This document shows, piece after piece, positions 1 through 64,000 of a stretch of DNA of 64,000 nt. Each line of letters opens with the position of its first letter. Position 1 is the stretch's first letter. Made by a program: the position numbers and the translations under genes. Below the pieces are notes generated by a model. The model was not told where the DNA came from and searched no databases. It saw only the letters and a program-made list of their open reading frames with translations. The DNA comes from Pontederia crassipes (Eukaryota > Streptophyta > Magnoliopsida > Commelinales > Pontederiaceae), in the NCBI GenBank assembly GCA_030549335.1, contig CM060196.1, positions 11,671,501-11,735,500 of the forward strand, written 5' to 3'.

Positions 1-957
1 CAATGGATGTCCGGAGGGAACCGCAGGCTATCAAAAGTAGCAAATCCATCAAACCACCCTTCAATTGTGGGAAACTTCGTTGGGGCCTTGCTTGGTGCAT
101 CTATGGGACTTAAGGAGGGTCCTATCTTCTTCTTTGCTGTTGGGCTAGCTCACTACAGTGTACTCTTTGTGACGTTGTATCAGAGGCTTCCAACAAATGA
201 AACCCTTCCAAAGGAACTTCATCCAGTCTTCTTTCTGTTTGTGGCAGCACCAAGTGTTGCTTGTATGGCATGGGCAAAAATAACTGGTGATTTTGGCTAT
301 GGTTCGAGGATCGCTTACTTCATCGCTCTATTCCTTTGTGTTTCACTTGTAAGTTCCTCCATTCACAGATCTGAAACTGTTCTCTTGTGATCTTTTTTTA
401 TTTAGAATAGTAAGCCTCCTGATCATACTTATAGAACAATAATAGCCTCCAGATCACTTGAGACGCCTACTGCTCCAAGCGCTTTCTGAGAGGATTGTGA
501 TGCAAGGTTCTAATGGTTCTGATTGTCTTTCTTGAATTGCAGGCCATTCGGATTAATTTCTTTCGAGGAATCAGGTGACTTGCATTGTTTCCCATCTCAT
601 ACCGGTTGCTGTTGCTAACTCTATTTTAGTTCAAAATCATAACCACAATTTCTGTATGAAAAATGTAGTTTTTCTCTGGCTTGGTGGGCATACACTTTTC
701 CGATGACCGGGGCCTCCATTGCAACCATTGCATACTCGGTGGAAGTCAAGAATATATTTACTCAGTCGATGTCAGTTGCACTATCTGGCATCTCCACACT
801 GACAGTGGCGTCACTGCTTCTTTCCACAATAATCCATGCCTTTGTTCTCCATGACCTCTTTCCAAATGACATCTCCATCGCTATTTCTGAAAGGAAAAGG
901 AAATCAAGCAACAAAAATGTCCATATTTTAAAGGCAGTCTCCGATACTAAAGTGTAA
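1..957 (+). CDS. SLAH1: SLAH1-like S-type anion channel, C-terminal three exons (partial)
   Basis: The frame opens at base 1 (QWMSGGNRRLSK) and reads through a hydrophobic channel segment including SMGLKEGPIFFFAVGLAHY, LPKELHPVFFLFVAAPS and YGSRIAYFIALF, all strongly reminiscent of the SLAC1/SLAH (TDT family) pore region. Exon 1 runs 1-348 and ends at a GTAAGT donor. Exon 2 is 543-574 (AIRINFFRGI), bounded by AG and GT. Exon 3 is 669-957 (FSLAWWAYTFPMTGAS...), ending in TAA. Phases fit, with a split Ser codon between exons 2 and 3. Family members are plasma-membrane anion channels with ten helices; about the last five are visible here. The short tail after LFPNDISIAIS suits the SLAH1/SLAH4 group rather than SLAC1 or SLAH3. 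From memory, relatives run some residues further after the SDTK motif; here a stop follows one residue later. The tandem array begins about 25 bp past the stop, so the native 3' UTR is missing or replaced. Confidence 0.9.
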
Positions 958-981
958 ATCTTCCATTTGGTCTTGATGTCA

Positions 982-1553
982 AAATTTCTGCATAGCTTCT
1001 CAACTTCGTCCAGGATTCCAATTAGAAGTTTTGTAGGCTGCATAGTGTGGGCTGTAGAGAGATGGCAACCGAGTTAACGAGCGTTAGTCGTCCAGCAAAG
1101 AAGAGAGTCTTGGCTGACGAACTGGATAGAGGAGATTGGACTTTGTAAATGAATTGACCATAAGTTTCCTTTGTGATTCTTCCATGGCGCAAAGGAACTC
1201 CAAGATATATATTTCCCGAGGTTGTCTCTGATATTGAATCCATGCATTTGCTGAATTTCATTTTTAGCACATTGAGAGACATTGCTTGACAAGAGGAGGG
1301 CGCGTTCGGAGGCATTATGTTGCATGTCAGAGGCAGAGCAAAATAGGGAGATGGCGTCCAAGGTGATCTGCATAGACGACTTTGAAGCCTTGGAGAAAAT
1401 AAGGAAATCATCAGCAAAAGTAGGATGCATGAGTTCTGGCCGATCAATCTTGATAGTTGTCGGGTCCTGTGGCTTTAAATGGATGCATGCCCCATAGTTC
1501 CTTCCGGATTTCTCAAGAAGAGAATGGGCATTCCAGATGGCGCATGTGCCTCA
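982..1553 (-). mobile_element. LINE fossil, left array edge (truncated)
   Basis: Minus-strand non-LTR RT segment with FADD and the LGVPLRHGRITKE / GRLTLVNSVA thumb motifs typical of plant L1 elements. Its 3' half is cut off at the array edge next to the anion-channel gene. It shares variants with the copy at 46440-47895. Confidence 0.85.
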
Positions 1554-1765
1554 ATGTATACACATTTCATTTTCAATGAATATTTATTGAGGCAACAGAC
1601 ATATAGAGAATATTACGTCTCATCATGACAAATAAAAGTAGCAGTTATAAATGGTTATATTTTGGAGCTTAAGAGGAATACTCAAGCATGTTCAGGTTAG
1701 CAATTACTTCGGTACAACCCCTAAAGTTTAGGCTATCATATTTATCAAAATACTCCTAAGTGCCA

Positions 1766-2690
1766 CACTACAAGTCTGCCAAATATATAGTTGACTCAGC
1801 CTGGTGATGCTAAAGTGATGCTAAATTGAGGCTAAAAGCAATAGCCACACTTCAGCATCGACACAACGCTAGGCTAAAGTGATGCTAACTTTCGGTAACT
1901 GTTAGCATCACCATGACGTCAAAGCAAACGACGGCACTACTGGCATCACCTCTCGACACTAGTTCGACGTTATGATGACGCTATAAGTCGCGTTGCAAAG
2001 CGGTAATTAGAGCCGCTAGTTAGACACTAAAGTGACGTTGATTGTGTCGTTGGGGACGTCAATATGATGCTAAATGCGAACGCTATTCTAATGCTAATGT
2101 GGCATTAAAATAATCATCTATGGGCACATTATTATATATGGATGATGTTTCAAGATCATTTACCATTATTGCTGTTAAGAATAGTCTATTTCTCACTTTG
2201 CGTGATGGCCACCATTCATCCTTGATTCTTTTCGACGGATACTTAGTGTAATACAATTGTTGTGTCTGTTCTGCGAATACGAATCTATGATTGAAGTTTT
2301 GAGCGAGAATTAATATCTACCAATTTAAACTTTTGATAGCTCCATTTTTCATATGGAACTAATGACATTTTAACACTACGATTTTGTTAAATTTTTTCCA
2401 TATAGGATAATTCTATGATTTCTTTTATAATGTCGTAATATCCTAACTCATTGACCACATACATGCTTTCCAAAACACCTATGCCACAATTAATAGTAGA
2501 ATATTGTTCATTGATAACATTTGCATTTACGACATGGGCATAAGCTTTCACCACATGAAGAAGCTAACGTTTTCATTTCGACACGCCTCCTTATTAAATT
2601 CATCAACACTATCTTTATATTCTTTTGTTATAATGTCACGTTTATCATTCCAACGACGAATCCAACTACGATGTCAAAAGCTAAACTTTA
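1766..2690 (-). mobile_element. CACTA end plus TNP2 N-/C-terminal fossil, left edge
   Basis: Starts with CACTACAAG, the typical CACTA terminus, followed by subterminal motifs GATGCTAA, TTAGCATC and GACGCT in both orientations (about 1800-2130). On the minus strand from about 2690 comes a Transpos_assoc-like start (SWIRRW.. then DDVDEFIKEACRNEDV and CPCRKCKC). It is followed after a short distance by a DUF4216-like piece (DPFVFAEQTQQLYYTKYPSK), so the middle of TNP2 is missing. Only this copy keeps the CACTA terminus intact. Confidence 0.75.
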
Positions 2691-3670
2691 AAATTTAATA
2701 AAATAAATTCACATTAATCCATAAATGCTTATCAAATAGCAACAGAACTATGTAGAAATTTTCATGCATAAGCAAGCAATTTGCATCAACTTTGGCCAGT
2801 GGATCTCTAAAGACCTTGAGGATTGTAATTAAACAGTCCTAACAAAAAGATTAGTATTATAACAAGATCCAATTCATTAATGAACAAGAACTAACTATAA
2901 TATCATAGTTAAGATATTTAGCAGAATGGACATAACTCTGGTGAACTGGTGCAAGATCTTATCAATGTATTGTATCTTGTTGTATTATTATTTTTCTCTC
3001 AACTTCTATTACACTGCTTACATCAGCTGCTAACTAAATGTCAGAATGATATAGAAGTGACGAAAGTAAGTAATTATTATAATGAGAAATTAGTTTAAAC
3101 AAAGTTTAAGAAAAAAAACTCCGATATTTAGGCCTTAACAGTGAGTTCATGAAAGAGTCCGTTCGCCCACATTCTCCTCCTCGCGACGTAAAGTTCTTTA
3201 AGTCTTAATGTTTAACCTTATCTAAAAGTACGCTAAAACTTGGCAAAAAAGAAGTGGACTGAAGAAATAGATGGATAAAACTTAGTTATAAATGATTGAA
3301 AGAAAAATACATTAATAGTCATTTTATATTAATTGACTGCGATTATAACTCATTGTTGCCCTCCACAACCTCAATATCACATGCCATAGTAGTCATTTTT
3401 TATTAATTGACTACGACTATAACTCATTGTCGCCCCATAACCTCCATATATCATCATGTCAAATAATTCACGAAAGAATGATCCTTCCCATTAGCACGTG
3501 TATCACTAGGTGGGAATGGTCGGACTTTAGGATAAAACTGATCCTTCCGGGCAGTTTCAGCTTGAAGAGGAAAAATTTTGAGTAACAGCAAGTCATGAAG
3601 CGTCTTCCCAGTGGTTTGGAATGGTTGAACTTTGGGATAAAACAGGACATTCCGATCCTTCAGGGCAGTG

Positions 3671-3678
3671 TATATATG
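3671..3678 (+). promoter_or_regulatory. TATA box of pseudogene copy 1
   Basis: TATATATG, 116 bp before the ATG. It shares position with the intact copies but has a G in place of the last A. Confidence 0.6.
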
Positions 3679-4010
3679 CAATTGTTCCCTGCATACGTTA
3701 TCTCAACTTCTCATGCCCCACGCTCCTAGCTAGTTTCTTCGTCCTCGCCGAAACACACGTCCGCTGAGCTCCCTGCAATTGCAAAAATGGCCGCATGCGA
3801 TTACAAAAAGCTTTACCGGGAGTACATTGGACACCTCGATAATGGCGTCAACTTCACCGACGTACCCATAAACTCCGATGTCAACTTCCACTTCGTCCTC
3901 GCCTTCACCATCGACTACACGAAGACCCGACGCCCAAGCCCACCAATGGCGCATTCGACGTCTTCTGGGACAGCAACAACCTCAACCCCGAGGCCGTCGC
4001 CAGCATCAAG

Positions 4011-4243
4011 TGTGGATAATTGTAATTATGATAGGTTTATTACTTGATGTTAAACTTGTAATTAGTTGCTTTAGAATCTTCCAGCTGTCCATCTCTGTAA
4101 AAAATGGTTATTCACTGTTTCATTGATATAAAAAAGCTGATGAGCTCCTCGATCGTGAGGTAGTCATTCTGCCCACATCTCTGATTACAATCTCTTCTTC
4201 CTTCCTCCTTGAACGAGCTCGAGCTGAAATAGAGCAGTTGACA
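4011..4243 (+). repeat. 5' LTR of the Copia element
   Basis: 233 bp, TGTGGATAATTG to GCAGTTGACA, directly followed by the primer-binding site. Confidence 0.95.
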
Positions 4244-7200
4244 TGGTATCAGAGCAGAGTGCGATTACTTGCCCGGGGACGGGTGAATTGTTGCTTTCAT
4301 CGGGAAAAGATCTTGACTCCCCAACTTCCCAAACAAAGCTCTTCATCTACCTTTTCTGTCGCAGTATCTGAGTCTTTGGATCTATCTCTCGACAGGTTCT
4401 TCTTATATACTTGCTAATTACGTCAAGTTTCTTCAGTTTTTTCTGCTTCTGTATCGTCCATGGAGAATTCTGGTGTTCTTTGTCCAAATACTTCAAACCC
4501 GAGTGGATCTACTCTTGTTTCAATAGATCACACTCATACGTTGTTTTTTGCTTCCATCGGACTTGCCTGGATTGGTTTTAATTCCAATTCGATTAACTGG
4601 TAGTGAGAATTATTTGATGTGGAGTCGTGCTTTTTCGAATGCACTGTTAGCAAAACATAAACTGAGTTTCATTCGAGGTACTTGCAGAATGGATCATTTT
4701 GAGGGAGATCAATTCCAGTGGCAGAGGTGTAATGCTCTTGTTCTTTCCTGGATAATTACAACTTTTTCTGATGGTTTAGTTGGCAATATTGCTTACTTGT
4801 CTTATGCATCTGAAGTATGGAGAGATATGAAAGAAAGGTTTGATACTGTTAGTGGTACCAAGTTGTATCATCTTCATAGGGAAATTGCTACCTTATCTCA
4901 GGGAGTTATGACTATAACTAAATATCATACCAAATTGAAACTTCTTTGGGAAGAATTGTACACCATTATTCCTTCTCTTGGAATTCATGATCCGGCAAGT
5001 TTAGAGTACTTCAGACAGTTAAAGGTTTTTCAATTTCTGATAGAGCTTAATGAGTCTTATGCTGCTATAAGATCTCAAATCATACTTATGAGACCTTTTC
5101 CCTGCAGAGAATCAGGCTTATTCTATGTTAATTGAGGAAGAGAAACATAGGAAAAGCAACTCTTATACCAACCAAGTTGTTCATGTTCCATCAAACATAC
5201 CTATGGCCAATTTATCTGTTTCTAATCAGAATGTTAAAGGCAAAAAACCCAATAGAAATGTGATTTGTGATCATTGTCATAAATCTGATCATAGTAAAGC
5301 CCAGTGTTATAGATTGATTGGCTTTCCATAGGGTTTCAAGTTTTCTAAAAATAGGGAGCAGATGTCAGCAAATTCTGTTGTTACAGATTGCAGTAACATT
5401 TCATCCGAGAAGTCAACATCAGATCTTAATGTTGTTTCCTCCAACTCAGTCAATATACCACAGGTTTCTCGCAATACATTGATTACAAATGATCAATATC
5501 AGCAGATTTTGGACATTCTGAATCAACACAAAAATCAGATGTCATGGCTAATATGGCAGGTACTGATTTTTTCTTTGCTGAATTTCTGAACACTAAATGG
5601 ATTATTGATTCAAGGGCATCTGACCACATGGTGTCAGATATCACCTTTCTGATGTTAAGAAATTACATCAGCCTAGAGAAGTCAGATTGCCTAATGTAAC
5701 ATGTCTACGATAACAAATCTGGGTAATTGTAGTGTTTCAGATAGTCAAAGTCTCCAAGATGTGTTATACATTCCTGAGTTTAAGCATAATCTTCTGTCAG
5801 TTTCAAAGTTGTGCAAGGACTTACTTTGTGTGGTCATTTTCTATCCCAACATATGTCTGATACATGACCTTTACACTGGACTGATGAAGGGGATTGGTAG
5901 ACAAGATGGAGGTCTTTACTATCTGGTGCAAACTAATGAAGTTCCTAGGAAAGCTGATGGCAACTGCAACTAAGGAGGAGTCCAACATTGCTCACATGTG
6001 GCACAAATGACTGGGACATTTACCATATCATAGATTGCGATATGTGTTAGATTTTGACAGCAGCATATCTCTGAATAATTGTCATTGTACAATCTGTTGT
6101 ATGGCCAGACAATCCAGGCTGCCTTTTCCTATTAGTAGCTCCTCTATTAATTCTTGTTTTGATCTTATTCATTTGAATGTTTGGGGTCCATATCATAACC
6201 CCACACATGATGGATTTCATTTTTTTCCTTACCATTGTTGATGACTTTACTAGAATGACATGGGTGTACCTTCTAAAAACAAAGAGTGAAGTTCATGAAT
6301 ATTTGAAACAGTTTGTGTTTATGGTTGACACTCAGTTTGGCAAGAAGGTTAAAGTCTGTCATCAGATAATGGAACAGAATTCCTTAATAAAGCAACTCAG
6401 TCTTTTTTTTCCTCCAGGGGCATTTGTCATCAAACATCTTGTGTGTACACTCCACAACAAAATGGAGTTGTTGAACGTAAGCACAAACACATACTTCACA
6501 GCAAGAGCTTTACGTTTTCAGAGCAATTTACCTCTCAAGTTCTGGAGTGACTATGTCCTCACTGCAATTCATTTAATTAATCACAGTCCCTTATCTGTTC
6601 TGGGCAATCAAAATCCTTTTGAGAAATTGTTTGGTCATAAACATATTTTGGATTATTTGAGAGTGTTTGGCTGTCTGTGTTTTGCCACAACCTTAAATCC
6701 TTCTGATAAGTTTGCTTCGAGAGCTTCAAAATATGTGTTTCTTGGTTATTCTCCTACATAGAAAGGCTATAAGGTTCTGGATCTTCTAACCAACAAGATA
6801 TCAGTTAGTCGAGATGTTGTTTTTCAGGAAGATGTCTTTCCTTTTTCAGAATTCAGTAGAGATGATCCTACATTGGCCATCACTTCTTCTTATCAAGAAT
6901 TTGATCCTTTTAAACCTCTGATATTTTCAACAACTCCCACTGAAACTTGAATCCTGTTGGCCACTCTGACTCTACTGATAACTTGCCTCCTGATAACACT
7001 ATTGGTTCTACTGATAACTTGTCCCTTGCCTTCAATACTTTACCTGCAGCTAGCAGATTACTTGATGGTTTGTCACCTACTAGTTCTTCTTCCATGCCTG
7101 GCCTTGATCTTCAAGTTATTTTACCTGAGATTTCTTCTTCCACTTATACTTCTCAACCTCCTGCTGTTCCAAGTTGTCAGGCATGTCCCAAAAGAGTTGT

Positions 7201-8878
7201 TAAGCCTCCCAACTGGTTGAATGATTACGTTATCAATTCTTCAGTAATGCTTGCTTGCCATCCCATTTCTGATTTTGTTCAATATAAACACCTGCCACCT
7301 TAGTATCAATGCTTTCTTACTTGTCTCAATTTTGTTCATGAACCTTGTTCTTTTTCTGATGCTGCCACTGATCCTAATTGGGTGGCTGCTATGAAGTTGG
7401 AAATGGATGCCTTGCAATCTAATCACACTTGGGATTTGGTTGACCTTCCTCCTGGCAAAGTGGCAATAGGTTGTAAGTGGGTCTATAAAATCAAGCTACG
7501 AGCTAATGGAGAGGTTGAACGGTATAAGGCTCGATTGGTTGCGAAAGGTTTTACACAGCAAGCTAGTATTGATTACAAGGAGACTTTCTCTCCAGTTGTT
7601 AAAATGATCACTGTTCGTACTCTTCTTGCTGTTGCAGCTCAACGAGGTTGGCCATTGTTTCATCTTGACATAAACAATGCTTTCCTTAATGGTGACTTGA
7701 TTGAGGAGGTTAATATGGTTCCTCCTTTTGGTTTTCGCAGTCAGGGGGGTCCTTCCAAAGGTTTGTCGCCTGCGAAAGTCTCTTTATGACCTCAAACAAG
7801 CTTCTCGACAGTGGAATTTAAAATTAACACAAATTCTTGTAGCAGCTTGATTCGAGCAGAGCAAATTGGATTACTCTATGTTCACCAAGAAGACACATTG
7901 TGGTCTCATTGTTTTTCTAGTTTATGTGGATGACATACTCTTAATGGCCAATCATGCTCACCTTGTTGATGAGGCAAAGATGGTTCTGCAATCCAATTTT
8001 AAGATTAAGGATTTAGGGAATCTTCGTTTCTTTCTGGGTTTGGAAATTATGAGATCAGACAAAGGAATTTTACTGAATCAGAGAAAGTATTCTCTTGATC
8101 TGATTGCTGAGATAGGCACAGCTGCTACAAGATCGGTTGAGGTTCCTTTGGAACAAAATTCTAAACTCACAGTCACAAGACCAGAAATAGGACGACTGAT
8201 TTATCTTACAGTCACAAGACCAGAAATAGCTTTTTCAGTTCAACATCTAAGCCAATACATGCAACATCCAAAAGAAGTCTCATATGGATGCAGCCATAAG
8301 AATTGTTAGATATCTTAAACAAGATCTTGCAAAAGACCTTTTTTTCTTGGCTAGCAGTAATAAGAAGGATACTTCCATGCAAATTGGGCGGCATGTCTTC
8401 TTACTCGCAAGTCAATCACAGGCGTCTGTGTCAAGCTTAGTGATTCTTTGATCTCCTGGAAGTCGAAAAAATAACTACTGTGTCTAAATCTTCAGCTGAA
8501 TCTAAATATAAAAGTCTGGCATCTGTTGTCAAATTGTTTGGCTACAACGATTACTTTCATAACTGAATTTTCAGGTTAAACTTCCTGTTCAAGTCAATTG
8601 TGACAACAAGGCAGCACAGTCAATTGTGAAATTGCCAGCAATCCAATTTTTCATGAAAGGACTAAGCACATTGAAGTTGATTGCCATTTCGTTTGTGAAA
8701 GGCTTCTTATAGGATTGATTCAGACTAAGAACATCTTTTCTGCTGAGCAGCTAAGAACATCTCTTCTGCTGAGCAGCTGGCAGATATCTTTACCAAAAGT
8801 TTAGGGGTTGAACAACATGAGTATCTTCTTTTCAAACTTGACTTGTTAAGTATACATACTGCCAAGTTTGAGGGAGAG

Positions 8879-9111
8879 TGTGGATAACTGTAATTACGAT
8901 AGGTTTATTAATTGATCTTAAACTTGTAATTAGTAGCTTTAGAATCTTCCAGCTGTACATCTCTGTAAAATATGGTTGTTCAGTGTTTCATTGACATAAA
9001 AAAGCTGATGAGCTCCTCGATCGTGAGGTTGTCATTCTGCCCACATCTCTGATTACAATCTCTTCTTCCTTCCTCCATGAACGAGCTGGAGCTGAAACAG
9101 AGCAGTTGACA
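8879..9111 (+). repeat. 3' LTR of the Copia element
   Basis: 233 bp, preceded by the purine tract and followed by TCAAG, the second copy of the target duplication. Confidence 0.95.
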
Positions 9112-10024
9112 TCAAGGATGGCCACAAGCACTTGAAGGTCGCACTCAGCCTCGGCGGGGCAAGCATATGCGGTACTGACGTAGTCTTCACCGTCACCAAC
9201 GTGGATTCCTGGGTAGACAACGCCGTATCCTCTCTGACCTCCATCATTCTGGAGTACCACATCGATGGCATCGACATCGACTACGAAGCCTTCCAGCCTG
9301 ACTCCGTGCACACCTTTGTGGAGTGTATCGGGAAGTTGATCACGACCCTCAAGCACGAAAAACTCATATCCTTAGCTTCCATTGCTCCACACGACAACGC
9401 CCTGGTCCAGGGCTACTACATGGCACTGTGGAAGACGTACAGTAGTTTTATCGACTATGTAAACTTCAAGTTTTACCAGTATCCCAGCTTGGACGTGGAA
9501 AAGTTCCTGGACCACTACAACCAGCAACTCAAGAACTACACTGGTGGAAATGTTTTGGCAAGCTTCCGTACCGATGGGGTTGGCGGGTTAACACCTGGGA
9601 ACGGCTTCTTCCGTGCCTGCGAGAGGCTCAAGGGGGAAAATAAGCTTCCAGGGATCTTTGCGTGGTCTGCGGACGCGTCACTTGCATCTGCAAGTGGGTT
9701 CATACACGAGAAGGAAGCGCAGAATCTACTTGCGAATTAATGGCCAGTGATCAACGTATGATTAACAGATGCTCTGTACGTGCAGGCGGAAATCTTTCAC
9801 ATCCACCCGGCAAGTTGAATTTGTGTGTGAATTTTGTTGTGCTCTGGTGTTATCGTCTATATGTAATCTAAATAATGGTGTGATAGAGAATGAGGGGTTG
9901 TGGCACAGTAGTACATACAGCCTTTTCATTCCTCTTTTACGCCTTATTTATTCGCTTCAATATACATATGTATATGTATCTCAGAGCTATATATTTCTTA
10001 GTTTGTAATTGAAATAAAAAAGGG

Positions 10025-11090
10025 TGTGATCCGAATTATTATTAACGTGCGCAATATTCGTATGAACTTTATATATTATATTTTGGATTCATTTAAATAG
10101 AAGTCAAGTTAAAATTTCATAACGATTCTGCAGAAAGCTAAACAAGATGGATTCCGGAGAAAGACAAAAGGAGGAACTTGCATTAATGTCAACCAACTAT
10201 TATGTCTCACCCTTCTATTTATGTTGTGTGAAACTGCAGCTTACTAAAAATGTTCTGGATGTTTCTCCTAGCTATACTACCTTTTATGCAAGAAATACAA
10301 AATGAACACTCTCCCTCGAGTTGATAGATGATAGAGATCTAGGAAACTCTACTTGCCAACTAAATGGCTGTCGTATTGTCTGACATTGAAGTTTAGTAAG
10401 AATATTAGCTACCTTATCTTTAGAAGAAACATGTTGTAGGTGAACAAGGGATTACATATATCAATTGCGAACAAAATTGCAATCCACTTCAAAGTGTTTT
10501 GTTCGCTCGTGAAAAAATAAATTCTGTGCAATCTGAATTGCTACTGTGCTGTCACGAAATAATATAATTGTAAGTGAAACAAAAATTCGTAGTTCTCAAG
10601 GAAGTCGTTGCAGCCAAATAACTTCTAAAACTGCTAATGTAAGACTTCAATATTCTGCCTTTGCATTTGATTGAGAAACCATTGATTGTTTTTTATTTCC
10701 ATGAAATTATAAAATCTCCTAACTTGATAGAATATGCAGAGACCGAACATTGTGTCACAGCACATTAAGCTCATTCCGCGTCACAGTATGCCACTAACTC
10801 GCGAAGTTTTAGCAGGAAACAATAGGTCCTTTGCAGGAGATCCTTTTAGATATTGTACAATATGTAATGCAACATTATGATGCGAGTGATCCAGTCTATT
10901 CTATGCATGAATTGTCTTAAATGATGCACAACAAACCCTATGTTTGGGAGAGTCATGGGTTAAGTAAATGAGACGACGATAAGCCACTAAAAAAGTTTTC
11001 AATCATTTATCGAAGAGTCTACGAGTAACCATTCACCTTGACCGGATGGATGTTTATCATAGACAGGCGCGGTGACCTTTACATTCTATT
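10025..11090 (-). mobile_element. Copia fossil fragment (RT-RNase H-LTR), unit 1
   Basis: On the minus strand, recognisable RT and RNase H blocks (HERTKHFEVDCNFV, SSKDKVANILTKL) lead to a purine tract CGAGGGAGAG and an LTR starting TGTTCATTTTG (+ strand 10025-10308). The 5' two thirds of the element is missing and the rest is heavily broken. It is shared by all units, so it is older than the array. Confidence 0.85.
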
Positions 11091-11094
11091 CAGG

Positions 11095-12785
11095 TGGAGT
11101 ATCAGCTTTTTTTATGCACTATGATCCAAATCCGTCACAAGTGCATAACTTATTTGTACGATTCTTAACCGAATTCTTGTACTCTCAAACGTGTCACTGA
11201 GTTGATAACCTATAAAATGTTGAAAGAAAAAGTCAATCCAAAATTTATTAAAAAAAATATTTGTGAAAAATCGAAACAAGTTCTCACTTCACTTATCAAC
11301 GAATTGTTCATCTCTTACTTTCAATACTGCATTGTTTGAAACTGAAGGATTGATTTCGCTTTCCAATTCTTCAAATTGCTTGAAATTGAAGATTGTCATT
11401 TAGCAAAATCACATAGCAATAATTTGTTCAAACCTTATAACATATTAAATAAATATACTTACTCGAGATGCGATGCCATCTCGCTACAATTAGCTACTTT
11501 ATAACATATTAAATAAATACTATGTCCCTCAACACAACTTTGCATCATTTACCAAAAAAATGACATGGGTATTTAGTGATGCAAAAAGTATTTTTGTTAA
11601 TTTATCTTTCACCACCATCATGGTTTCTTGGAACTTGCGTATGCCATGATTGTATGTGTCGGCTCAAAGTACAATGAATTGGGCATGTCCTTAATGAGAT
11701 ACATTTCACATAAAGAGCTCTCAACTTTTGCCTTATTCTTTGGCTTTCTTCTCAATTATAGCATGCATCTTTCAAATGGATATATCCACTGATTTTCAAT
11801 CGGGCGGACAATTTTGTACAATCAAGTGTTCCCTCACGTTAAAAAAAAGAAGATGAAAATATCTTCTCAATATGCAAGATTGTTATCGCAAGACTCTAAC
11901 CAAGACGACTTCTTTGCGGACGTTGGATCCACAAACTTACTTTAAGAACATAGATAAGTTCATTAAAGTTTCCTAACTAGCTTTTGACAGAAGTTCTTTA
12001 AAAGCATTTGGACGCAACCTTTGAACGAATATGTGATAATAATGACTCTTCATATCATGTATCTTTCCATTTTCTGTGTTCAAATAATTAGAAATCCTTT
12101 ATGCATATCCGTCTAGAAATTGATTATTGTACCCATTCAAAAACCACTTTCATTGATTATTGTCCCAAGACTTAAGTCGCTTCTTCATTGTTGCATTCTC
12201 CATTGTGAAGAAAAATAATATCTAATTATGGTCTTCTACATATAATTTTCATGTCATCACGCTTGTATACTATCTTTTTGTTCTTTCTTTAACATCTATA
12301 ACGATGTTAAAAATGTTGTCGGATACGTTCTTCTCCATATGCATGACGTTCAAGTTATGTCCAATTATGTTTGAATAACAATAAGGCAACTCCCAAAAAA
12401 TAATTCTCTTCTCCCAATTATGTTCACTCTCAAACTTAATTTTCTTATAAAATCGGCCTTCAATCTGAATGAGACTTGATTAAGTTTTTTTTCTTGTTCT
12501 AGTACTTCTTGTCCCGTCAAATGACTTAGACACAATGTGTAATCAATTGTATTCTTTTTAAATGAGTTTCGTATCACAACAGATCTCTCCAAAGGCAAAA
12601 AAATCTGATGGCAATCAAACTAGCATACCTTCCTACTATTTTACAAATAAAATAATTTTGTATCCTTTCTGCATATGGGACAAGAAAGTTTACATGTTCG
12701 ACTCATGTGGTGAAAGAAAATCTCATTTCTGGAAGTCCACATGTGCAAACTACCAGATGCAAAGACCATGGACCAAGGAGCAATA
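11095..12785 (-). mobile_element. CACTA TNP2 transposase fossil (middle and DUF4218-like part), unit 1
   Basis: Minus-strand translation gives SHLTGQEVLEQ, then HNWEKR, LPY-like and GHNLNVMHMEKNVSDNIFN, the signature of the Transposase_21 domain of En/Spm TNP2. Further on come a KSHHYHIFIQRLLP-like block, a MEKIFSSSFF..WEHL block and ETYFIKDMSNSLYFEP, as in the DUF4218 region. Many stops and shifts; a fossil without its own ends. Confidence 0.8.
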
Positions 12786-12799
12786 GTACTTCTAGGTGC

Positions 12800-15700
12800 T
12801 CTGACTCATAAATTATCTAATAGCCGCTCATGGAGAGGCAGCCGGAAGAACTGACCCCACATTTGACGTATAAGAAGAGTTTTCCAGTAGGTGGATACGC
12901 TCGAGCAATCATGACGAGCATGCAAGACATCTTTCGAGCTTGAAGAGCATAGAGGACAAAGGTAATGGCACCAATGCCCCGTCGCTGCCTTAAGTTGGTG
13001 ATTAAACTGTCATGAGATGCCATCCAAACGAAGGATCAGATCCCATGAGGTTCCTGCCAATTCCATATTAGTTTCCATATAGGATCGGCATGGTTATTCC
13101 GAGTGCGGAGTCTATAGGCAGATTTGATGTTGAGGATTTCATCTTCATTGGGTATCCAAGGAACTTTATCTGGGCCATGGGAGAGTTGGGGGTGAGGGGA
13201 GAAATGGCTACAATCTTGTTATGTAGTGTGTTAGGGAGGAATGTGGATTGTCTGTCAAGGTCCCAGCATCCTTGCGGAGAGATAATTGTAGACACTAGGA
13301 TTGGAGTCTCCTGGTGTAGAGGTGTCCACAGCATCTTGATCCGCGGTGGTGATTTTGGGATCCAGGAGTGGGTCCCAAAGTTTGTGGATCTCCCATCCCC
13401 AATACAACGGCCAAAGGAGCCAATGATTTTCGGTCATACTTCACAAATTGCGCGCCAAAGGGTAGACGATTGACTTTACACAATGAAGCTCGGTGAGTTG
13501 CTCTTGGTGCTTTTATATTTGTGGAGTACTTGCACCAAGAGTTGTTGCGGCTGAGTTAGGGATCACTAGAAAGATTTTGCCATGAAAGCCTCATTAACTA
13601 TTCAAAGTGAGTAGATGACAAGTCTACAAAATGCTAGGTGTTGGGTGATTTTTTGCCAATTGATTGTGTGTAGCTTCCTATTGTCCTCATTGTGGCTCCA
13701 AAGGAAATTTTTGCATAGCTTCTCAACTTCGTTGATCGCTTGCTAATCACTATATGATTCTAACCTATTTTAGATGAAATTCATACATATCGAGTCCCAC
13801 TTTTACCTATTTTTGGGCCAATTATACTTAGAATGCAAACATTGTGATAACTAGTTGATATTCCTCATTTCATACTTAATTCCATGTGCATAGAGGTTCT
13901 GAAATGCCAAAATCCATTAATATCTAAATTCTATGCCAAGTTATCATTTCGAGGACAAGTTATCATTCCTAAGTGTCAAGTTATCATTATTTTGAATGAA
14001 CTGATTTTCAATGGTTTTCTTGCCCTAAATCCATCATTATCATGTATAAATCATATTTGTATAGTCACATCTCAACTTGTGCAAAGTTTTAAATCCATTT
14101 GAACAAGTTATCATTTTTCAAGTGCCAAGTTATCGTTAAAGGGCAATTCTGTCATTTCGACATGCAAAACCATTAATTCTGCACAAGGCCCTTAAGCAAT
14201 CATTTTATTATTGTTCTAACTCATTGCTGGTCAAATTTCATCATATTTGGATAATCAAAACTCAAGTTATCACAAGTTATCATTTTTAAGTCATATACGT
14301 TATCGTTTTTGGGGCACTCAAGTTATCACTCCTTAGGAATCTCATTCATATTTGATTTCTGACCTCACTCACTTGTCACTCTAATCAATTTGATGCCTGA
14401 AATGCTTTGAACCACCCATATTAGGACATTTTCCAAGATTTCCATAAAGTTATCATTTCGGGCCCTTGAATTCATTCATATCGATATAAGTTTTCATTCC
14501 TGTACAACACATAATCCCATCTGATATTTGAACTAGTTACCAGCATTATCCTAATCTTTATTTATCAAAATATCATTCAAAGGCTTTGATGCTTGCTGTT
14601 TGGGTTTTGTAGCAGGGAGAAAAGTTGGCCAAAAAGTGGAAAAAGGTGGGGGGACCACTGAATTCCTGCACCAAAAGTTGTCTGCAACAGTGCAGATTCT
14701 TCCAGGCAGTGGACAGGTGGCTTAATCAGGAGGATTAGAACATTCAGATGCTGATCAAAGGGTGGAAAGGAGGGATATAAAAGCTGGATTTTTCTGGAGG
14801 AAAGGGGAGGCTGGTCATTCAGGGGTTTGAGCAAGGGTTTTGGAGCTGCTGCTACTTGGAGCTGCTGCTTGCCGAGAGTCTTCAAGCATCCATGATTTGT
14901 ATATGTTTCTTATCCCATTTGATGTCAAATCTTGTAAATATGAGGAGCTAAACTCCATTTCTTCTAGGATAGGGTAGTAGTTTAGATTAGTTTTGGATGG
15001 ATATGGAATGATTTATAATCCTGCACTGAATTCTATCCTGATTTCAGATTTCAGATTGCAGAAATGTTCTATATTGATTTATGTTATGTTGTCATTAGAC
15101 CCATTTGTAATTGATGCCTGAGAGGTCTTATTTGATCTAGACATCCTTCAGGAATGATTTATGAGATAATATCGGATTTCTGGAGTCAATTTTATTGCAA
15201 ACTTGATTTCTGAATTCTGATTTCCTAGTTTCCTGAATTTCTGAATCTGAATCTGATTCCTATGAATGTTGAATTTGTTCTTCATTTCTAACCTGATTAA
15301 TTGAGTCCTTGGGATGTTGCTATTGTCCCTATCTTGTTCAGAAATGAATCAAGATTGTTTGGACAATCATTTGACTCAAACCAGATTTTTCCACTTATTT
15401 CTGAATGAAAACTAGAATTCTGATTTTTCTGATTTCTCATTGGAATCTATTTTTACTAATTGAGTCTCCTGAATTATTCCAATCACTGATAAGTGAACTT
15501 TAGGGATGTCTTGTAGTCCAGAGATGGGTCAAGAATCAATTGGTAAGTCAGATTTCCATTGTGTTAAAATTTTGATTTCTAAAATATTGATTTCATGGTT
15601 TTTGGTTTCCTGAATTCCAAAATCTGATTTCCTGGGCTTTTGGATCTGATTGTCATCAAGGATTGGATTAATTGAACAGCTGAAAGGCTAATATATGCCC

Positions 15701-17455
15701 TGATCTTATTCAGAAATGAATCAAGATGTTTGACAATTCAGGATTCAAATATGATTTTTCCAAAATCTGATTTCTGAATTTTAATTCTGAAATCTGTTTT
15801 CTGATTTCTTTTGGAATCTGATTTTGCCAATTGAACATCCTTATTTCATCTAATCACTGAGAGGTGTACTTTAGGAACTTCTTGCAGTCCAGAGATGGGT
15901 CAAGAAGAAATTGGCACGGCTGAATTCCATTGATCAATATTGCTGATTTCCCAAATTGCAGATTTCTATTTTCTAATTTCATTTGAATTCTGATTTCCAT
16001 TGTTAAGCCTCATTTTAATCCACTACTGAGAGGTAGTTTTAAGGTCATTCTTGAGAGTCAGAGATGACCCAAGGAGCATTGGATAATCATTGAATTTTCC
16101 ATTAAAGTTTGAATGTCTTTTAACCCCAATCAAATAGAACTTTGTGTGGATTTCACTTTTCCTTGCAACCGAGAGGTTGATTTTAAATCTCCCTTGAATT
16201 TAGAGATGAATCATGGAACACAAGTACTAATATTGGGTATATTTTATCCTGATTTGGTTGATTGGAATGATTCCATCTTTTTATGATTGCAATTGCAAGT
16301 TATCATTCCAAACTTCCTTGAATTGCAAAAAAAAAATCAGCATTGAACTTTCTTTTGAGCCCAATGATAACTTGATTTTCAGTGAGGACCCTCTTTTGAT
16401 TCAACCTAGCTAACAACTATATAATCATATATTGCTTAGTTAGATGCCAATTGAGCTGTGGGAACAGCCATTTTCAAGTTGAATCAAAAGTTGGACATTT
16501 AATGATAACTTGTTCCATTCCATCCTTAATTAATTTAGATGAACCCCAAAATCTAGAAGAACCTTCCTCATAGATAGTTAAATATTTTTAGACTTCAATT
16601 TAGCATTTATAATTCTGTTTTGCAAGAATTTCCAAAACCCAAAAACCAGTTATCATTTCACTTTCCATTAAAAATATATTTTCACTATTCATTAAAAATA
16701 TGTTTTTAGCCACTTAAGTAGAACTAATCTAGATTGTTTTAGGGTGTCTTAGACTTCAAATTCTTATGGATACGACAACCTGAGTCTACTACAACTTACC
16801 TGTGCACTTGTAGCTAGTGAGTTGGGAGACCAAAAAATGAAAAATTGACTTTTTCTTTAATTTCAGCAAGTTATCACTAGAAAACCCAAATATCACTATC
16901 ATTCGTCCAGGATTCCAATTTGAAGTTTTGTAGGCTGCATAATGTGGGCTGGTAGAGAGATGGCAACCGAGTTAACGAGCGTTAGTCGTCCAGCAAAGAA
17001 GAGAGTCCTGGCTGACGAACTGGATAGAGGAGATTGGACTTTGTAAATGAATTGACCATAAGTTTCCTTTGTGATTCTTCCATGGCGCAAAGGAACTCCA
17101 AGATATATATTTCCCGAGGTTGTCTCTGATATTGAATCCATACATTTGCTGAATTTCATTTTTAGCACATTGAGAGACATTGCTTGACAAGAGGAGGGCG
17201 CGTTCGGAGGCGTTATGTTGCATGTCAGAGGCAGAGCAGAATAGCGAGATGGCGTCCAAGGTGATCTGCATAGACGACTTTGAGGCGTTGGAGAAAATAA
17301 GGAGATCATCAGCAAAAGTAGTATGCGTGAGTTTTGGCCGATCAATCTTCATAGCCGTCGGGTCCTGTGGCTTTAAATGGATGCATGCCCCATAGTTCCT
17401 TCCGGATTTCTCAAGAAGAGAATGGGCATTCAAGATGGCGCATGTGCCTCAATGT
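12800..17455 (-). mobile_element. LINE fossil split by the solo LTR
   Basis: The two parts 12800-13732 and 16902-17455 form one collinear copy of the shared LINE segment around the solo LTR. The 3' part includes GCWDLDRQSTFLPN and MASHDSLITNLRQRRGIG, matching the post-RT linker and zf-RVT region of plant L1 ORF2. Confidence 0.85.
13733..16901. mobile_element. Solo long LTR (probable Ty3/Gypsy type) in the LINE fossil
   Basis: A 3169-bp segment absent from the matching site in all other units. It starts TGATCGCTTG, ends CACTATCA and is flanked by TTCGT on both sides (13728-13732 and 16902-16906). TG...CA ends with a 5-bp target duplication, no internal coding frame and no second copy of its ends indicate a solo LTR left by LTR-LTR recombination. 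A TATA box (TATAAAAG, 14776-14783) and a following GC-richer stretch look like the LTR promoter on the + strand. Inside are about a dozen CAAGTTATCA-type motifs near both ends and about seven degenerate ~180-bp repeats (15110-16230). Age cannot be read without a partner LTR. The family name is inferred from length only. Confidence 0.8.
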
Positions 17456-17676
17456 ATATACATTTCATTTTCAATGAATATTCGTTGAGGCAACAGACAT
17501 ATAGAGAATATTATGTCTCATCATGACAAAAATAAAAGTAGAAGTTGGAAGTTATAAATGATTATATTTTGGAGCTTAAGAGGAATACTCAAGCATGTTC
17601 AGGTTAGCTAGCAATTACTTCAGTTCAATCCTTAGAGTTTAGGCTATCATATTTATCAGAATACTCCTAAGTGCCA

Positions 17677-18600
17677 CAGTACAAGTCTGCCAAATATATA
17701 GCTGACTCAGCCTGGTGATGGTAAAGAGATGCTAAATTACGGCTAAAAGCAATAGCCACACTTTAGCATCGACACAAAGCCATGCTAAAGTGATGCCAGC
17801 TTTCGGTAACTGTTAGCGTCGCCATGACGCCAAAGCAAACGACGGCGCTACTAGCGTCACCTCTCGACACTAGTTCGACATTATGATGATTCTATAAGTC
17901 GCGTTGCAAAGTGATAATTAGAGCAGCTAGTTAGACACTAAAGTGACGTTGATCATGTCGTTCGGGACGCCAATATGATGCTAATTGCGAACTCTATTCT
18001 AACGCAAATGTGGCATTAAAATAATTATCTACGGGCACATTATTGTATATGGATGATGTTTCAAGATAATTTACCATTATTGCTGTTAAGAATAGTCTAC
18101 TTCTCACTTTGCGTGACGGCCATCATTCATCCTTGATTTTTTCGACGGATACTTAGTGTAATACAATTGTTGTGTCTGTTCTGCGAATACGAATGGATCC
18201 TATGATTGAAGTCTTGAGCGAAAATTAATATCTATCAATTTAAACTTTTGATAAACTTTAGCTCCCTTTTTCATATGGAACCAACGGCATTTTAACACTA
18301 CGACCTTTTAAATTTTTCCATATAGGATAATTCTATGATTTCTTCTATAATGTCGTAATAACCTAACTCGTTGACCACGTACATGCTTTCCAAAACACCT
18401 ATGCCACAATTAATAGTAGAATATTGTTCATTGATAACATTTGCATTTTCGACATGGGCATAAGCTTTCACCACATGAAGAAGCTAACGTCATCATTTCG
18501 ACACGCCTCCTTAATAAATTCATCAACACCATCTTTATATTCTTTTATTATAACGTCACGTTTATACTTCCAATGACGAATCCAACTACGATGTCAAAAG
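17677..18600 (-). mobile_element. CACTA end plus TNP2 fossil, unit 2
   Basis: Same fossil with the terminus changed to CAGTACAAG. The subterminal motifs GTTAGCGTC and GACGCC are clear. Confidence 0.72.
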
Positions 18601-19237
18601 CTAAACTTTAAAATTTAATAAAATAAATTCACATTAATCCATAAATGCTATCAAATAGCAACATAACTATGTAGAAATTTTCGTGCATATGCAAGCAATT
18701 TGCATCAACTTTGGCCAGTGGATCTCTAAAGACCTTGAGGAATGTAATTAAACAATCCTAGCAAAAAGATTAGTATTATAACAAGATCCAATTCATTAAT
18801 GAACAAGAACTAACTATAATATCATAGTTAAGATATTTAGCAGAATGGACATAACTCTGGTGAACTGGTGCAAGATCTTATCAATGTATTGTATCTTGTT
18901 GTATTATAATTTTTCTCTCAACTTCTATTACACTGCTTACATCAGCTGCTAACTAAATATCAGAATGATATAGAAGTGACGAAAGTAAGTAATTATTATA
19001 ATGAGAAATTAGTTTAAACAAAGTTTAAGAAAAAAAAACTCCGATATTTAGGCCTCAACAGTGAGTTCATGAAAGAGTCCGGTCAGCCACATTCTCCTCC
19101 TCGCGACGTAAAGTTCTTTAAGTGTTAATGTTTAACCTTATCTAAAAGTACGTTAAAACTTGGCGAAAAAGAAGTGATGGACTGAAGAAATAAATGGATA
19201 AAACTTAGTTATAAACGATTGAAAGGAAAATACATTA
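18601..19237. other. Gene-free AT-rich stretch upstream of each gene copy
   Basis: About 640 bp between the CACTA fossil and the duplicated promoter block, repeated in each unit (for example 2700-3315 and 26221-26860). It contains runs such as GAAAAAAAACTCC and no coding or RNA gene I can recognise. Confidence 0.5.
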
Positions 19238-19380
19238 TAGTCATTTTATATTAATTGACTGCGATTATAACTCATTGTCGTCCTCCACAACCTCAATATC
19301 ACATACCATAATAGTCATTTTTTATTAATTGACTACGACTATAACTCATTGTCGCCCCACAACCTCCATATATCATCATG
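19238..19380 (+). repeat. 74-bp direct duplication in the gene-upstream region
   Basis: A block starting TAGTCATTTT and containing ATTAATTGACT, TATAACTCATTGTCG and CACAACCTC occurs twice, offset by 74 bp (19238 and 19312). The same doublet lies upstream of each gene copy, for example at 3316/3390. It is 330-470 bp before the ATG and predates the array. Confidence 0.8.
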
Positions 19381-19430
19381 TCAAATAATTCACGAAAGAA
19401 TGATCCTTCCCATTAGCACGTGTATCACTA

Positions 19431-19591
19431 GGTGGGAATGGTCGGACTTTAGGATAAAACTGATCCTTCCGGGCAGTTTCGGCTTGAAGAGGACAAATTT
19501 TGAGTAACAGCAAGTCATCAAGCGTCTTCCCAGTGGTTTGGAATGGTTGAACTTTGGGATAAAACAGGACATTCCGATCCTTCAGGGCAGT
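19431..19591 (+). repeat. Imperfect direct repeat in the proximal promoter
   Basis: Two related segments, 19431-19477 and 19535-19591, share GGAATGGT, ACTTT.GGATAAAAC and GATCCTTC.GGGCAGT. The second has about ten extra bases and abuts the TATA box. Both occur in every unit except unit 5, where the second is lost in the 61-bp deletion. They could hold paired regulatory sites; no known element is claimed. Confidence 0.7.
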
Positions 19592-19592
19592 G

Positions 19593-19600
19593 TATATATA
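19593..19600 (+). promoter_or_regulatory. TATA box of copy 2
   Basis: TATATATA 116 bp before the ATG, conserved in place in copies 3, 4, 6 and 7. Transcription would be expected to start near 19625-19632, giving a 5' UTR of about 80 bases. This start is inferred from usual plant TATA spacing. Confidence 0.65.
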
Positions 19601-19708
19601 CAATTGTTCTCTGCATACATTATCTCAACTTCTCATGCCCGACGCTCCTAGCTAGTTTCTTCGTCCTCGCCGAAACACACGTCCGCTGAGCTCCCGGCAA
19701 TTGCAAAA

Positions 19709-20557
19709 ATGGCCGCATGCGATTTCAGAAAGCTTTACAGGGAGTACATTGGACACCTCGATAATGGCGTCAACTTCACCGACGTACCCATCAACTCCGA
19801 TGTCAACTTCCACTTCATCCTCGCCTCCGCCATCGACTACACGAAGACCCCGACGCCCAAGCCCACCAATGGCGCGTTCGACGTCTTCTGGGACAGCAAC
19901 AGCCTCAACCCCGAGGCCGTCGCCAGCATCAAGCATAGCCACAAGCACTTGAAGGTCGCACTCAGCCTCGGCGGGGCAAGCGTCTGCGGTACTGACGTAG
20001 TCTTCACCGCCACCAACGTGGATTCCTGGGTAGACAACGCCGTATCCTCGCTGACCTCCATCATTCTGGAGTACCACATCGATGGCATCGACATCGACTA
20101 CGAAGCCTTCCAGCCTGACTCCGTGCACACCTTTGTGGAGGGTATCGGGAAGTTGATCACGACCCTCAAGCAAGAAAAACTCATATCCTTCGCTTCCATT
20201 GCTCCACACGACAACGCCCTGGTCCAGGGCTACTACATGGCACTGTGGAAGACGTACAGTAGTGTTATCGACTATGTAAACTTCAAGTTTTACCAGTATC
20301 CCAGCTTGGACGTGGAAACGTTCCTGGACCACTACAACCAGCAACTCAAGAACTACACTGGTGGAAATGTTTTGGCAAGCTTCCGTACCGATGGGGTTGG
20401 CGGGTTAACACCTGGGAACGGCTTCTTCCGTGCCTGCGAGAGGCTCAAGGGGGAAAATAAGCTTCCAGGGATCTTTGCGTGGTCTGCGGACGCGTCACTT
20501 GCATCCGCAAGTGGGTTCATACACGAGAAGGAAGCGCAGAATCTACTTGCGAATTAA
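19709..20557 (+). CDS. GH18 chitinase-like protein, copy 2 (intact, cytosolic type)
   Basis: A 282-residue intronless frame of the plant GH18 group that includes tulip-bulb chitinase, narbonin and 'chitinase 2-like' proteins. It starts near REYIG (residues 11-15), as the mature domain of relatives does. SLGG is at 86-89 and the catalytic signature DGIDIDYE at 125-132, with Glu132 the expected acid. YVNFKFYQY is at 189-197, and FAWSAD near 257-262 carries the conserved barrel Trp. The family hydrolyses chitin beta-1,4 links, though narbonin-type members have lost activity. The upstream frame is closed by TAG with no earlier ATG, so there is no signal peptide; cytosolic location is inferred. 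Lys193 stands where tulip chitinase has Gln, as I recall it. AATAAA lies at 20831. Copy-specific residues are Gly145, Gln155 and Glu244. The length equals a full GH18 domain. Confidence 0.93.
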   Translation: MAACDFRKLYREYIGHLDNGVNFTDVPINSDVNFHFILASAIDYTKTPTPKPTNGAFDVFWDSNSLNPEAVASIKHSHKHLKVALSLGGASVCGTDVVFTATNVDSWVDNAVSSLTSIILEYHIDGIDIDYEAFQPDSVHTFVEGIGKLITTLKQEKLISFASIAPHDNALVQGYYMALWKTYSSVIDYVNFKFYQYPSLDVETFLDHYNQQLKNYTGGNVLASFRTDGVGGLTPGNGFFRACERLKGENKLPGIFAWSADASLASASGFIHEKEAQNLLAN

Positions 20558-20842
20558 TGGCCAGTGATCACCGTATGCATTGGCAGATGCGCTGTACGTG
20601 CAGGCGGAAATCTTTCACATCCACCCGGCAAGTTGAATTTGTGTGTGAATGTTGTTGTGCTCTGGTGTTATCGTCTATATGTAATCTAAATAATGGTGTG
20701 ATAGAGAATGAGGGGTTGTGGCACAGTAGTACATACAGCCTTTTCATTCCTCTTTTATGCCTTATTTATTCGCTTCAATATATATATATCTATGTATCTC
20801 CGAGCTATATATGTCTTAGTTTGTAATTGAAATAAAAAAGGG

Positions 20843-21895
20843 TGTGATCCGAATTATTATTAACGCGCGCAATATTCGTATGAACTTTATATATTATATT
20901 TTGGATTCATTTAAATAGAAGTCAAGTTAAAATTTCATAACGATTCTGCAGAAAGCTAAACAAGATGGATTCCGGAGAAAGACAAAAGGAGGAACTTGCA
21001 TTAATGTCAACCAACTATTATGTCTCACCCTTCTATTTATGTTGTGTGAAACTGCAGCTTACTAAAAATGTTCTGGATGTTTCTCCTAGCTCTACTACCT
21101 TTTATGCAAGAAATACAAAATGAACACTCTCCCTCGAGTTGATAGATGATAGAGATCTAGGAAACTCTACTTGCCTACTAAATGGCTGTCGTATTGTCTG
21201 ACATTAAGGTTTAGTAAGAATATTAGCTACCTTATCTTTAGAAGAAACATGTCGTAGGTGAACAAGGGATTACATATATCAATTGCGAACAAAATTGCAA
21301 TCCACTTCAAAGTGTTTTGTTCGCTCGTGAAAAAATAAATTCTATGCAATCTGAATTGCTACTGTGCTCTCACGAAATAATATAATTGTAAGTGAAACAA
21401 AAATTCGTAGTTCTCAAGGAAGTCGTTGCAGCCAAATAACTTCTAAAACTGCTAATGCAAGACTTCAATATTCTGCCTTTGCATTTGATTGAGAAACCAT
21501 TGATTGTTTTTTATTTCCATGAAATTATAAAATCTCCTAACTTGATAGAATATGCAGAGACCGAACATTGTGTCACAGCACATTAAGCTCATTCCGCGTC
21601 ACAGTATGCCACTAACTCGCGAAGTTTTAGCAGGAAACAATAGGTCCTTTTAGATATTGTACAATATGTAATGCAACATTATGATGCGAGTGATCCAGTC
21701 TATTGTATGCATGAATTGTCTTAAATGATGCACAACAAACCCTATGTTTGGGAGAGTCATGAGTTAAGTAAATGAGACGACGATAAGCCACTAAAAAAGT
21801 TTTCAATCATTTATCGAAGAGTCTACGAGTAACCATTCACCTTGACCGGATGGATGTTTATCATAGACAGGCGCGGTGACCTTTACATTCTATTC
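20843..21895 (-). mobile_element. Copia fossil fragment, unit 2
   Basis: Same fragment as in unit 1. The LTR is 20843-21126 (284 bp) and holds a minus-strand TATATAAAG at 20885-20893. It starts directly after the gene's AATAAA. Confidence 0.85.
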
Positions 21896-21904
21896 AAGTG
21901 GAGT

Positions 21905-23600
21905 ATCAACTTTTTTTATGCACTATGATCCAAATCCGTCACAAGTGCATAACTTATTTGTACGATTCTAAACCGAATTCTCGTACTCTCAAACGTGTCA
22001 CTGAGTTGATAACCTATAAAACGTTGAAAGAAAAGTCAATTCAAAATTTATTAAAAAAAATATTTGTGAACAATCGAAACAAATTCTCACTTCACTTATC
22101 AACGAATTGTTCATCTCTTACTTTCAATACTGCATTGTTTGAAACTAAATGATTGATTTCGCTTTCCAATTCTTCAAATTGCTTGAAATTGAAGATTGTC
22201 ATTTAGCAAAATCACTTAGCAATAATTTGTTCAAACCTTATAACATATTAAATAAATATACTTACTCGAGATGCGATGCCATCTCGCTACAATTAGCTAC
22301 TTTATAACATATTTAATAAATACTATGTCCCTCAACACAACTTTGCATCATTTACCAAAAAAATGACATGGGTATTTAGTGGTGCAAAAAGTATTTTTGT
22401 TAACTTATCTTTCACCACCATCATGGTTTCTTGGAACTTGCGTATGCCATGATTGTATGTGTCGGCTCAAAGTACAATGAATTGGACATGTCCTTAGTGA
22501 AATACGTTTCACATAAAGAACTCTCAACTTTTGCCTTATTCTTTGGCTTTCTTCTCAATTATAGCATGCATCTTTTAAATGGATATATCCACTGATTTTC
22601 AATCGGGCGGACAATTTTGTACAATCAAGTGTTCCCACACTTAAAAAAAAAGAAGATGAAAATATCTTCTCAACATGCAAGATTGTTATCGCAAGACTCT
22701 AACCAAGACGACTTCTTTGCGGACGATGGATCCACAAACTTACTTTAAGAACATAGATAAGTTCATTAAAGTTTCCTAACTAGCTTTTGACAGAAGTTCT
22801 TTAAAAGCATTTGGACGCAACCTTTGAATGAATATGTGATAATAATGACTCTTCATATCATGTATCTTTCCATTTTCTATGTTAAAACAATTAGAAATCC
22901 TTTATGCATATATGTCTAGAAATTGATTATTGTACCCATTCAAAAACCACTTTCATTGATTATTGTCCCAAGACTTAAGTCGCTTCTTCATTGTTGCATT
23001 CTCCATTCTCCATTGTGAAGAAAAATAATATCTAATTATGGTCTTCTACATATAATTTTCATGTCATCACGCTTGTATACTATCTTTTTGTTCTTTCTTT
23101 AACATCTATAACGATGTTAAAAATGTTGTCGGATACGTTCTTCTCCATATGCATGACGTTCAAGTTATGTCCAATTATGTTTGAATACCAATAAGGAAAC
23201 TCTCAAAAAATAATTCTCTTCTCCCAATTATGTTCACTCTCAAACTTAATTTTCTTATAAAATTGACCTTCAATTTGAATGAGACTTGATTAAGTTTTTT
23301 TTTTTCTTGTTCTAGTACTTCTTGTCCCGTCAAATGACTTAGACACAATGTGTAATCAATTGTATTCTTTTTAAATGAGTTTCGTATCACAACAGATCTC
23401 TCCAAAGGCAAAAAAATCTGATGGCAATCAAACTAGCATACCTTCCTACTATTTTACAAATAAAATAATTTTGTATCCTTTCTGCATATGGGACAAGAAA
23501 TTTTACATGTTCGACTCATGTGGTGAAAGAAAATCTCATTTCTGGAACTCCATATGTGCAAACTACCAGATGCAAAGACCATGGACCAAGGAGCAATAGT
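21905..23600 (-). mobile_element. CACTA TNP2 middle fossil, unit 2
   Basis: Copy of the Transposase_21/DUF4218-like fossil, decayed by the same lesions and bounded by the Copia fossil on the left and the LINE fossil on the right. Confidence 0.8.
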
Positions 23601-23619
23601 ACTTCTAGGTGCTCTGACT

Positions 23620-25075
23620 CATAAATTATCTAATAGCTGCTCATGGAGAGGCAGCCGGAAGAACTGACCCCACATTTGACGTATAAGAAGAATTTTCCAG
23701 TAGGTGGATACGCTCGAGCAATCATGACGAGCATGCAAGACATCTTTCGAGCTTGAAGAGCATAGAGGACAAAGGTAATGGCACCAATGCCCCGTCGCTG
23801 CCTTAAGTTGGTGATTAAACTGTCATGAGATGCCATCCAAACGAAGGATCAGATCCCATGAGGTTCCTGCCAATTCCATATTAGTTTCCATATAGGATCG
23901 GCATGGTTATTCCGAGTGCGGAGTGCATAGGCAGATTTGATGTTGAGGATTTCATCTTCATTGGGTATCCAAGGAACTTTATCTGGGCCATGGGAGAGTT
24001 GGGGGGTGAGGGGGACAAATGGCTACAATCTAGAGGAATGTGGATTGTCTGTCAAGGTCCCAGCATCCTTGTGGAGGGATAATTGCAGACACTAGGATTC
24101 GAGTCTCTTGGTGTAGAGGTGTCCACAGCATCTTGATCGACAGTGGAGATTTTGGGATACAGGAGTGGGTCCCAAAGTTTGTGGATCTCCCATCCCCAAT
24201 ACAACGGCCAAAGGAGCCAATGATTTTTGGTCATACTTCACAAATTGCGCGCCAAAGGGTAGACGATTGACTCTATGCAATGAAGCTCGGTGAGTTGCTC
24301 TTGGTGCTTTTATATTTGTGGAGTACTTGCACCAAGAGTTGTTGCGGCTGAGTTAGGGATCACTAGAGAGATTTTGCCATGAAAGCCTCATTAACTATTC
24401 AAAGTGAGCAGATGACAAGTCTACAAAATGCTAGGTGTTGGGTGATTTTTTGCCAATTGATTGTGTGTAGCTTCCTATTGTCCTCATTGTGGCTCCAAAG
24501 GAAATTTTTGCATAGCTTCTCAACTTCGTCCAGGATTCCAATTAGAAGTTTTGTAGGCTGCATAATGTGGGCTGGTAGAGGGATGGCAACCGAGTTAACG
24601 AGCGTTAGTCGTCCAGCAAAGAAGAGAGTCCTGGCTGACGAACTAGATAGAGGAGATTGGATTTTGTAAATGAATTGACCATAAGTTTCCTTTGTGATTC
24701 TTCCATGGCGTAAAGGAACTCCAAGATATATATTTCCCGAGGTTGTCTCTGATATTGAATCCATACATTTGCTGAATTTCATTTTTAGCACATTGAGAGA
24801 CATTGCTTGACAAGAGGAGGGCGCGTTCGGAGGCATTATGTTGCATGTCAGAGGCAGAGCAAAATAGCGAGATGGCGTCGAAGGTGATCTGCATAGACGA
24901 CTTTGAGGCCTTGGAGAAAATAAGGAGATCATCAGCAAAAGTAGTATGTGTGAGTTTTGGCCGATCAATCTTGATAGCCGTCGAGTCCTGTGGCTTTAAA
25001 TAGATGCATGCCCCATAGTTCCTTCCGGATTTCTCAAGAAGAGAATGGGCATTCCAGATGGCGCATGTGCCTCAA
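23620..25075 (-). mobile_element. LINE fossil, unit 2/3 boundary
   Basis: The best full-length example of the shared segment. FADDLLIF is near 24941-24918, followed by LGVPLRHGRITKETYGQFIY, GRLTLVNSVA, AHIMQPTKL and KLCKNFLWSHNEDNRKLHTINW, then the zf-RVT-like MASHDSLITNLRQRRG at 23836. Endonuclease, the N-terminal RT and a poly(A) tail are missing, so it is truncated at the 5' end and its 3' end is not a normal LINE terminus. Several frame breaks. Confidence 0.88.
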
Positions 25076-25299
25076 TGTATACACATTTCATTTTCAATGA
25101 ATATTCATTGAGGCAACAGACATATAGAGAATATTATGTCTCATCATGACAAAAATAAAAGTAGCAATTGGAAGTTATAAATGATTATATTTTGGAGCTT
25201 AAGAGGAATACTCAAGCATGTTCAGGTTAGCTAGCAATTACTTCAGTACAATCCTTAGAGTTTAGGCTATCATATTTATCAGAATACTCCTAAGTGCCA

Positions 25300-26220
25300 C
25301 AGTACAAGTCTGCCAAATATATAGCTGACTCAGCCTGGTGATGGTAAAGAGATGCTAAATTGCGGCTAAAAGCAATAGCCACACTTTAGCATCGACACAA
25401 AGCCATGCTAAAGTGATGCCAACTTTCGGTAACTGTTAGCGTCGCCATGACGCCAAAGCAAACGACGGCGCTACTAGCGTCACCTCTCGACACTAGTTCG
25501 ACATTATGATGATGCTATAAGTCGTGTTGCAATGCGATAATTAGAGCCGCTAGTTAGACACTAAAGTGACGTTGATCATGTCGTTCGGGACGCCAATATG
25601 ATGCTAAATGCGAACTCTATTCTAACGCTAATGTGGCATTAAAATAATTATCTACGGGCACATTATTGTATATGGATGATGTTTCAAGATAATTTACCAT
25701 TATTGCTGTTAAGAATAGTCTACTTCTCACTTTGCGTGATGGCCACCATTCATCCTTGATTCCTTTCGACGGATACTTAGAGTAATACAATTGTTGTATC
25801 TGTTCTGCGAATACGAATGGATCCTATGATTGAAGTCTTGAGCGAAAATTAATATCTATCAATTTAAACTTTTGATAAACTTTAGCTCCCTTTTTCATAT
25901 GGAACCAACGGCATTTTAACACTACGACCTTTTAATTTTTTTCCATATAGGATAATTCTATGATTTCTTCTATAATGTCGTAATAACCTAACTCGTTGAC
26001 CACGTACATGCTTTCCAAAACACCTATGCCACAATTAATAGTAGAATATTGTTCATTGATAACATTTGCATTTTCGACATGGGCATAAGCTTTCACCACA
26101 TGAAGAAGCTAACGTCTTCATTTCGACACGCCTCCTTAATAAATTCATCAACATCATCTTTATATTCTTTTATTATAACGTCACGTTTATCCTTCCAACG
26201 ACGAATCCAACTACGATGTC
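25300..26220 (-). mobile_element. CACTA end plus TNP2 fossil, unit 3
   Basis: Shared fossil, terminus CAGTACAAG. The Transpos_assoc-like frame lies on the minus strand near 26220-26100. Confidence 0.72.
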
Positions 26221-27216
26221 AAAAGCTAAACTTTAAAATTTAATAAAATAAATTCACATTAATCCATAAATGCTATCAAATAGAAACATAACTATGTAGA
26301 AATTTTCGTGCATATGCAAGCAATTTGCATCAACTTTGGCCAGTGGATCTCTAAAGACCTTGAGGAATGTAATTAAACAATCCTAGCAAAAAGATTAGTA
26401 TTATAACAAGATCCAATTCATTAATAACCAAGAACTAACTATAATATCATAGTTAAGATATTTAGCAGAATGGACATAACTCTGGTGAACTGGTGCAAGA
26501 TCTTATCAATATATTGTATCTTGTTGTATTATAATTTTTCTCTCAACTTCTATTACACTGCTTACATCAGCTGCTAACTAAATATCAGAATGATATAGAA
26601 CTGACGAAAGTAAGTAATTATTATAAAGAGAAATTAGTTTAAACAAAGTTTAAGAAAAAAAACTTCGATATTTAGGCCTCAACAGTGAGTTCATGAAAGA
26701 GTCCGTTCACCCACATTCTCCTCCTCGCGACGTAAAGTTCTTTAAGTCTTAATGTTTAACCTTATCCAAAAGTACGTTAAAACTTGGCGAAAAAGAAGTG
26801 ATGGACTGAAGAAATAAATGGATAAAACTTAGTTATAAACGATTGAAAGGAAAATACATTATAGTCATTTTATATTAATTGACTGCGATTATAACTCATT
26901 GTCGTCCTCCACAACCTCAATATCACATACCATAATAGTCATTTTTTATTAATTGACTACGACTATAACTCATTGTCGCCCCACAACCTCCATATATCAT
27001 CATGTCAAATAATTCACGAAAGAATGATCCTTCCCATTAGCACGTGTATCACTAGGTGGGAATGGTCGGACTTTAGGATAAAACTGATCCTTCCGGGCAG
27101 TTTCGGCTTGAAGAGGACAAATTTTGAGTAACAGCAAGTCATCAAGCGTCTTCCCAGTGGTTTGGAATGGTTGAACTTTGGGATAAAACAGGACATTCCG
27201 ATCCTTCAGGGCAGTG

Positions 27217-27224
27217 TATATATA
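27217..27224 (+). promoter_or_regulatory. TATA box of copy 3
   Basis: TATATATA, 116 bp upstream of the start codon, in the same context as at copy 2. Confidence 0.65.
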
Positions 27225-27332
27225 CAATTGTTCTCTGCATACATTATCTCAACTTCTCATGCCCGACGCTCCTAGCTAGTTTCTTCGTCCTCGCCGAAAC
27301 ACACGTCCGCTGAGCTCCCGGCAATTGCAAAA

Positions 27333-28181
27333 ATGGCCGCATGCGATTTCAGAAAGCTTTACAGGGAGTACATTGGACACCTCGATAATGGCGTCAACTT
27401 CACCGACGTACCCATCAACTCCGATGTCAACTTCCACTTCATCCTCGCCTCCGCCATCGACTACACGAAGACCCCGACGCCCAAGCCCACCAATGGCGCG
27501 TTCGACGTCTTCTGGGACAGCAACAGCCTCAACCCCGAGGCCGTCGCCAGCATCAAGCATAGCCACAAGCACTTGAAGGTCGCACTCAGCCTCGGCGGGG
27601 CAAGCGTCTGCGGTACTGACGTAGTCTTCACCGCCACCGACGTGGATTCCTGTGTAGACAACGCCGTATCCTCGCTGACCTCCATCATTCTGGAGTACCA
27701 CATCGATGGCATCGACATCGACTACGAAGCCTTCCAGCCTGACTCCGTGCACACCTTTGTGGAGTGTATCGGGAAGTTGATCACGACCCTCAAGCACGAA
27801 AAACTCATATCCTTCGCTTCCATTGCTCCACACGACAACGCCCTGGTCCAGGGCTACTACATGGCACTGTGGAAGACGTACAGTAGTGTTATCGACTATG
27901 TAAACTTCAAGTTTTACCAATATCCCAGCTTGGACGTGGAAACGTTCCTGGACCACTACAACCAGCAACTCAAGAACTACACTGGTGGAAATGTTCTGGC
28001 AAGCTTCCGTACCGATGGGGTTGGCGGGTTAACACCTGGGAACGGCTTCTTCCGTGCCTGCGCGAGGCTCAAGGGGGAAAATAAGCTTCCAGGGATCTTT
28101 GCGTGGTCTGCGGACGCGTCACTTGCATCTGCAAGTGGGTTCATACACGAGAAAGAAGCGCAGAATCTACTTGCGAATTAA
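27333..28181 (+). CDS. GH18 chitinase-like protein, copy 3
   Basis: A 282-residue frame almost identical to the copy at 19709, with SLGG, DGIDIDYE (Glu132) and the C-terminal Trp retained. It shares Ser65 and His76 with that copy. It differs by Asp103 for Asn, Cys107 for Trp, Cys145 for Gly, His155 for Gln and Ala244 for Glu. Loss of Trp107 is unique to this copy and could affect folding or packing, since this Trp is kept in every other copy. The start is the only in-frame ATG after an upstream TAG. The TATA box at 27217 is 116 bp before the start, and AATAAA lies about 270 bp past the stop. An antisense Copia LTR fossil begins about 285 bp downstream. Confidence 0.93.
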   Translation: MAACDFRKLYREYIGHLDNGVNFTDVPINSDVNFHFILASAIDYTKTPTPKPTNGAFDVFWDSNSLNPEAVASIKHSHKHLKVALSLGGASVCGTDVVFTATDVDSCVDNAVSSLTSIILEYHIDGIDIDYEAFQPDSVHTFVECIGKLITTLKHEKLISFASIAPHDNALVQGYYMALWKTYSSVIDYVNFKFYQYPSLDVETFLDHYNQQLKNYTGGNVLASFRTDGVGGLTPGNGFFRACARLKGENKLPGIFAWSADASLASASGFIHEKEAQNLLAN

Positions 28182-28465
28182 TGGCCAGTGATCACCGTAT
28201 GCATTGGCAGATGCGCTGTACGTGCAGGCGGAAATCTTTCACATCCACCCGGCAAGTTGAATTTGTGTGTGAATGTTGTTGTGCTCTGGTGTTATCGTCT
28301 ATATGTAATCTAAATAATGGTGTGATAGAGAATGAGGGGTTGTGGCACAGTAGTACATACAGCCTTTTCATTCCTCTTTTACGCCTTATTTATTCGCTTC
28401 AATATATATATGTAGATGTATCTCAGAGCTATATATGTCTTAGTTTGTAATTGAAATAAAAAGGG

Positions 28466-29530
28466 TGTGATCCGAATTATTATTAACGCGCGCAATATTC
28501 GTATGAACTTTATATATTATATTTTGGATTCATTTAAATAGAAGTCAAGTTAAAATTTCATAACGATTCTGCAGAAAGCTAAACAAGATGGATTCCGGAG
28601 AAAGACAAAAGGAGGAACTTGCATTAATGTCAACCAACTATTATGTCTCACCCTTCTATTTATGTTGTGTGAAACTGCAGCTTACTAAAAATGTTCTGGA
28701 TGTTTCTCCTAGCTATACTACCTTTTATGCAAGAAATACAAAATGAACACTCTCCCTCGAGTTGATAGATGATAGAGATCTAGGAAACTCTACTTGCCAA
28801 CTAAATGGCTGTCGTATTGTCTGACATTGAAGTTTAGTAAGAATATTAGCTACCTTATCTTTAGAAGAAACATGTCGTAGGTGAACAAGGGATTACATAT
28901 ATCAATTGCGAACAAAATTGCAATCCACTTCAAAGTGTTTTGTTCGCTCATGAAAAAATAAATTCTGTGCAATCTGAATTGCTACTGTGCTGTCACGAAA
29001 TAATATAATTGTAAGTGAAACAAAAATTCGTAGTTCTCAAGGAAGTCGTTGCAGCCAAATAACTTCTAAAACTGCTAATGCAAGACTTCAATATTCTGCC
29101 TTTGCATTTGATTGAGAAACCATTGATTGTTTTTTATTTCCATGAAATTATAAAATCTCCTAACTTGATAGAATATGCAGAGACCGAACATTGTGTCACA
29201 GCACATTAAGCTCATTCCGCGTCACAGTATGCCACTAACTCACGAAGTTTTAGCAGGAAACAATGGGCCCTTTGTAGGAGATCCTTTTAGATATTGTATA
29301 ATATGTAATGCAACCTTTTGATGCGAGTGATCCAGTCTATTCTATGCATGAATTGTCTTAAATGATGCACAACAAACCCTATGTTTGGGAGAGTCATGAG
29401 TTAAGTAAACGAGATGACGATAAGCCACTAAAAAAGTTTTCAATCATTTATCGAAGAGTCTACGAGTAACGATTCACCTTGACCGGATGGATGTTTATCA
29501 TAGACATGCGCGGTGACCTTTACATTCTAT
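28466..29530 (-). mobile_element. Copia fossil fragment, unit 3
   Basis: Copy of the shared minus-strand RT/RNase H/LTR fossil; it is nearly identical to the unit 4 copy, including small shared indels. Broken. Confidence 0.85.
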
Positions 29531-29539
29531 TCAAGTGGA

Positions 29540-31230
29540 GTATCAACTTTTTTTATGCACTATGATCCAAATCCGTCACAAGTGCATAACTTATTTGTAC
29601 GATTCTAAACTGAATTCTCGTACTCTCAAACGTGTCACTGAGTTGATAACCTATAAAACGTTGAAAGAAAAGTCAATTCAAAATTTATTAAAAAAAATAT
29701 TTGTGAACAATCGAAACAAATTCTCACTTCACTTATCAACGAATTGTTCATCTCTTACTTTCAATACTGCATTGTTTGAAACTAAATGATTGATTTCGCT
29801 TTCCAATTCTTCAAATTGCTTGAAATTGAAGATTGTCATTTAGCAAAATCACTTAGCAATAATTTGTTCAAACCTTATAACATATTAAATAAATATACTT
29901 ACTCGAGATGCGATGCCATCTCGCTACAATTAGCTACTTTATAACATATTAAATAAATACTATGTCCCTCAACACAACTTTGCATCATTTACCAAAAAAA
30001 TGACATGGGTATTTAGTGGTGCAAAAAGTATTTTTGTTAACTTATCTTTCACCACCATCATGGTTTCTTGGAACTTGCGTATGCCATGATTGTATGTGTC
30101 GGCTCAAAGTACAATGAATTGGACATGTCCTTAATGAAATACGTTTCACATAAAGAACTCTCAACTTTTGCCTTATTCTTTGGCTTTCTTCTCAATTATA
30201 GCATGCATCTTTTAAATGGATATATCCACTGATTTTCAATCGGGCGGACAATTTTGTACAATCAAGTGTTCCCACACTTTAAAAAAAAAGAAGATGAAAA
30301 TATCTTCTCAACATGCAAGATTGTTGACGCAAGACTCTAACCAAGACGACTTCTTTGCGGACGATGGATCCACAAACTTACTTTAAGAACATAGATAAGT
30401 TCATTAAAGTTTCCTAACTAGCTTTTGACAGAAGTTCTTTAAAAGCATTTGGACGCAACCTTTGAATGAATATGTGATAATAATGACTCTTCATATCATG
30501 TATCTTTCCATTTTCTATGTTAAAACAATTAGAAATCCTTTATGCATATATGTCTAGAAATTGATTATTGTACCCATTCAAAAACCACTTTCATTGATTA
30601 TTGTCCCAAGACTTAAGTCGCTTCTTCATTGTTGAATTCACCATTGTGAAGAAAAATAATATCTAATTATGGTCTTCTACATATAATTTTCATGTCATCA
30701 CGCTTGTATACTATCTTTTTGTTCTTTCTTTAACATCTATAACGATGTTAAAAATGTTGTCGGATACGTTCTTCTCCATATGCATGACGTTCAAGTTATG
30801 TCCAATTATGTTTGAATACCAATAAGGAAACTCTCAAAAAATAATTCTCTTCTCCCAATTATGTTCACTCTCAAACTTAATTTTCTTATAAAATTGACCT
30901 TCAATTTGAATGAGACTTGATTAAGTTTTTTTTTTTCTTGTTCTAGTACTTCTTGTCCCGTCAAATGACTTAGACACAATGTGTAATCAATTGTATTCTT
31001 TTTAAATGAGTTTCGTATCACAACAGATCTCTCCAAAGGCAAAAAAATCTGATGGCAATCAAACTAGCATACCTTCCTACTATTTTACAAATAAAATAAT
31101 TTTGTATCCTTTCTGCATATGGGACAAGAAATTTTACATGTTCGACTCATGTGGTGAAAGAAAATCTCATTTCTGGAACTCCATATGTGCAAACTACCAG
31201 ATGCAAAGACCATGGACCAAGGAGCAATAG
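29540..31230 (-). mobile_element. CACTA TNP2 middle fossil, unit 3
   Basis: The clearest reading of GHNLNVMHMEKNVSDNIFN is on the minus strand at about 30740-30820. Otherwise as in unit 2. Confidence 0.8.
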
Positions 31231-31249
31231 TACTTCTAGGTGCTCTGAC

Positions 31250-32705
31250 TCATAAATTATCTAATAGCTGCTCATGGAGAGGCAGCCGGAAGAACTGACC
31301 CCACATTTGACGTATAAGAAGAATTTTCCAGTAGGTGGATACGCTCGAGCAATCATGACGAGCATGCAAGACATCTTTCGAGCTTGAAGAGCATAGAGGA
31401 CAAAGGTAATGGCACCAATGCCCCGTCGCTGCCTTAAGTTGGTGATTAAACTGTCATGAGATGCCATCCAAACGAAGGATCAGATCCCATGAGGTTCCTG
31501 CCAATTCCATATTAGTTTCCATATAGGATCGGCATGGTTATTCCGAGTGCGGAGTGCATAGGCAGATTTGATGTTGAGGATTTCATCTTCATTGGGTATC
31601 CAAGGAACTTTATCTGGGCCATGGGAGAGTTCGGGGGTGAGGGGGACAAATGGCTACAATCTAGAGGAATGTGGATTGTCTGTCAAGGTCCCAGCATCCT
31701 TGTGGAGGGATAATTGCAGACACTAGGATTCGAGTCTCCTGGTGTAGAGGTGTCCACAGCATCTAGATCGACAGTGGTGATTTTGGGATACAGGAGTGGG
31801 TCCCAAAGTTTGTGGACCTCCCATCCCCAATACAACGGCCAAAGGAGCCAATGATTTTCGGTCATACTTCACAAATTGCGCGCCAAAGGGTAGACGATTG
31901 ACTCTACGCAATGAAGCTCGGTGAGTTGCTCTTGGTGCTTTTATATTTGTGGAGTACTTGCACCAAGAGTTGTTGCGGCTGAGATAGGGATCACTAGAGA
32001 GATTTTGCCATGAAAGCCTCATTAACTATTCAAAGTGAGCAGATGACAAGTCTACAAAATGCTGTGTTGGGTGATTTTTGGCCAATTGATTGTGTGTAGC
32101 TTCCTATTGTCCTCATTGTGGCTCCAAAGGAAATTTTTGCATAGCTTCTCAACTTCGTCCAGGATTCCAATTAGAAGTTTTGTAGGCTGCATAATGTGGG
32201 CTGGTAGAGGGATGGCAACCGAGTTAACGAGCGTTAGGCGTCCAGCAAAGAAGAGAGTCCTGGCTGACGAACTGGATAGAGGAGATTGGATTTTGTAAAT
32301 GAATTGACCATAAGTTTCCTTTGTGATTCTTCCATGGCGCAAAGGAACTCCAAGATATATATTTCCCGAGGTTGTCTCTGATATTGAATCCATACATTTG
32401 CTGAATTTCATTTTTAGCACATTGAGAGACATTGCTTGACAAGAGGAGGGCGCGTTCGGAGGCATTATGTTGCATGTCAGAGGCAGAGCAAAATAGCGAG
32501 ATGGCGTCGAAGGTGATCTGCATAGACGACTTTGAGGCCTTGGAGAAAATAAGGAGATCATCAGCAAAAGTAGTATGCGTGAGTTTTGGCCGATCAATCT
32601 TGATTGCCATCGGGTCCTGTGGCTTTAAATGGATGCGTACCCCATAGTTCCTTCCGGATTTCTCAAGAAGAGAATGGGCATTCAAGATGGCGCATGTGCC
32701 TCAAT
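31250..32705 (-). mobile_element. LINE fossil, unit 3/4 boundary
   Basis: Shared LINE segment, collinear with the copy at 23620-25075 and broken in the same manner. Confidence 0.85.
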
Positions 32706-32928
32706 GTATATACATTTCATTTTCAATGAATATTCGTTGAGGCAACAGACATATAGAGAATATTATGTCTCATCATGACAAAAATAAAAGTAGCAATTGG
32801 AAGTTATAAATGATTATATTTTGGAGCTTAAGAGGAATACTCAAGCATGTTCAGGTTAGCTAGCAATTACTTCAGTACAATCCTTAGAGTTTAGGCTATC
32901 ATATTTATCAGAATACTCCTAAGTGCCA

Positions 32929-33850
32929 CAGTACAAGTCTGCCAAATATATAGCTGACTCAGCCTGGTGATGGTAAAGAGATGCTAAATTGCGGCTAAAA
33001 GCAATAGCCACACTTTAGCATCGACACAAAGCCATGCTAAAGTGATGCCAACTTTCGGTAACTGTTAGCGTCGCCATGACGCCAAAGCAAACGACGGCGC
33101 TACTAGCGTCACCTCTCGACACTAGTTCGACATTATGATGATGCTATAAGTCGTGTTGCAATGCGATAATTAGAGCCGCTAGTTAGACACTAAAGTGACG
33201 TTGATCATGTCGTTCGGGACGCCAATATGATGCTAAATGCGAACTCTATTCTAACGCTAATGTGGCATTAAAATAATTATCTACGGGCACATTATCGTAT
33301 ATGGATGATGTTTCAAGATAATTTACCATTATTGCTGTTAAGAATAGTCTACTTCTCACTTTGCGTGATGGCCACCATTCATCCTTGATTCCTTTCGACG
33401 GATACTTAGTGTAATACAATTGTTGTGTCTGTTCTGCGAATACGAATGGATCCTATGATTGAAGTCTTGAGCGAAAATTAATATCTATCAATTTAAACTT
33501 TTGATAAACTTTAGCTCCCTTTTTCATATGGAACCAACGGCATTTTAACACTACGACCTTTTAATTTTTTTCCATATAGGATAATTCTATGATTTCTTCT
33601 ACAATGTCGTAATAACCTAACTCGTTGACCACGTACATGCTTTCCAAAACACCTATGCCACAATTAATAGTAGAATATTGTTCATTGATAACATTTGCAT
33701 TTTCGACATGGGCATAAGCATTCACCACATGAAAAAGCTAACGTCTTCATTTCGACACGCCTCCTTAATAAATTCATCAACACCATCTTTATATTCTTTT
33801 ATTATAACGTCACGTTTATCCTTCCAACGGCGAATCCAACTACGATGTCA
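32929..33850 (-). mobile_element. CACTA end plus TNP2 fossil, unit 4
   Basis: Shared fossil, terminus CAGTACAAG. Confidence 0.72.
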
Positions 33851-34845
33851 AAAGCTAAACTTTAAATTTAATAAAATAAATTCACATTAATCCATAAATG
33901 CTATCAAATAGCAACATAACTATGTAGAAATTTTCCTGCATATGCAAGCAATTTGCATCAACTTTGGCCAATTGATCTCTAAAAACCTTGAGGATTGTAA
34001 TTAAACAGTCCTAGCAAAAAGATTAGTATTATAACAAGATCCAATTCAATAATGAACAAGAACTAACTTTAATATCATAGTTAAGATATTTAGCAGAATG
34101 GACATAACTCTGGTGAACTGGTGCAAGATCTTATCAATGTATTGTATCTTGTTGTATTATAATTTTTCTCTCAACTTCTATTACACTGCTTACATCAGCT
34201 GCTAACTAAATATCAGAATGATATAGAAGTGACGAAAGTAAGTAATTATTATAATGAGAAATTAGTTTAAACAAAGTTTAAGAAAAAAAAACTTCGATAT
34301 TTAGGCCTTAACAGTGAGTTCATGAAAGAGTCTGTTCACCCACATTCTCCTCCTCGCGACGTAAAGTTCTTTAAGTCTTAATGTTTAACCTTATCCAAAA
34401 GTACGTTAAAACTTGGCAAAAAAGAAGTGATGGACTGAAGAAATAAATGGATAAAACTTAGTTATAAACGATTGAAAGGAAAATACATTATAGTCATTTT
34501 ATATTAATTGACTGCGATTATAACTCATTGTCGCCCTCCACAACCTCAATATCACATACCATAATAGTCATTTTTTATTAATTGACTACGACTATAACTC
34601 ATTGTCGCCCCACAACCTCCATATATCATCATGTCAAATAATTCACGAAAGAATGATCCTTCCCATTAGCACGTGTATCACTAGGTGGGAATGGTCGGAC
34701 TTTAGGATAAAACTGATCCTTCCGGGTAGTTTCGGCTTGAAGAGGACAAATTTTGAGTAACAGCAAGTCATCAAACGTCTTCCCAGTGGTTTGGAATGGT
34801 TGAACTTTGGGATAAAACAGGACATTCCGATCCTTCAGGGCAGTG

Positions 34846-34853
34846 TATATATA
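34846..34853 (+). promoter_or_regulatory. TATA box of copy 4
   Basis: TATATATA, 116 bp upstream of the start codon. Confidence 0.65.
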
Positions 34854-34961
34854 CAATTGTTCTCTGCATACATTATCTCAACTTCTCATGCCCGACGCTC
34901 CTAGCTAGTTTCTTCGTCCTCGCCGAAACACACGTCCGCTGAGCTCCCTGCAATTGCAAAA

Positions 34962-35810
34962 ATGGCCGCATGCGATTTCAGAAAGCTTTACCGGGAGTAC
35001 ATTGGACACCTCGATAATGGCGTCAACTTCACGGACGTACCCATCAACTCCGATGTCAACTTCCACTTCATCCTCGCCTCCGCCATCGACTACACGAAGA
35101 CCCCGACGCCCAAGCCCACCAATGGCGCGTTCGACGTCTTCTGGGACAGCAACAACCTCAACCCCGAGGCCGTCGCCAGCATCAAGGATAGCCACAAGCA
35201 CTTGAAGGTCGCACTCAGCCTCGGCGGGGCAAGCGTCTGCGGTACTGACGTAGTCTTCACCGCCACCAACGTGGATTCCTGGGTAGACAACGCCGTATCC
35301 TCGCTGACCTCCATCATTCTGGAGTACCACATCGATGGCATCGACATCGACTACGAAGCCTTCCAGCCTGACTCCGTGCACACCTTTGTGGAGTGTATCG
35401 GGAAGTTGATCACGACCCTCAAGCACGAAAAACTCATATCCTTCGCTTCCATTGCTCCACACGACAACGTCCTGGTCCAGGGCTACTACATGGCACTGTG
35501 GAAGACGTACAGTAGTGTTATCGACTATGTAAACTTCAAGTTTTACCAGTATCCCAGCTTGGACGTGGAAACGTTCCTGGACCACTACAACCAGCAACTC
35601 AAGAACTACACTGGTGGAAATGTTTTGGCAAGCTTCCGTACCGATAGGGTTGGCGGGTTAACACCTGGGAACGGCTTCTTCCGTGCCTGCACGAGGCTCA
35701 AGGGGGAAAATAAGCTTCCAGGGATCTTTGCGTGGTCTGCGGACGCGTCACTTGCATCTGCAAGTGGGTTCATACACGAGAAGGAAGCGCAGAATCTACT
35801 TGCGAATTAA
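34962..35810 (+). CDS. GH18 chitinase-like protein, copy 4
   Basis: A 282-residue frame with all GH18 motifs including DGIDIDYE. It belongs with copies 6 and 7 (Asn65, Asp76, Val170, ACCGGG at codons 10-12 and CTCCCTGCAATTGC before the ATG). Copy-specific changes are Arg229 for Gly in the RTDGVGG loop and Thr244. The Gly229 loop is glycine-rich in all other copies, so the Arg may matter for activity or stability. The TATA box is at 34846, 116 bp before the ATG. No intron and no signal peptide. Confidence 0.93.
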   Translation: MAACDFRKLYREYIGHLDNGVNFTDVPINSDVNFHFILASAIDYTKTPTPKPTNGAFDVFWDSNNLNPEAVASIKDSHKHLKVALSLGGASVCGTDVVFTATNVDSWVDNAVSSLTSIILEYHIDGIDIDYEAFQPDSVHTFVECIGKLITTLKHEKLISFASIAPHDNVLVQGYYMALWKTYSSVIDYVNFKFYQYPSLDVETFLDHYNQQLKNYTGGNVLASFRTDRVGGLTPGNGFFRACTRLKGENKLPGIFAWSADASLASASGFIHEKEAQNLLAN

Positions 35811-36094
35811 TGGCCAGTGTTCACCGTATGCATTGGCAGATGCGCTGTACGTGCAGGCGGAAATCTTTCACATCCACCCGGCAAGTTGAATTTGTGTGTG
35901 AATGTTGTTGTGCTCTGGTGTTATCGTCTATATGTAATCTAAATAATGGTGTGATAGAGAATGAGGGGTTGTGGCACAGTAGTACATACAGCCTTTTCAT
36001 TCCTCTTTTACGCCTTATTTATTCGCTTCAATATATATATGTAGATGTATCTCAGAGCTATATATGTCTTAGTTTGTAATTGAAATAAAAAGGG

Positions 36095-37160
36095 TGTGAT
36101 CCGAATTATTATTAACGCGCGCAATATTCGTATGAACTTTATATATTATATTTTGGATTCATTTAAATAGAAGTCAAGTTAAAATTTCATAACGATTCTG
36201 CAGAAAGCTAAACAAGATGGATTCCGGAGAAAGACAAAAGGAGGAACTTGCATTAATGTCAACCAACTATTATGTCTCACCCTTCTATTTATGTTGTGTG
36301 AAACTGCAGCTTACTAAAAATGTTCTGGATGTTTCTCCTAGCTATACTACCTTTTATGCAAGAAATACAAAATGAACACTCTCCCTCGAGTTGATAGATG
36401 ATAGAGATCTAGGAAACTCTACTTGCCAACTAAATGGCTGTCGTATTGTCTGACATTGAAGTTTAGTAAGAATATTAGCTACCTTATCTTTAGAAGAAAC
36501 ATGTCGTAGGTGAACAAGGGATTACATATATCAATTGCGAACAAAATTGCAATCCACTTCAAAGTGTTTTGTTCGCTCATGAAAAAATAAATTCTGTGCA
36601 ATCTGAATTGCTACTGTGCTGTCACGAAATAATATAATTGTAAGTGAAACAAAAATTCGTAGTTCTCAAGGAAGTCGTTGCAGCCAAATAACTTCTAAAA
36701 CTGCTAATGCAAGACTTCAATATTCTGCCTTTGCATTTGATTGAGAAACCATTGATTGTTTTTTATTTCCATGAAATTATAAAATCTCCTAACTTGATAG
36801 AATATGCAGAGACCGAACATTGTGTCACAGCACATTAAGCTCATTCCGCGTCACAGTATGCCACTAACTCACGAAGTTTTAGCAGGAAACAATGGGCCCT
36901 TTGTAGGAGATCCTTTTAGATATTGTATAATATGTAATGCAACCTTTTGATGCGAGTGATCCAGTCTATTCTATGCATGAATTGTCTTAAATGATGCACA
37001 ACAAACCCTATGTTTGGGAGAGTCATGAGTTAAGTAAACGAGATGACGATAAGCCACTAAAAAAGTTTTCAATCATTTATCGAAGAGTCTACGAGTAACG
37101 ATTCACCTTGACCGGATGGATGTTTATCATAGACATGCGCGGTGACCTTTACATTCTATT
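36095..37160 (-). mobile_element. Copia fossil fragment, unit 4
   Basis: Copy of the shared minus-strand fossil, broken, immediately 3' of the gene at 34962. Confidence 0.85.
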
Positions 37161-37164
37161 CAAG

Positions 37165-38855
37165 TGGAGTATCAACTTTTTTTATGCACTATGATCCAAA
37201 TCCGTCACAAGTGCATAACTTATTTGTACGATTCTAAACTGAATTCTCGTACTCTCAAACGTGTCACTGAGTTGATAACCTATAAAACGTTGAAAGAAAA
37301 GTCAATTCAAAATTTATTAAAAAAAATATTTGTGAACAATCGAAACAAATTCTCACTTCACTTATCAACGAATTGTTCATCTCTTACTTTCAATACTGCA
37401 TTGTTTGAAACTAAATGATTGATTTCGCTTTCCAATTCTTCAAATTGCTTGAAATTGAAGATTGTCATTTAGCAAAATCACTTAGCAATAATTTGTTCAA
37501 ACCTTATAACATATTAAATAAATATACTTACTCGAGATGCGATGCCATCTCGCTACAATTAGCTACTTTATAACATATTAAATAAATACTATGTCCCTCA
37601 ACACAACTTTGCATCATTTACCAAAAAAATGACATGGGTATTTAGTGGTGCAAAAAGTATTTTTGTTAACTTATCTTTCACCACCATCATGGTTTCTTGG
37701 AACTTGCGTATGCCATGATTGTATGTGTCGGCTCAAAGTACAATGAATTGGACATGTCCTTAATGAAATACGTTTCACATAAAGAACTCTCAACTTTTGC
37801 CTTATTCTTTGGCTTTCTTCTCAATTATAGCATGCATCTTTTAAATGGATATATCCACTGATTTTCAATCGGGCGGACAATTTTGTACAATCAAGTGTTC
37901 CCACACTTTAAAAAAAAGAAGATGAAAATATCTTCTCAACATGCAAGATTGTTATCGCAAGACTCTAACCAAGACGACTTCTTTGCGGACGATGGATCCA
38001 CAAACTTACTTTAAGAACATAGATAAGTTCATTAAAGTTTCCTAACTAGCTTTTGACAGAAGTTCTTTAAAAGCATTTGGACGCAACCTTTGAATGAATA
38101 TGTGATAATAATGACTCTTCATATCATGTATCTTTCCATTTTCTATGTTAAAACAATTAGAAATCCTTTATGCATATATGTCTAGAAATTGATTATTGTA
38201 CCCATTCAAAAACCACTTTCATTGATTATTGTCCCAAGACTTAAGTCGCTTCTTCATTGTTGCATTCACCATTGTGAAGAAAAATAATATCTAATTATGG
38301 TCTTCTACATATAATTTTCATGTCATCACGCTTCTATACTATCTTTTTGTTCTTTCTTTAACATCTATAACGATGTTAAAAATGTTGTCGGATACGTTCT
38401 TCTCCATATGCATGACGTTCAAGTTATGTCCAATTATGTTTGAATACCAATAAGGAAACTCCCAAAAAATAATTCTCTTCTCCCAATTATGTTCACTCTC
38501 AAACTTAATTTTCTTATAAAATTGACCTTCAATTTGAATGAGACTTGATTAAGTTTTTTTTTCTTGTTCTAATACTTCTTGTCCCGTCAAATGACTTAGA
38601 CACAATGTGTAATCAATTGTATTCTTTTTAAATGAGTTTCGTATCACAACAGATCTCTCCAAAGGCAAAAAAATCTGATGGCAATCTAACTAGCATACCT
38701 TCCTACTATCTTACAAATAAAATAATTTTGTATCCTTTCTGCATATGGGACAAGAAAGTTTACATGTTCGACTCATGTGGTGAAAGAAAATCTCATTTCT
38801 GGAAGTCCATATGTGCAAACTACCACATGCAAAGACCATGGACCAAGGAGCAATA
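37165..38855 (-). mobile_element. CACTA TNP2 middle fossil, unit 4
   Basis: Shared fossil with only scattered substitutions relative to unit 3. Confidence 0.8.
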
Positions 38856-38879
38856 GTACTTCTAGGTGCTCTGACTCAT

Positions 38880-40330
38880 AAATTATCTAATAGCCGCTCA
38901 TGGAGAGGCAGCCGGAAGAACTGACCCCACATTTGACGTATAAGAAGAGTTTTCCAGTAGGTGGATACGCTCGAGCAATCATGACGAGCATGCAAGACAT
39001 CTTTCGAGCTTGAAGAGCATAGAGGACAAAGGTAATGGCACCAATGCCCCGTCGCTGCCTTAAGTTGGTGATTAAACTGTCATGAGATGCCATCCAAACG
39101 AAGGATCAGATCCCATGAGGTTCCTGCCAATTCCATATTAGTTTCCATATAGGATCGGCATGGTTATTCCGAGTGCGGAGTGCATAGGCAGATTTGATGT
39201 TGAGGATTTCATCTTCATTGGGTATCCAAGGAACTTTATCTGGGCCATGGGAGAGTTGGGGGTTGAGGGGGACAAATGGCTACAATCTAGAGGAATGTGG
39301 ATTGTCTGTCAAGGTCCCAGCATCCTTGTGGAGGGATAATTGCAGACACTAGGATTCGAGTCTCTTGGTGTAGAGGTGTCCACAGCATCTTGATCGACAG
39401 TGGTGATTTTGGGATACAGGAGTGGGTCCCAAAGTTTGTGGATCTCCCATCCCCAATACAACGGCCAAAGGAGCCAATGATTTTCGGTCATACTTCACAA
39501 ATTGCGCGCCAAAGGGTAGACGATTGACTCTATGCAATGAAGCTCGGTGAGTTGCTCTTGGTGCTTTTATATTTGTGGAGTACTTGCACCAAGAGTTGTT
39601 GCGGCTGAGTTAGGGATCACTAGAGAGATTTTGCCATGAAAGCCTCATTAACTATTCAAAGTGAGCAGATGACAAGTCTACAAAATGCTAGGTGTTGGGT
39701 GATTTTTTGCCAATTGATTGTGTGTAGCTTCCTATTGTCCTCATTGTGGCTCCAAAGGAAATTTTTGCATAGCTTCTCAACTTCGTCCAGGATTCCAATT
39801 AGAAGTTTTGTAGGCTGCATAATGTGGGCTGGTAGAGGGATGGCAACCGAGTTAACGAGCGTTAGTCGTCCAGCAAAGAAGAGAGTCCTGGCTGACGAAC
39901 TGGATAGAGGAGATTGGATTTTGTAAATGAATTGACCATAAGTTTCCTTTGTGATTCTTCCATGGCGTAAAGGAACTCCAAGATATATATTTCCCGAGGT
40001 TGTCTCTGATATTGAATCCATACATTTGCTGAATTTCATTTTTAGCACATTGAGAGACATTGCTTGACAAGAGGAGGGCGCGTTCGGAGGCGTTATGTTG
40101 CATGTCAGAGGCAGAGCAGAATAGTGAGATGGCGTCCAAGGTGATCTGCATAGATGACTTTGAGGCCTTGGAGAAAATAAGGAGATCATCAGCAAAAGTA
40201 GTATGCGTGAGTTTTGGCCGATCAATCTTGATAGCCGTCGGGTCCTGTGGCTTTTAATAGATGCATGCCCCATAGTTCCTTCCGGATTTCTCAAGAAGAG
40301 AATGGGCATTCCAGATGGCGCATGTGCCTC
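38880..40330 (-). mobile_element. LINE fossil, unit 4/5 boundary
   Basis: Shared LINE segment. The longest open stretch (about 230 codons, minus strand 40354-39656) is in this copy but still lacks endonuclease and most of RT. Confidence 0.85.
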
Positions 40331-40556
40331 AATGTATACACATTTCATTTTCAACGAATATTCATTGAGGCAACAGACATATAGAGAATATTATGTCTCA
40401 TCATGACAAAAATAAAAGTAGCAATTGGAAGTTATAAATGATTATATTTTGGAGCTTAAGAGGAATACTCAAGCATGTTCAGGTTAGCTAGCAATTACTT
40501 CAGTACAATCCTTAGAGTTTAGGCTATCATATTTATCAGAATACTCCTAAGTGCCA

Positions 40557-41478
40557 CAGTACAAGTCTGCCAAATATATAGCTGACTCAGCCTGGTGATG
40601 GTAAAGAGATGCTAAATTGCGGCTAAAAGTAATAGACACACTTTAGCATCGACACAAAGCCATGCTAAAGTGATGCCAGCTTTTGGTAACTGTTAGCGTC
40701 GCCATGACGCCAAAGCAAACGACGGCGCTACTAGCGTCACCTCTCGACACTAGTTCGACATTATGATGATGCTATAAGTCGTGTTGCAATGCGATAATTA
40801 GAGCCGCTAGTTAGACACTAAAGTGACGTTGATCATGTCGTTCGGGACGCCAATATGATGCTAAATGCGAACTCTATTCTAACGCTAATGTGGCATTAAA
40901 ATAATTATCTACGGGCACATTATTGTATATGGATGATGTTTCAAGATAATTTACCATTATTGCTGTTAAGAATAGTCTACTTCTCACTTTGCGTGATGGC
41001 CACCATTCATCCTTGATTCCTTTCGACGGATACTTAGTGTAATACAATTGTTGTGTCTGTTCTGCGAATACGAATGGATCCTATGATTGAAGTCTTGAGC
41101 GAAAATTAATATCTATCAATTTAAACTTTTGATAAACTTTAGCTCCCTTTTTCATATGGAACCAACGGCATTTTAACACTACGACCTTTTAATTTTTTTT
41201 CCATATAGGATAATTCTATGATTTCTTCTATAATGTCGTAATAACCTAACTCGTTGACCACGTACATGCTTTCCAAAACACCTATGCCACAATTAATAGT
41301 AGAATATTGTTCATTGATAACATTTGCATTTTCGACATGGGCATAAGCTTTCACCACATGAAGAAGCTAACGTCTTCATTTCGACACGCCTCCTTAATAA
41401 ATTCATCAACATCATCTTTATATTCTTTTATTATAACGTCACGTTTATCCTGCCAACGACGAATCCAACTACGATGTC
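40557..41478 (-). mobile_element. CACTA end plus TNP2 fossil, unit 5
   Basis: Shared fossil, terminus CAGTACAAG; a 72-codon open stretch (41357-41139, minus) is a by-product of decay. Confidence 0.72.
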
Positions 41479-42410
41479 AAAAGCTAAACTTTAAAATTTA
41501 ATAAAATAAATTCACATTAATCCATAAATGCTATCAAATAGCAACATAACTATGTAGAAATTTTCGTGCATATGCAAGCAATTTGCATCAACTTTGGCCA
41601 GTGGATCTCTAAAGACCTTGAGGAATGTAATTAAACAATCCTAGCAAAAAGATTAGTATTATAACAAGATCCAATTCATTAATAACCAAGAACTAACTAT
41701 AATATCATAGTTAAGATATTTAGCAGAATGGACATAACTCTGGTGAACTGGTGCAAGATCTTATCAATGTATTGTATCTTGTTGTATTATAATTTTTCTC
41801 TCAACTTCTATTACACTGCTTACATCAGCTGCTAACTAAATATCAGAATGATATAGAAGTGACCAAAGTAAGTAATTATTATAAAGAGAAATTAGTTTAA
41901 ACAAAGTTTAAGAAAAAAAACTCCGATATTTAGGCCTCAACAGTGAGTTCATGAAAGAGTCCGTTCACCCACATTCTCCTCCTCGCGACGTAAAGTTCTT
42001 TAAGTCTTAATGTTTAACCTTATCCAAAAGTATGTTAAAACTTGGCGAAAAAGAAGTGATGGACTGAAGAAATAAATGGATAAAACTTAGTTATAAACGA
42101 TTGAAAGGAAAATACATTATAGTCATTTTATATTAATTGACTGCGATTATAACTCATTGTCGTCCTCCACAACCTCAATATCACATACCATAATAGTCAT
42201 TTTTTATTAATTGACTACGACTATAACTCATTGTCGCCCCACAACCTCCATATATCATCATGTCAAATAATTCACGAAAGAATGATCCTTCCCATTAGCA
42301 CGTGTATCACTAGGTGGGAATGGTCGGACTTTAGGATAAAACTGATCCTTCCGGGCAGTTTCGGCTTGAAGAGGACAAATTTTGAGTAACAGCAAGTCAT
42401 CAAGCGTCTT

Positions 42411-42424
42411 CCCAGTGTATACAA
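42411..42424 (+). promoter_or_regulatory. Promoter deletion scar of copy 5
   Basis: CCCAGTGTATACAATT replaces the longer segment seen in other copies. The missing 61 bp equal 27160-27220 of unit 3. Only TATAC remains of the TATA box. Short CAGTG repeats flank the lost piece, which suggests slippage or end joining. Confidence 0.8.
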
Positions 42425-42529
42425 TTGTTCTCTGCATACATTATCTCAACTTCTCATGCCCGACGCTCCTAGCTAGTTTCTTCGTCCTCGCCGAAACACA
42501 CGTCCGCTGAGCTCCCGGCAATTGCAAAA

Positions 42530-43378
42530 ATGGCCGCATGCGATTTCAGAAAGCTTTACCGGGAGTACATTGGACACCTCGATAATGGCGTCAACTTCAC
42601 CGACGTACCCATCAACTCCGATGTCAACTTCCACTTCATCCTCGCCTCCGCCATCGACTACACGAAGACCCCGACGCCCAAGCTCACCAATGGCGCGTTC
42701 GACGTCTTCCGGGACAGCAACAACCTCAACCCCGAGGCCGTCGCCAGCATCAAGCATAGCCACAAGCACTTGAAGGTCGCACTCAGCCTCGGCGGGGCAA
42801 GCGTCTGCGGTACTGACGTAGTCTTCACCGCCACCAACGTGGATTCCTGGGTAGACAACGCCGTATCCTCGCTGACCTCCATCATTCTGGAGTACCACAT
42901 CGATGGCATCGACATCGACTACGAAGCCTTCCAGCCTGACTCCGTGCACACCTTTGTGGAGTGTATCGGGAAGTTGATCACGACCCTCAAGCACGAAAAA
43001 CTCATATCCTTCGCTTCCATTGCTCCACACGACAATGCCCTGGTCCAGGGCTACTACATGGCACTGTGGAAGACGTACAGTAGTGTTATCGACTATGTAA
43101 ACTTCAAGTTTTACCAATATCCCAGCTTGGACGTGGAAACGTTCCTGGACCACTACAACCAGCAACTCAAGAACTACACTGGTGGAAATGTTCTGGCAAG
43201 CTTCCGTACCGATGGGGTTGGCGGGTTAACACCTGGGAACGGCTTCTTCCGTGCCTGTGCGAGGCTCAAGGGGGAAAATAAGCTTCCAGGGATCTTTGCG
43301 TGGTCTGCGGACGCGTCACTTGCATCTGCAAGTGGGTTCATACACGAGAAGGAAGCGCAGAATCTACTTGCGAATTAA
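42530..43378 (+). CDS. GH18 chitinase-like protein, copy 5 (core promoter damaged)
   Basis: A 282-residue intact frame with SLGG and DGIDIDYE. Copy-specific changes are Leu52 for Pro and Arg61 for Trp, the latter in the FWDSN segment that is otherwise constant. It is a sequence mosaic: His76 and CTCCCGGC before the ATG as in copies 2-3, but Asn65 and TTACCGGG at the 5' end as in copies 4, 6 and 7. Upstream, 61 bp present in all other copies are missing, leaving GTGTATACAATTG where the others have the TATATATA box. The reading frame looks functional, but expression from this copy may be reduced or shifted. This is an inference from the promoter alone. Confidence 0.92.
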   Translation: MAACDFRKLYREYIGHLDNGVNFTDVPINSDVNFHFILASAIDYTKTPTPKLTNGAFDVFRDSNNLNPEAVASIKHSHKHLKVALSLGGASVCGTDVVFTATNVDSWVDNAVSSLTSIILEYHIDGIDIDYEAFQPDSVHTFVECIGKLITTLKHEKLISFASIAPHDNALVQGYYMALWKTYSSVIDYVNFKFYQYPSLDVETFLDHYNQQLKNYTGGNVLASFRTDGVGGLTPGNGFFRACARLKGENKLPGIFAWSADASLASASGFIHEKEAQNLLAN

Positions 43379-43663
43379 TGGCCAGTGATCACCGTATGCA
43401 TTGGCAGATGCGCTGTACGTGCAGGCGGAAATCTTTCACATCCACCCGGCAAGTTGAATTTGTGTGTGAATGTTGTTGTGCTCTGGTGTTATCGTCTATA
43501 TGTAATCTAAATAATGGTGTGATAGAGAATGAGGGGTTGTGGCACAGTAGTACATACAGCCTTTTCATTCCTCTTTTACGCCTTATTTATTCGCTTCAAT
43601 ATACATATGTATATGTATCTCAGAGCTATATATGTCTTAGTTTGTAATTGAAATAAAAAAGGG

Positions 43664-44735
43664 TGTGATCCGAATTATTATTAACGCGCGCAATATTCGT
43701 ATGAACTTTATATATTATATTTTGGATTCATTTAAATAGAAGTCAAGTTAAAATTTCATAACGATTCTGCAGAAAGCTAAACAAGATGGATTCCGGAGAA
43801 AGACAAAAGGAGGAACTTGCATTAATGTCAACCAACTATTATGTCTCACCCTTCTATTTATGTTGTGTGAAACTGCAGCTTACTAAAAATGTTCTGGATG
43901 TTTCTCCTAGCTATACTACCTTTTATGCAAGAAATACAAAATGAACACTCTCCCTCGAGTTGATAGATGATAGAGATCTAGGAAACTCTACTTGCCAACT
44001 AAATGGCTGTCGTATTGTCTGACATTGAAGTTTAGTAAGAATATTAGCTACCTTATCTTTAGAAGAAACATGTCGTAGGTGAACAAGGGATTACATATAT
44101 CAATTGCGAACAAAATTGCAATCCACTTCAAAGTGTTTTGTTCGCTCGTGAAAAAATAAATTCTGTGCAATCTGAATTGCTACTGTGCTGTCACGAAATA
44201 ATATAATTGTAAGTGAAACAAAAATTCGTAGTTCTCAAGGAAGTCGTTGCAGCCAAATAACTTCTAAAACTGCTAATGCAAGACTTCAATATTCTGCCTT
44301 TGCATTTGATTGAGAAACCATTGATTGTTTTTTATTTCCATGAAATTATAAAATCTCCTAACTTGATAGAATATGCAGAGACCAAACATTGTGTCACAGC
44401 ACATTAAGCTCATTCCGCATCACAGTATGCCACTAACTCACGAAGTTTTAGCAGGAAACAATAGGCCCTTTGTAGGAGATCCTTTTAGATATTGTATAAT
44501 ATGTAATGCAACATTATGATGCGAGTGATCCAGTCTATTCTATGCAGGAATTGTCTTAAATGATGCACAACAAACCCTATGTTTGGGAGAGTCATGAGTT
44601 AAGTAAATGAGACGACGATAAGCCACCAAAAAAGTTTTCAATCATTTATCGAAGAGTCTACGAGTAACCATTCACCTTGACCGGATGGATGTTTATCATA
44701 GACAGGCGCGGTGACCTTTACATTCTATTCAAGTT
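43664..44735 (-). mobile_element. Copia fossil fragment, unit 5
   Basis: Copy of the shared minus-strand fossil, broken. Its distal edge is closer to unit 1 than to units 2-4. Confidence 0.85.
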
Positions 44736-44739
44736 CAGC

Positions 44740-46420
44740 TTTTTTTATGCACTATGATCCAAATCCGTCACAAGTGCATAACTTATTTGTACGATTCTTA
44801 ACCGAATTCTCGTACTCTCAAACGTGTCACTGAGTTGATAACCTATAAAATGTTGAAAGAAAAGTCATTTCAAAATTTATTAAAAAAATATTTGTGAAAA
44901 ATCGAAACAAGTTCTCACTTCACTTATCATCGAATTGTTCATCTCTTACTTTCAATACTAATTGTTTGAAACTGAAGGATTGATTTCGCTTTCCAATTCT
45001 TCAAATTGCTTGAAATTGAAGATTGTCATTTAGCAAAATCACATAGCAATAATTTGTTCAAACTTATAACATATTAAATAAATATACTTACTCGAGATGC
45101 GATGCCATCTCGCTACGATTAGCTACTTTATAACATATTTAATAAATACTATGTTCCTCAACACAACTTTGCATCATTTACCAAAAAAATGACATGGGTA
45201 TTTAGTGATGCAAAAAGTATTTTTGTTAATTTATCTTTCACCACCATCATGGTTTCTTGGAACTTGCGTATGCCATGATTGTATGTGTCAGCTCAAAGTA
45301 CAATGAATTGGACATGTCCTTAATGAAATACGTTTCACATAAAGAACTCTCAACTTTTGCCTTATTCTTTGGCTTTCTTCTCAATTATAGCATGCATCTT
45401 TCAAATGGATATATCCACTGATTTTCAATCGGGCGGACAATTGTGTACAATCAAGTGTTCCCACACTTTAAAAAAAAAGAAGATGAAAATATCTTCTCAA
45501 TATGCAAGATTGTTATCGCAAGACTCTAACCAAGACGACTTCTTTGCGGACGATGGATCCACAAACTTACTTTAAGAACATAGATAAGTTCATTAAAGTT
45601 TCCTAACTAGCTTTTGACAGAAGTTCTTTAAAAGCATTTGGACGCAACCTTTGAACGAATATGTGATAATAATGACTCTTCATATCATGTATCTTTCCAT
45701 TTTCTGTGTTCGAATAATTAGAAATCCTTTATGCATATCCGTCTAGAAATTGATTATTGTACCCATTCAAAAACCACTTTCATTGATTATTGTCCCAAGA
45801 CTTAAGTCGCTTCTTCATTGTTGCATTCTCCGTTGTGAAGAAAAATAATATCTAATTATGGTCTTCTACATATAATTTTCATGTCATCACGCTTGTATAC
45901 TATCTTTTTGTTCTTTCTTTAACATCTATAACGATGTTAAAAATGTTGTCAGATACGTTCTTCTCCATATGCATGACGTTCAAGTTATGTCCAATTATGT
46001 TTGAATACCAATAAGGAAACTCCCAAAAAATAATTCTCTTCTCCCAATTATGTTCACTCTCAAACTTAATTTTCTTATAAAATCGGCCTTCAATCTGAAT
46101 GAGACTTGATTAAGTTTTTTTTCTTGTTCTAGTACTTCTTGTCCCGTCAAATGACTTAGACACAATGTGTAATCAATTGTATTCTTTTTAAATGAGTTTC
46201 GTATCACAACAGATCTCTCCAAAGGCAAAAAAATTTGATGGCAATCAAACTAGCATACCTTCCTACTATTTTACAAATAAAATAATTTTGTATCCTTTCT
46301 GCAAATATGGGACAAGAAATTTTACATGTTCGACTCATGTGGTGAAAGAAAATCTCATTTCTGGAACTCCATATGTGCAAACTACCAGATGCAAAGACCA
46401 TGGACCAAGGAGCAATAGTA
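44740..46420 (-). mobile_element. CACTA TNP2 middle fossil, unit 5
   Basis: Shared fossil. Variants such as the CATATCCGTCTAG context near 45735 match unit 1 rather than units 2-4. No copy exists in units 6 and 7. Confidence 0.8.
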
Positions 46421-46439
46421 CTTCTAGGTGCTCTGACTC

Positions 46440-47895
46440 ATAAATTATCTAATAGCCGCTCATGGAGAGGCAGCCGGAAGAACTGACTCCACATTTGACG
46501 TATAAGAAGAATTTTCCAGTAGGTGGATACGCTCGAGCAATCATGACGAACATGCAAGACATCTTTCGAGCTTGAAGAGCATAGAGGACAAAGGTAATGG
46601 CACCAATGCCCCGTCGCTGCCTTAAGTTGGTGATTAAACTGTCATGAGATGCCATCCAAACGAAGGATCAGATCCCATGAGGTTCCTGCCAATTCCATAT
46701 TAGTTTCCATATAGGATCGGCATGGTTATTCCGAGTGCGGAGTGCATAGGCAGATTTGATGTTGAGGATTTCATCTTCATTGGGTATTCAAGGAACTTTA
46801 TCTGGGCCATGGGAGAGTTGGGGGGTGAGGGGGACAAATGGCTACAATCTTGTTATGTAGCGTGTTAGGGAGGAATGTGGATTGTCTGTCAAGGTCCCAG
46901 CATCCTTGCGGAGAGATAATTGCAGACACTAGGATTGGAGTCTCCTGGTGTAGAGGTGTCCACAGCATCTTGATCCGCGGTGGTGATTTTGGGATCCAGG
47001 AGTGGGTCCCAAAGTTTGTGGATCTCCCATCCCCAATACAACGGCCAAAGGAGCCAATGATTTTCGGTCATACTTCACAAATTGCACGCCAAAGGGTAGA
47101 CGATTGACTCTACACATTGAAGCTCGGTGAGTTGCTCTTGGTGCTTTTATATTTGTGGAGTACTTGCACCAAGAGTTGTTGCGGCTGAGTTAGGGATCAC
47201 TAGAAAGATTTTGCCATGAAAGCCTCATTAACTATTCAAAGTGAGCAGATGACAAGTCTACAAAATGCTAGGTGTTGGGTGATTTTTTGCCAATTGATTG
47301 TGTGTAGCTTCCTATTGTCCTCATTGTGGCTCCAAAGGAAATTTTTGCATAGCTTCTCAACTTCGTCCAGGATTCCAATTAGAAGTTTTGTAGGCTGCAT
47401 AGTGTGGGCTGGTAGAGAGATGGCAACCGAGTTAACGAGCGTTAGTCGTCCAGCAAAGAAGAGAGTCTTGGCTGACGAACTGGACAGAGGAGATTGGACT
47501 TTGTAAATGAATTGACCATAAGTTTCCTTTGTGATTCTTCCATGGCGCAAAGGAACTCCAAGATATATATTTCCCGAGGTTGTCTCTGATATTGAATCCA
47601 TGCATTTGCTGAATTTCATTTTTAGCACATTGAGAGACATTGCTTGACAAGAGGAGGGCGCGTTCGGAGGCATTATGTTGCATGTCAGAGGCAGAGCAAA
47701 ATAGCGAGATGGCGTCCAAGGTGAGCTGCATAGATGACTTTGAGGCCTCGGAGAAAATAAGGAGATCATCAGCAAAAGTAGGATGCGTGAGTTTTGGCCG
47801 ATCAATCTTGATAGCCGTCGGGTCCTGTGGCTTTAAATGGATGCATGCCCCATTGTTCCTTCCGGATTTCTCAAGAAGAGAATGGGCATTCCGGA
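46440..47895 (-). mobile_element. LINE fossil, unit 5/6 boundary
   Basis: Shared LINE segment with unit-1-like variants, including the extra 20 bases near 46853-46872. Confidence 0.85.
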
Positions 47896-48132
47896 TGGCG
47901 CATGTGCCTCAATGTATAAACATTTCATTTTCAATGAATATTCATTGAGGCAACAGACATATAGAGAATATTATGTCTCATCATGACAAAAATAAAAGTA
48001 GCAGTTGGCAGTTATAAATGATTATATTTTGGAGCTTAAGAGGAGTACTCAAGCATGTTCAGGTTAGCAATTACTTCAGTACAACCCTTAGAGTTTAGGC
48101 TATCATATTTATCAGAATACTCCTAAGTGCCA

Positions 48133-49052
48133 CAGTACAAGTCTGCCAAATATATAGCTGACTCAGCCTGGTAATGGTAAAGCGATGCTAAATTGCGGCT
48201 AAAAGCAATAGCCACACTTTAGCATCGACACAAAGCCATGCTAAAGTGATGCCAGATTTCGATAACTGTTAGCGTCTCCATGATGCCAAAGCAAACGACG
48301 GCGCTACTATCGTCACCTCTCGACACTAGTTCGACATTATGATGATGCTATAAGTCGCGTTGCAAAGCGATAATTAGAGCAGCTAGTTAGACACTAAAGT
48401 GACGTTGATCATGTCGTTCGGGATGCCAATATGATGCTAAATGCGAACTCTATTCTAACGCTAATGTGGCATTAAAATAATTATCTACGGGCACATTATT
48501 GTATATGGATGATGTTTCAAGATAATTTACCATTATTGCTGTTAAGAATAGTCTACTTCTCACTTTGCGTGATGGCCATCATTCATCCTTGATTTTTTTC
48601 GACGGATACTTAGTGTAATACAATTGTTGTGTCTGTTCTGCGAATACGAATGGATCCTATGATTGAAGTCTTGAGCGAAAATTAATATCTATCAATTTAA
48701 ACTTTTGATAAACTGTAGCTCCCTTTTTCATATGGAACCAACGGCATTTTAACACTACGACCTTTTAAATTTTTTCCATATAGGATAATTCTATGATTTC
48801 TTCTATAATGTCGTAATAACCTAACTCGTTGACCACGTACATGCTTTCCAAAACACCTATGCCACAATTAATAGTAGAATATTGTTCATTGATAACATTT
48901 GCATTTCCGACATGGGCATAAGCTTTCACCACATGAAGAAGCTAACGTCTTTATTTCGACACGCCTCCTTAATAAATTCATCAACACCATCTTTATATTC
49001 TTTTATTATAACGTCACGTTTATCCTTCCAATGACGAATCCAACTACGATGT
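48133..49052 (-). mobile_element. CACTA end plus TNP2 fossil, unit 6
   Basis: Shared fossil, terminus CAGTACAAG. Confidence 0.72.
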
Positions 49053-50050
49053 CAAAGGCTAAACTTTAAAATTTAATAAAATAAATTCACAATAATCCAT
49101 AAATGCTATCAAATAGCAACATAACTATGTGGAAATTTTCTTGCATATGCAAGCAATTTGCATCAACTTTGGCCAGTGGATCTCTAAAGACCTTGAGAAT
49201 TGTAATTAAACAGTCCTAGCAAAAAGATTAGTATTATAACAAGATCCAATTCATTAATGAACAAGAACTAACTATAATATCATAGTTAAGATATTTAGCA
49301 GAATGGACATAACTCTGGTGAACTGGTGCAAGATCTTATCAATGTATTGTATCTTGTTGTATTATAATTTTTCTCTCAACTTCTATTACACTGCTTACAT
49401 CAGCTGCTAACTAAATATCAGAATGATATAGAAGTGACGAAAGTAAGTAATTATTATAATGAGAAATTAGTTTAAACAAAGTTTAAGAAAAAAAAACTCC
49501 GATATTTAGGCCTTAACAGTGAGTTCATGAAAGAGTCCGTTCAGCCACATTCTCCTCCTCGCGACGTAAAGTTCTTTAAGTGTTAATGTTTAACCTTATC
49601 CAAAAGTACGTTAAAACTTGGCGAAAAAGAAGTGATGGACTGAAGAAATAAATGGATAAAACTTAGTTATAAACGATTGAAAGGAAAATACATTATAGTC
49701 ATTTTATATTAATTGACTGCGATTATGACTCATTGTCGTCCTCCACAACCTCAATATCACATACCATAATAGTCATTTTTTATTAATTGACTACGACTAT
49801 AACTCATTGTCGCCCCACAACCTCCATATATCATCATGTCAAATAATTCACGAAAGAATGATCCTTCCCATTAGCACGTGTATCACTAGGTGGGAATGGT
49901 CGGACTTTAGGATAAAACTGATCCTTCCGGGCAGTTTCGGCTTGAAGAGGACAAATTTTGAGTAACAGCAAGTCATCAAGCGTCTTCCCAGTGGTTTGGA
50001 ATGGTTGAACTTTGGGATAAAACAGGACATTCCGATCCTTCAGGGCAGTG

Positions 50051-50058
50051 TATATATA
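50051..50058 (+). promoter_or_regulatory. TATA box of copy 6
   Basis: TATATATA, 116 bp upstream of the start codon. Confidence 0.65.
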
Positions 50059-50166
50059 CAATTGTTCTCTGCATACATTATCTCAACTTCTCATGCCCGA
50101 CGCTCCTAGCTAGTTTCTTCGTCCTCGCCGAAACACACGTCCGCTGAGCTCCCTGCAATTGCAAAA

Positions 50167-51015
50167 ATGGCCGCATGCGATTTCAGAAAGCTTTACCGGG
50201 AGTACATTGGACACCTCGATAATGGCGTCAACTTCACCGACGTACCCATCAACTCCGATGTCAACTTCCACTTCATCCTCGCCTCCGCCATCGACTACAC
50301 GAAGACCCCGACGCCCAAGCCCACCAATGGCGCGTTCGACGTCTTCTGGGACAGCAACAACCTCAACCCCGAGGCCGTCGCCAGCATCAAGGATAGCCAC
50401 AAGCACTTGAAGGTCGCACTCAGCCTCGGCGGGGCAAGCGTCTGCGGTACTGACGTAGTCTTCACCGCCACCAACGTGGATTCCTGGGTAGACAACGCCG
50501 TATCCTCGCTGACCTCCATCATTCTGGAGTACCACATCGATGGCATCGACATCGACTACGAAGCCTTCCAGCCTGACTCCGTGCACACCTTTGTGGAGTG
50601 TATCGGGAAGTTGATCACGACCCTCAAGCACGAAAAACTCATATCCTTCGCTTCCATTGCTCCACACGACAACGTCCTGGTCCAGGGCTACTACATGGCA
50701 CTGTGGAAGACGTACAGTAGTGTTATCGACTATGTAAACTTCAAGTTTTACCAGTATCCCAGCTTGGACGTGGAAACGTTCCTGGACCACTACAACCAGC
50801 AACTCAAGAACTACACTGGTGGAAATGTTTTGGCAAGCTTCCGTACCGATGGGGTTGGCGGGTTAACACCTGGGAACGGCTTCTTCCGTGCCTGCGCGAG
50901 GCTCAAGGGGGAAAATAAGCTTCCAGGGATCTTTGCGTGGTCTGCGGACGCGTCACTTGCATCTGCAAGTGGGTTCATACACGAGAAGGAAGCGCAGAAT
51001 CTACTTGCGAATTAA
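50167..51015 (+). CDS. GH18 chitinase-like protein, copy 6
   Basis: A 282-residue frame with complete GH18 motifs. It matches the Asp76/Val170 type of copies 4 and 7, differing from copy 4 only by Gly229 and Ala244. It looks closest to the consensus of that type. The TATA box at 50051 is 116 bp upstream. The gene is followed by the Copia-fossil LTR at 51301. Downstream of that, the unit is cut short by the array deletion, so this copy lies only 4.8 kb from the next gene. Confidence 0.93.
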   Translation: MAACDFRKLYREYIGHLDNGVNFTDVPINSDVNFHFILASAIDYTKTPTPKPTNGAFDVFWDSNNLNPEAVASIKDSHKHLKVALSLGGASVCGTDVVFTATNVDSWVDNAVSSLTSIILEYHIDGIDIDYEAFQPDSVHTFVECIGKLITTLKHEKLISFASIAPHDNVLVQGYYMALWKTYSSVIDYVNFKFYQYPSLDVETFLDHYNQQLKNYTGGNVLASFRTDGVGGLTPGNGFFRACARLKGENKLPGIFAWSADASLASASGFIHEKEAQNLLAN

Positions 51016-51300
51016 TGGCCAGTGATCACCGTATGCATTGGCAGATGCGCTGTACGTGCAGGCGGAAATCTTTCACATCCACTCAGCAAGTTGAATTTGT
51101 GTGTGAATGTTGTTGTGCTCTGGTGTTATCGTCTATATGTAATCTAAATAATGGTGTGATAGAGAATGAGGGGTTGTGGCACAGTAGTACATACAGCCTT
51201 TTCATTCCTCTTTTACGCCTTATTTATTCGCTTCAATATATATATGTATATGTATCTCAGAGCTATATATGTCTTAGTTTGTAATTGAAATAAAAAAGGG

Positions 51301-52361
51301 TGTGATCCGAATTATTATTAACGCGCGCAATATTCGTATGAACTTTATATATTATATTTTGGATTCATTTAAATAGAAGTCAAGTTAAAATTTCATAACG
51401 ATTCTGCAGAAAGCTAAACAAGATGGATTCCGGAGAAAGACAAAAGGAGGAACTTGCATTAATGTCAACCAACTATTATGTCTCACCCTTCTATTTATGT
51501 TGTGTGAAACTGCAGCTTACTAAAAATGTTCTGGATGTTTCTCCTAGCTATACTACCTTTTATGCAAGAAATACAAAATGAACACTCTCCCTCGAGTTGA
51601 TAGATGATAGAGATCTAGGAAACTCTACTTGCCAACTAAATGGCTGTCGTATTGTCTGACATTGAAGTTTAGTAAGAATATTAGCTACCTTATCTTTAGA
51701 AGAAACATGTCGTAGGTGAACAAGGGATTACATATATCAATTGCGAACAAAATTGCAATCCACTTCAAAGTGTTTTGTTCGCTCGTGAAAAAATAAATTC
51801 TGTGCAATCTGAATTGCTACTGTGCTCTCACGAAATAATATAATTGTAAGTGAAACAAAAATTCGTAGTTCTCAAGGAAGTCGTTGCAGCCAAATAACTT
51901 CTAAAACTGCTAATGCAAGACTTCAATATTCTGCCTTTGCATTTGATTGAGAAACCATTGATTGTTTTTTATTTCCATGAAATTATAAAATCTCCTAACT
52001 TGATAGAATATGCAGAGACCGAACATTGTGTCACAGCACATTAAGCTCATTCCGCGTCACAGTATGCCACTAACTCACGAAGTTTTAGCAGGAAACAATA
52101 GGCCCTTTGTAGGAGATCCTTTTAGATATTGTATAATATGTAATGCAACCTTTTGATGCGAGTGATCCAGTCTATTCTATGCATGAATTGTCTTAAATGA
52201 TGCACAACAAACCCTATGTTTGGGAGAGTCATGAGTTAAGTAAACGAGATGACGATAAGCCACTAAAAAAGTTTTCAATCATTTATCGAAGAGTCTACGA
52301 GTAACGATTCACCTTGACCGGATGGATGTTTATCATAGACATGCGCAATGACCTTTACATT
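51301..52361 (-). mobile_element. Copia fossil fragment, unit 6
   Basis: Copy of the shared fossil, ending at the unit 6/7 deletion junction, where LINE sequence follows at once. Confidence 0.85.
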
Positions 52362-52690
52362 ATATTGAATCCATGCATTTGCTGAATTTCATTTTTAGCA
52401 CATTGAGAGACATTGCTTGACAAGAGGAGGGCGCGTTCGGAGGCATTATGTTGCATGTCAGAGGCAGAGCAAAATAGCGAGATGGCGTCGAAGGTGATCT
52501 GCATAGACGACTTTGAGGCCTTGGAGAAAATAAGGAGATCATCAGCAAAAGTAGTATGCGTGAGTTTTGGCCGATCAATCTTCATAGCCGTCTGGTCCTG
52601 TGGCTTTAAATGGATGCATGCCCCATAGTTCCTTCCGGATTTCTCAAGAAGAGAATGGGCATTCAAGATGGCGCATGTGCCTCAATGTAT
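52362..52690 (-). mobile_element. LINE fossil remnant at the unit 6/7 junction
   Basis: Only the FADD-proximal 330 bp remain; the other end was removed by the 2.86 kb deletion. Confidence 0.85.
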
Positions 52691-52909
52691 ATACATTTCA
52701 TTTTCAATGAATATTCGTTGAGGCAACAGACATATAGAGAATATTATGTCTCATCATGACAAAAATAAAAGTAGAAGTTGGAAGTTATAAATGATTATAT
52801 TTTGGAGCTTAAGAGGAATACTCAAGCATGTTCAGGTTAGCTAGCAATTACTTCAGTACAATCCTTAGAGTTTAGGCTATCATATTTATCAGAATACTCC
52901 TAAGTGCCA

Positions 52910-53830
52910 CAGTACAAGTCTGCCAAATATATAGCTGACTCAGCCTGGTGATGGTAAAGAGATGCTAAATTACGGCTAAAAGCAATAGACACACTTTAGC
53001 ATCGACACAAAGCCATGCTAAAGTGATGCCAGCTTTCGGTAACTGTTAGCGTCGCCATGACGCCAAAGCAAACGACGGCGCTACTAGCGTCACCTCTCGA
53101 CACTAGTTCGACATTATGATGATGCTATAAGTCGCGTTGCAAAGCGATAATTAGAGCAGCTAGTTAGACACTAAAGTGACGTTGATCATGTCGTTCGGGA
53201 CGCCAATATGATGCTAATTGCGAACTCTATTCTAACGCAAATGTGGCATTAAAATAATTATCTACGGGCACATTATTGTATATGGATGATGTTTCAAGAT
53301 AATTTACCATTATTGCTGTTAAGAATAGTCTACTTCTCACTTTGCGTGACGGCCTTCATTCATCCTTGATTTTTTCGACGGATACTTAGTGTAATACAAT
53401 TGTTGTGTCTGTTCTGCGAATACGAATGGATCCTATGATTGAAGTCTTGAGCGAAAATTAATATCTATCAATTTAAACTTTTGATAAACTGTAGCTCCCT
53501 TTTTCATATGGAACCAACGGCATTTTAACACTACGACCTTTTAAATTTTTTCCATATAGGATAATTCTATGATTTCTTCTATAATGTCGTAATAACCTAA
53601 CTCGTTGACCACGTACATGCTTTCCAAAACACCTATGCCACAATTAATAGTAGAATATTGTTCATTGATAACATTTGCATTTCCGACATGGGCATAAGCT
53701 TTCACCACATGAAGAAGCTAACGTCTTCATTTCGACACGCCTCCTTAATAAATTCATCAACATCATCTTTATATTCTTTTATTATAACGTCACGTTTATC
53801 CTTCCAACGACGAATCCAACTACGATGTCA
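52910..53830 (-). mobile_element. CACTA end plus TNP2 fossil, unit 7
   Basis: Shared fossil. The clearest reading of SWIRRWKDKRDVIIKEYKDD followed by VDEFIKEACRNEDV is here, on the minus strand near 53830-53715. Confidence 0.75.
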
Positions 53831-54825
53831 AAAGCTAAACTTTAAAATTTAATAAAATAAATTCACATTAATCCATAAATGCTATCAAATAGCAACATAA
53901 CTATGTAGAAATTTTCGTGCATATGCAAGCAATTTGCATCAACTTTGGCCAGTGGATCTCTAAAGACCTTGAGGAATGTAATTAAACAATCCTAGCAAAA
54001 AGATTAGTATTATAACAAGATCCAATTCATTAATAACCAAGAACTAACTATAATATCATAGTTAAGATATTTAGCAGAATGGACATAACTCTGGTGAACT
54101 GGTGCAAGATCTTATCAATGTATTGTATCTTGTTGTATTATAATTTTTCTCTCAACTTCTATTACACTGCTTACATCAGCTGCTAACTAAATATCAGAAT
54201 GATATAGAAGTGACGAAAGTAAGTAATTATTATAATGAGAAATTAGTTTAAACAAAGTTTAAGAAAAAAAAACTCCGATATTTAGGCCTCAACAGTGAGT
54301 TCATGAAAGAGTCCGTTCAGCCACATTCTCCTCCTCGCGACGTAAAGTTCTTTAAGTGTTAATGTTCAACCTTATCCAAAAGTACGTTAAAACTTGGCGA
54401 AAAAGAAGTGATGGACTGAAGAAATAAATGGATAAAACTTAGTTATAAACGATTAAAGGAAAATACATTATAGTCATTTTATATTAATTGACTGCGATTA
54501 TAACTCATTGTCGTCCTCCACAACCTCAATATCACATACCATAATAGTCATTTTTTATTAATTGACTACGACTATAACTCATTGTCGCCCCACAACCTCC
54601 ATATATCATCATGTCAAATAATTCACGAAAGAATGATCCTTCCCATTAGCACGTGTATCACTAGGTGGGAATGGTCGGACTTTAGGATAAAACTGATCCT
54701 TCCGGGCAGTTTCGGCTTGAAGAGGACAAATTTTGAGTAACAGCAAGTCATCAAGCGTCTTCCCAGTGGTTTGGAATGGTTGAACTTTGGGATAAAACAG
54801 GACATTCCGATCCTTCAGGGCAGTG

Positions 54826-54833
54826 TATATATA
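54826..54833 (+). promoter_or_regulatory. TATA box of copy 7
   Basis: TATATATA, 116 bp upstream of the start codon. Confidence 0.65.
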
Positions 54834-54941
54834 CAATTGTTCTCTGCATACATTATCTCAACTTCTCATGCCCGACGCTCCTAGCTAGTTTCTTCGTCCT
54901 CGCCGAAACACACGTCCGCTGAGCTCCCTGCAATTGCAAAA

Positions 54942-55790
54942 ATGGCCGCATGCGATTTCAGAAAGCTTTACCGGGAGTACATTGGACACCTCGATAATGG
55001 CGTCAACTTCACCGACGTACCCATCAACTCCGATGTCAACTTCCACTTCATCCTCGCCTCCGCCATCGACTACACGAAGACCCCGACGCCCAAGCCCACC
55101 AATGGCGCGTTCGACGTCTTCTGGGACAGCAACAACCTCAACCCCGAGGCCGTCGCCAGCATCAAGGATAGACACAAGCACTTGAAGGTCGCACTCAGCC
55201 TCGGCGGGGCAAGCGTCTGCGGTACTGACGTAGTCTTCACCGCCACCAACGTGGATTCCTGGGTAGACAACGCCGTATCCTCGCTGACCTCCATCATTCT
55301 GGAGTACCACATCGATGGCATCGACATCGACTACGAAGCCTTCCAGCCTGACTCCGTGCACACCTTTGTGGAGTGTATCGGGAAGTTGATCACGACCCTC
55401 AAGCACGAAAAACTCATATCCTTCGCTTCCATTGCTCCACACGACAACGTCCTGGTCCAGGGCTACTACATGGCACTGTGGAAGACGTACAGTAGTGTTA
55501 TCGACTATGTAAACTTCAAGTTTTACCAGTATCCCAGCTTGGACATGGAAACGTTCCTGGACCACTACAACCAGCAACTCAAGAACTACACTGGTGGAAA
55601 TGTTTTGGCAAGCTTCCGTACCGATGGGGTTGGCGGGTTAACACCTGGGAACGGCTTCTTCCGTGCCTGCGCGAGGCTCAAGGGGGAAAATAAGCTTCCA
55701 GGGATCTTTGCGTGGTCTGCGGACGCGTCACTTGCATCTGCAAGTGGGTTCATACACGAGAAGGAAGCGCAGAATCTACTTGCGAATTAA
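54942..55790 (+). CDS. GH18 chitinase-like protein, copy 7 (last in array)
   Basis: A 282-residue frame with DGIDIDYE, SLGG and the C-terminal Trp intact. It differs from copy 6 by Arg77 for Ser and Met202 for Val only, so these two neighbours are probably the most recent duplicates by protein. The TATA box is at 54826. Its 3' flank keeps only the first part of the antisense Copia LTR before array homology ends at about 56318. Lacks signal peptide and introns like its paralogues. Confidence 0.93.
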   Translation: MAACDFRKLYREYIGHLDNGVNFTDVPINSDVNFHFILASAIDYTKTPTPKPTNGAFDVFWDSNNLNPEAVASIKDRHKHLKVALSLGGASVCGTDVVFTATNVDSWVDNAVSSLTSIILEYHIDGIDIDYEAFQPDSVHTFVECIGKLITTLKHEKLISFASIAPHDNVLVQGYYMALWKTYSSVIDYVNFKFYQYPSLDMETFLDHYNQQLKNYTGGNVLASFRTDGVGGLTPGNGFFRACARLKGENKLPGIFAWSADASLASASGFIHEKEAQNLLAN

Positions 55791-56075
55791 TGGCCAGTGA
55801 TCACCGTATGCATTGGCAGATGCGCTGTACGTGCAGGCGGAAATCTTTCACATCCACCCGGCAAGTTGAATTTGTGTGTGAATGTTGTTGTGCTCTGGTG
55901 TTATCGTCTATATGTAATCTAAATAATGGTGTGATAGAGAATGAGGGGTTGTGGCACAGTAGTACATACAGCCTTTTCATTCCTCTTTTAAGCCTTATTT
56001 ATTCGCTTCAATATACATATGTATATGTATCTCAGAGCTATATATTTCTTAGTTTGTAATTGAAATAAAAAAGGG

Positions 56076-56318
56076 TGTGATCCGAATTATTATTAACGCG
56101 CGCAATATTCGTATGAACTTTATATATTATATTTTGGATTCATTTAAATAGAAGTCAAGTTAAAATTTCATAACGATTCTGCAGAAAGCTAAACAAGATG
56201 GATTCAGGAGAAAGACAAAAGGAGGAACTTGCATTAATGTCAACCAACTATTATGTCTCACCCTTCTATTTATGTTGTGTGAAACTGCAGCTTACTAAAA
56301 ATGTTCTGGATGTTTCTA
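56076..56318 (-). mobile_element. Copia fossil LTR remnant, unit 7 (array end)
   Basis: Only about 243 bp of the 284-bp LTR remain before array homology stops. Confidence 0.8.
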
Positions 56319-57380
56319 TACCAATTATAATCATAAAATTCAAATAAAATCAATTATAATTAGTATAATGAATTCTGAAATTAAACACTCCACAAGCTGG
56401 TATAGCCTAATTCAAAAATTCAATTAACTAAGATAAAAGCATTAAGCACAATTAATAATTGATCAAAAAAGATTAAAACAAATAAAATAGGGTCCAAATA
56501 TTTCCCTTCAATTAATAATCTTCTAAAATAAAAGATATAAAAACATGGAGTTCATCCTAAAAATTCTGGAGAGATAATAAAATACAGATTATAAAAATTG
56601 AAAGAATTACACCCAAAATAAAATCAGAATCCTCGAATCTAGGCAGATAGTCGGGCAGCCTTTCGGACCTCTAGCCGTCGTACCTCTCTCCTCTTGGTCG
56701 TAGCCTGCAGAGTTCACAACTCGTTGTGGAAGAAAACCTGAACTTCAGAGCACAAATTGGGACGACGACTTCTTCACGTATTTAGAGGTGCGAAAGGCCT
56801 TGATGCACATCACGGTCGATAAAATCATACGGTCAACTTTAAATTCGACTACGATAAAACTTGGTTAAGGATAAAACGTTATCCGTTTTGCACCCGATAA
56901 ACTTTTGTTGATGATTCTCGGCCAATAAACTTTGTTTAATGATTGAAGTTATTGGCTGCAAAGCTAAATTATTGGTTAAGGATAAAACAACATGGTTTGA
57001 TTTTGCGGCCGATAAACTTAATGGATGATGTGTTTTGCGCCCCATAATCAAAGCTTCTTAATGCTTTATCGCCCAATGATACATGTTCATCTCCATTACG
57101 GCTGGATTTTTACGGCCGATAGTCTTGATTGGTGATGACGTTTTGCCCCCGAGATAAAACTTTTTATTTATATCTCGGCCGTTAATCCTTGGCTAATGAT
57201 AAGCTTTATCGCTTTGTGCCCAATGTTAGATGGGATATGAGTTTTGTGCCCAACGATACAAGGCCGATAATCACTTTGTATCGGCCGATAAACATAAGCT
57301 AACGACTTGCGACTTGAACTCTTAGTTGTATCTCGATCGATAATCCCCAGATAATCATACACTCGGCTTTTCCTGCAAAA
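56319..57380. repeat. Repeat field with GGCCGATAA-type motifs right of the array
   Basis: Array homology ends at 56318. From about 56815 to 57360 the motif (G)GCCGATAA(AC) and its variants recur roughly every 40-60 bp, with GGTTAAGGATAAAAC-type spacers. On the minus strand, ACTCCATG near 56550 resembles the R/U5 part of plant LTRs, so this may be part of an antisense LTR. I see no clean ends. Confidence 0.4.
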
Positions 57381-58486
57381 TAATTAATAAATTTAATTAA
57401 TCCATCAACAATTAAAAATATTCAGAGAATTAATAGTTAAAATCGACAAATTCAAAATTATGACTAAAAATGATCTAAAATGATGTATGGCATGATCAAA
57501 TTACAGAAAAATAATTAAAATAATAATCTAAAATATGTTATATTTTGCATGCATCATTATGCCAACTCGACATAGTCCGTGCACAGTTCAATAGAGCTAA
57601 CTCGGCCAGGTCGAATGGTCTGTTTTAATTTTCTTGCTCAAAATTTATTTCTATTAATAATAAAATAACAATAACAATAAATAATAATAATAATATTATT
57701 ATTATTAGGATTATTAGATATATAATAATATTTATATAATATAATTATAATTTATAAATAAATATTTAAATATGTAAATATGAAATAAAAAATAAAAGAA
57801 AATGTGTTTGGGTCAAGTCCGAGAAATTTCGTGTGGGTCACGTGTTTGACCGACAGCATGTACGAAATTTCATCTTTCAAGCAATGAATTCAATTGTGTC
57901 CAAAATAATTTAAACTAAAGAATTCAATTTGAGTTGAAAATAATTAATTATTTAAGAAAAAAAGTAATTTAATTAGAAGTTGGGGTCTTGGTACTTTTAA
58001 ATTGAATTTTAAACTTTTCAAAATGGAATAACCTATTTATGACATTTAAATTATAATAAATTAGTTTTGATAATTATTATAAATTATAATATTTTAATTA
58101 TATATTATATATTTTTAGAATATTTGCCGTCCGTGCATCACTGAGGATCTAGGACTAGTTTGCTACATCTTTCCACCGGAAAGAGCACATGATGCATGCC
58201 AATCTTATATAGGTCGATTAATTATTTAATACCTTTTATAATGTGCGTATTCATCAGGGTACGTATATGCCAGCACATGAGAGGGACACGCAGTCGGCAT
58301 CTATGACTATGACGATCATACGCTTTCGTCCTAATTAAGCCAGCACCATATATGCCTCTTAAGACTCATCAAGCAAACATCAAGAAAAGTCCAGTGTACA
58401 TGACCAGCTATACTGTGCAGTTGCTACATGCCACCGTTTCAATTTGTTTAATCTTACAACTATTGACTAGCTGTACACTTGAGCAA

Positions 58487-58528
<42 letters not shown>

Positions 58529-58542
58529 CATTATTATTATTA
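58487..58542. repeat. (ATT)n microsatellite
   Basis: About 18 ATT units with one CATT interruption. Confidence 0.95.
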
Positions 58543-58730
58543 TATACGTACGTATATCTATCTATATGTTCCATTCTACGTGTTTGGTTGGTAGACTAAA
58601 AGACGTATATCCAGCTAGAAGCCACAGCCATCGCACAATTGTACGTGTTTGGTTGAGAGACTAGAGAAATTATACGCACAATGTAATACGAATTTGTGTT
58701 GTATTTAGTTAACTTCGAGCAATTTATAAT

Positions 58731-58755
58731 TATATATATATATATATATATATAT
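58731..58755. repeat. (TA)n microsatellite
   Basis: Uninterrupted TA dinucleotides over about 25 bp. Confidence 0.95.
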
Positions 58756-60468
58756 TTGTATAACCAATAGTTGAGTTGACTCTAGAAGGAGGAGTTGCAA
58801 AGGAATTGGTTTAAACATTTGTGCTTTCCATCTTTCCACCTCGAAATTAAACTAGTTATTTTTATTGCATGTTACTTAAACTCATATATATATATATAAT
58901 GTGTGTGTTGCTATTATTCATAAGATCAACTCTTTTCGTCTTTTCTTGTTAATTCCATGGTCTAATCAACGCAAACGCAAGCAGTGAGACGTACGTGGGC
59001 GACGCCAAACAGTTATGACCTCGACCACGCAATCGCTTAGAGCCACTGATATCATGAGCTAGCGCTATATGCACAATTGCACATCACTCACTCCACTTGA
59101 GAGGCACGCCTTCTTAGTTGCATGCATATATGAACATCTTCCAATTCAAGCTCCTGGAGGAAGGGGAAACAAAAGAACGGCCAAGACATCAATCACACAT
59201 TTTGGATGGTCCAAACTTTTATTCCTTGTACATTGTTGTTTGATATGTTCATATATAAAGGGCACAAGGCGAGATGGAGAAAGCAAACTTGTCTTATTCC
59301 ATCGGCTCAGTGCTTCATTTTTCTTTCAGAAAAAGAATAAAGTGGCAAATATAACATCCAAAAAACATTAAGTATCTCACCAAAAAGAAAAAAAAAGTAG
59401 GAAATCTCCACTCACCTATATATATATATTTATTGTAACATCCGACTAAATCAAAAAAAAAAAAAAAACTAAAGTCCACACGCACCAGCCCATGAAGCCC
59501 ACCTCACTTAAGCGATGCCCTAAGCTAAAAGCAACTCACTTTCCACCTAACCACTCTATCTCCCTCTCATTACCCACGTCGGCAGCACCAGGGAGCTAAG
59601 CAAAAATCCCCATTGCCAAGCTACAGTAGGTCTTTCTCTTATCCTTTGGTCCATAGCAAGCTTCCTCACTCATTCTCTCTCCCTCTCTCTCACAGGGTGT
59701 TCGGCCGGCACCCTAAACCCCTCTGCTATAGTAACGAGGTTACTGTAGCTACAGTAAGTAACCCCTCATTTCTTCTCCATTAATTCATCCTCTCTCTCAC
59801 GGACAATGTCTCACTGTAGCTTCATTAGCTCAGGAACAACAACTTTGGAGGAAGAAAGAGTATTAAAGCTAGAGAAAGAGGATTAGGGTTTAAGCTTAAT
59901 TAATCAAGATATATTTGAGGGGATCCACTCACCCTAATCTTTCTCCTAACGATGTTTGATTGTGTGAATTAAGAATTAAAGAACAAACATTTTGTTCTTA
60001 GATGAAGATTTGAGGAATGTGCATATAATGCTTCTCTAGATTACTATTCTATTGTTATCCATGATTAAAATGCCATGTGTTTCATAACTTCATATTCTAT
60101 TGCTCATTATGTTTATTATTGGAATGCTTATTACTTTTATGTTAATTTATTATGAAGTTATGAGAAGCTTATGTACATTTATAAGTGTGATTAGCATGTT
60201 GGATGCCTTATGAGAAAACCTCTTTATGTTTTTGATTAGAATGCTAAGAATATTAAGAAATGTCTTATATAATGTTTGGAATCAAGTATGTGTTCAATAT
60301 GTCAATGTATGCATGATTAGGAAGAAAAAGATGTAGAAATCGTGTTATGTCGGCCTAGAACGGGCGACCGATATATTATCAGTTGACCGTTCTGGAGACC
60401 ATTTGCAGTCTCGCACTCTGTCCGACGATTGACCGATTCTATAATGGTCGTCCATTTTGGAAGGATCG

Positions 60469-60757
60469 AACATTCTGTAATTAGCGGACGACCAAACACC
60501 ATGTTTCGGTCGTCCGACAGCAATGTAAAGGTCGACCGATATACTAACGGTCGTCCGATATATGTAGTCGAAACACTCGACACATTCTGTGATTAGTGGT
60601 CGAATCGAAGTCCATTTTCGGTCGTCCGAAAAACCTGTAAAGGTCGACCGTTATAGCGGTCATCCATTTTAGGGAGTCATCACATTCTGTGATTAGCGGA
60701 CGAACCGAACCCCCCGTTTCGGTCGTCCCAAAAGAACCATATCGGTCGACCGTTAAC
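60469..60757. repeat. ~105-bp tandem repeat with GGTCGACC
   Basis: Three adjacent units each run CATTCTGT.ATTAG, CGGTCGTCC, then GGTCGACC (60530, 60642 and 60744). Related sequence begins earlier (60340) and continues after the CACTA element (GGTCGACC at 63183). Spacing is 112 and 102 bp. Confidence 0.85.
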
Positions 60758-63154
60758 CACTACAAAAAAATAGGATTTTAACGACCAATTTATAATGGCA
60801 AGGTGAAAAACTCATAATTACTAGTGCTCAATAATGACCGGTCAAAAGAACTTTCGTTAATAAAAGAATTAATAGTGATGAGCGAAAAATCTCGTCGATA
60901 AAAGTTGAACTCCCGTCGTTAAAAGTGCAAAACAACGACCACTTGTTAATATGGCCATTAATACTCATTAAAGTTACTAGAGTATTCAGAAATAAGAAGA
61001 CAAATTTTACTTTTCCACCGTTGATCAAATATCAAAAAATCATAGTCGTATGATCAATCAAAAGAAAACCCTTGCATTTTATACCAAAAATTGAGCAGCC
61101 ATAATCTCTAATAGCCAAAGAAGACTGGAAGAAAAACCTAGCGCTGCTGCAATGTGCTCGTGACGATCAGTAGAGCCACCCAAAGATCACTCTCAATTCT
61201 CATGAAAGAACTCCAAGATCTCACAAAAAAATTTCAGGTGGATTTTTATTACTGAGAAAGAGCAGTTTTTGTTCTTATTTTTCTTGTCTTTATTTGTTGT
61301 TCATAACTCTGTTTTGGCTTACGAAGGAGTTTGATTTTAATTTTTTTTTTGGTGGAAGGGGGCTGTCAGATCCCAGAAATGTTTTGGAGTCAAGGAGAAC
61401 ACAAGTTGGAGGAGCCAGGGAATCACAGTGTGAAGGGGGCACGTCACATGCTAAGAAAGAGGAAGAACCTATTGGATGAGAGGGATTGTGTCTGCATACT
61501 ACAACGATGCCACATAGGAGATTGATTAATTAGGAGATGTAAGACCTATGAGACTTTTGCCCCCTCCATTTTGAATCCTATTGATCTCTACGTAAACTTT
61601 ACATTCATGTCATACCTAATCTGGAAACATAGTTTGAAAACTATCAAAGTTATATTAATGCCTTGTTAGACAACGTTTTGTAACTTGATGAATTGATCCC
61701 TGCCCATAAAAAAAAATTCATGCCTAATTTGAAAACTTAGGACATGTGATCTGTTAAATTTATGTGTGGCTATTTAATCCATATTTGAAATTTTCCCAAA
61801 AGAAACTAGAAAGATAATGCTATATAGTAATCTTCGTTTTTATCCTTCTGTCATTGGATATTTATTAAAACGACTTTGGTTTTTCTTTATCATGTGATTG
61901 TTTATACATTATTCTAGCTTTTTTTTAACTTTGATACCAACTAACAAATCCAAATTATTCTAAAAGAATTTTACTTTCTCAGATTGGGTTGTATGTTCAT
62001 TTGAAGCAAACCAAGTTTGTCTAAGTAATCATTGGGTCATGTTGCTCTCGAGACCCACACGATAGTTTTTCTTGATTAAATACTAGTCCATCATGTACAT
62101 TTATTGGATTGTCCAATAAAATCTTTGCATATATTTGAGATTATTATATTAATTTGCTTTTAACTGCAGGTACAACACTTGAATGGAACTCCAATAGTTG
62201 TTTGGTCAAGTTACAACCTATATATATAAAATCAATGTTCATGCCCTTGATTTATATACCATGAAATTTTTTATTTGCATATTAGAGGCCTTAACCATTA
62301 TAAAGTATGATTTCATGGATACAAGATTGGATACTCCAACTCTATATTATGGTATTATAGGGCCATATTCTAGTTGTTGGATACTACACACCAAAGGTAA
62401 TTGCTAGCTTTTCTTCCCTACAAACGTAGCACATATATTATTTCAGTAAATGCTTAAGTTTTTCCTACATGCATGCAGGTAGTTCATTGATGATCTGCTC
62501 GTTCATATCTTCAAGAAACATTGGAGCAATAGGATTCCTTCTTTGATCATCATGCTAAGTTTTTTGTATTGAAGTTGTGTACTACATTGATTAAGATGGT
62601 ATAAGTTTTGATGATATAACAGTTGTAACCTCATTTTTTAAAATATATATATATATATATGTACATATTGAAGTTGAATATTCCTTTAAATTTTGTACAT
62701 TTGTGATCTAATAGAAATAATTTTGCGTTAGTAATAAAATTTCTATATATGAATCAGATTGTTGTTGGTCATTATTCATGACCTGATTATTGGTATTTAA
62801 ATATTGGCTTTGTCATTAGTACTTTTAATAGCCGGATTTTTTGACATTAAAAGTATTTAGTGACCTAGGCACAATGGTCATTATTATTATTTGCGGCCAA
62901 GAAAATGATCGTCATTAAAGATGTTTAACGATTGAACTAGTGGCCACTAAAAATCTTTTAACGACAACTCTTTTGCTAGTCGTTAATAAGCTTTAACGAC
63001 CGGTCCACTTCCTCCGTCATTATTAACCTTTGACGGCGGAGCCTATAACAACCGGCGACGACGTGAAAAACTCGTCGTTAATGAACTTCAACGACCAAAA
63101 TCTAACTTTTAGCGGCCAATTTTTCCTTCGTTATTGACTAATTTTCTTGTAGTG
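60758..63154. mobile_element. Non-autonomous CACTA element
   Basis: Begins CACTACAAAAAAA and ends TTTTCTTGTAGTG, inverted CACTACAA ends. Subterminal TTAACGAC / GTCGTTAA motifs are dense within about 300 bp of both ends, as expected for transposase-binding sites of En/Spm elements. Length is 2397 bp with no TNP2 domain, so it must have depended on another element. Internal splice-like CAG|GT sites (for example near 62170 and 62479) and short frames might come from a captured host gene; I do not recognise one. Flanking trinucleotides (AAC and GCG) do not match, so a target duplication is not evident. Confidence 0.75.
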
Positions 63155-63385
63155 GCGACCGATCGTTCGATAACCTTCCAATGGTCGACCGATACCTAAA
63201 ACGATCGTCCATTCTGGAAGCTAATTGGCTATGATTGAATGCCCACATATAGTATGATTTGAAATATGTATGACCTTAAATATGGTTAAAACATGCAACA
63301 TGTATGAATGATTGTATGTATTGATGAAAGCAAATAAAAGACAGATTGACGTGAAGGTGACTTGTTGTAATCGAGGAGGGGAAAT

Positions 63386-63542
63386 GAGTTCAATTCTTGA
63401 GTGTGACATTTCTCGGGGAAACGAGTTCCACCCTTGAGTGTGGCATTTCCATAAGTCGAGGCAAGTTCCACCCTTAAGCGTGGCGCCTTTATTGGGCCTA
63501 CGTGGAACCAGGGGGCGAGTTCCACCCTTGAGTGTGGCGTCC
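63386..63542. repeat. Short repeat GAGTTCCACCCTTGAGTGTGG, four copies
   Basis: Copies at 63386, 63423, 63462 and 63517, the first and third degenerate. Spacing is 37, 39 and 55 bp. Probably internal to the long LTR. Confidence 0.85.
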
Positions 63543-64000
63543 CTATTGGCCTCCCAAGAACCCAATTATGGCCTAGCTAGTAATATTCCCACGAACTCAA
63601 CATGATCTTCCCAATCAACAAGATAAGAAAGTATCTAAGTAAAAATGAAAGATGAAAATATAAATGATGAAGGACATGTGACATAAAGTAAAGATGTTAA
63701 AGAAGTATGATAAAGTATGCACCTATGATGATGCAATGTAAATATCCACTTGTCACATCATATCATGACATAATGAAAGATGATAAAGTAAGGTAAGATA
63801 AGATTATGATATGCATTAGCATAGTGATAAGTTATGATATGCTTGATTTAAAGATTATGATGTTACATGTTATCTTATCTTGCCATGATGATATGCTCAC
63901 ATGCTATGTAGTATGCATAAGTAGCTCATAGCATGCATATGAATTATGTTCCATGATGATGATATGCATATGCCATGACATGTAGAGATTATGTTATAAG

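Follow-up and report, generated by a model that had tools for sequence, protein, structure and literature searches.

Leaderless members of the class IIIb GH18 chitinases are reported from tulip, rice, maize, Brachypodium and sorghum in PMC3091745, and leaderless class IIIb genes are therefore already on record for grasses. That paper also describes two other kinds of GH18 protein: narbonin, which has no predicted signal peptide and in which catalytic residues are missing, and the xylanase inhibitor proteins (XIPs), in which the DXXDXDXE motif is altered, the third D being replaced by an aromatic residue.

The 64-kb stretch analysed here (the window) is the left part only of a GH18 array on C14. 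The whole array covers ~202 kb (C14:11,672,482-11,874,783) and holds 21 GH18 copies, 18 of them with intact frames; we recognised no description of it in the open-licence literature searched. At a probability of about 0.8, we read the locus as a nested tandem amplification of a leaderless class IIIb-type GH18 gene. As the first-pass annotation had counted, the window itself contains seven GH18 copies, six with intact 282-aa frames (starting at 19709, 27333, 34962, 42530, 50167 and 54942) and the other broken by a Copia insertion. The repeat of ~7.63 kb that it described is also present, as direct repeats of 7.57-7.63 kb with 94-99% mutual identity, but just four of these units, from 16902, 24525, 32154 and 39782, are whole in the window. 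In unit one a 5.1-kb Copia element sits within the gene, and a solo-LTR-like insertion of 3.17 kb comes after the unit; unit six is shortened to 5.0 kb and unit seven to 4.0 kb. The features, in window coordinates, are as follows.

982..13732, + strand: unit 1 (edge unit), interrupted by Copia element at 4011-9107
3787..9740, + strand: GH18 copy 1, in two pieces around the Copia insertion (5' part 3787-4010, 3' part from ~9110)
4011..9107, + strand: Copia-type LTR retrotransposon, broken; LTRs ~230 bp, Retrotran_gag_3, 5-bp target duplication
13733..16901, no strand: 3.17-kb dispersed repeat, solo-LTR-like, between units 1 and 2
16902..24524, + strand: unit 2, complete
19709..20557, + strand: GH18 class IIIb-type copy 2, intact frame, leaderless
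24525..32153, + strand: unit 3, complete; reference unit
25645..26053, - strand: dispersed repeat fossil of unit 3; weak DUF4216 match, - strand, 25620-25823
27333..28181, + strand: GH18 copy 3, intact frame
29705..31149, no strand: ~1.4-kb dispersed repeat fossil of unit 3
31250..32685, - strand: LINE-like reverse transcriptase fossil across the drawn unit 3/4 border; extent by eye from frames
32154..39781, + strand: unit 4, complete
34962..35810, + strand: GH18 copy 4, intact frame
39782..47361, + strand: unit 5, complete; ~61-bp deletion upstream of the gene at 42417/42418
42530..43378, + strand: GH18 copy 5, intact frame, without the TATATATA run
47362..52361, + strand: unit 6, truncated, 5.0 kb; imperfect 8-bp microhomology at right breakpoint
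50167..51015, + strand: GH18 copy 6, intact frame
52362..56317, + strand: unit 7, cut to 4.0 kb, with the block junction as its right end
54942..55790, + strand: GH18 copy 7, intact frame
56318..56328, no strand: 11-bp filler where the two 81-kb blocks meet
56329..64000, + strand: start of second block copy; repeats the left flank from C14:11,646,793 on

The copies are adjacent and direct and their breakpoints lie off the element ends, which is the arrangement of a tandem segmental duplication. This upholds the earlier proposal of tandem block duplication instead of transposition, as the units run head to tail in register, microhomology or filler is present at both breakpoints examined (unit 6/7 and the block junction), and the large blocks described below differ by one unit. 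Several transposon fossils lie in the units, and these could suggest that the gene copies were spread by transposition, for example after capture by a mobile element, but every array copy is in register within the 202 kb, and no target duplication was found at the unit 6/7 and block breakpoints, inspected base by base up to C14:11,816,351. Furthermore, the protein matches outside C14 (62 of 88, from the best 96 candidates scored) all have at most 71% identity, therefore those matches include no dispersed gene copy that is nearly identical, and no near-identical unit with element ends at an unlinked site was found among the 88 protein matches or the best 40 repeat candidates scored. We consider transposition of the gene highly improbable.

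The same four antisense fossils had been described in each unit. Dispersed repeats do occur at matching places across the units, together with shorter pieces (best 40 candidates scored); a set of precisely four, each antisense to the gene, goes beyond what these matches establish. The fossil at 25645-26053 has 74-82% identity to the other genome copies listed, and that at 29705-31149 has 71-76%. The families are tentative because Pfam searches of the fossil frames yield only matches below the cut-off, namely DUF4216 (18.6 bits versus 30.6) and, for the LINE-like reverse transcriptase in the equivalent stretch 24646-25071, RVT_1 (17.6 bits versus 29.6). The LTRs of the Copia element differ at 14 of 234 columns, and the 3.17-kb solo-LTR-like repeat is found at the same unit position in four places in the C14 array.

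The array had been thought to end at 56318, and this did not hold. Window position 56317/56329, at C14:11,727,817/11,727,829, is the tandem junction of an 81-kb block consisting of the left flank and the window array, so that the apparent right end at 56317 belongs to a second event. The ends at this junction are non-homologous and separated by the 11-bp filler. Block copies A and B have 99.6-99.9% identity; their left flanks differ by 6 substitutions (0.023%) and 8 indels in 25,623 bp, and the Copia insertion, present in both, shows 1 substitution over 5,099 bp. These counts support a very recent outer 81-kb event, and to that extent the suggestion of very recent amplification stands, but it does not extend to the units, which are ~1.8% apart (median of 55 pairs; for unit 1 versus unit 3, K2P is 0.045 in the 5' part and 0.023 in the 3' part). 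The clock rates used for dating are 6.5e-9 and 1.3e-8 per site per year.

Between the two blocks there is a difference of exactly one complete unit (7.57 kb), together with two tracts in which changes are dense, and as point changes between the blocks are so few, these differences can be read as events following the duplication. The span preceding that unit (7,568 bp) has 0 substitutions and the one following it (7,576 bp) has 3. The dense tracts hold 29 of the 36 A/B array differences before the register shift, and at 17 of these 29 both states are found in other units. The B state is unique at 16 of the 36 differences, including 12 of the 29 within tracts, and a conversion donor for those is therefore absent from the assembly. 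A one-unit difference accompanied by dense tracts is the expected trace of unequal exchange and gene conversion, and the two blocks offer a usable setting for measuring both processes in a plant gene array.

The outer duplication is seen at the level of the assembly and could still be an assembly error, in which two haplotypes, or one locus, were put in tandem; the true array would then have ~13-14 copies. The left-flank divergence is near the heterozygosity of a selfing plant (1 heterozygous SNP per 12.3 kb in finger millet, PMC10284860), and haplotypes can differ by one unit. On the other hand, there is no N within C14:11,640,001-11,880,000, the 11 bp at the join, taken together, fit neither of the sequences that continue on its sides, a pattern left by end joining, and 0 of 88 protein matches (best 96 candidates scored) lie on contigs numbered above C16. 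To produce a join of this kind an overlap assembler would also usually require reads. With a gap-free region, a filler at the junction and block copies that can be told apart, the concern raised at first pass about the assembly is partly answered, and we find an artefact distinctly unlikely. Matches to light-harvesting genes fall in homoeologous-looking chromosome pairs, and there is one match to the zein family (E 2.9e-5); judged from these, the plant would be a polyploid, probably a PACMAD grass.

The protein of copy 2 matched PF00704 (GH18) with 43.2 bits against a cut-off of 29.6. The sequence DGIDIDYE is found in all 18 intact array copies, and the DXXDXDXE motif in 13 of 13 paralogues of the tree, from which the gene at C2:9.425 Mb (early stop) was excluded. 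Using a structure model of moderate confidence (mean pLDDT 77.5), the best fold matches were 4rl3, 7xmh (titled rice class IIIb) and 3sim, with plant class V chains far lower; Foldseek gave 46% identity and a TM of 0.84 against 7xmh. We describe the array protein as a class IIIb-type GH18 chitinase; its place in the class IIIb clade itself, as opposed to class IIIa or class V, is putative and taken from the best matches. An identity as a narbonin-type inactive GH18 protein was rejected since the catalytic residues are not lost in the array copies and paralogues, and an identity as an XIP since the motif is intact in them.

The array gene is read here as a single uninterrupted frame, and in an alignment with leaders judged by eye the array copies are without the leader found in secreted-type paralogues. 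The leader start is broken in the array copies, absent in the C2:9443k-type relatives and present in all six other aligned paralogues (five of them translated). The methionine at which the array frames start is also internal in aligned leader-bearing paralogues, but not generally, with valine at C2:9.87 Mb and none there at C16:54.57 Mb. The chitinase gene has apparently lost its secretion signal, and we predict that the array copies encode active chitinases that remain intracellular. Such a leaderless clade raises a testable question, the role of an intracellular chitinase in the plant. An intact frame is not the same as an unchanged gene: besides the leader loss, a ~61-bp deletion takes the TATATATA run in 3 of the 18 intact copies (A5, B5 and B6), and the upstream region is unrelated in one (C5).

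Selection for dosage had been proposed, with dN/dS among copies as its measure, and we examined it by pairwise counts, a home-made branch codon model, and event counts against the flank spectrum. The codon model, whose tree assumption is broken by gene conversion and which was applied to intact copies only (excluding the frameshifted C6, the first copies, which are split, and every B copy except B6), gave a within-array omega of 0.38, for which 1 is rejected (p 0.011) and the background value is not (p 0.13). This much agrees with the proposal, but the 20 nonsynonymous and 9 synonymous changes observed, with stops counted as nonsynonymous, have the ratio predicted as neutral from flank mutation rates (43.6 : 19.8). 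Since the three approaches disagree, selection for dosage is not established.

It is quite possible, if a little short of an even chance, that the array is passive, that the leaderless copies are of little use, and that their intact frames reflect only youth and conversion. The neutral ratio fits this, as do the stops (0 seen versus 2.1 expected, p 0.12), the omegas of 0.82 on the C14 array stem and 0.65 on the leaderless-clade stem, neither of which differs from 1, the C6 frameshift, the lack of the common upstream region in both C5 and C6, and the three copies with the promoter deletion. Against it, in addition to the within-array omega, coding changes number 29 versus the 63.4 expected at the flank rate, none of the 11 copies that have complete flanks carries a coding indel (p 0.01-0.06 given the indel rate of the flanks, by hand count), and the leaderless C2 genes are constrained, with an omega of 0.30 that rejects 1 (p 0.0001). 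A fuller adaptive account, in which a secreted defence chitinase turned intracellular once its leader start was gone, and dosage selection then brought the leaderless form to 21 copies through nested tandem duplication, with an 81-kb step so recent that the blocks form a before/after record of conversion and unit loss, seems to us rather unlikely.

The nested tandem amplification that we favour would have begun when a class IIIb-type gene lost its leader start, to judge from the alignment, and came to start at an internal methionine, with a presumed intracellular product. A 7.6-kb block containing the gene and old transposon fossils would then have multiplied in tandem on C14, units being gained and lost probably by misaligned exchange, gene conversion and some illegitimate breaks. 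Last, and very recently, a stretch of 81 kb would, at the level of the assembly, have been copied next to itself, its ends being joined without homology across the 11-bp filler. The resulting copy number may raise chitinase dose. Since the tandem duplications, on more than one scale, are of an ordinary kind, the chitinase gene array is a good, but not unusual, case of local gene amplification.

The XIPs resemble the array in showing local GH18 gene duplication (PMC3091745), whereas the DXXDXDXE motif of the array is intact. Narbonin, a leaderless GH18 seed protein of Vicia, shares the GH18 barrel with the array protein (1nar, TM 0.79), but the array copies retain DGIDIDYE. In fold, sequence and catalytic motif the array protein resembles the grass GH18 chitinases of class IIIb (rice OsChib2, 7xmh; the tulip-bulb type), and in contrast to these the leaderless lineage described here stands at 21 copies on one chromosome.

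Comparing the window with itself revealed direct repeats that recur every 7.57-7.63 kb with 94-99% identity, and six 282-aa GH18 frames and one broken copy lie where the first-pass annotation had placed them. The repeats and frames of the seven-unit array proposed there are real, but only four units are whole and the extent of the array had been under-called. Both unit 6 and unit 7 are cut short, and the point where they meet shows an imperfect 8-bp microhomology. The edge previously put at 56318 is actually a duplication junction, and what follows it duplicates the left flank (the sequence to the left of the array), because an 81-kb block of contig CM060196.1 (C14:11,646,793-11,727,817) is repeated directly behind itself as 11,727,829-11,816,351 with an 11-bp join.

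Features of the array region (window positions)
13733-16901, 3.17-kb insertion directly after unit 1
16902, start of a whole unit
24525, start of a whole unit
32154, start of a whole unit
39782, start of a whole unit
56329-64000, left-flank copy

The mechanism is the tandem duplication that had been proposed, of an ordinary kind, acting at two scales and accompanied by exchange between units.

The join as a whole resembles neither the continuation of the array nor the sequence preceding the left end of the block; its last six bp are identical to the six that open the left end, a repeat that templated filler can produce. Over 25.6 kb of left flank outside the array, the first and second blocks (A and B) differ by 6 substitutions (4 transitions and 2 transversions) and 8 indels, and their Copia elements by 1 substitution in 5,099 bp. 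A third copy of part of the left flank (94%) is found at C14:11,921,932-11,923,914. The main doubt concerning the array is whether the outer 81-kb copy belongs to the plant or arose during assembly. The 240 kb examined hold zero N bases, and we consider it unlikely that the second block is an assembly artefact absent from the plant.

Ahead of the register shift the blocks differ by 42 substitutions, of which the left flank holds 6 and the array 36. Two tracts contain 29 of these 36 (14 at C14:11,694,697-11,695,282 and 15 at 11,699,907-11,701,451). At 17 sites, all within the tracts, both states are present elsewhere, which fits gene conversion. A further 16 sites, 12 of them inside the tracts, carry a state unique to B, and such private states need either a donor missing from the assembly or consensus error; at two sites the A state is unique to A, and for one no other copy was found. 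The span from A4 to A5 equals that from B4 to B5 without a difference in 7,568 bp, and A5 to A6 pairs with B6 to B7 (3 substitutions in 7,576 bp); between these matching spans B holds one extra unit. This extra unit and its neighbour are 16 substitutions apart, roughly nine times the left-flank level between blocks, so losing a unit from A is a simpler account than adding one to B.

The Copia element inside the unit 1 gene is flanked by a 5-bp target duplication and has TG...CA ends; its two LTRs differ at 14 of 234 sites. Units 1 and 3 diverge by 4.5% on one side of this insertion and by 2.3% on the other (window 982-4010 and 9110-13732), as if the insertion had limited conversion. The 3.17-kb insertion occupies an identical unit position at four places in the C14 array. 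Its relatives occur genome-wide, several times paired 6.4-7.7 kb apart (among 40 scored of 5,403 candidates), so a solo LTR is the best reading. At plant substitution rates of 6.5e-9 to 1.3e-8, the block duplication would be about 9,000-18,000 years old and the units, with a median K of 0.018 over 55 pairs in a 2.1-kb upstream part, about 0.7-1.4 million years; the Copia insertion, at K 0.062, would be older than the units.

The source assembly, in which the window is C14:11,671,501-11,735,500, represents a 1.13-Gb plant genome in 43 contigs, and a protein search gave 88 matches, of which 26 on C14 correspond to 21 gene copies. Block A holds 7 of these copies and block B 8, with the other 6 further on. 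Frames are intact in 18; copy C6, beyond block B, is frameshifted, and in both blocks the Copia element interrupts the first copy. None of the 88 matches fell on C13, whose pairing with C14 rests on one pair of matches in a light-harvesting gene search, where other chromosomes pair likewise. A second large GH18 cluster, at C2:9,366,000-9,886,000, bears signs of its own block repeats, with match pairs of equal or similar score about 51.4 kb apart and one more pair 23.5 kb apart.

The array protein matches Glyco_hydro_18 above the Pfam cut-off, and PDB chains 4rl3, 7xmh and 3sim match it in sequence and fold (structure model with mean pLDDT 77.5, pTM 0.83). Its class IIIb likeness comes through such matches, 7xmh being titled a rice class IIIb chitinase. 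The DGIDIDYE motif is kept in all 18 intact copies.

Selection for dosage, suggested in the first-pass annotation, is no more than possible, as the three tests of it disagree. Pairwise counts gave dN:dS of 0.50 (66 pairs, 12 copies). In a branch codon model of our own making (25 sequences, 268 codons), omega was 0.22 in the background and 0.38 within the array, where 1 was rejected (p 0.011) and the background value was not (p 0.13). It was 0.30 for the leaderless C2 genes, with 1 rejected (p 0.0001); for the stem branches it was 0.82 (array) and 0.65 (leaderless group), and 1 was rejected in neither case. However, the 29 separate coding changes in 11 copies (20 nonsynonymous, 9 synonymous, no stop) are split in the share expected from the flank mutation spectrum. 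They amount to less than half of the 63.4 expected at the flank rate; a reduced rate whose split is still neutral could reflect conversion around the gene or faster mutation in the fossils.

A hydrophobic leader such as MEISKLLRSFLLVQAFVLATPRMAAA, assessed by eye, opens the upstream frame in paralogues C5:43.30, C6:27.16, C16:2.28, C2:9.79 and C2:9.89 Mb; a sixth, C1:28.48 Mb, has an identical leader start at the DNA level, and in C2:9.377 and C2:9.526 Mb the leader is ambiguous. The six leader-bearing paralogues all have an internal Met at the position of the array's main ATG, but C2:9.87 and C16:54.57 Mb do not. The upstream frame is broken in the array and open without an ATG in all four C2:9443k-type genes read (leaderless C2 relatives, one with an early stop); both share a 6-bp alignment gap at the leader start. 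Local support in the tree was 0.996 for the array and these C2 genes together and 1.000 for the array alone. The promoter also varies: among the 18 intact copies, 14 retain the TATATATA run, 3 lack it through a loss of about 61 bp, and copy C5, beyond block B, has an unrelated upstream region. The sole array ATG in the leader-start region, at -74, begins an upstream frame of 6 codons that could reduce translation; of 20 copies inspected, 17 have it unchanged. This frame (window 19635-19655 and equivalents) occupies the leader-start site of the paralogues. Leaderless class IIIb proteins are not new as a phenomenon, since a passage of PMC3091745 already gives members without signal peptides as possible in tulip, rice, maize, Brachypodium and sorghum.
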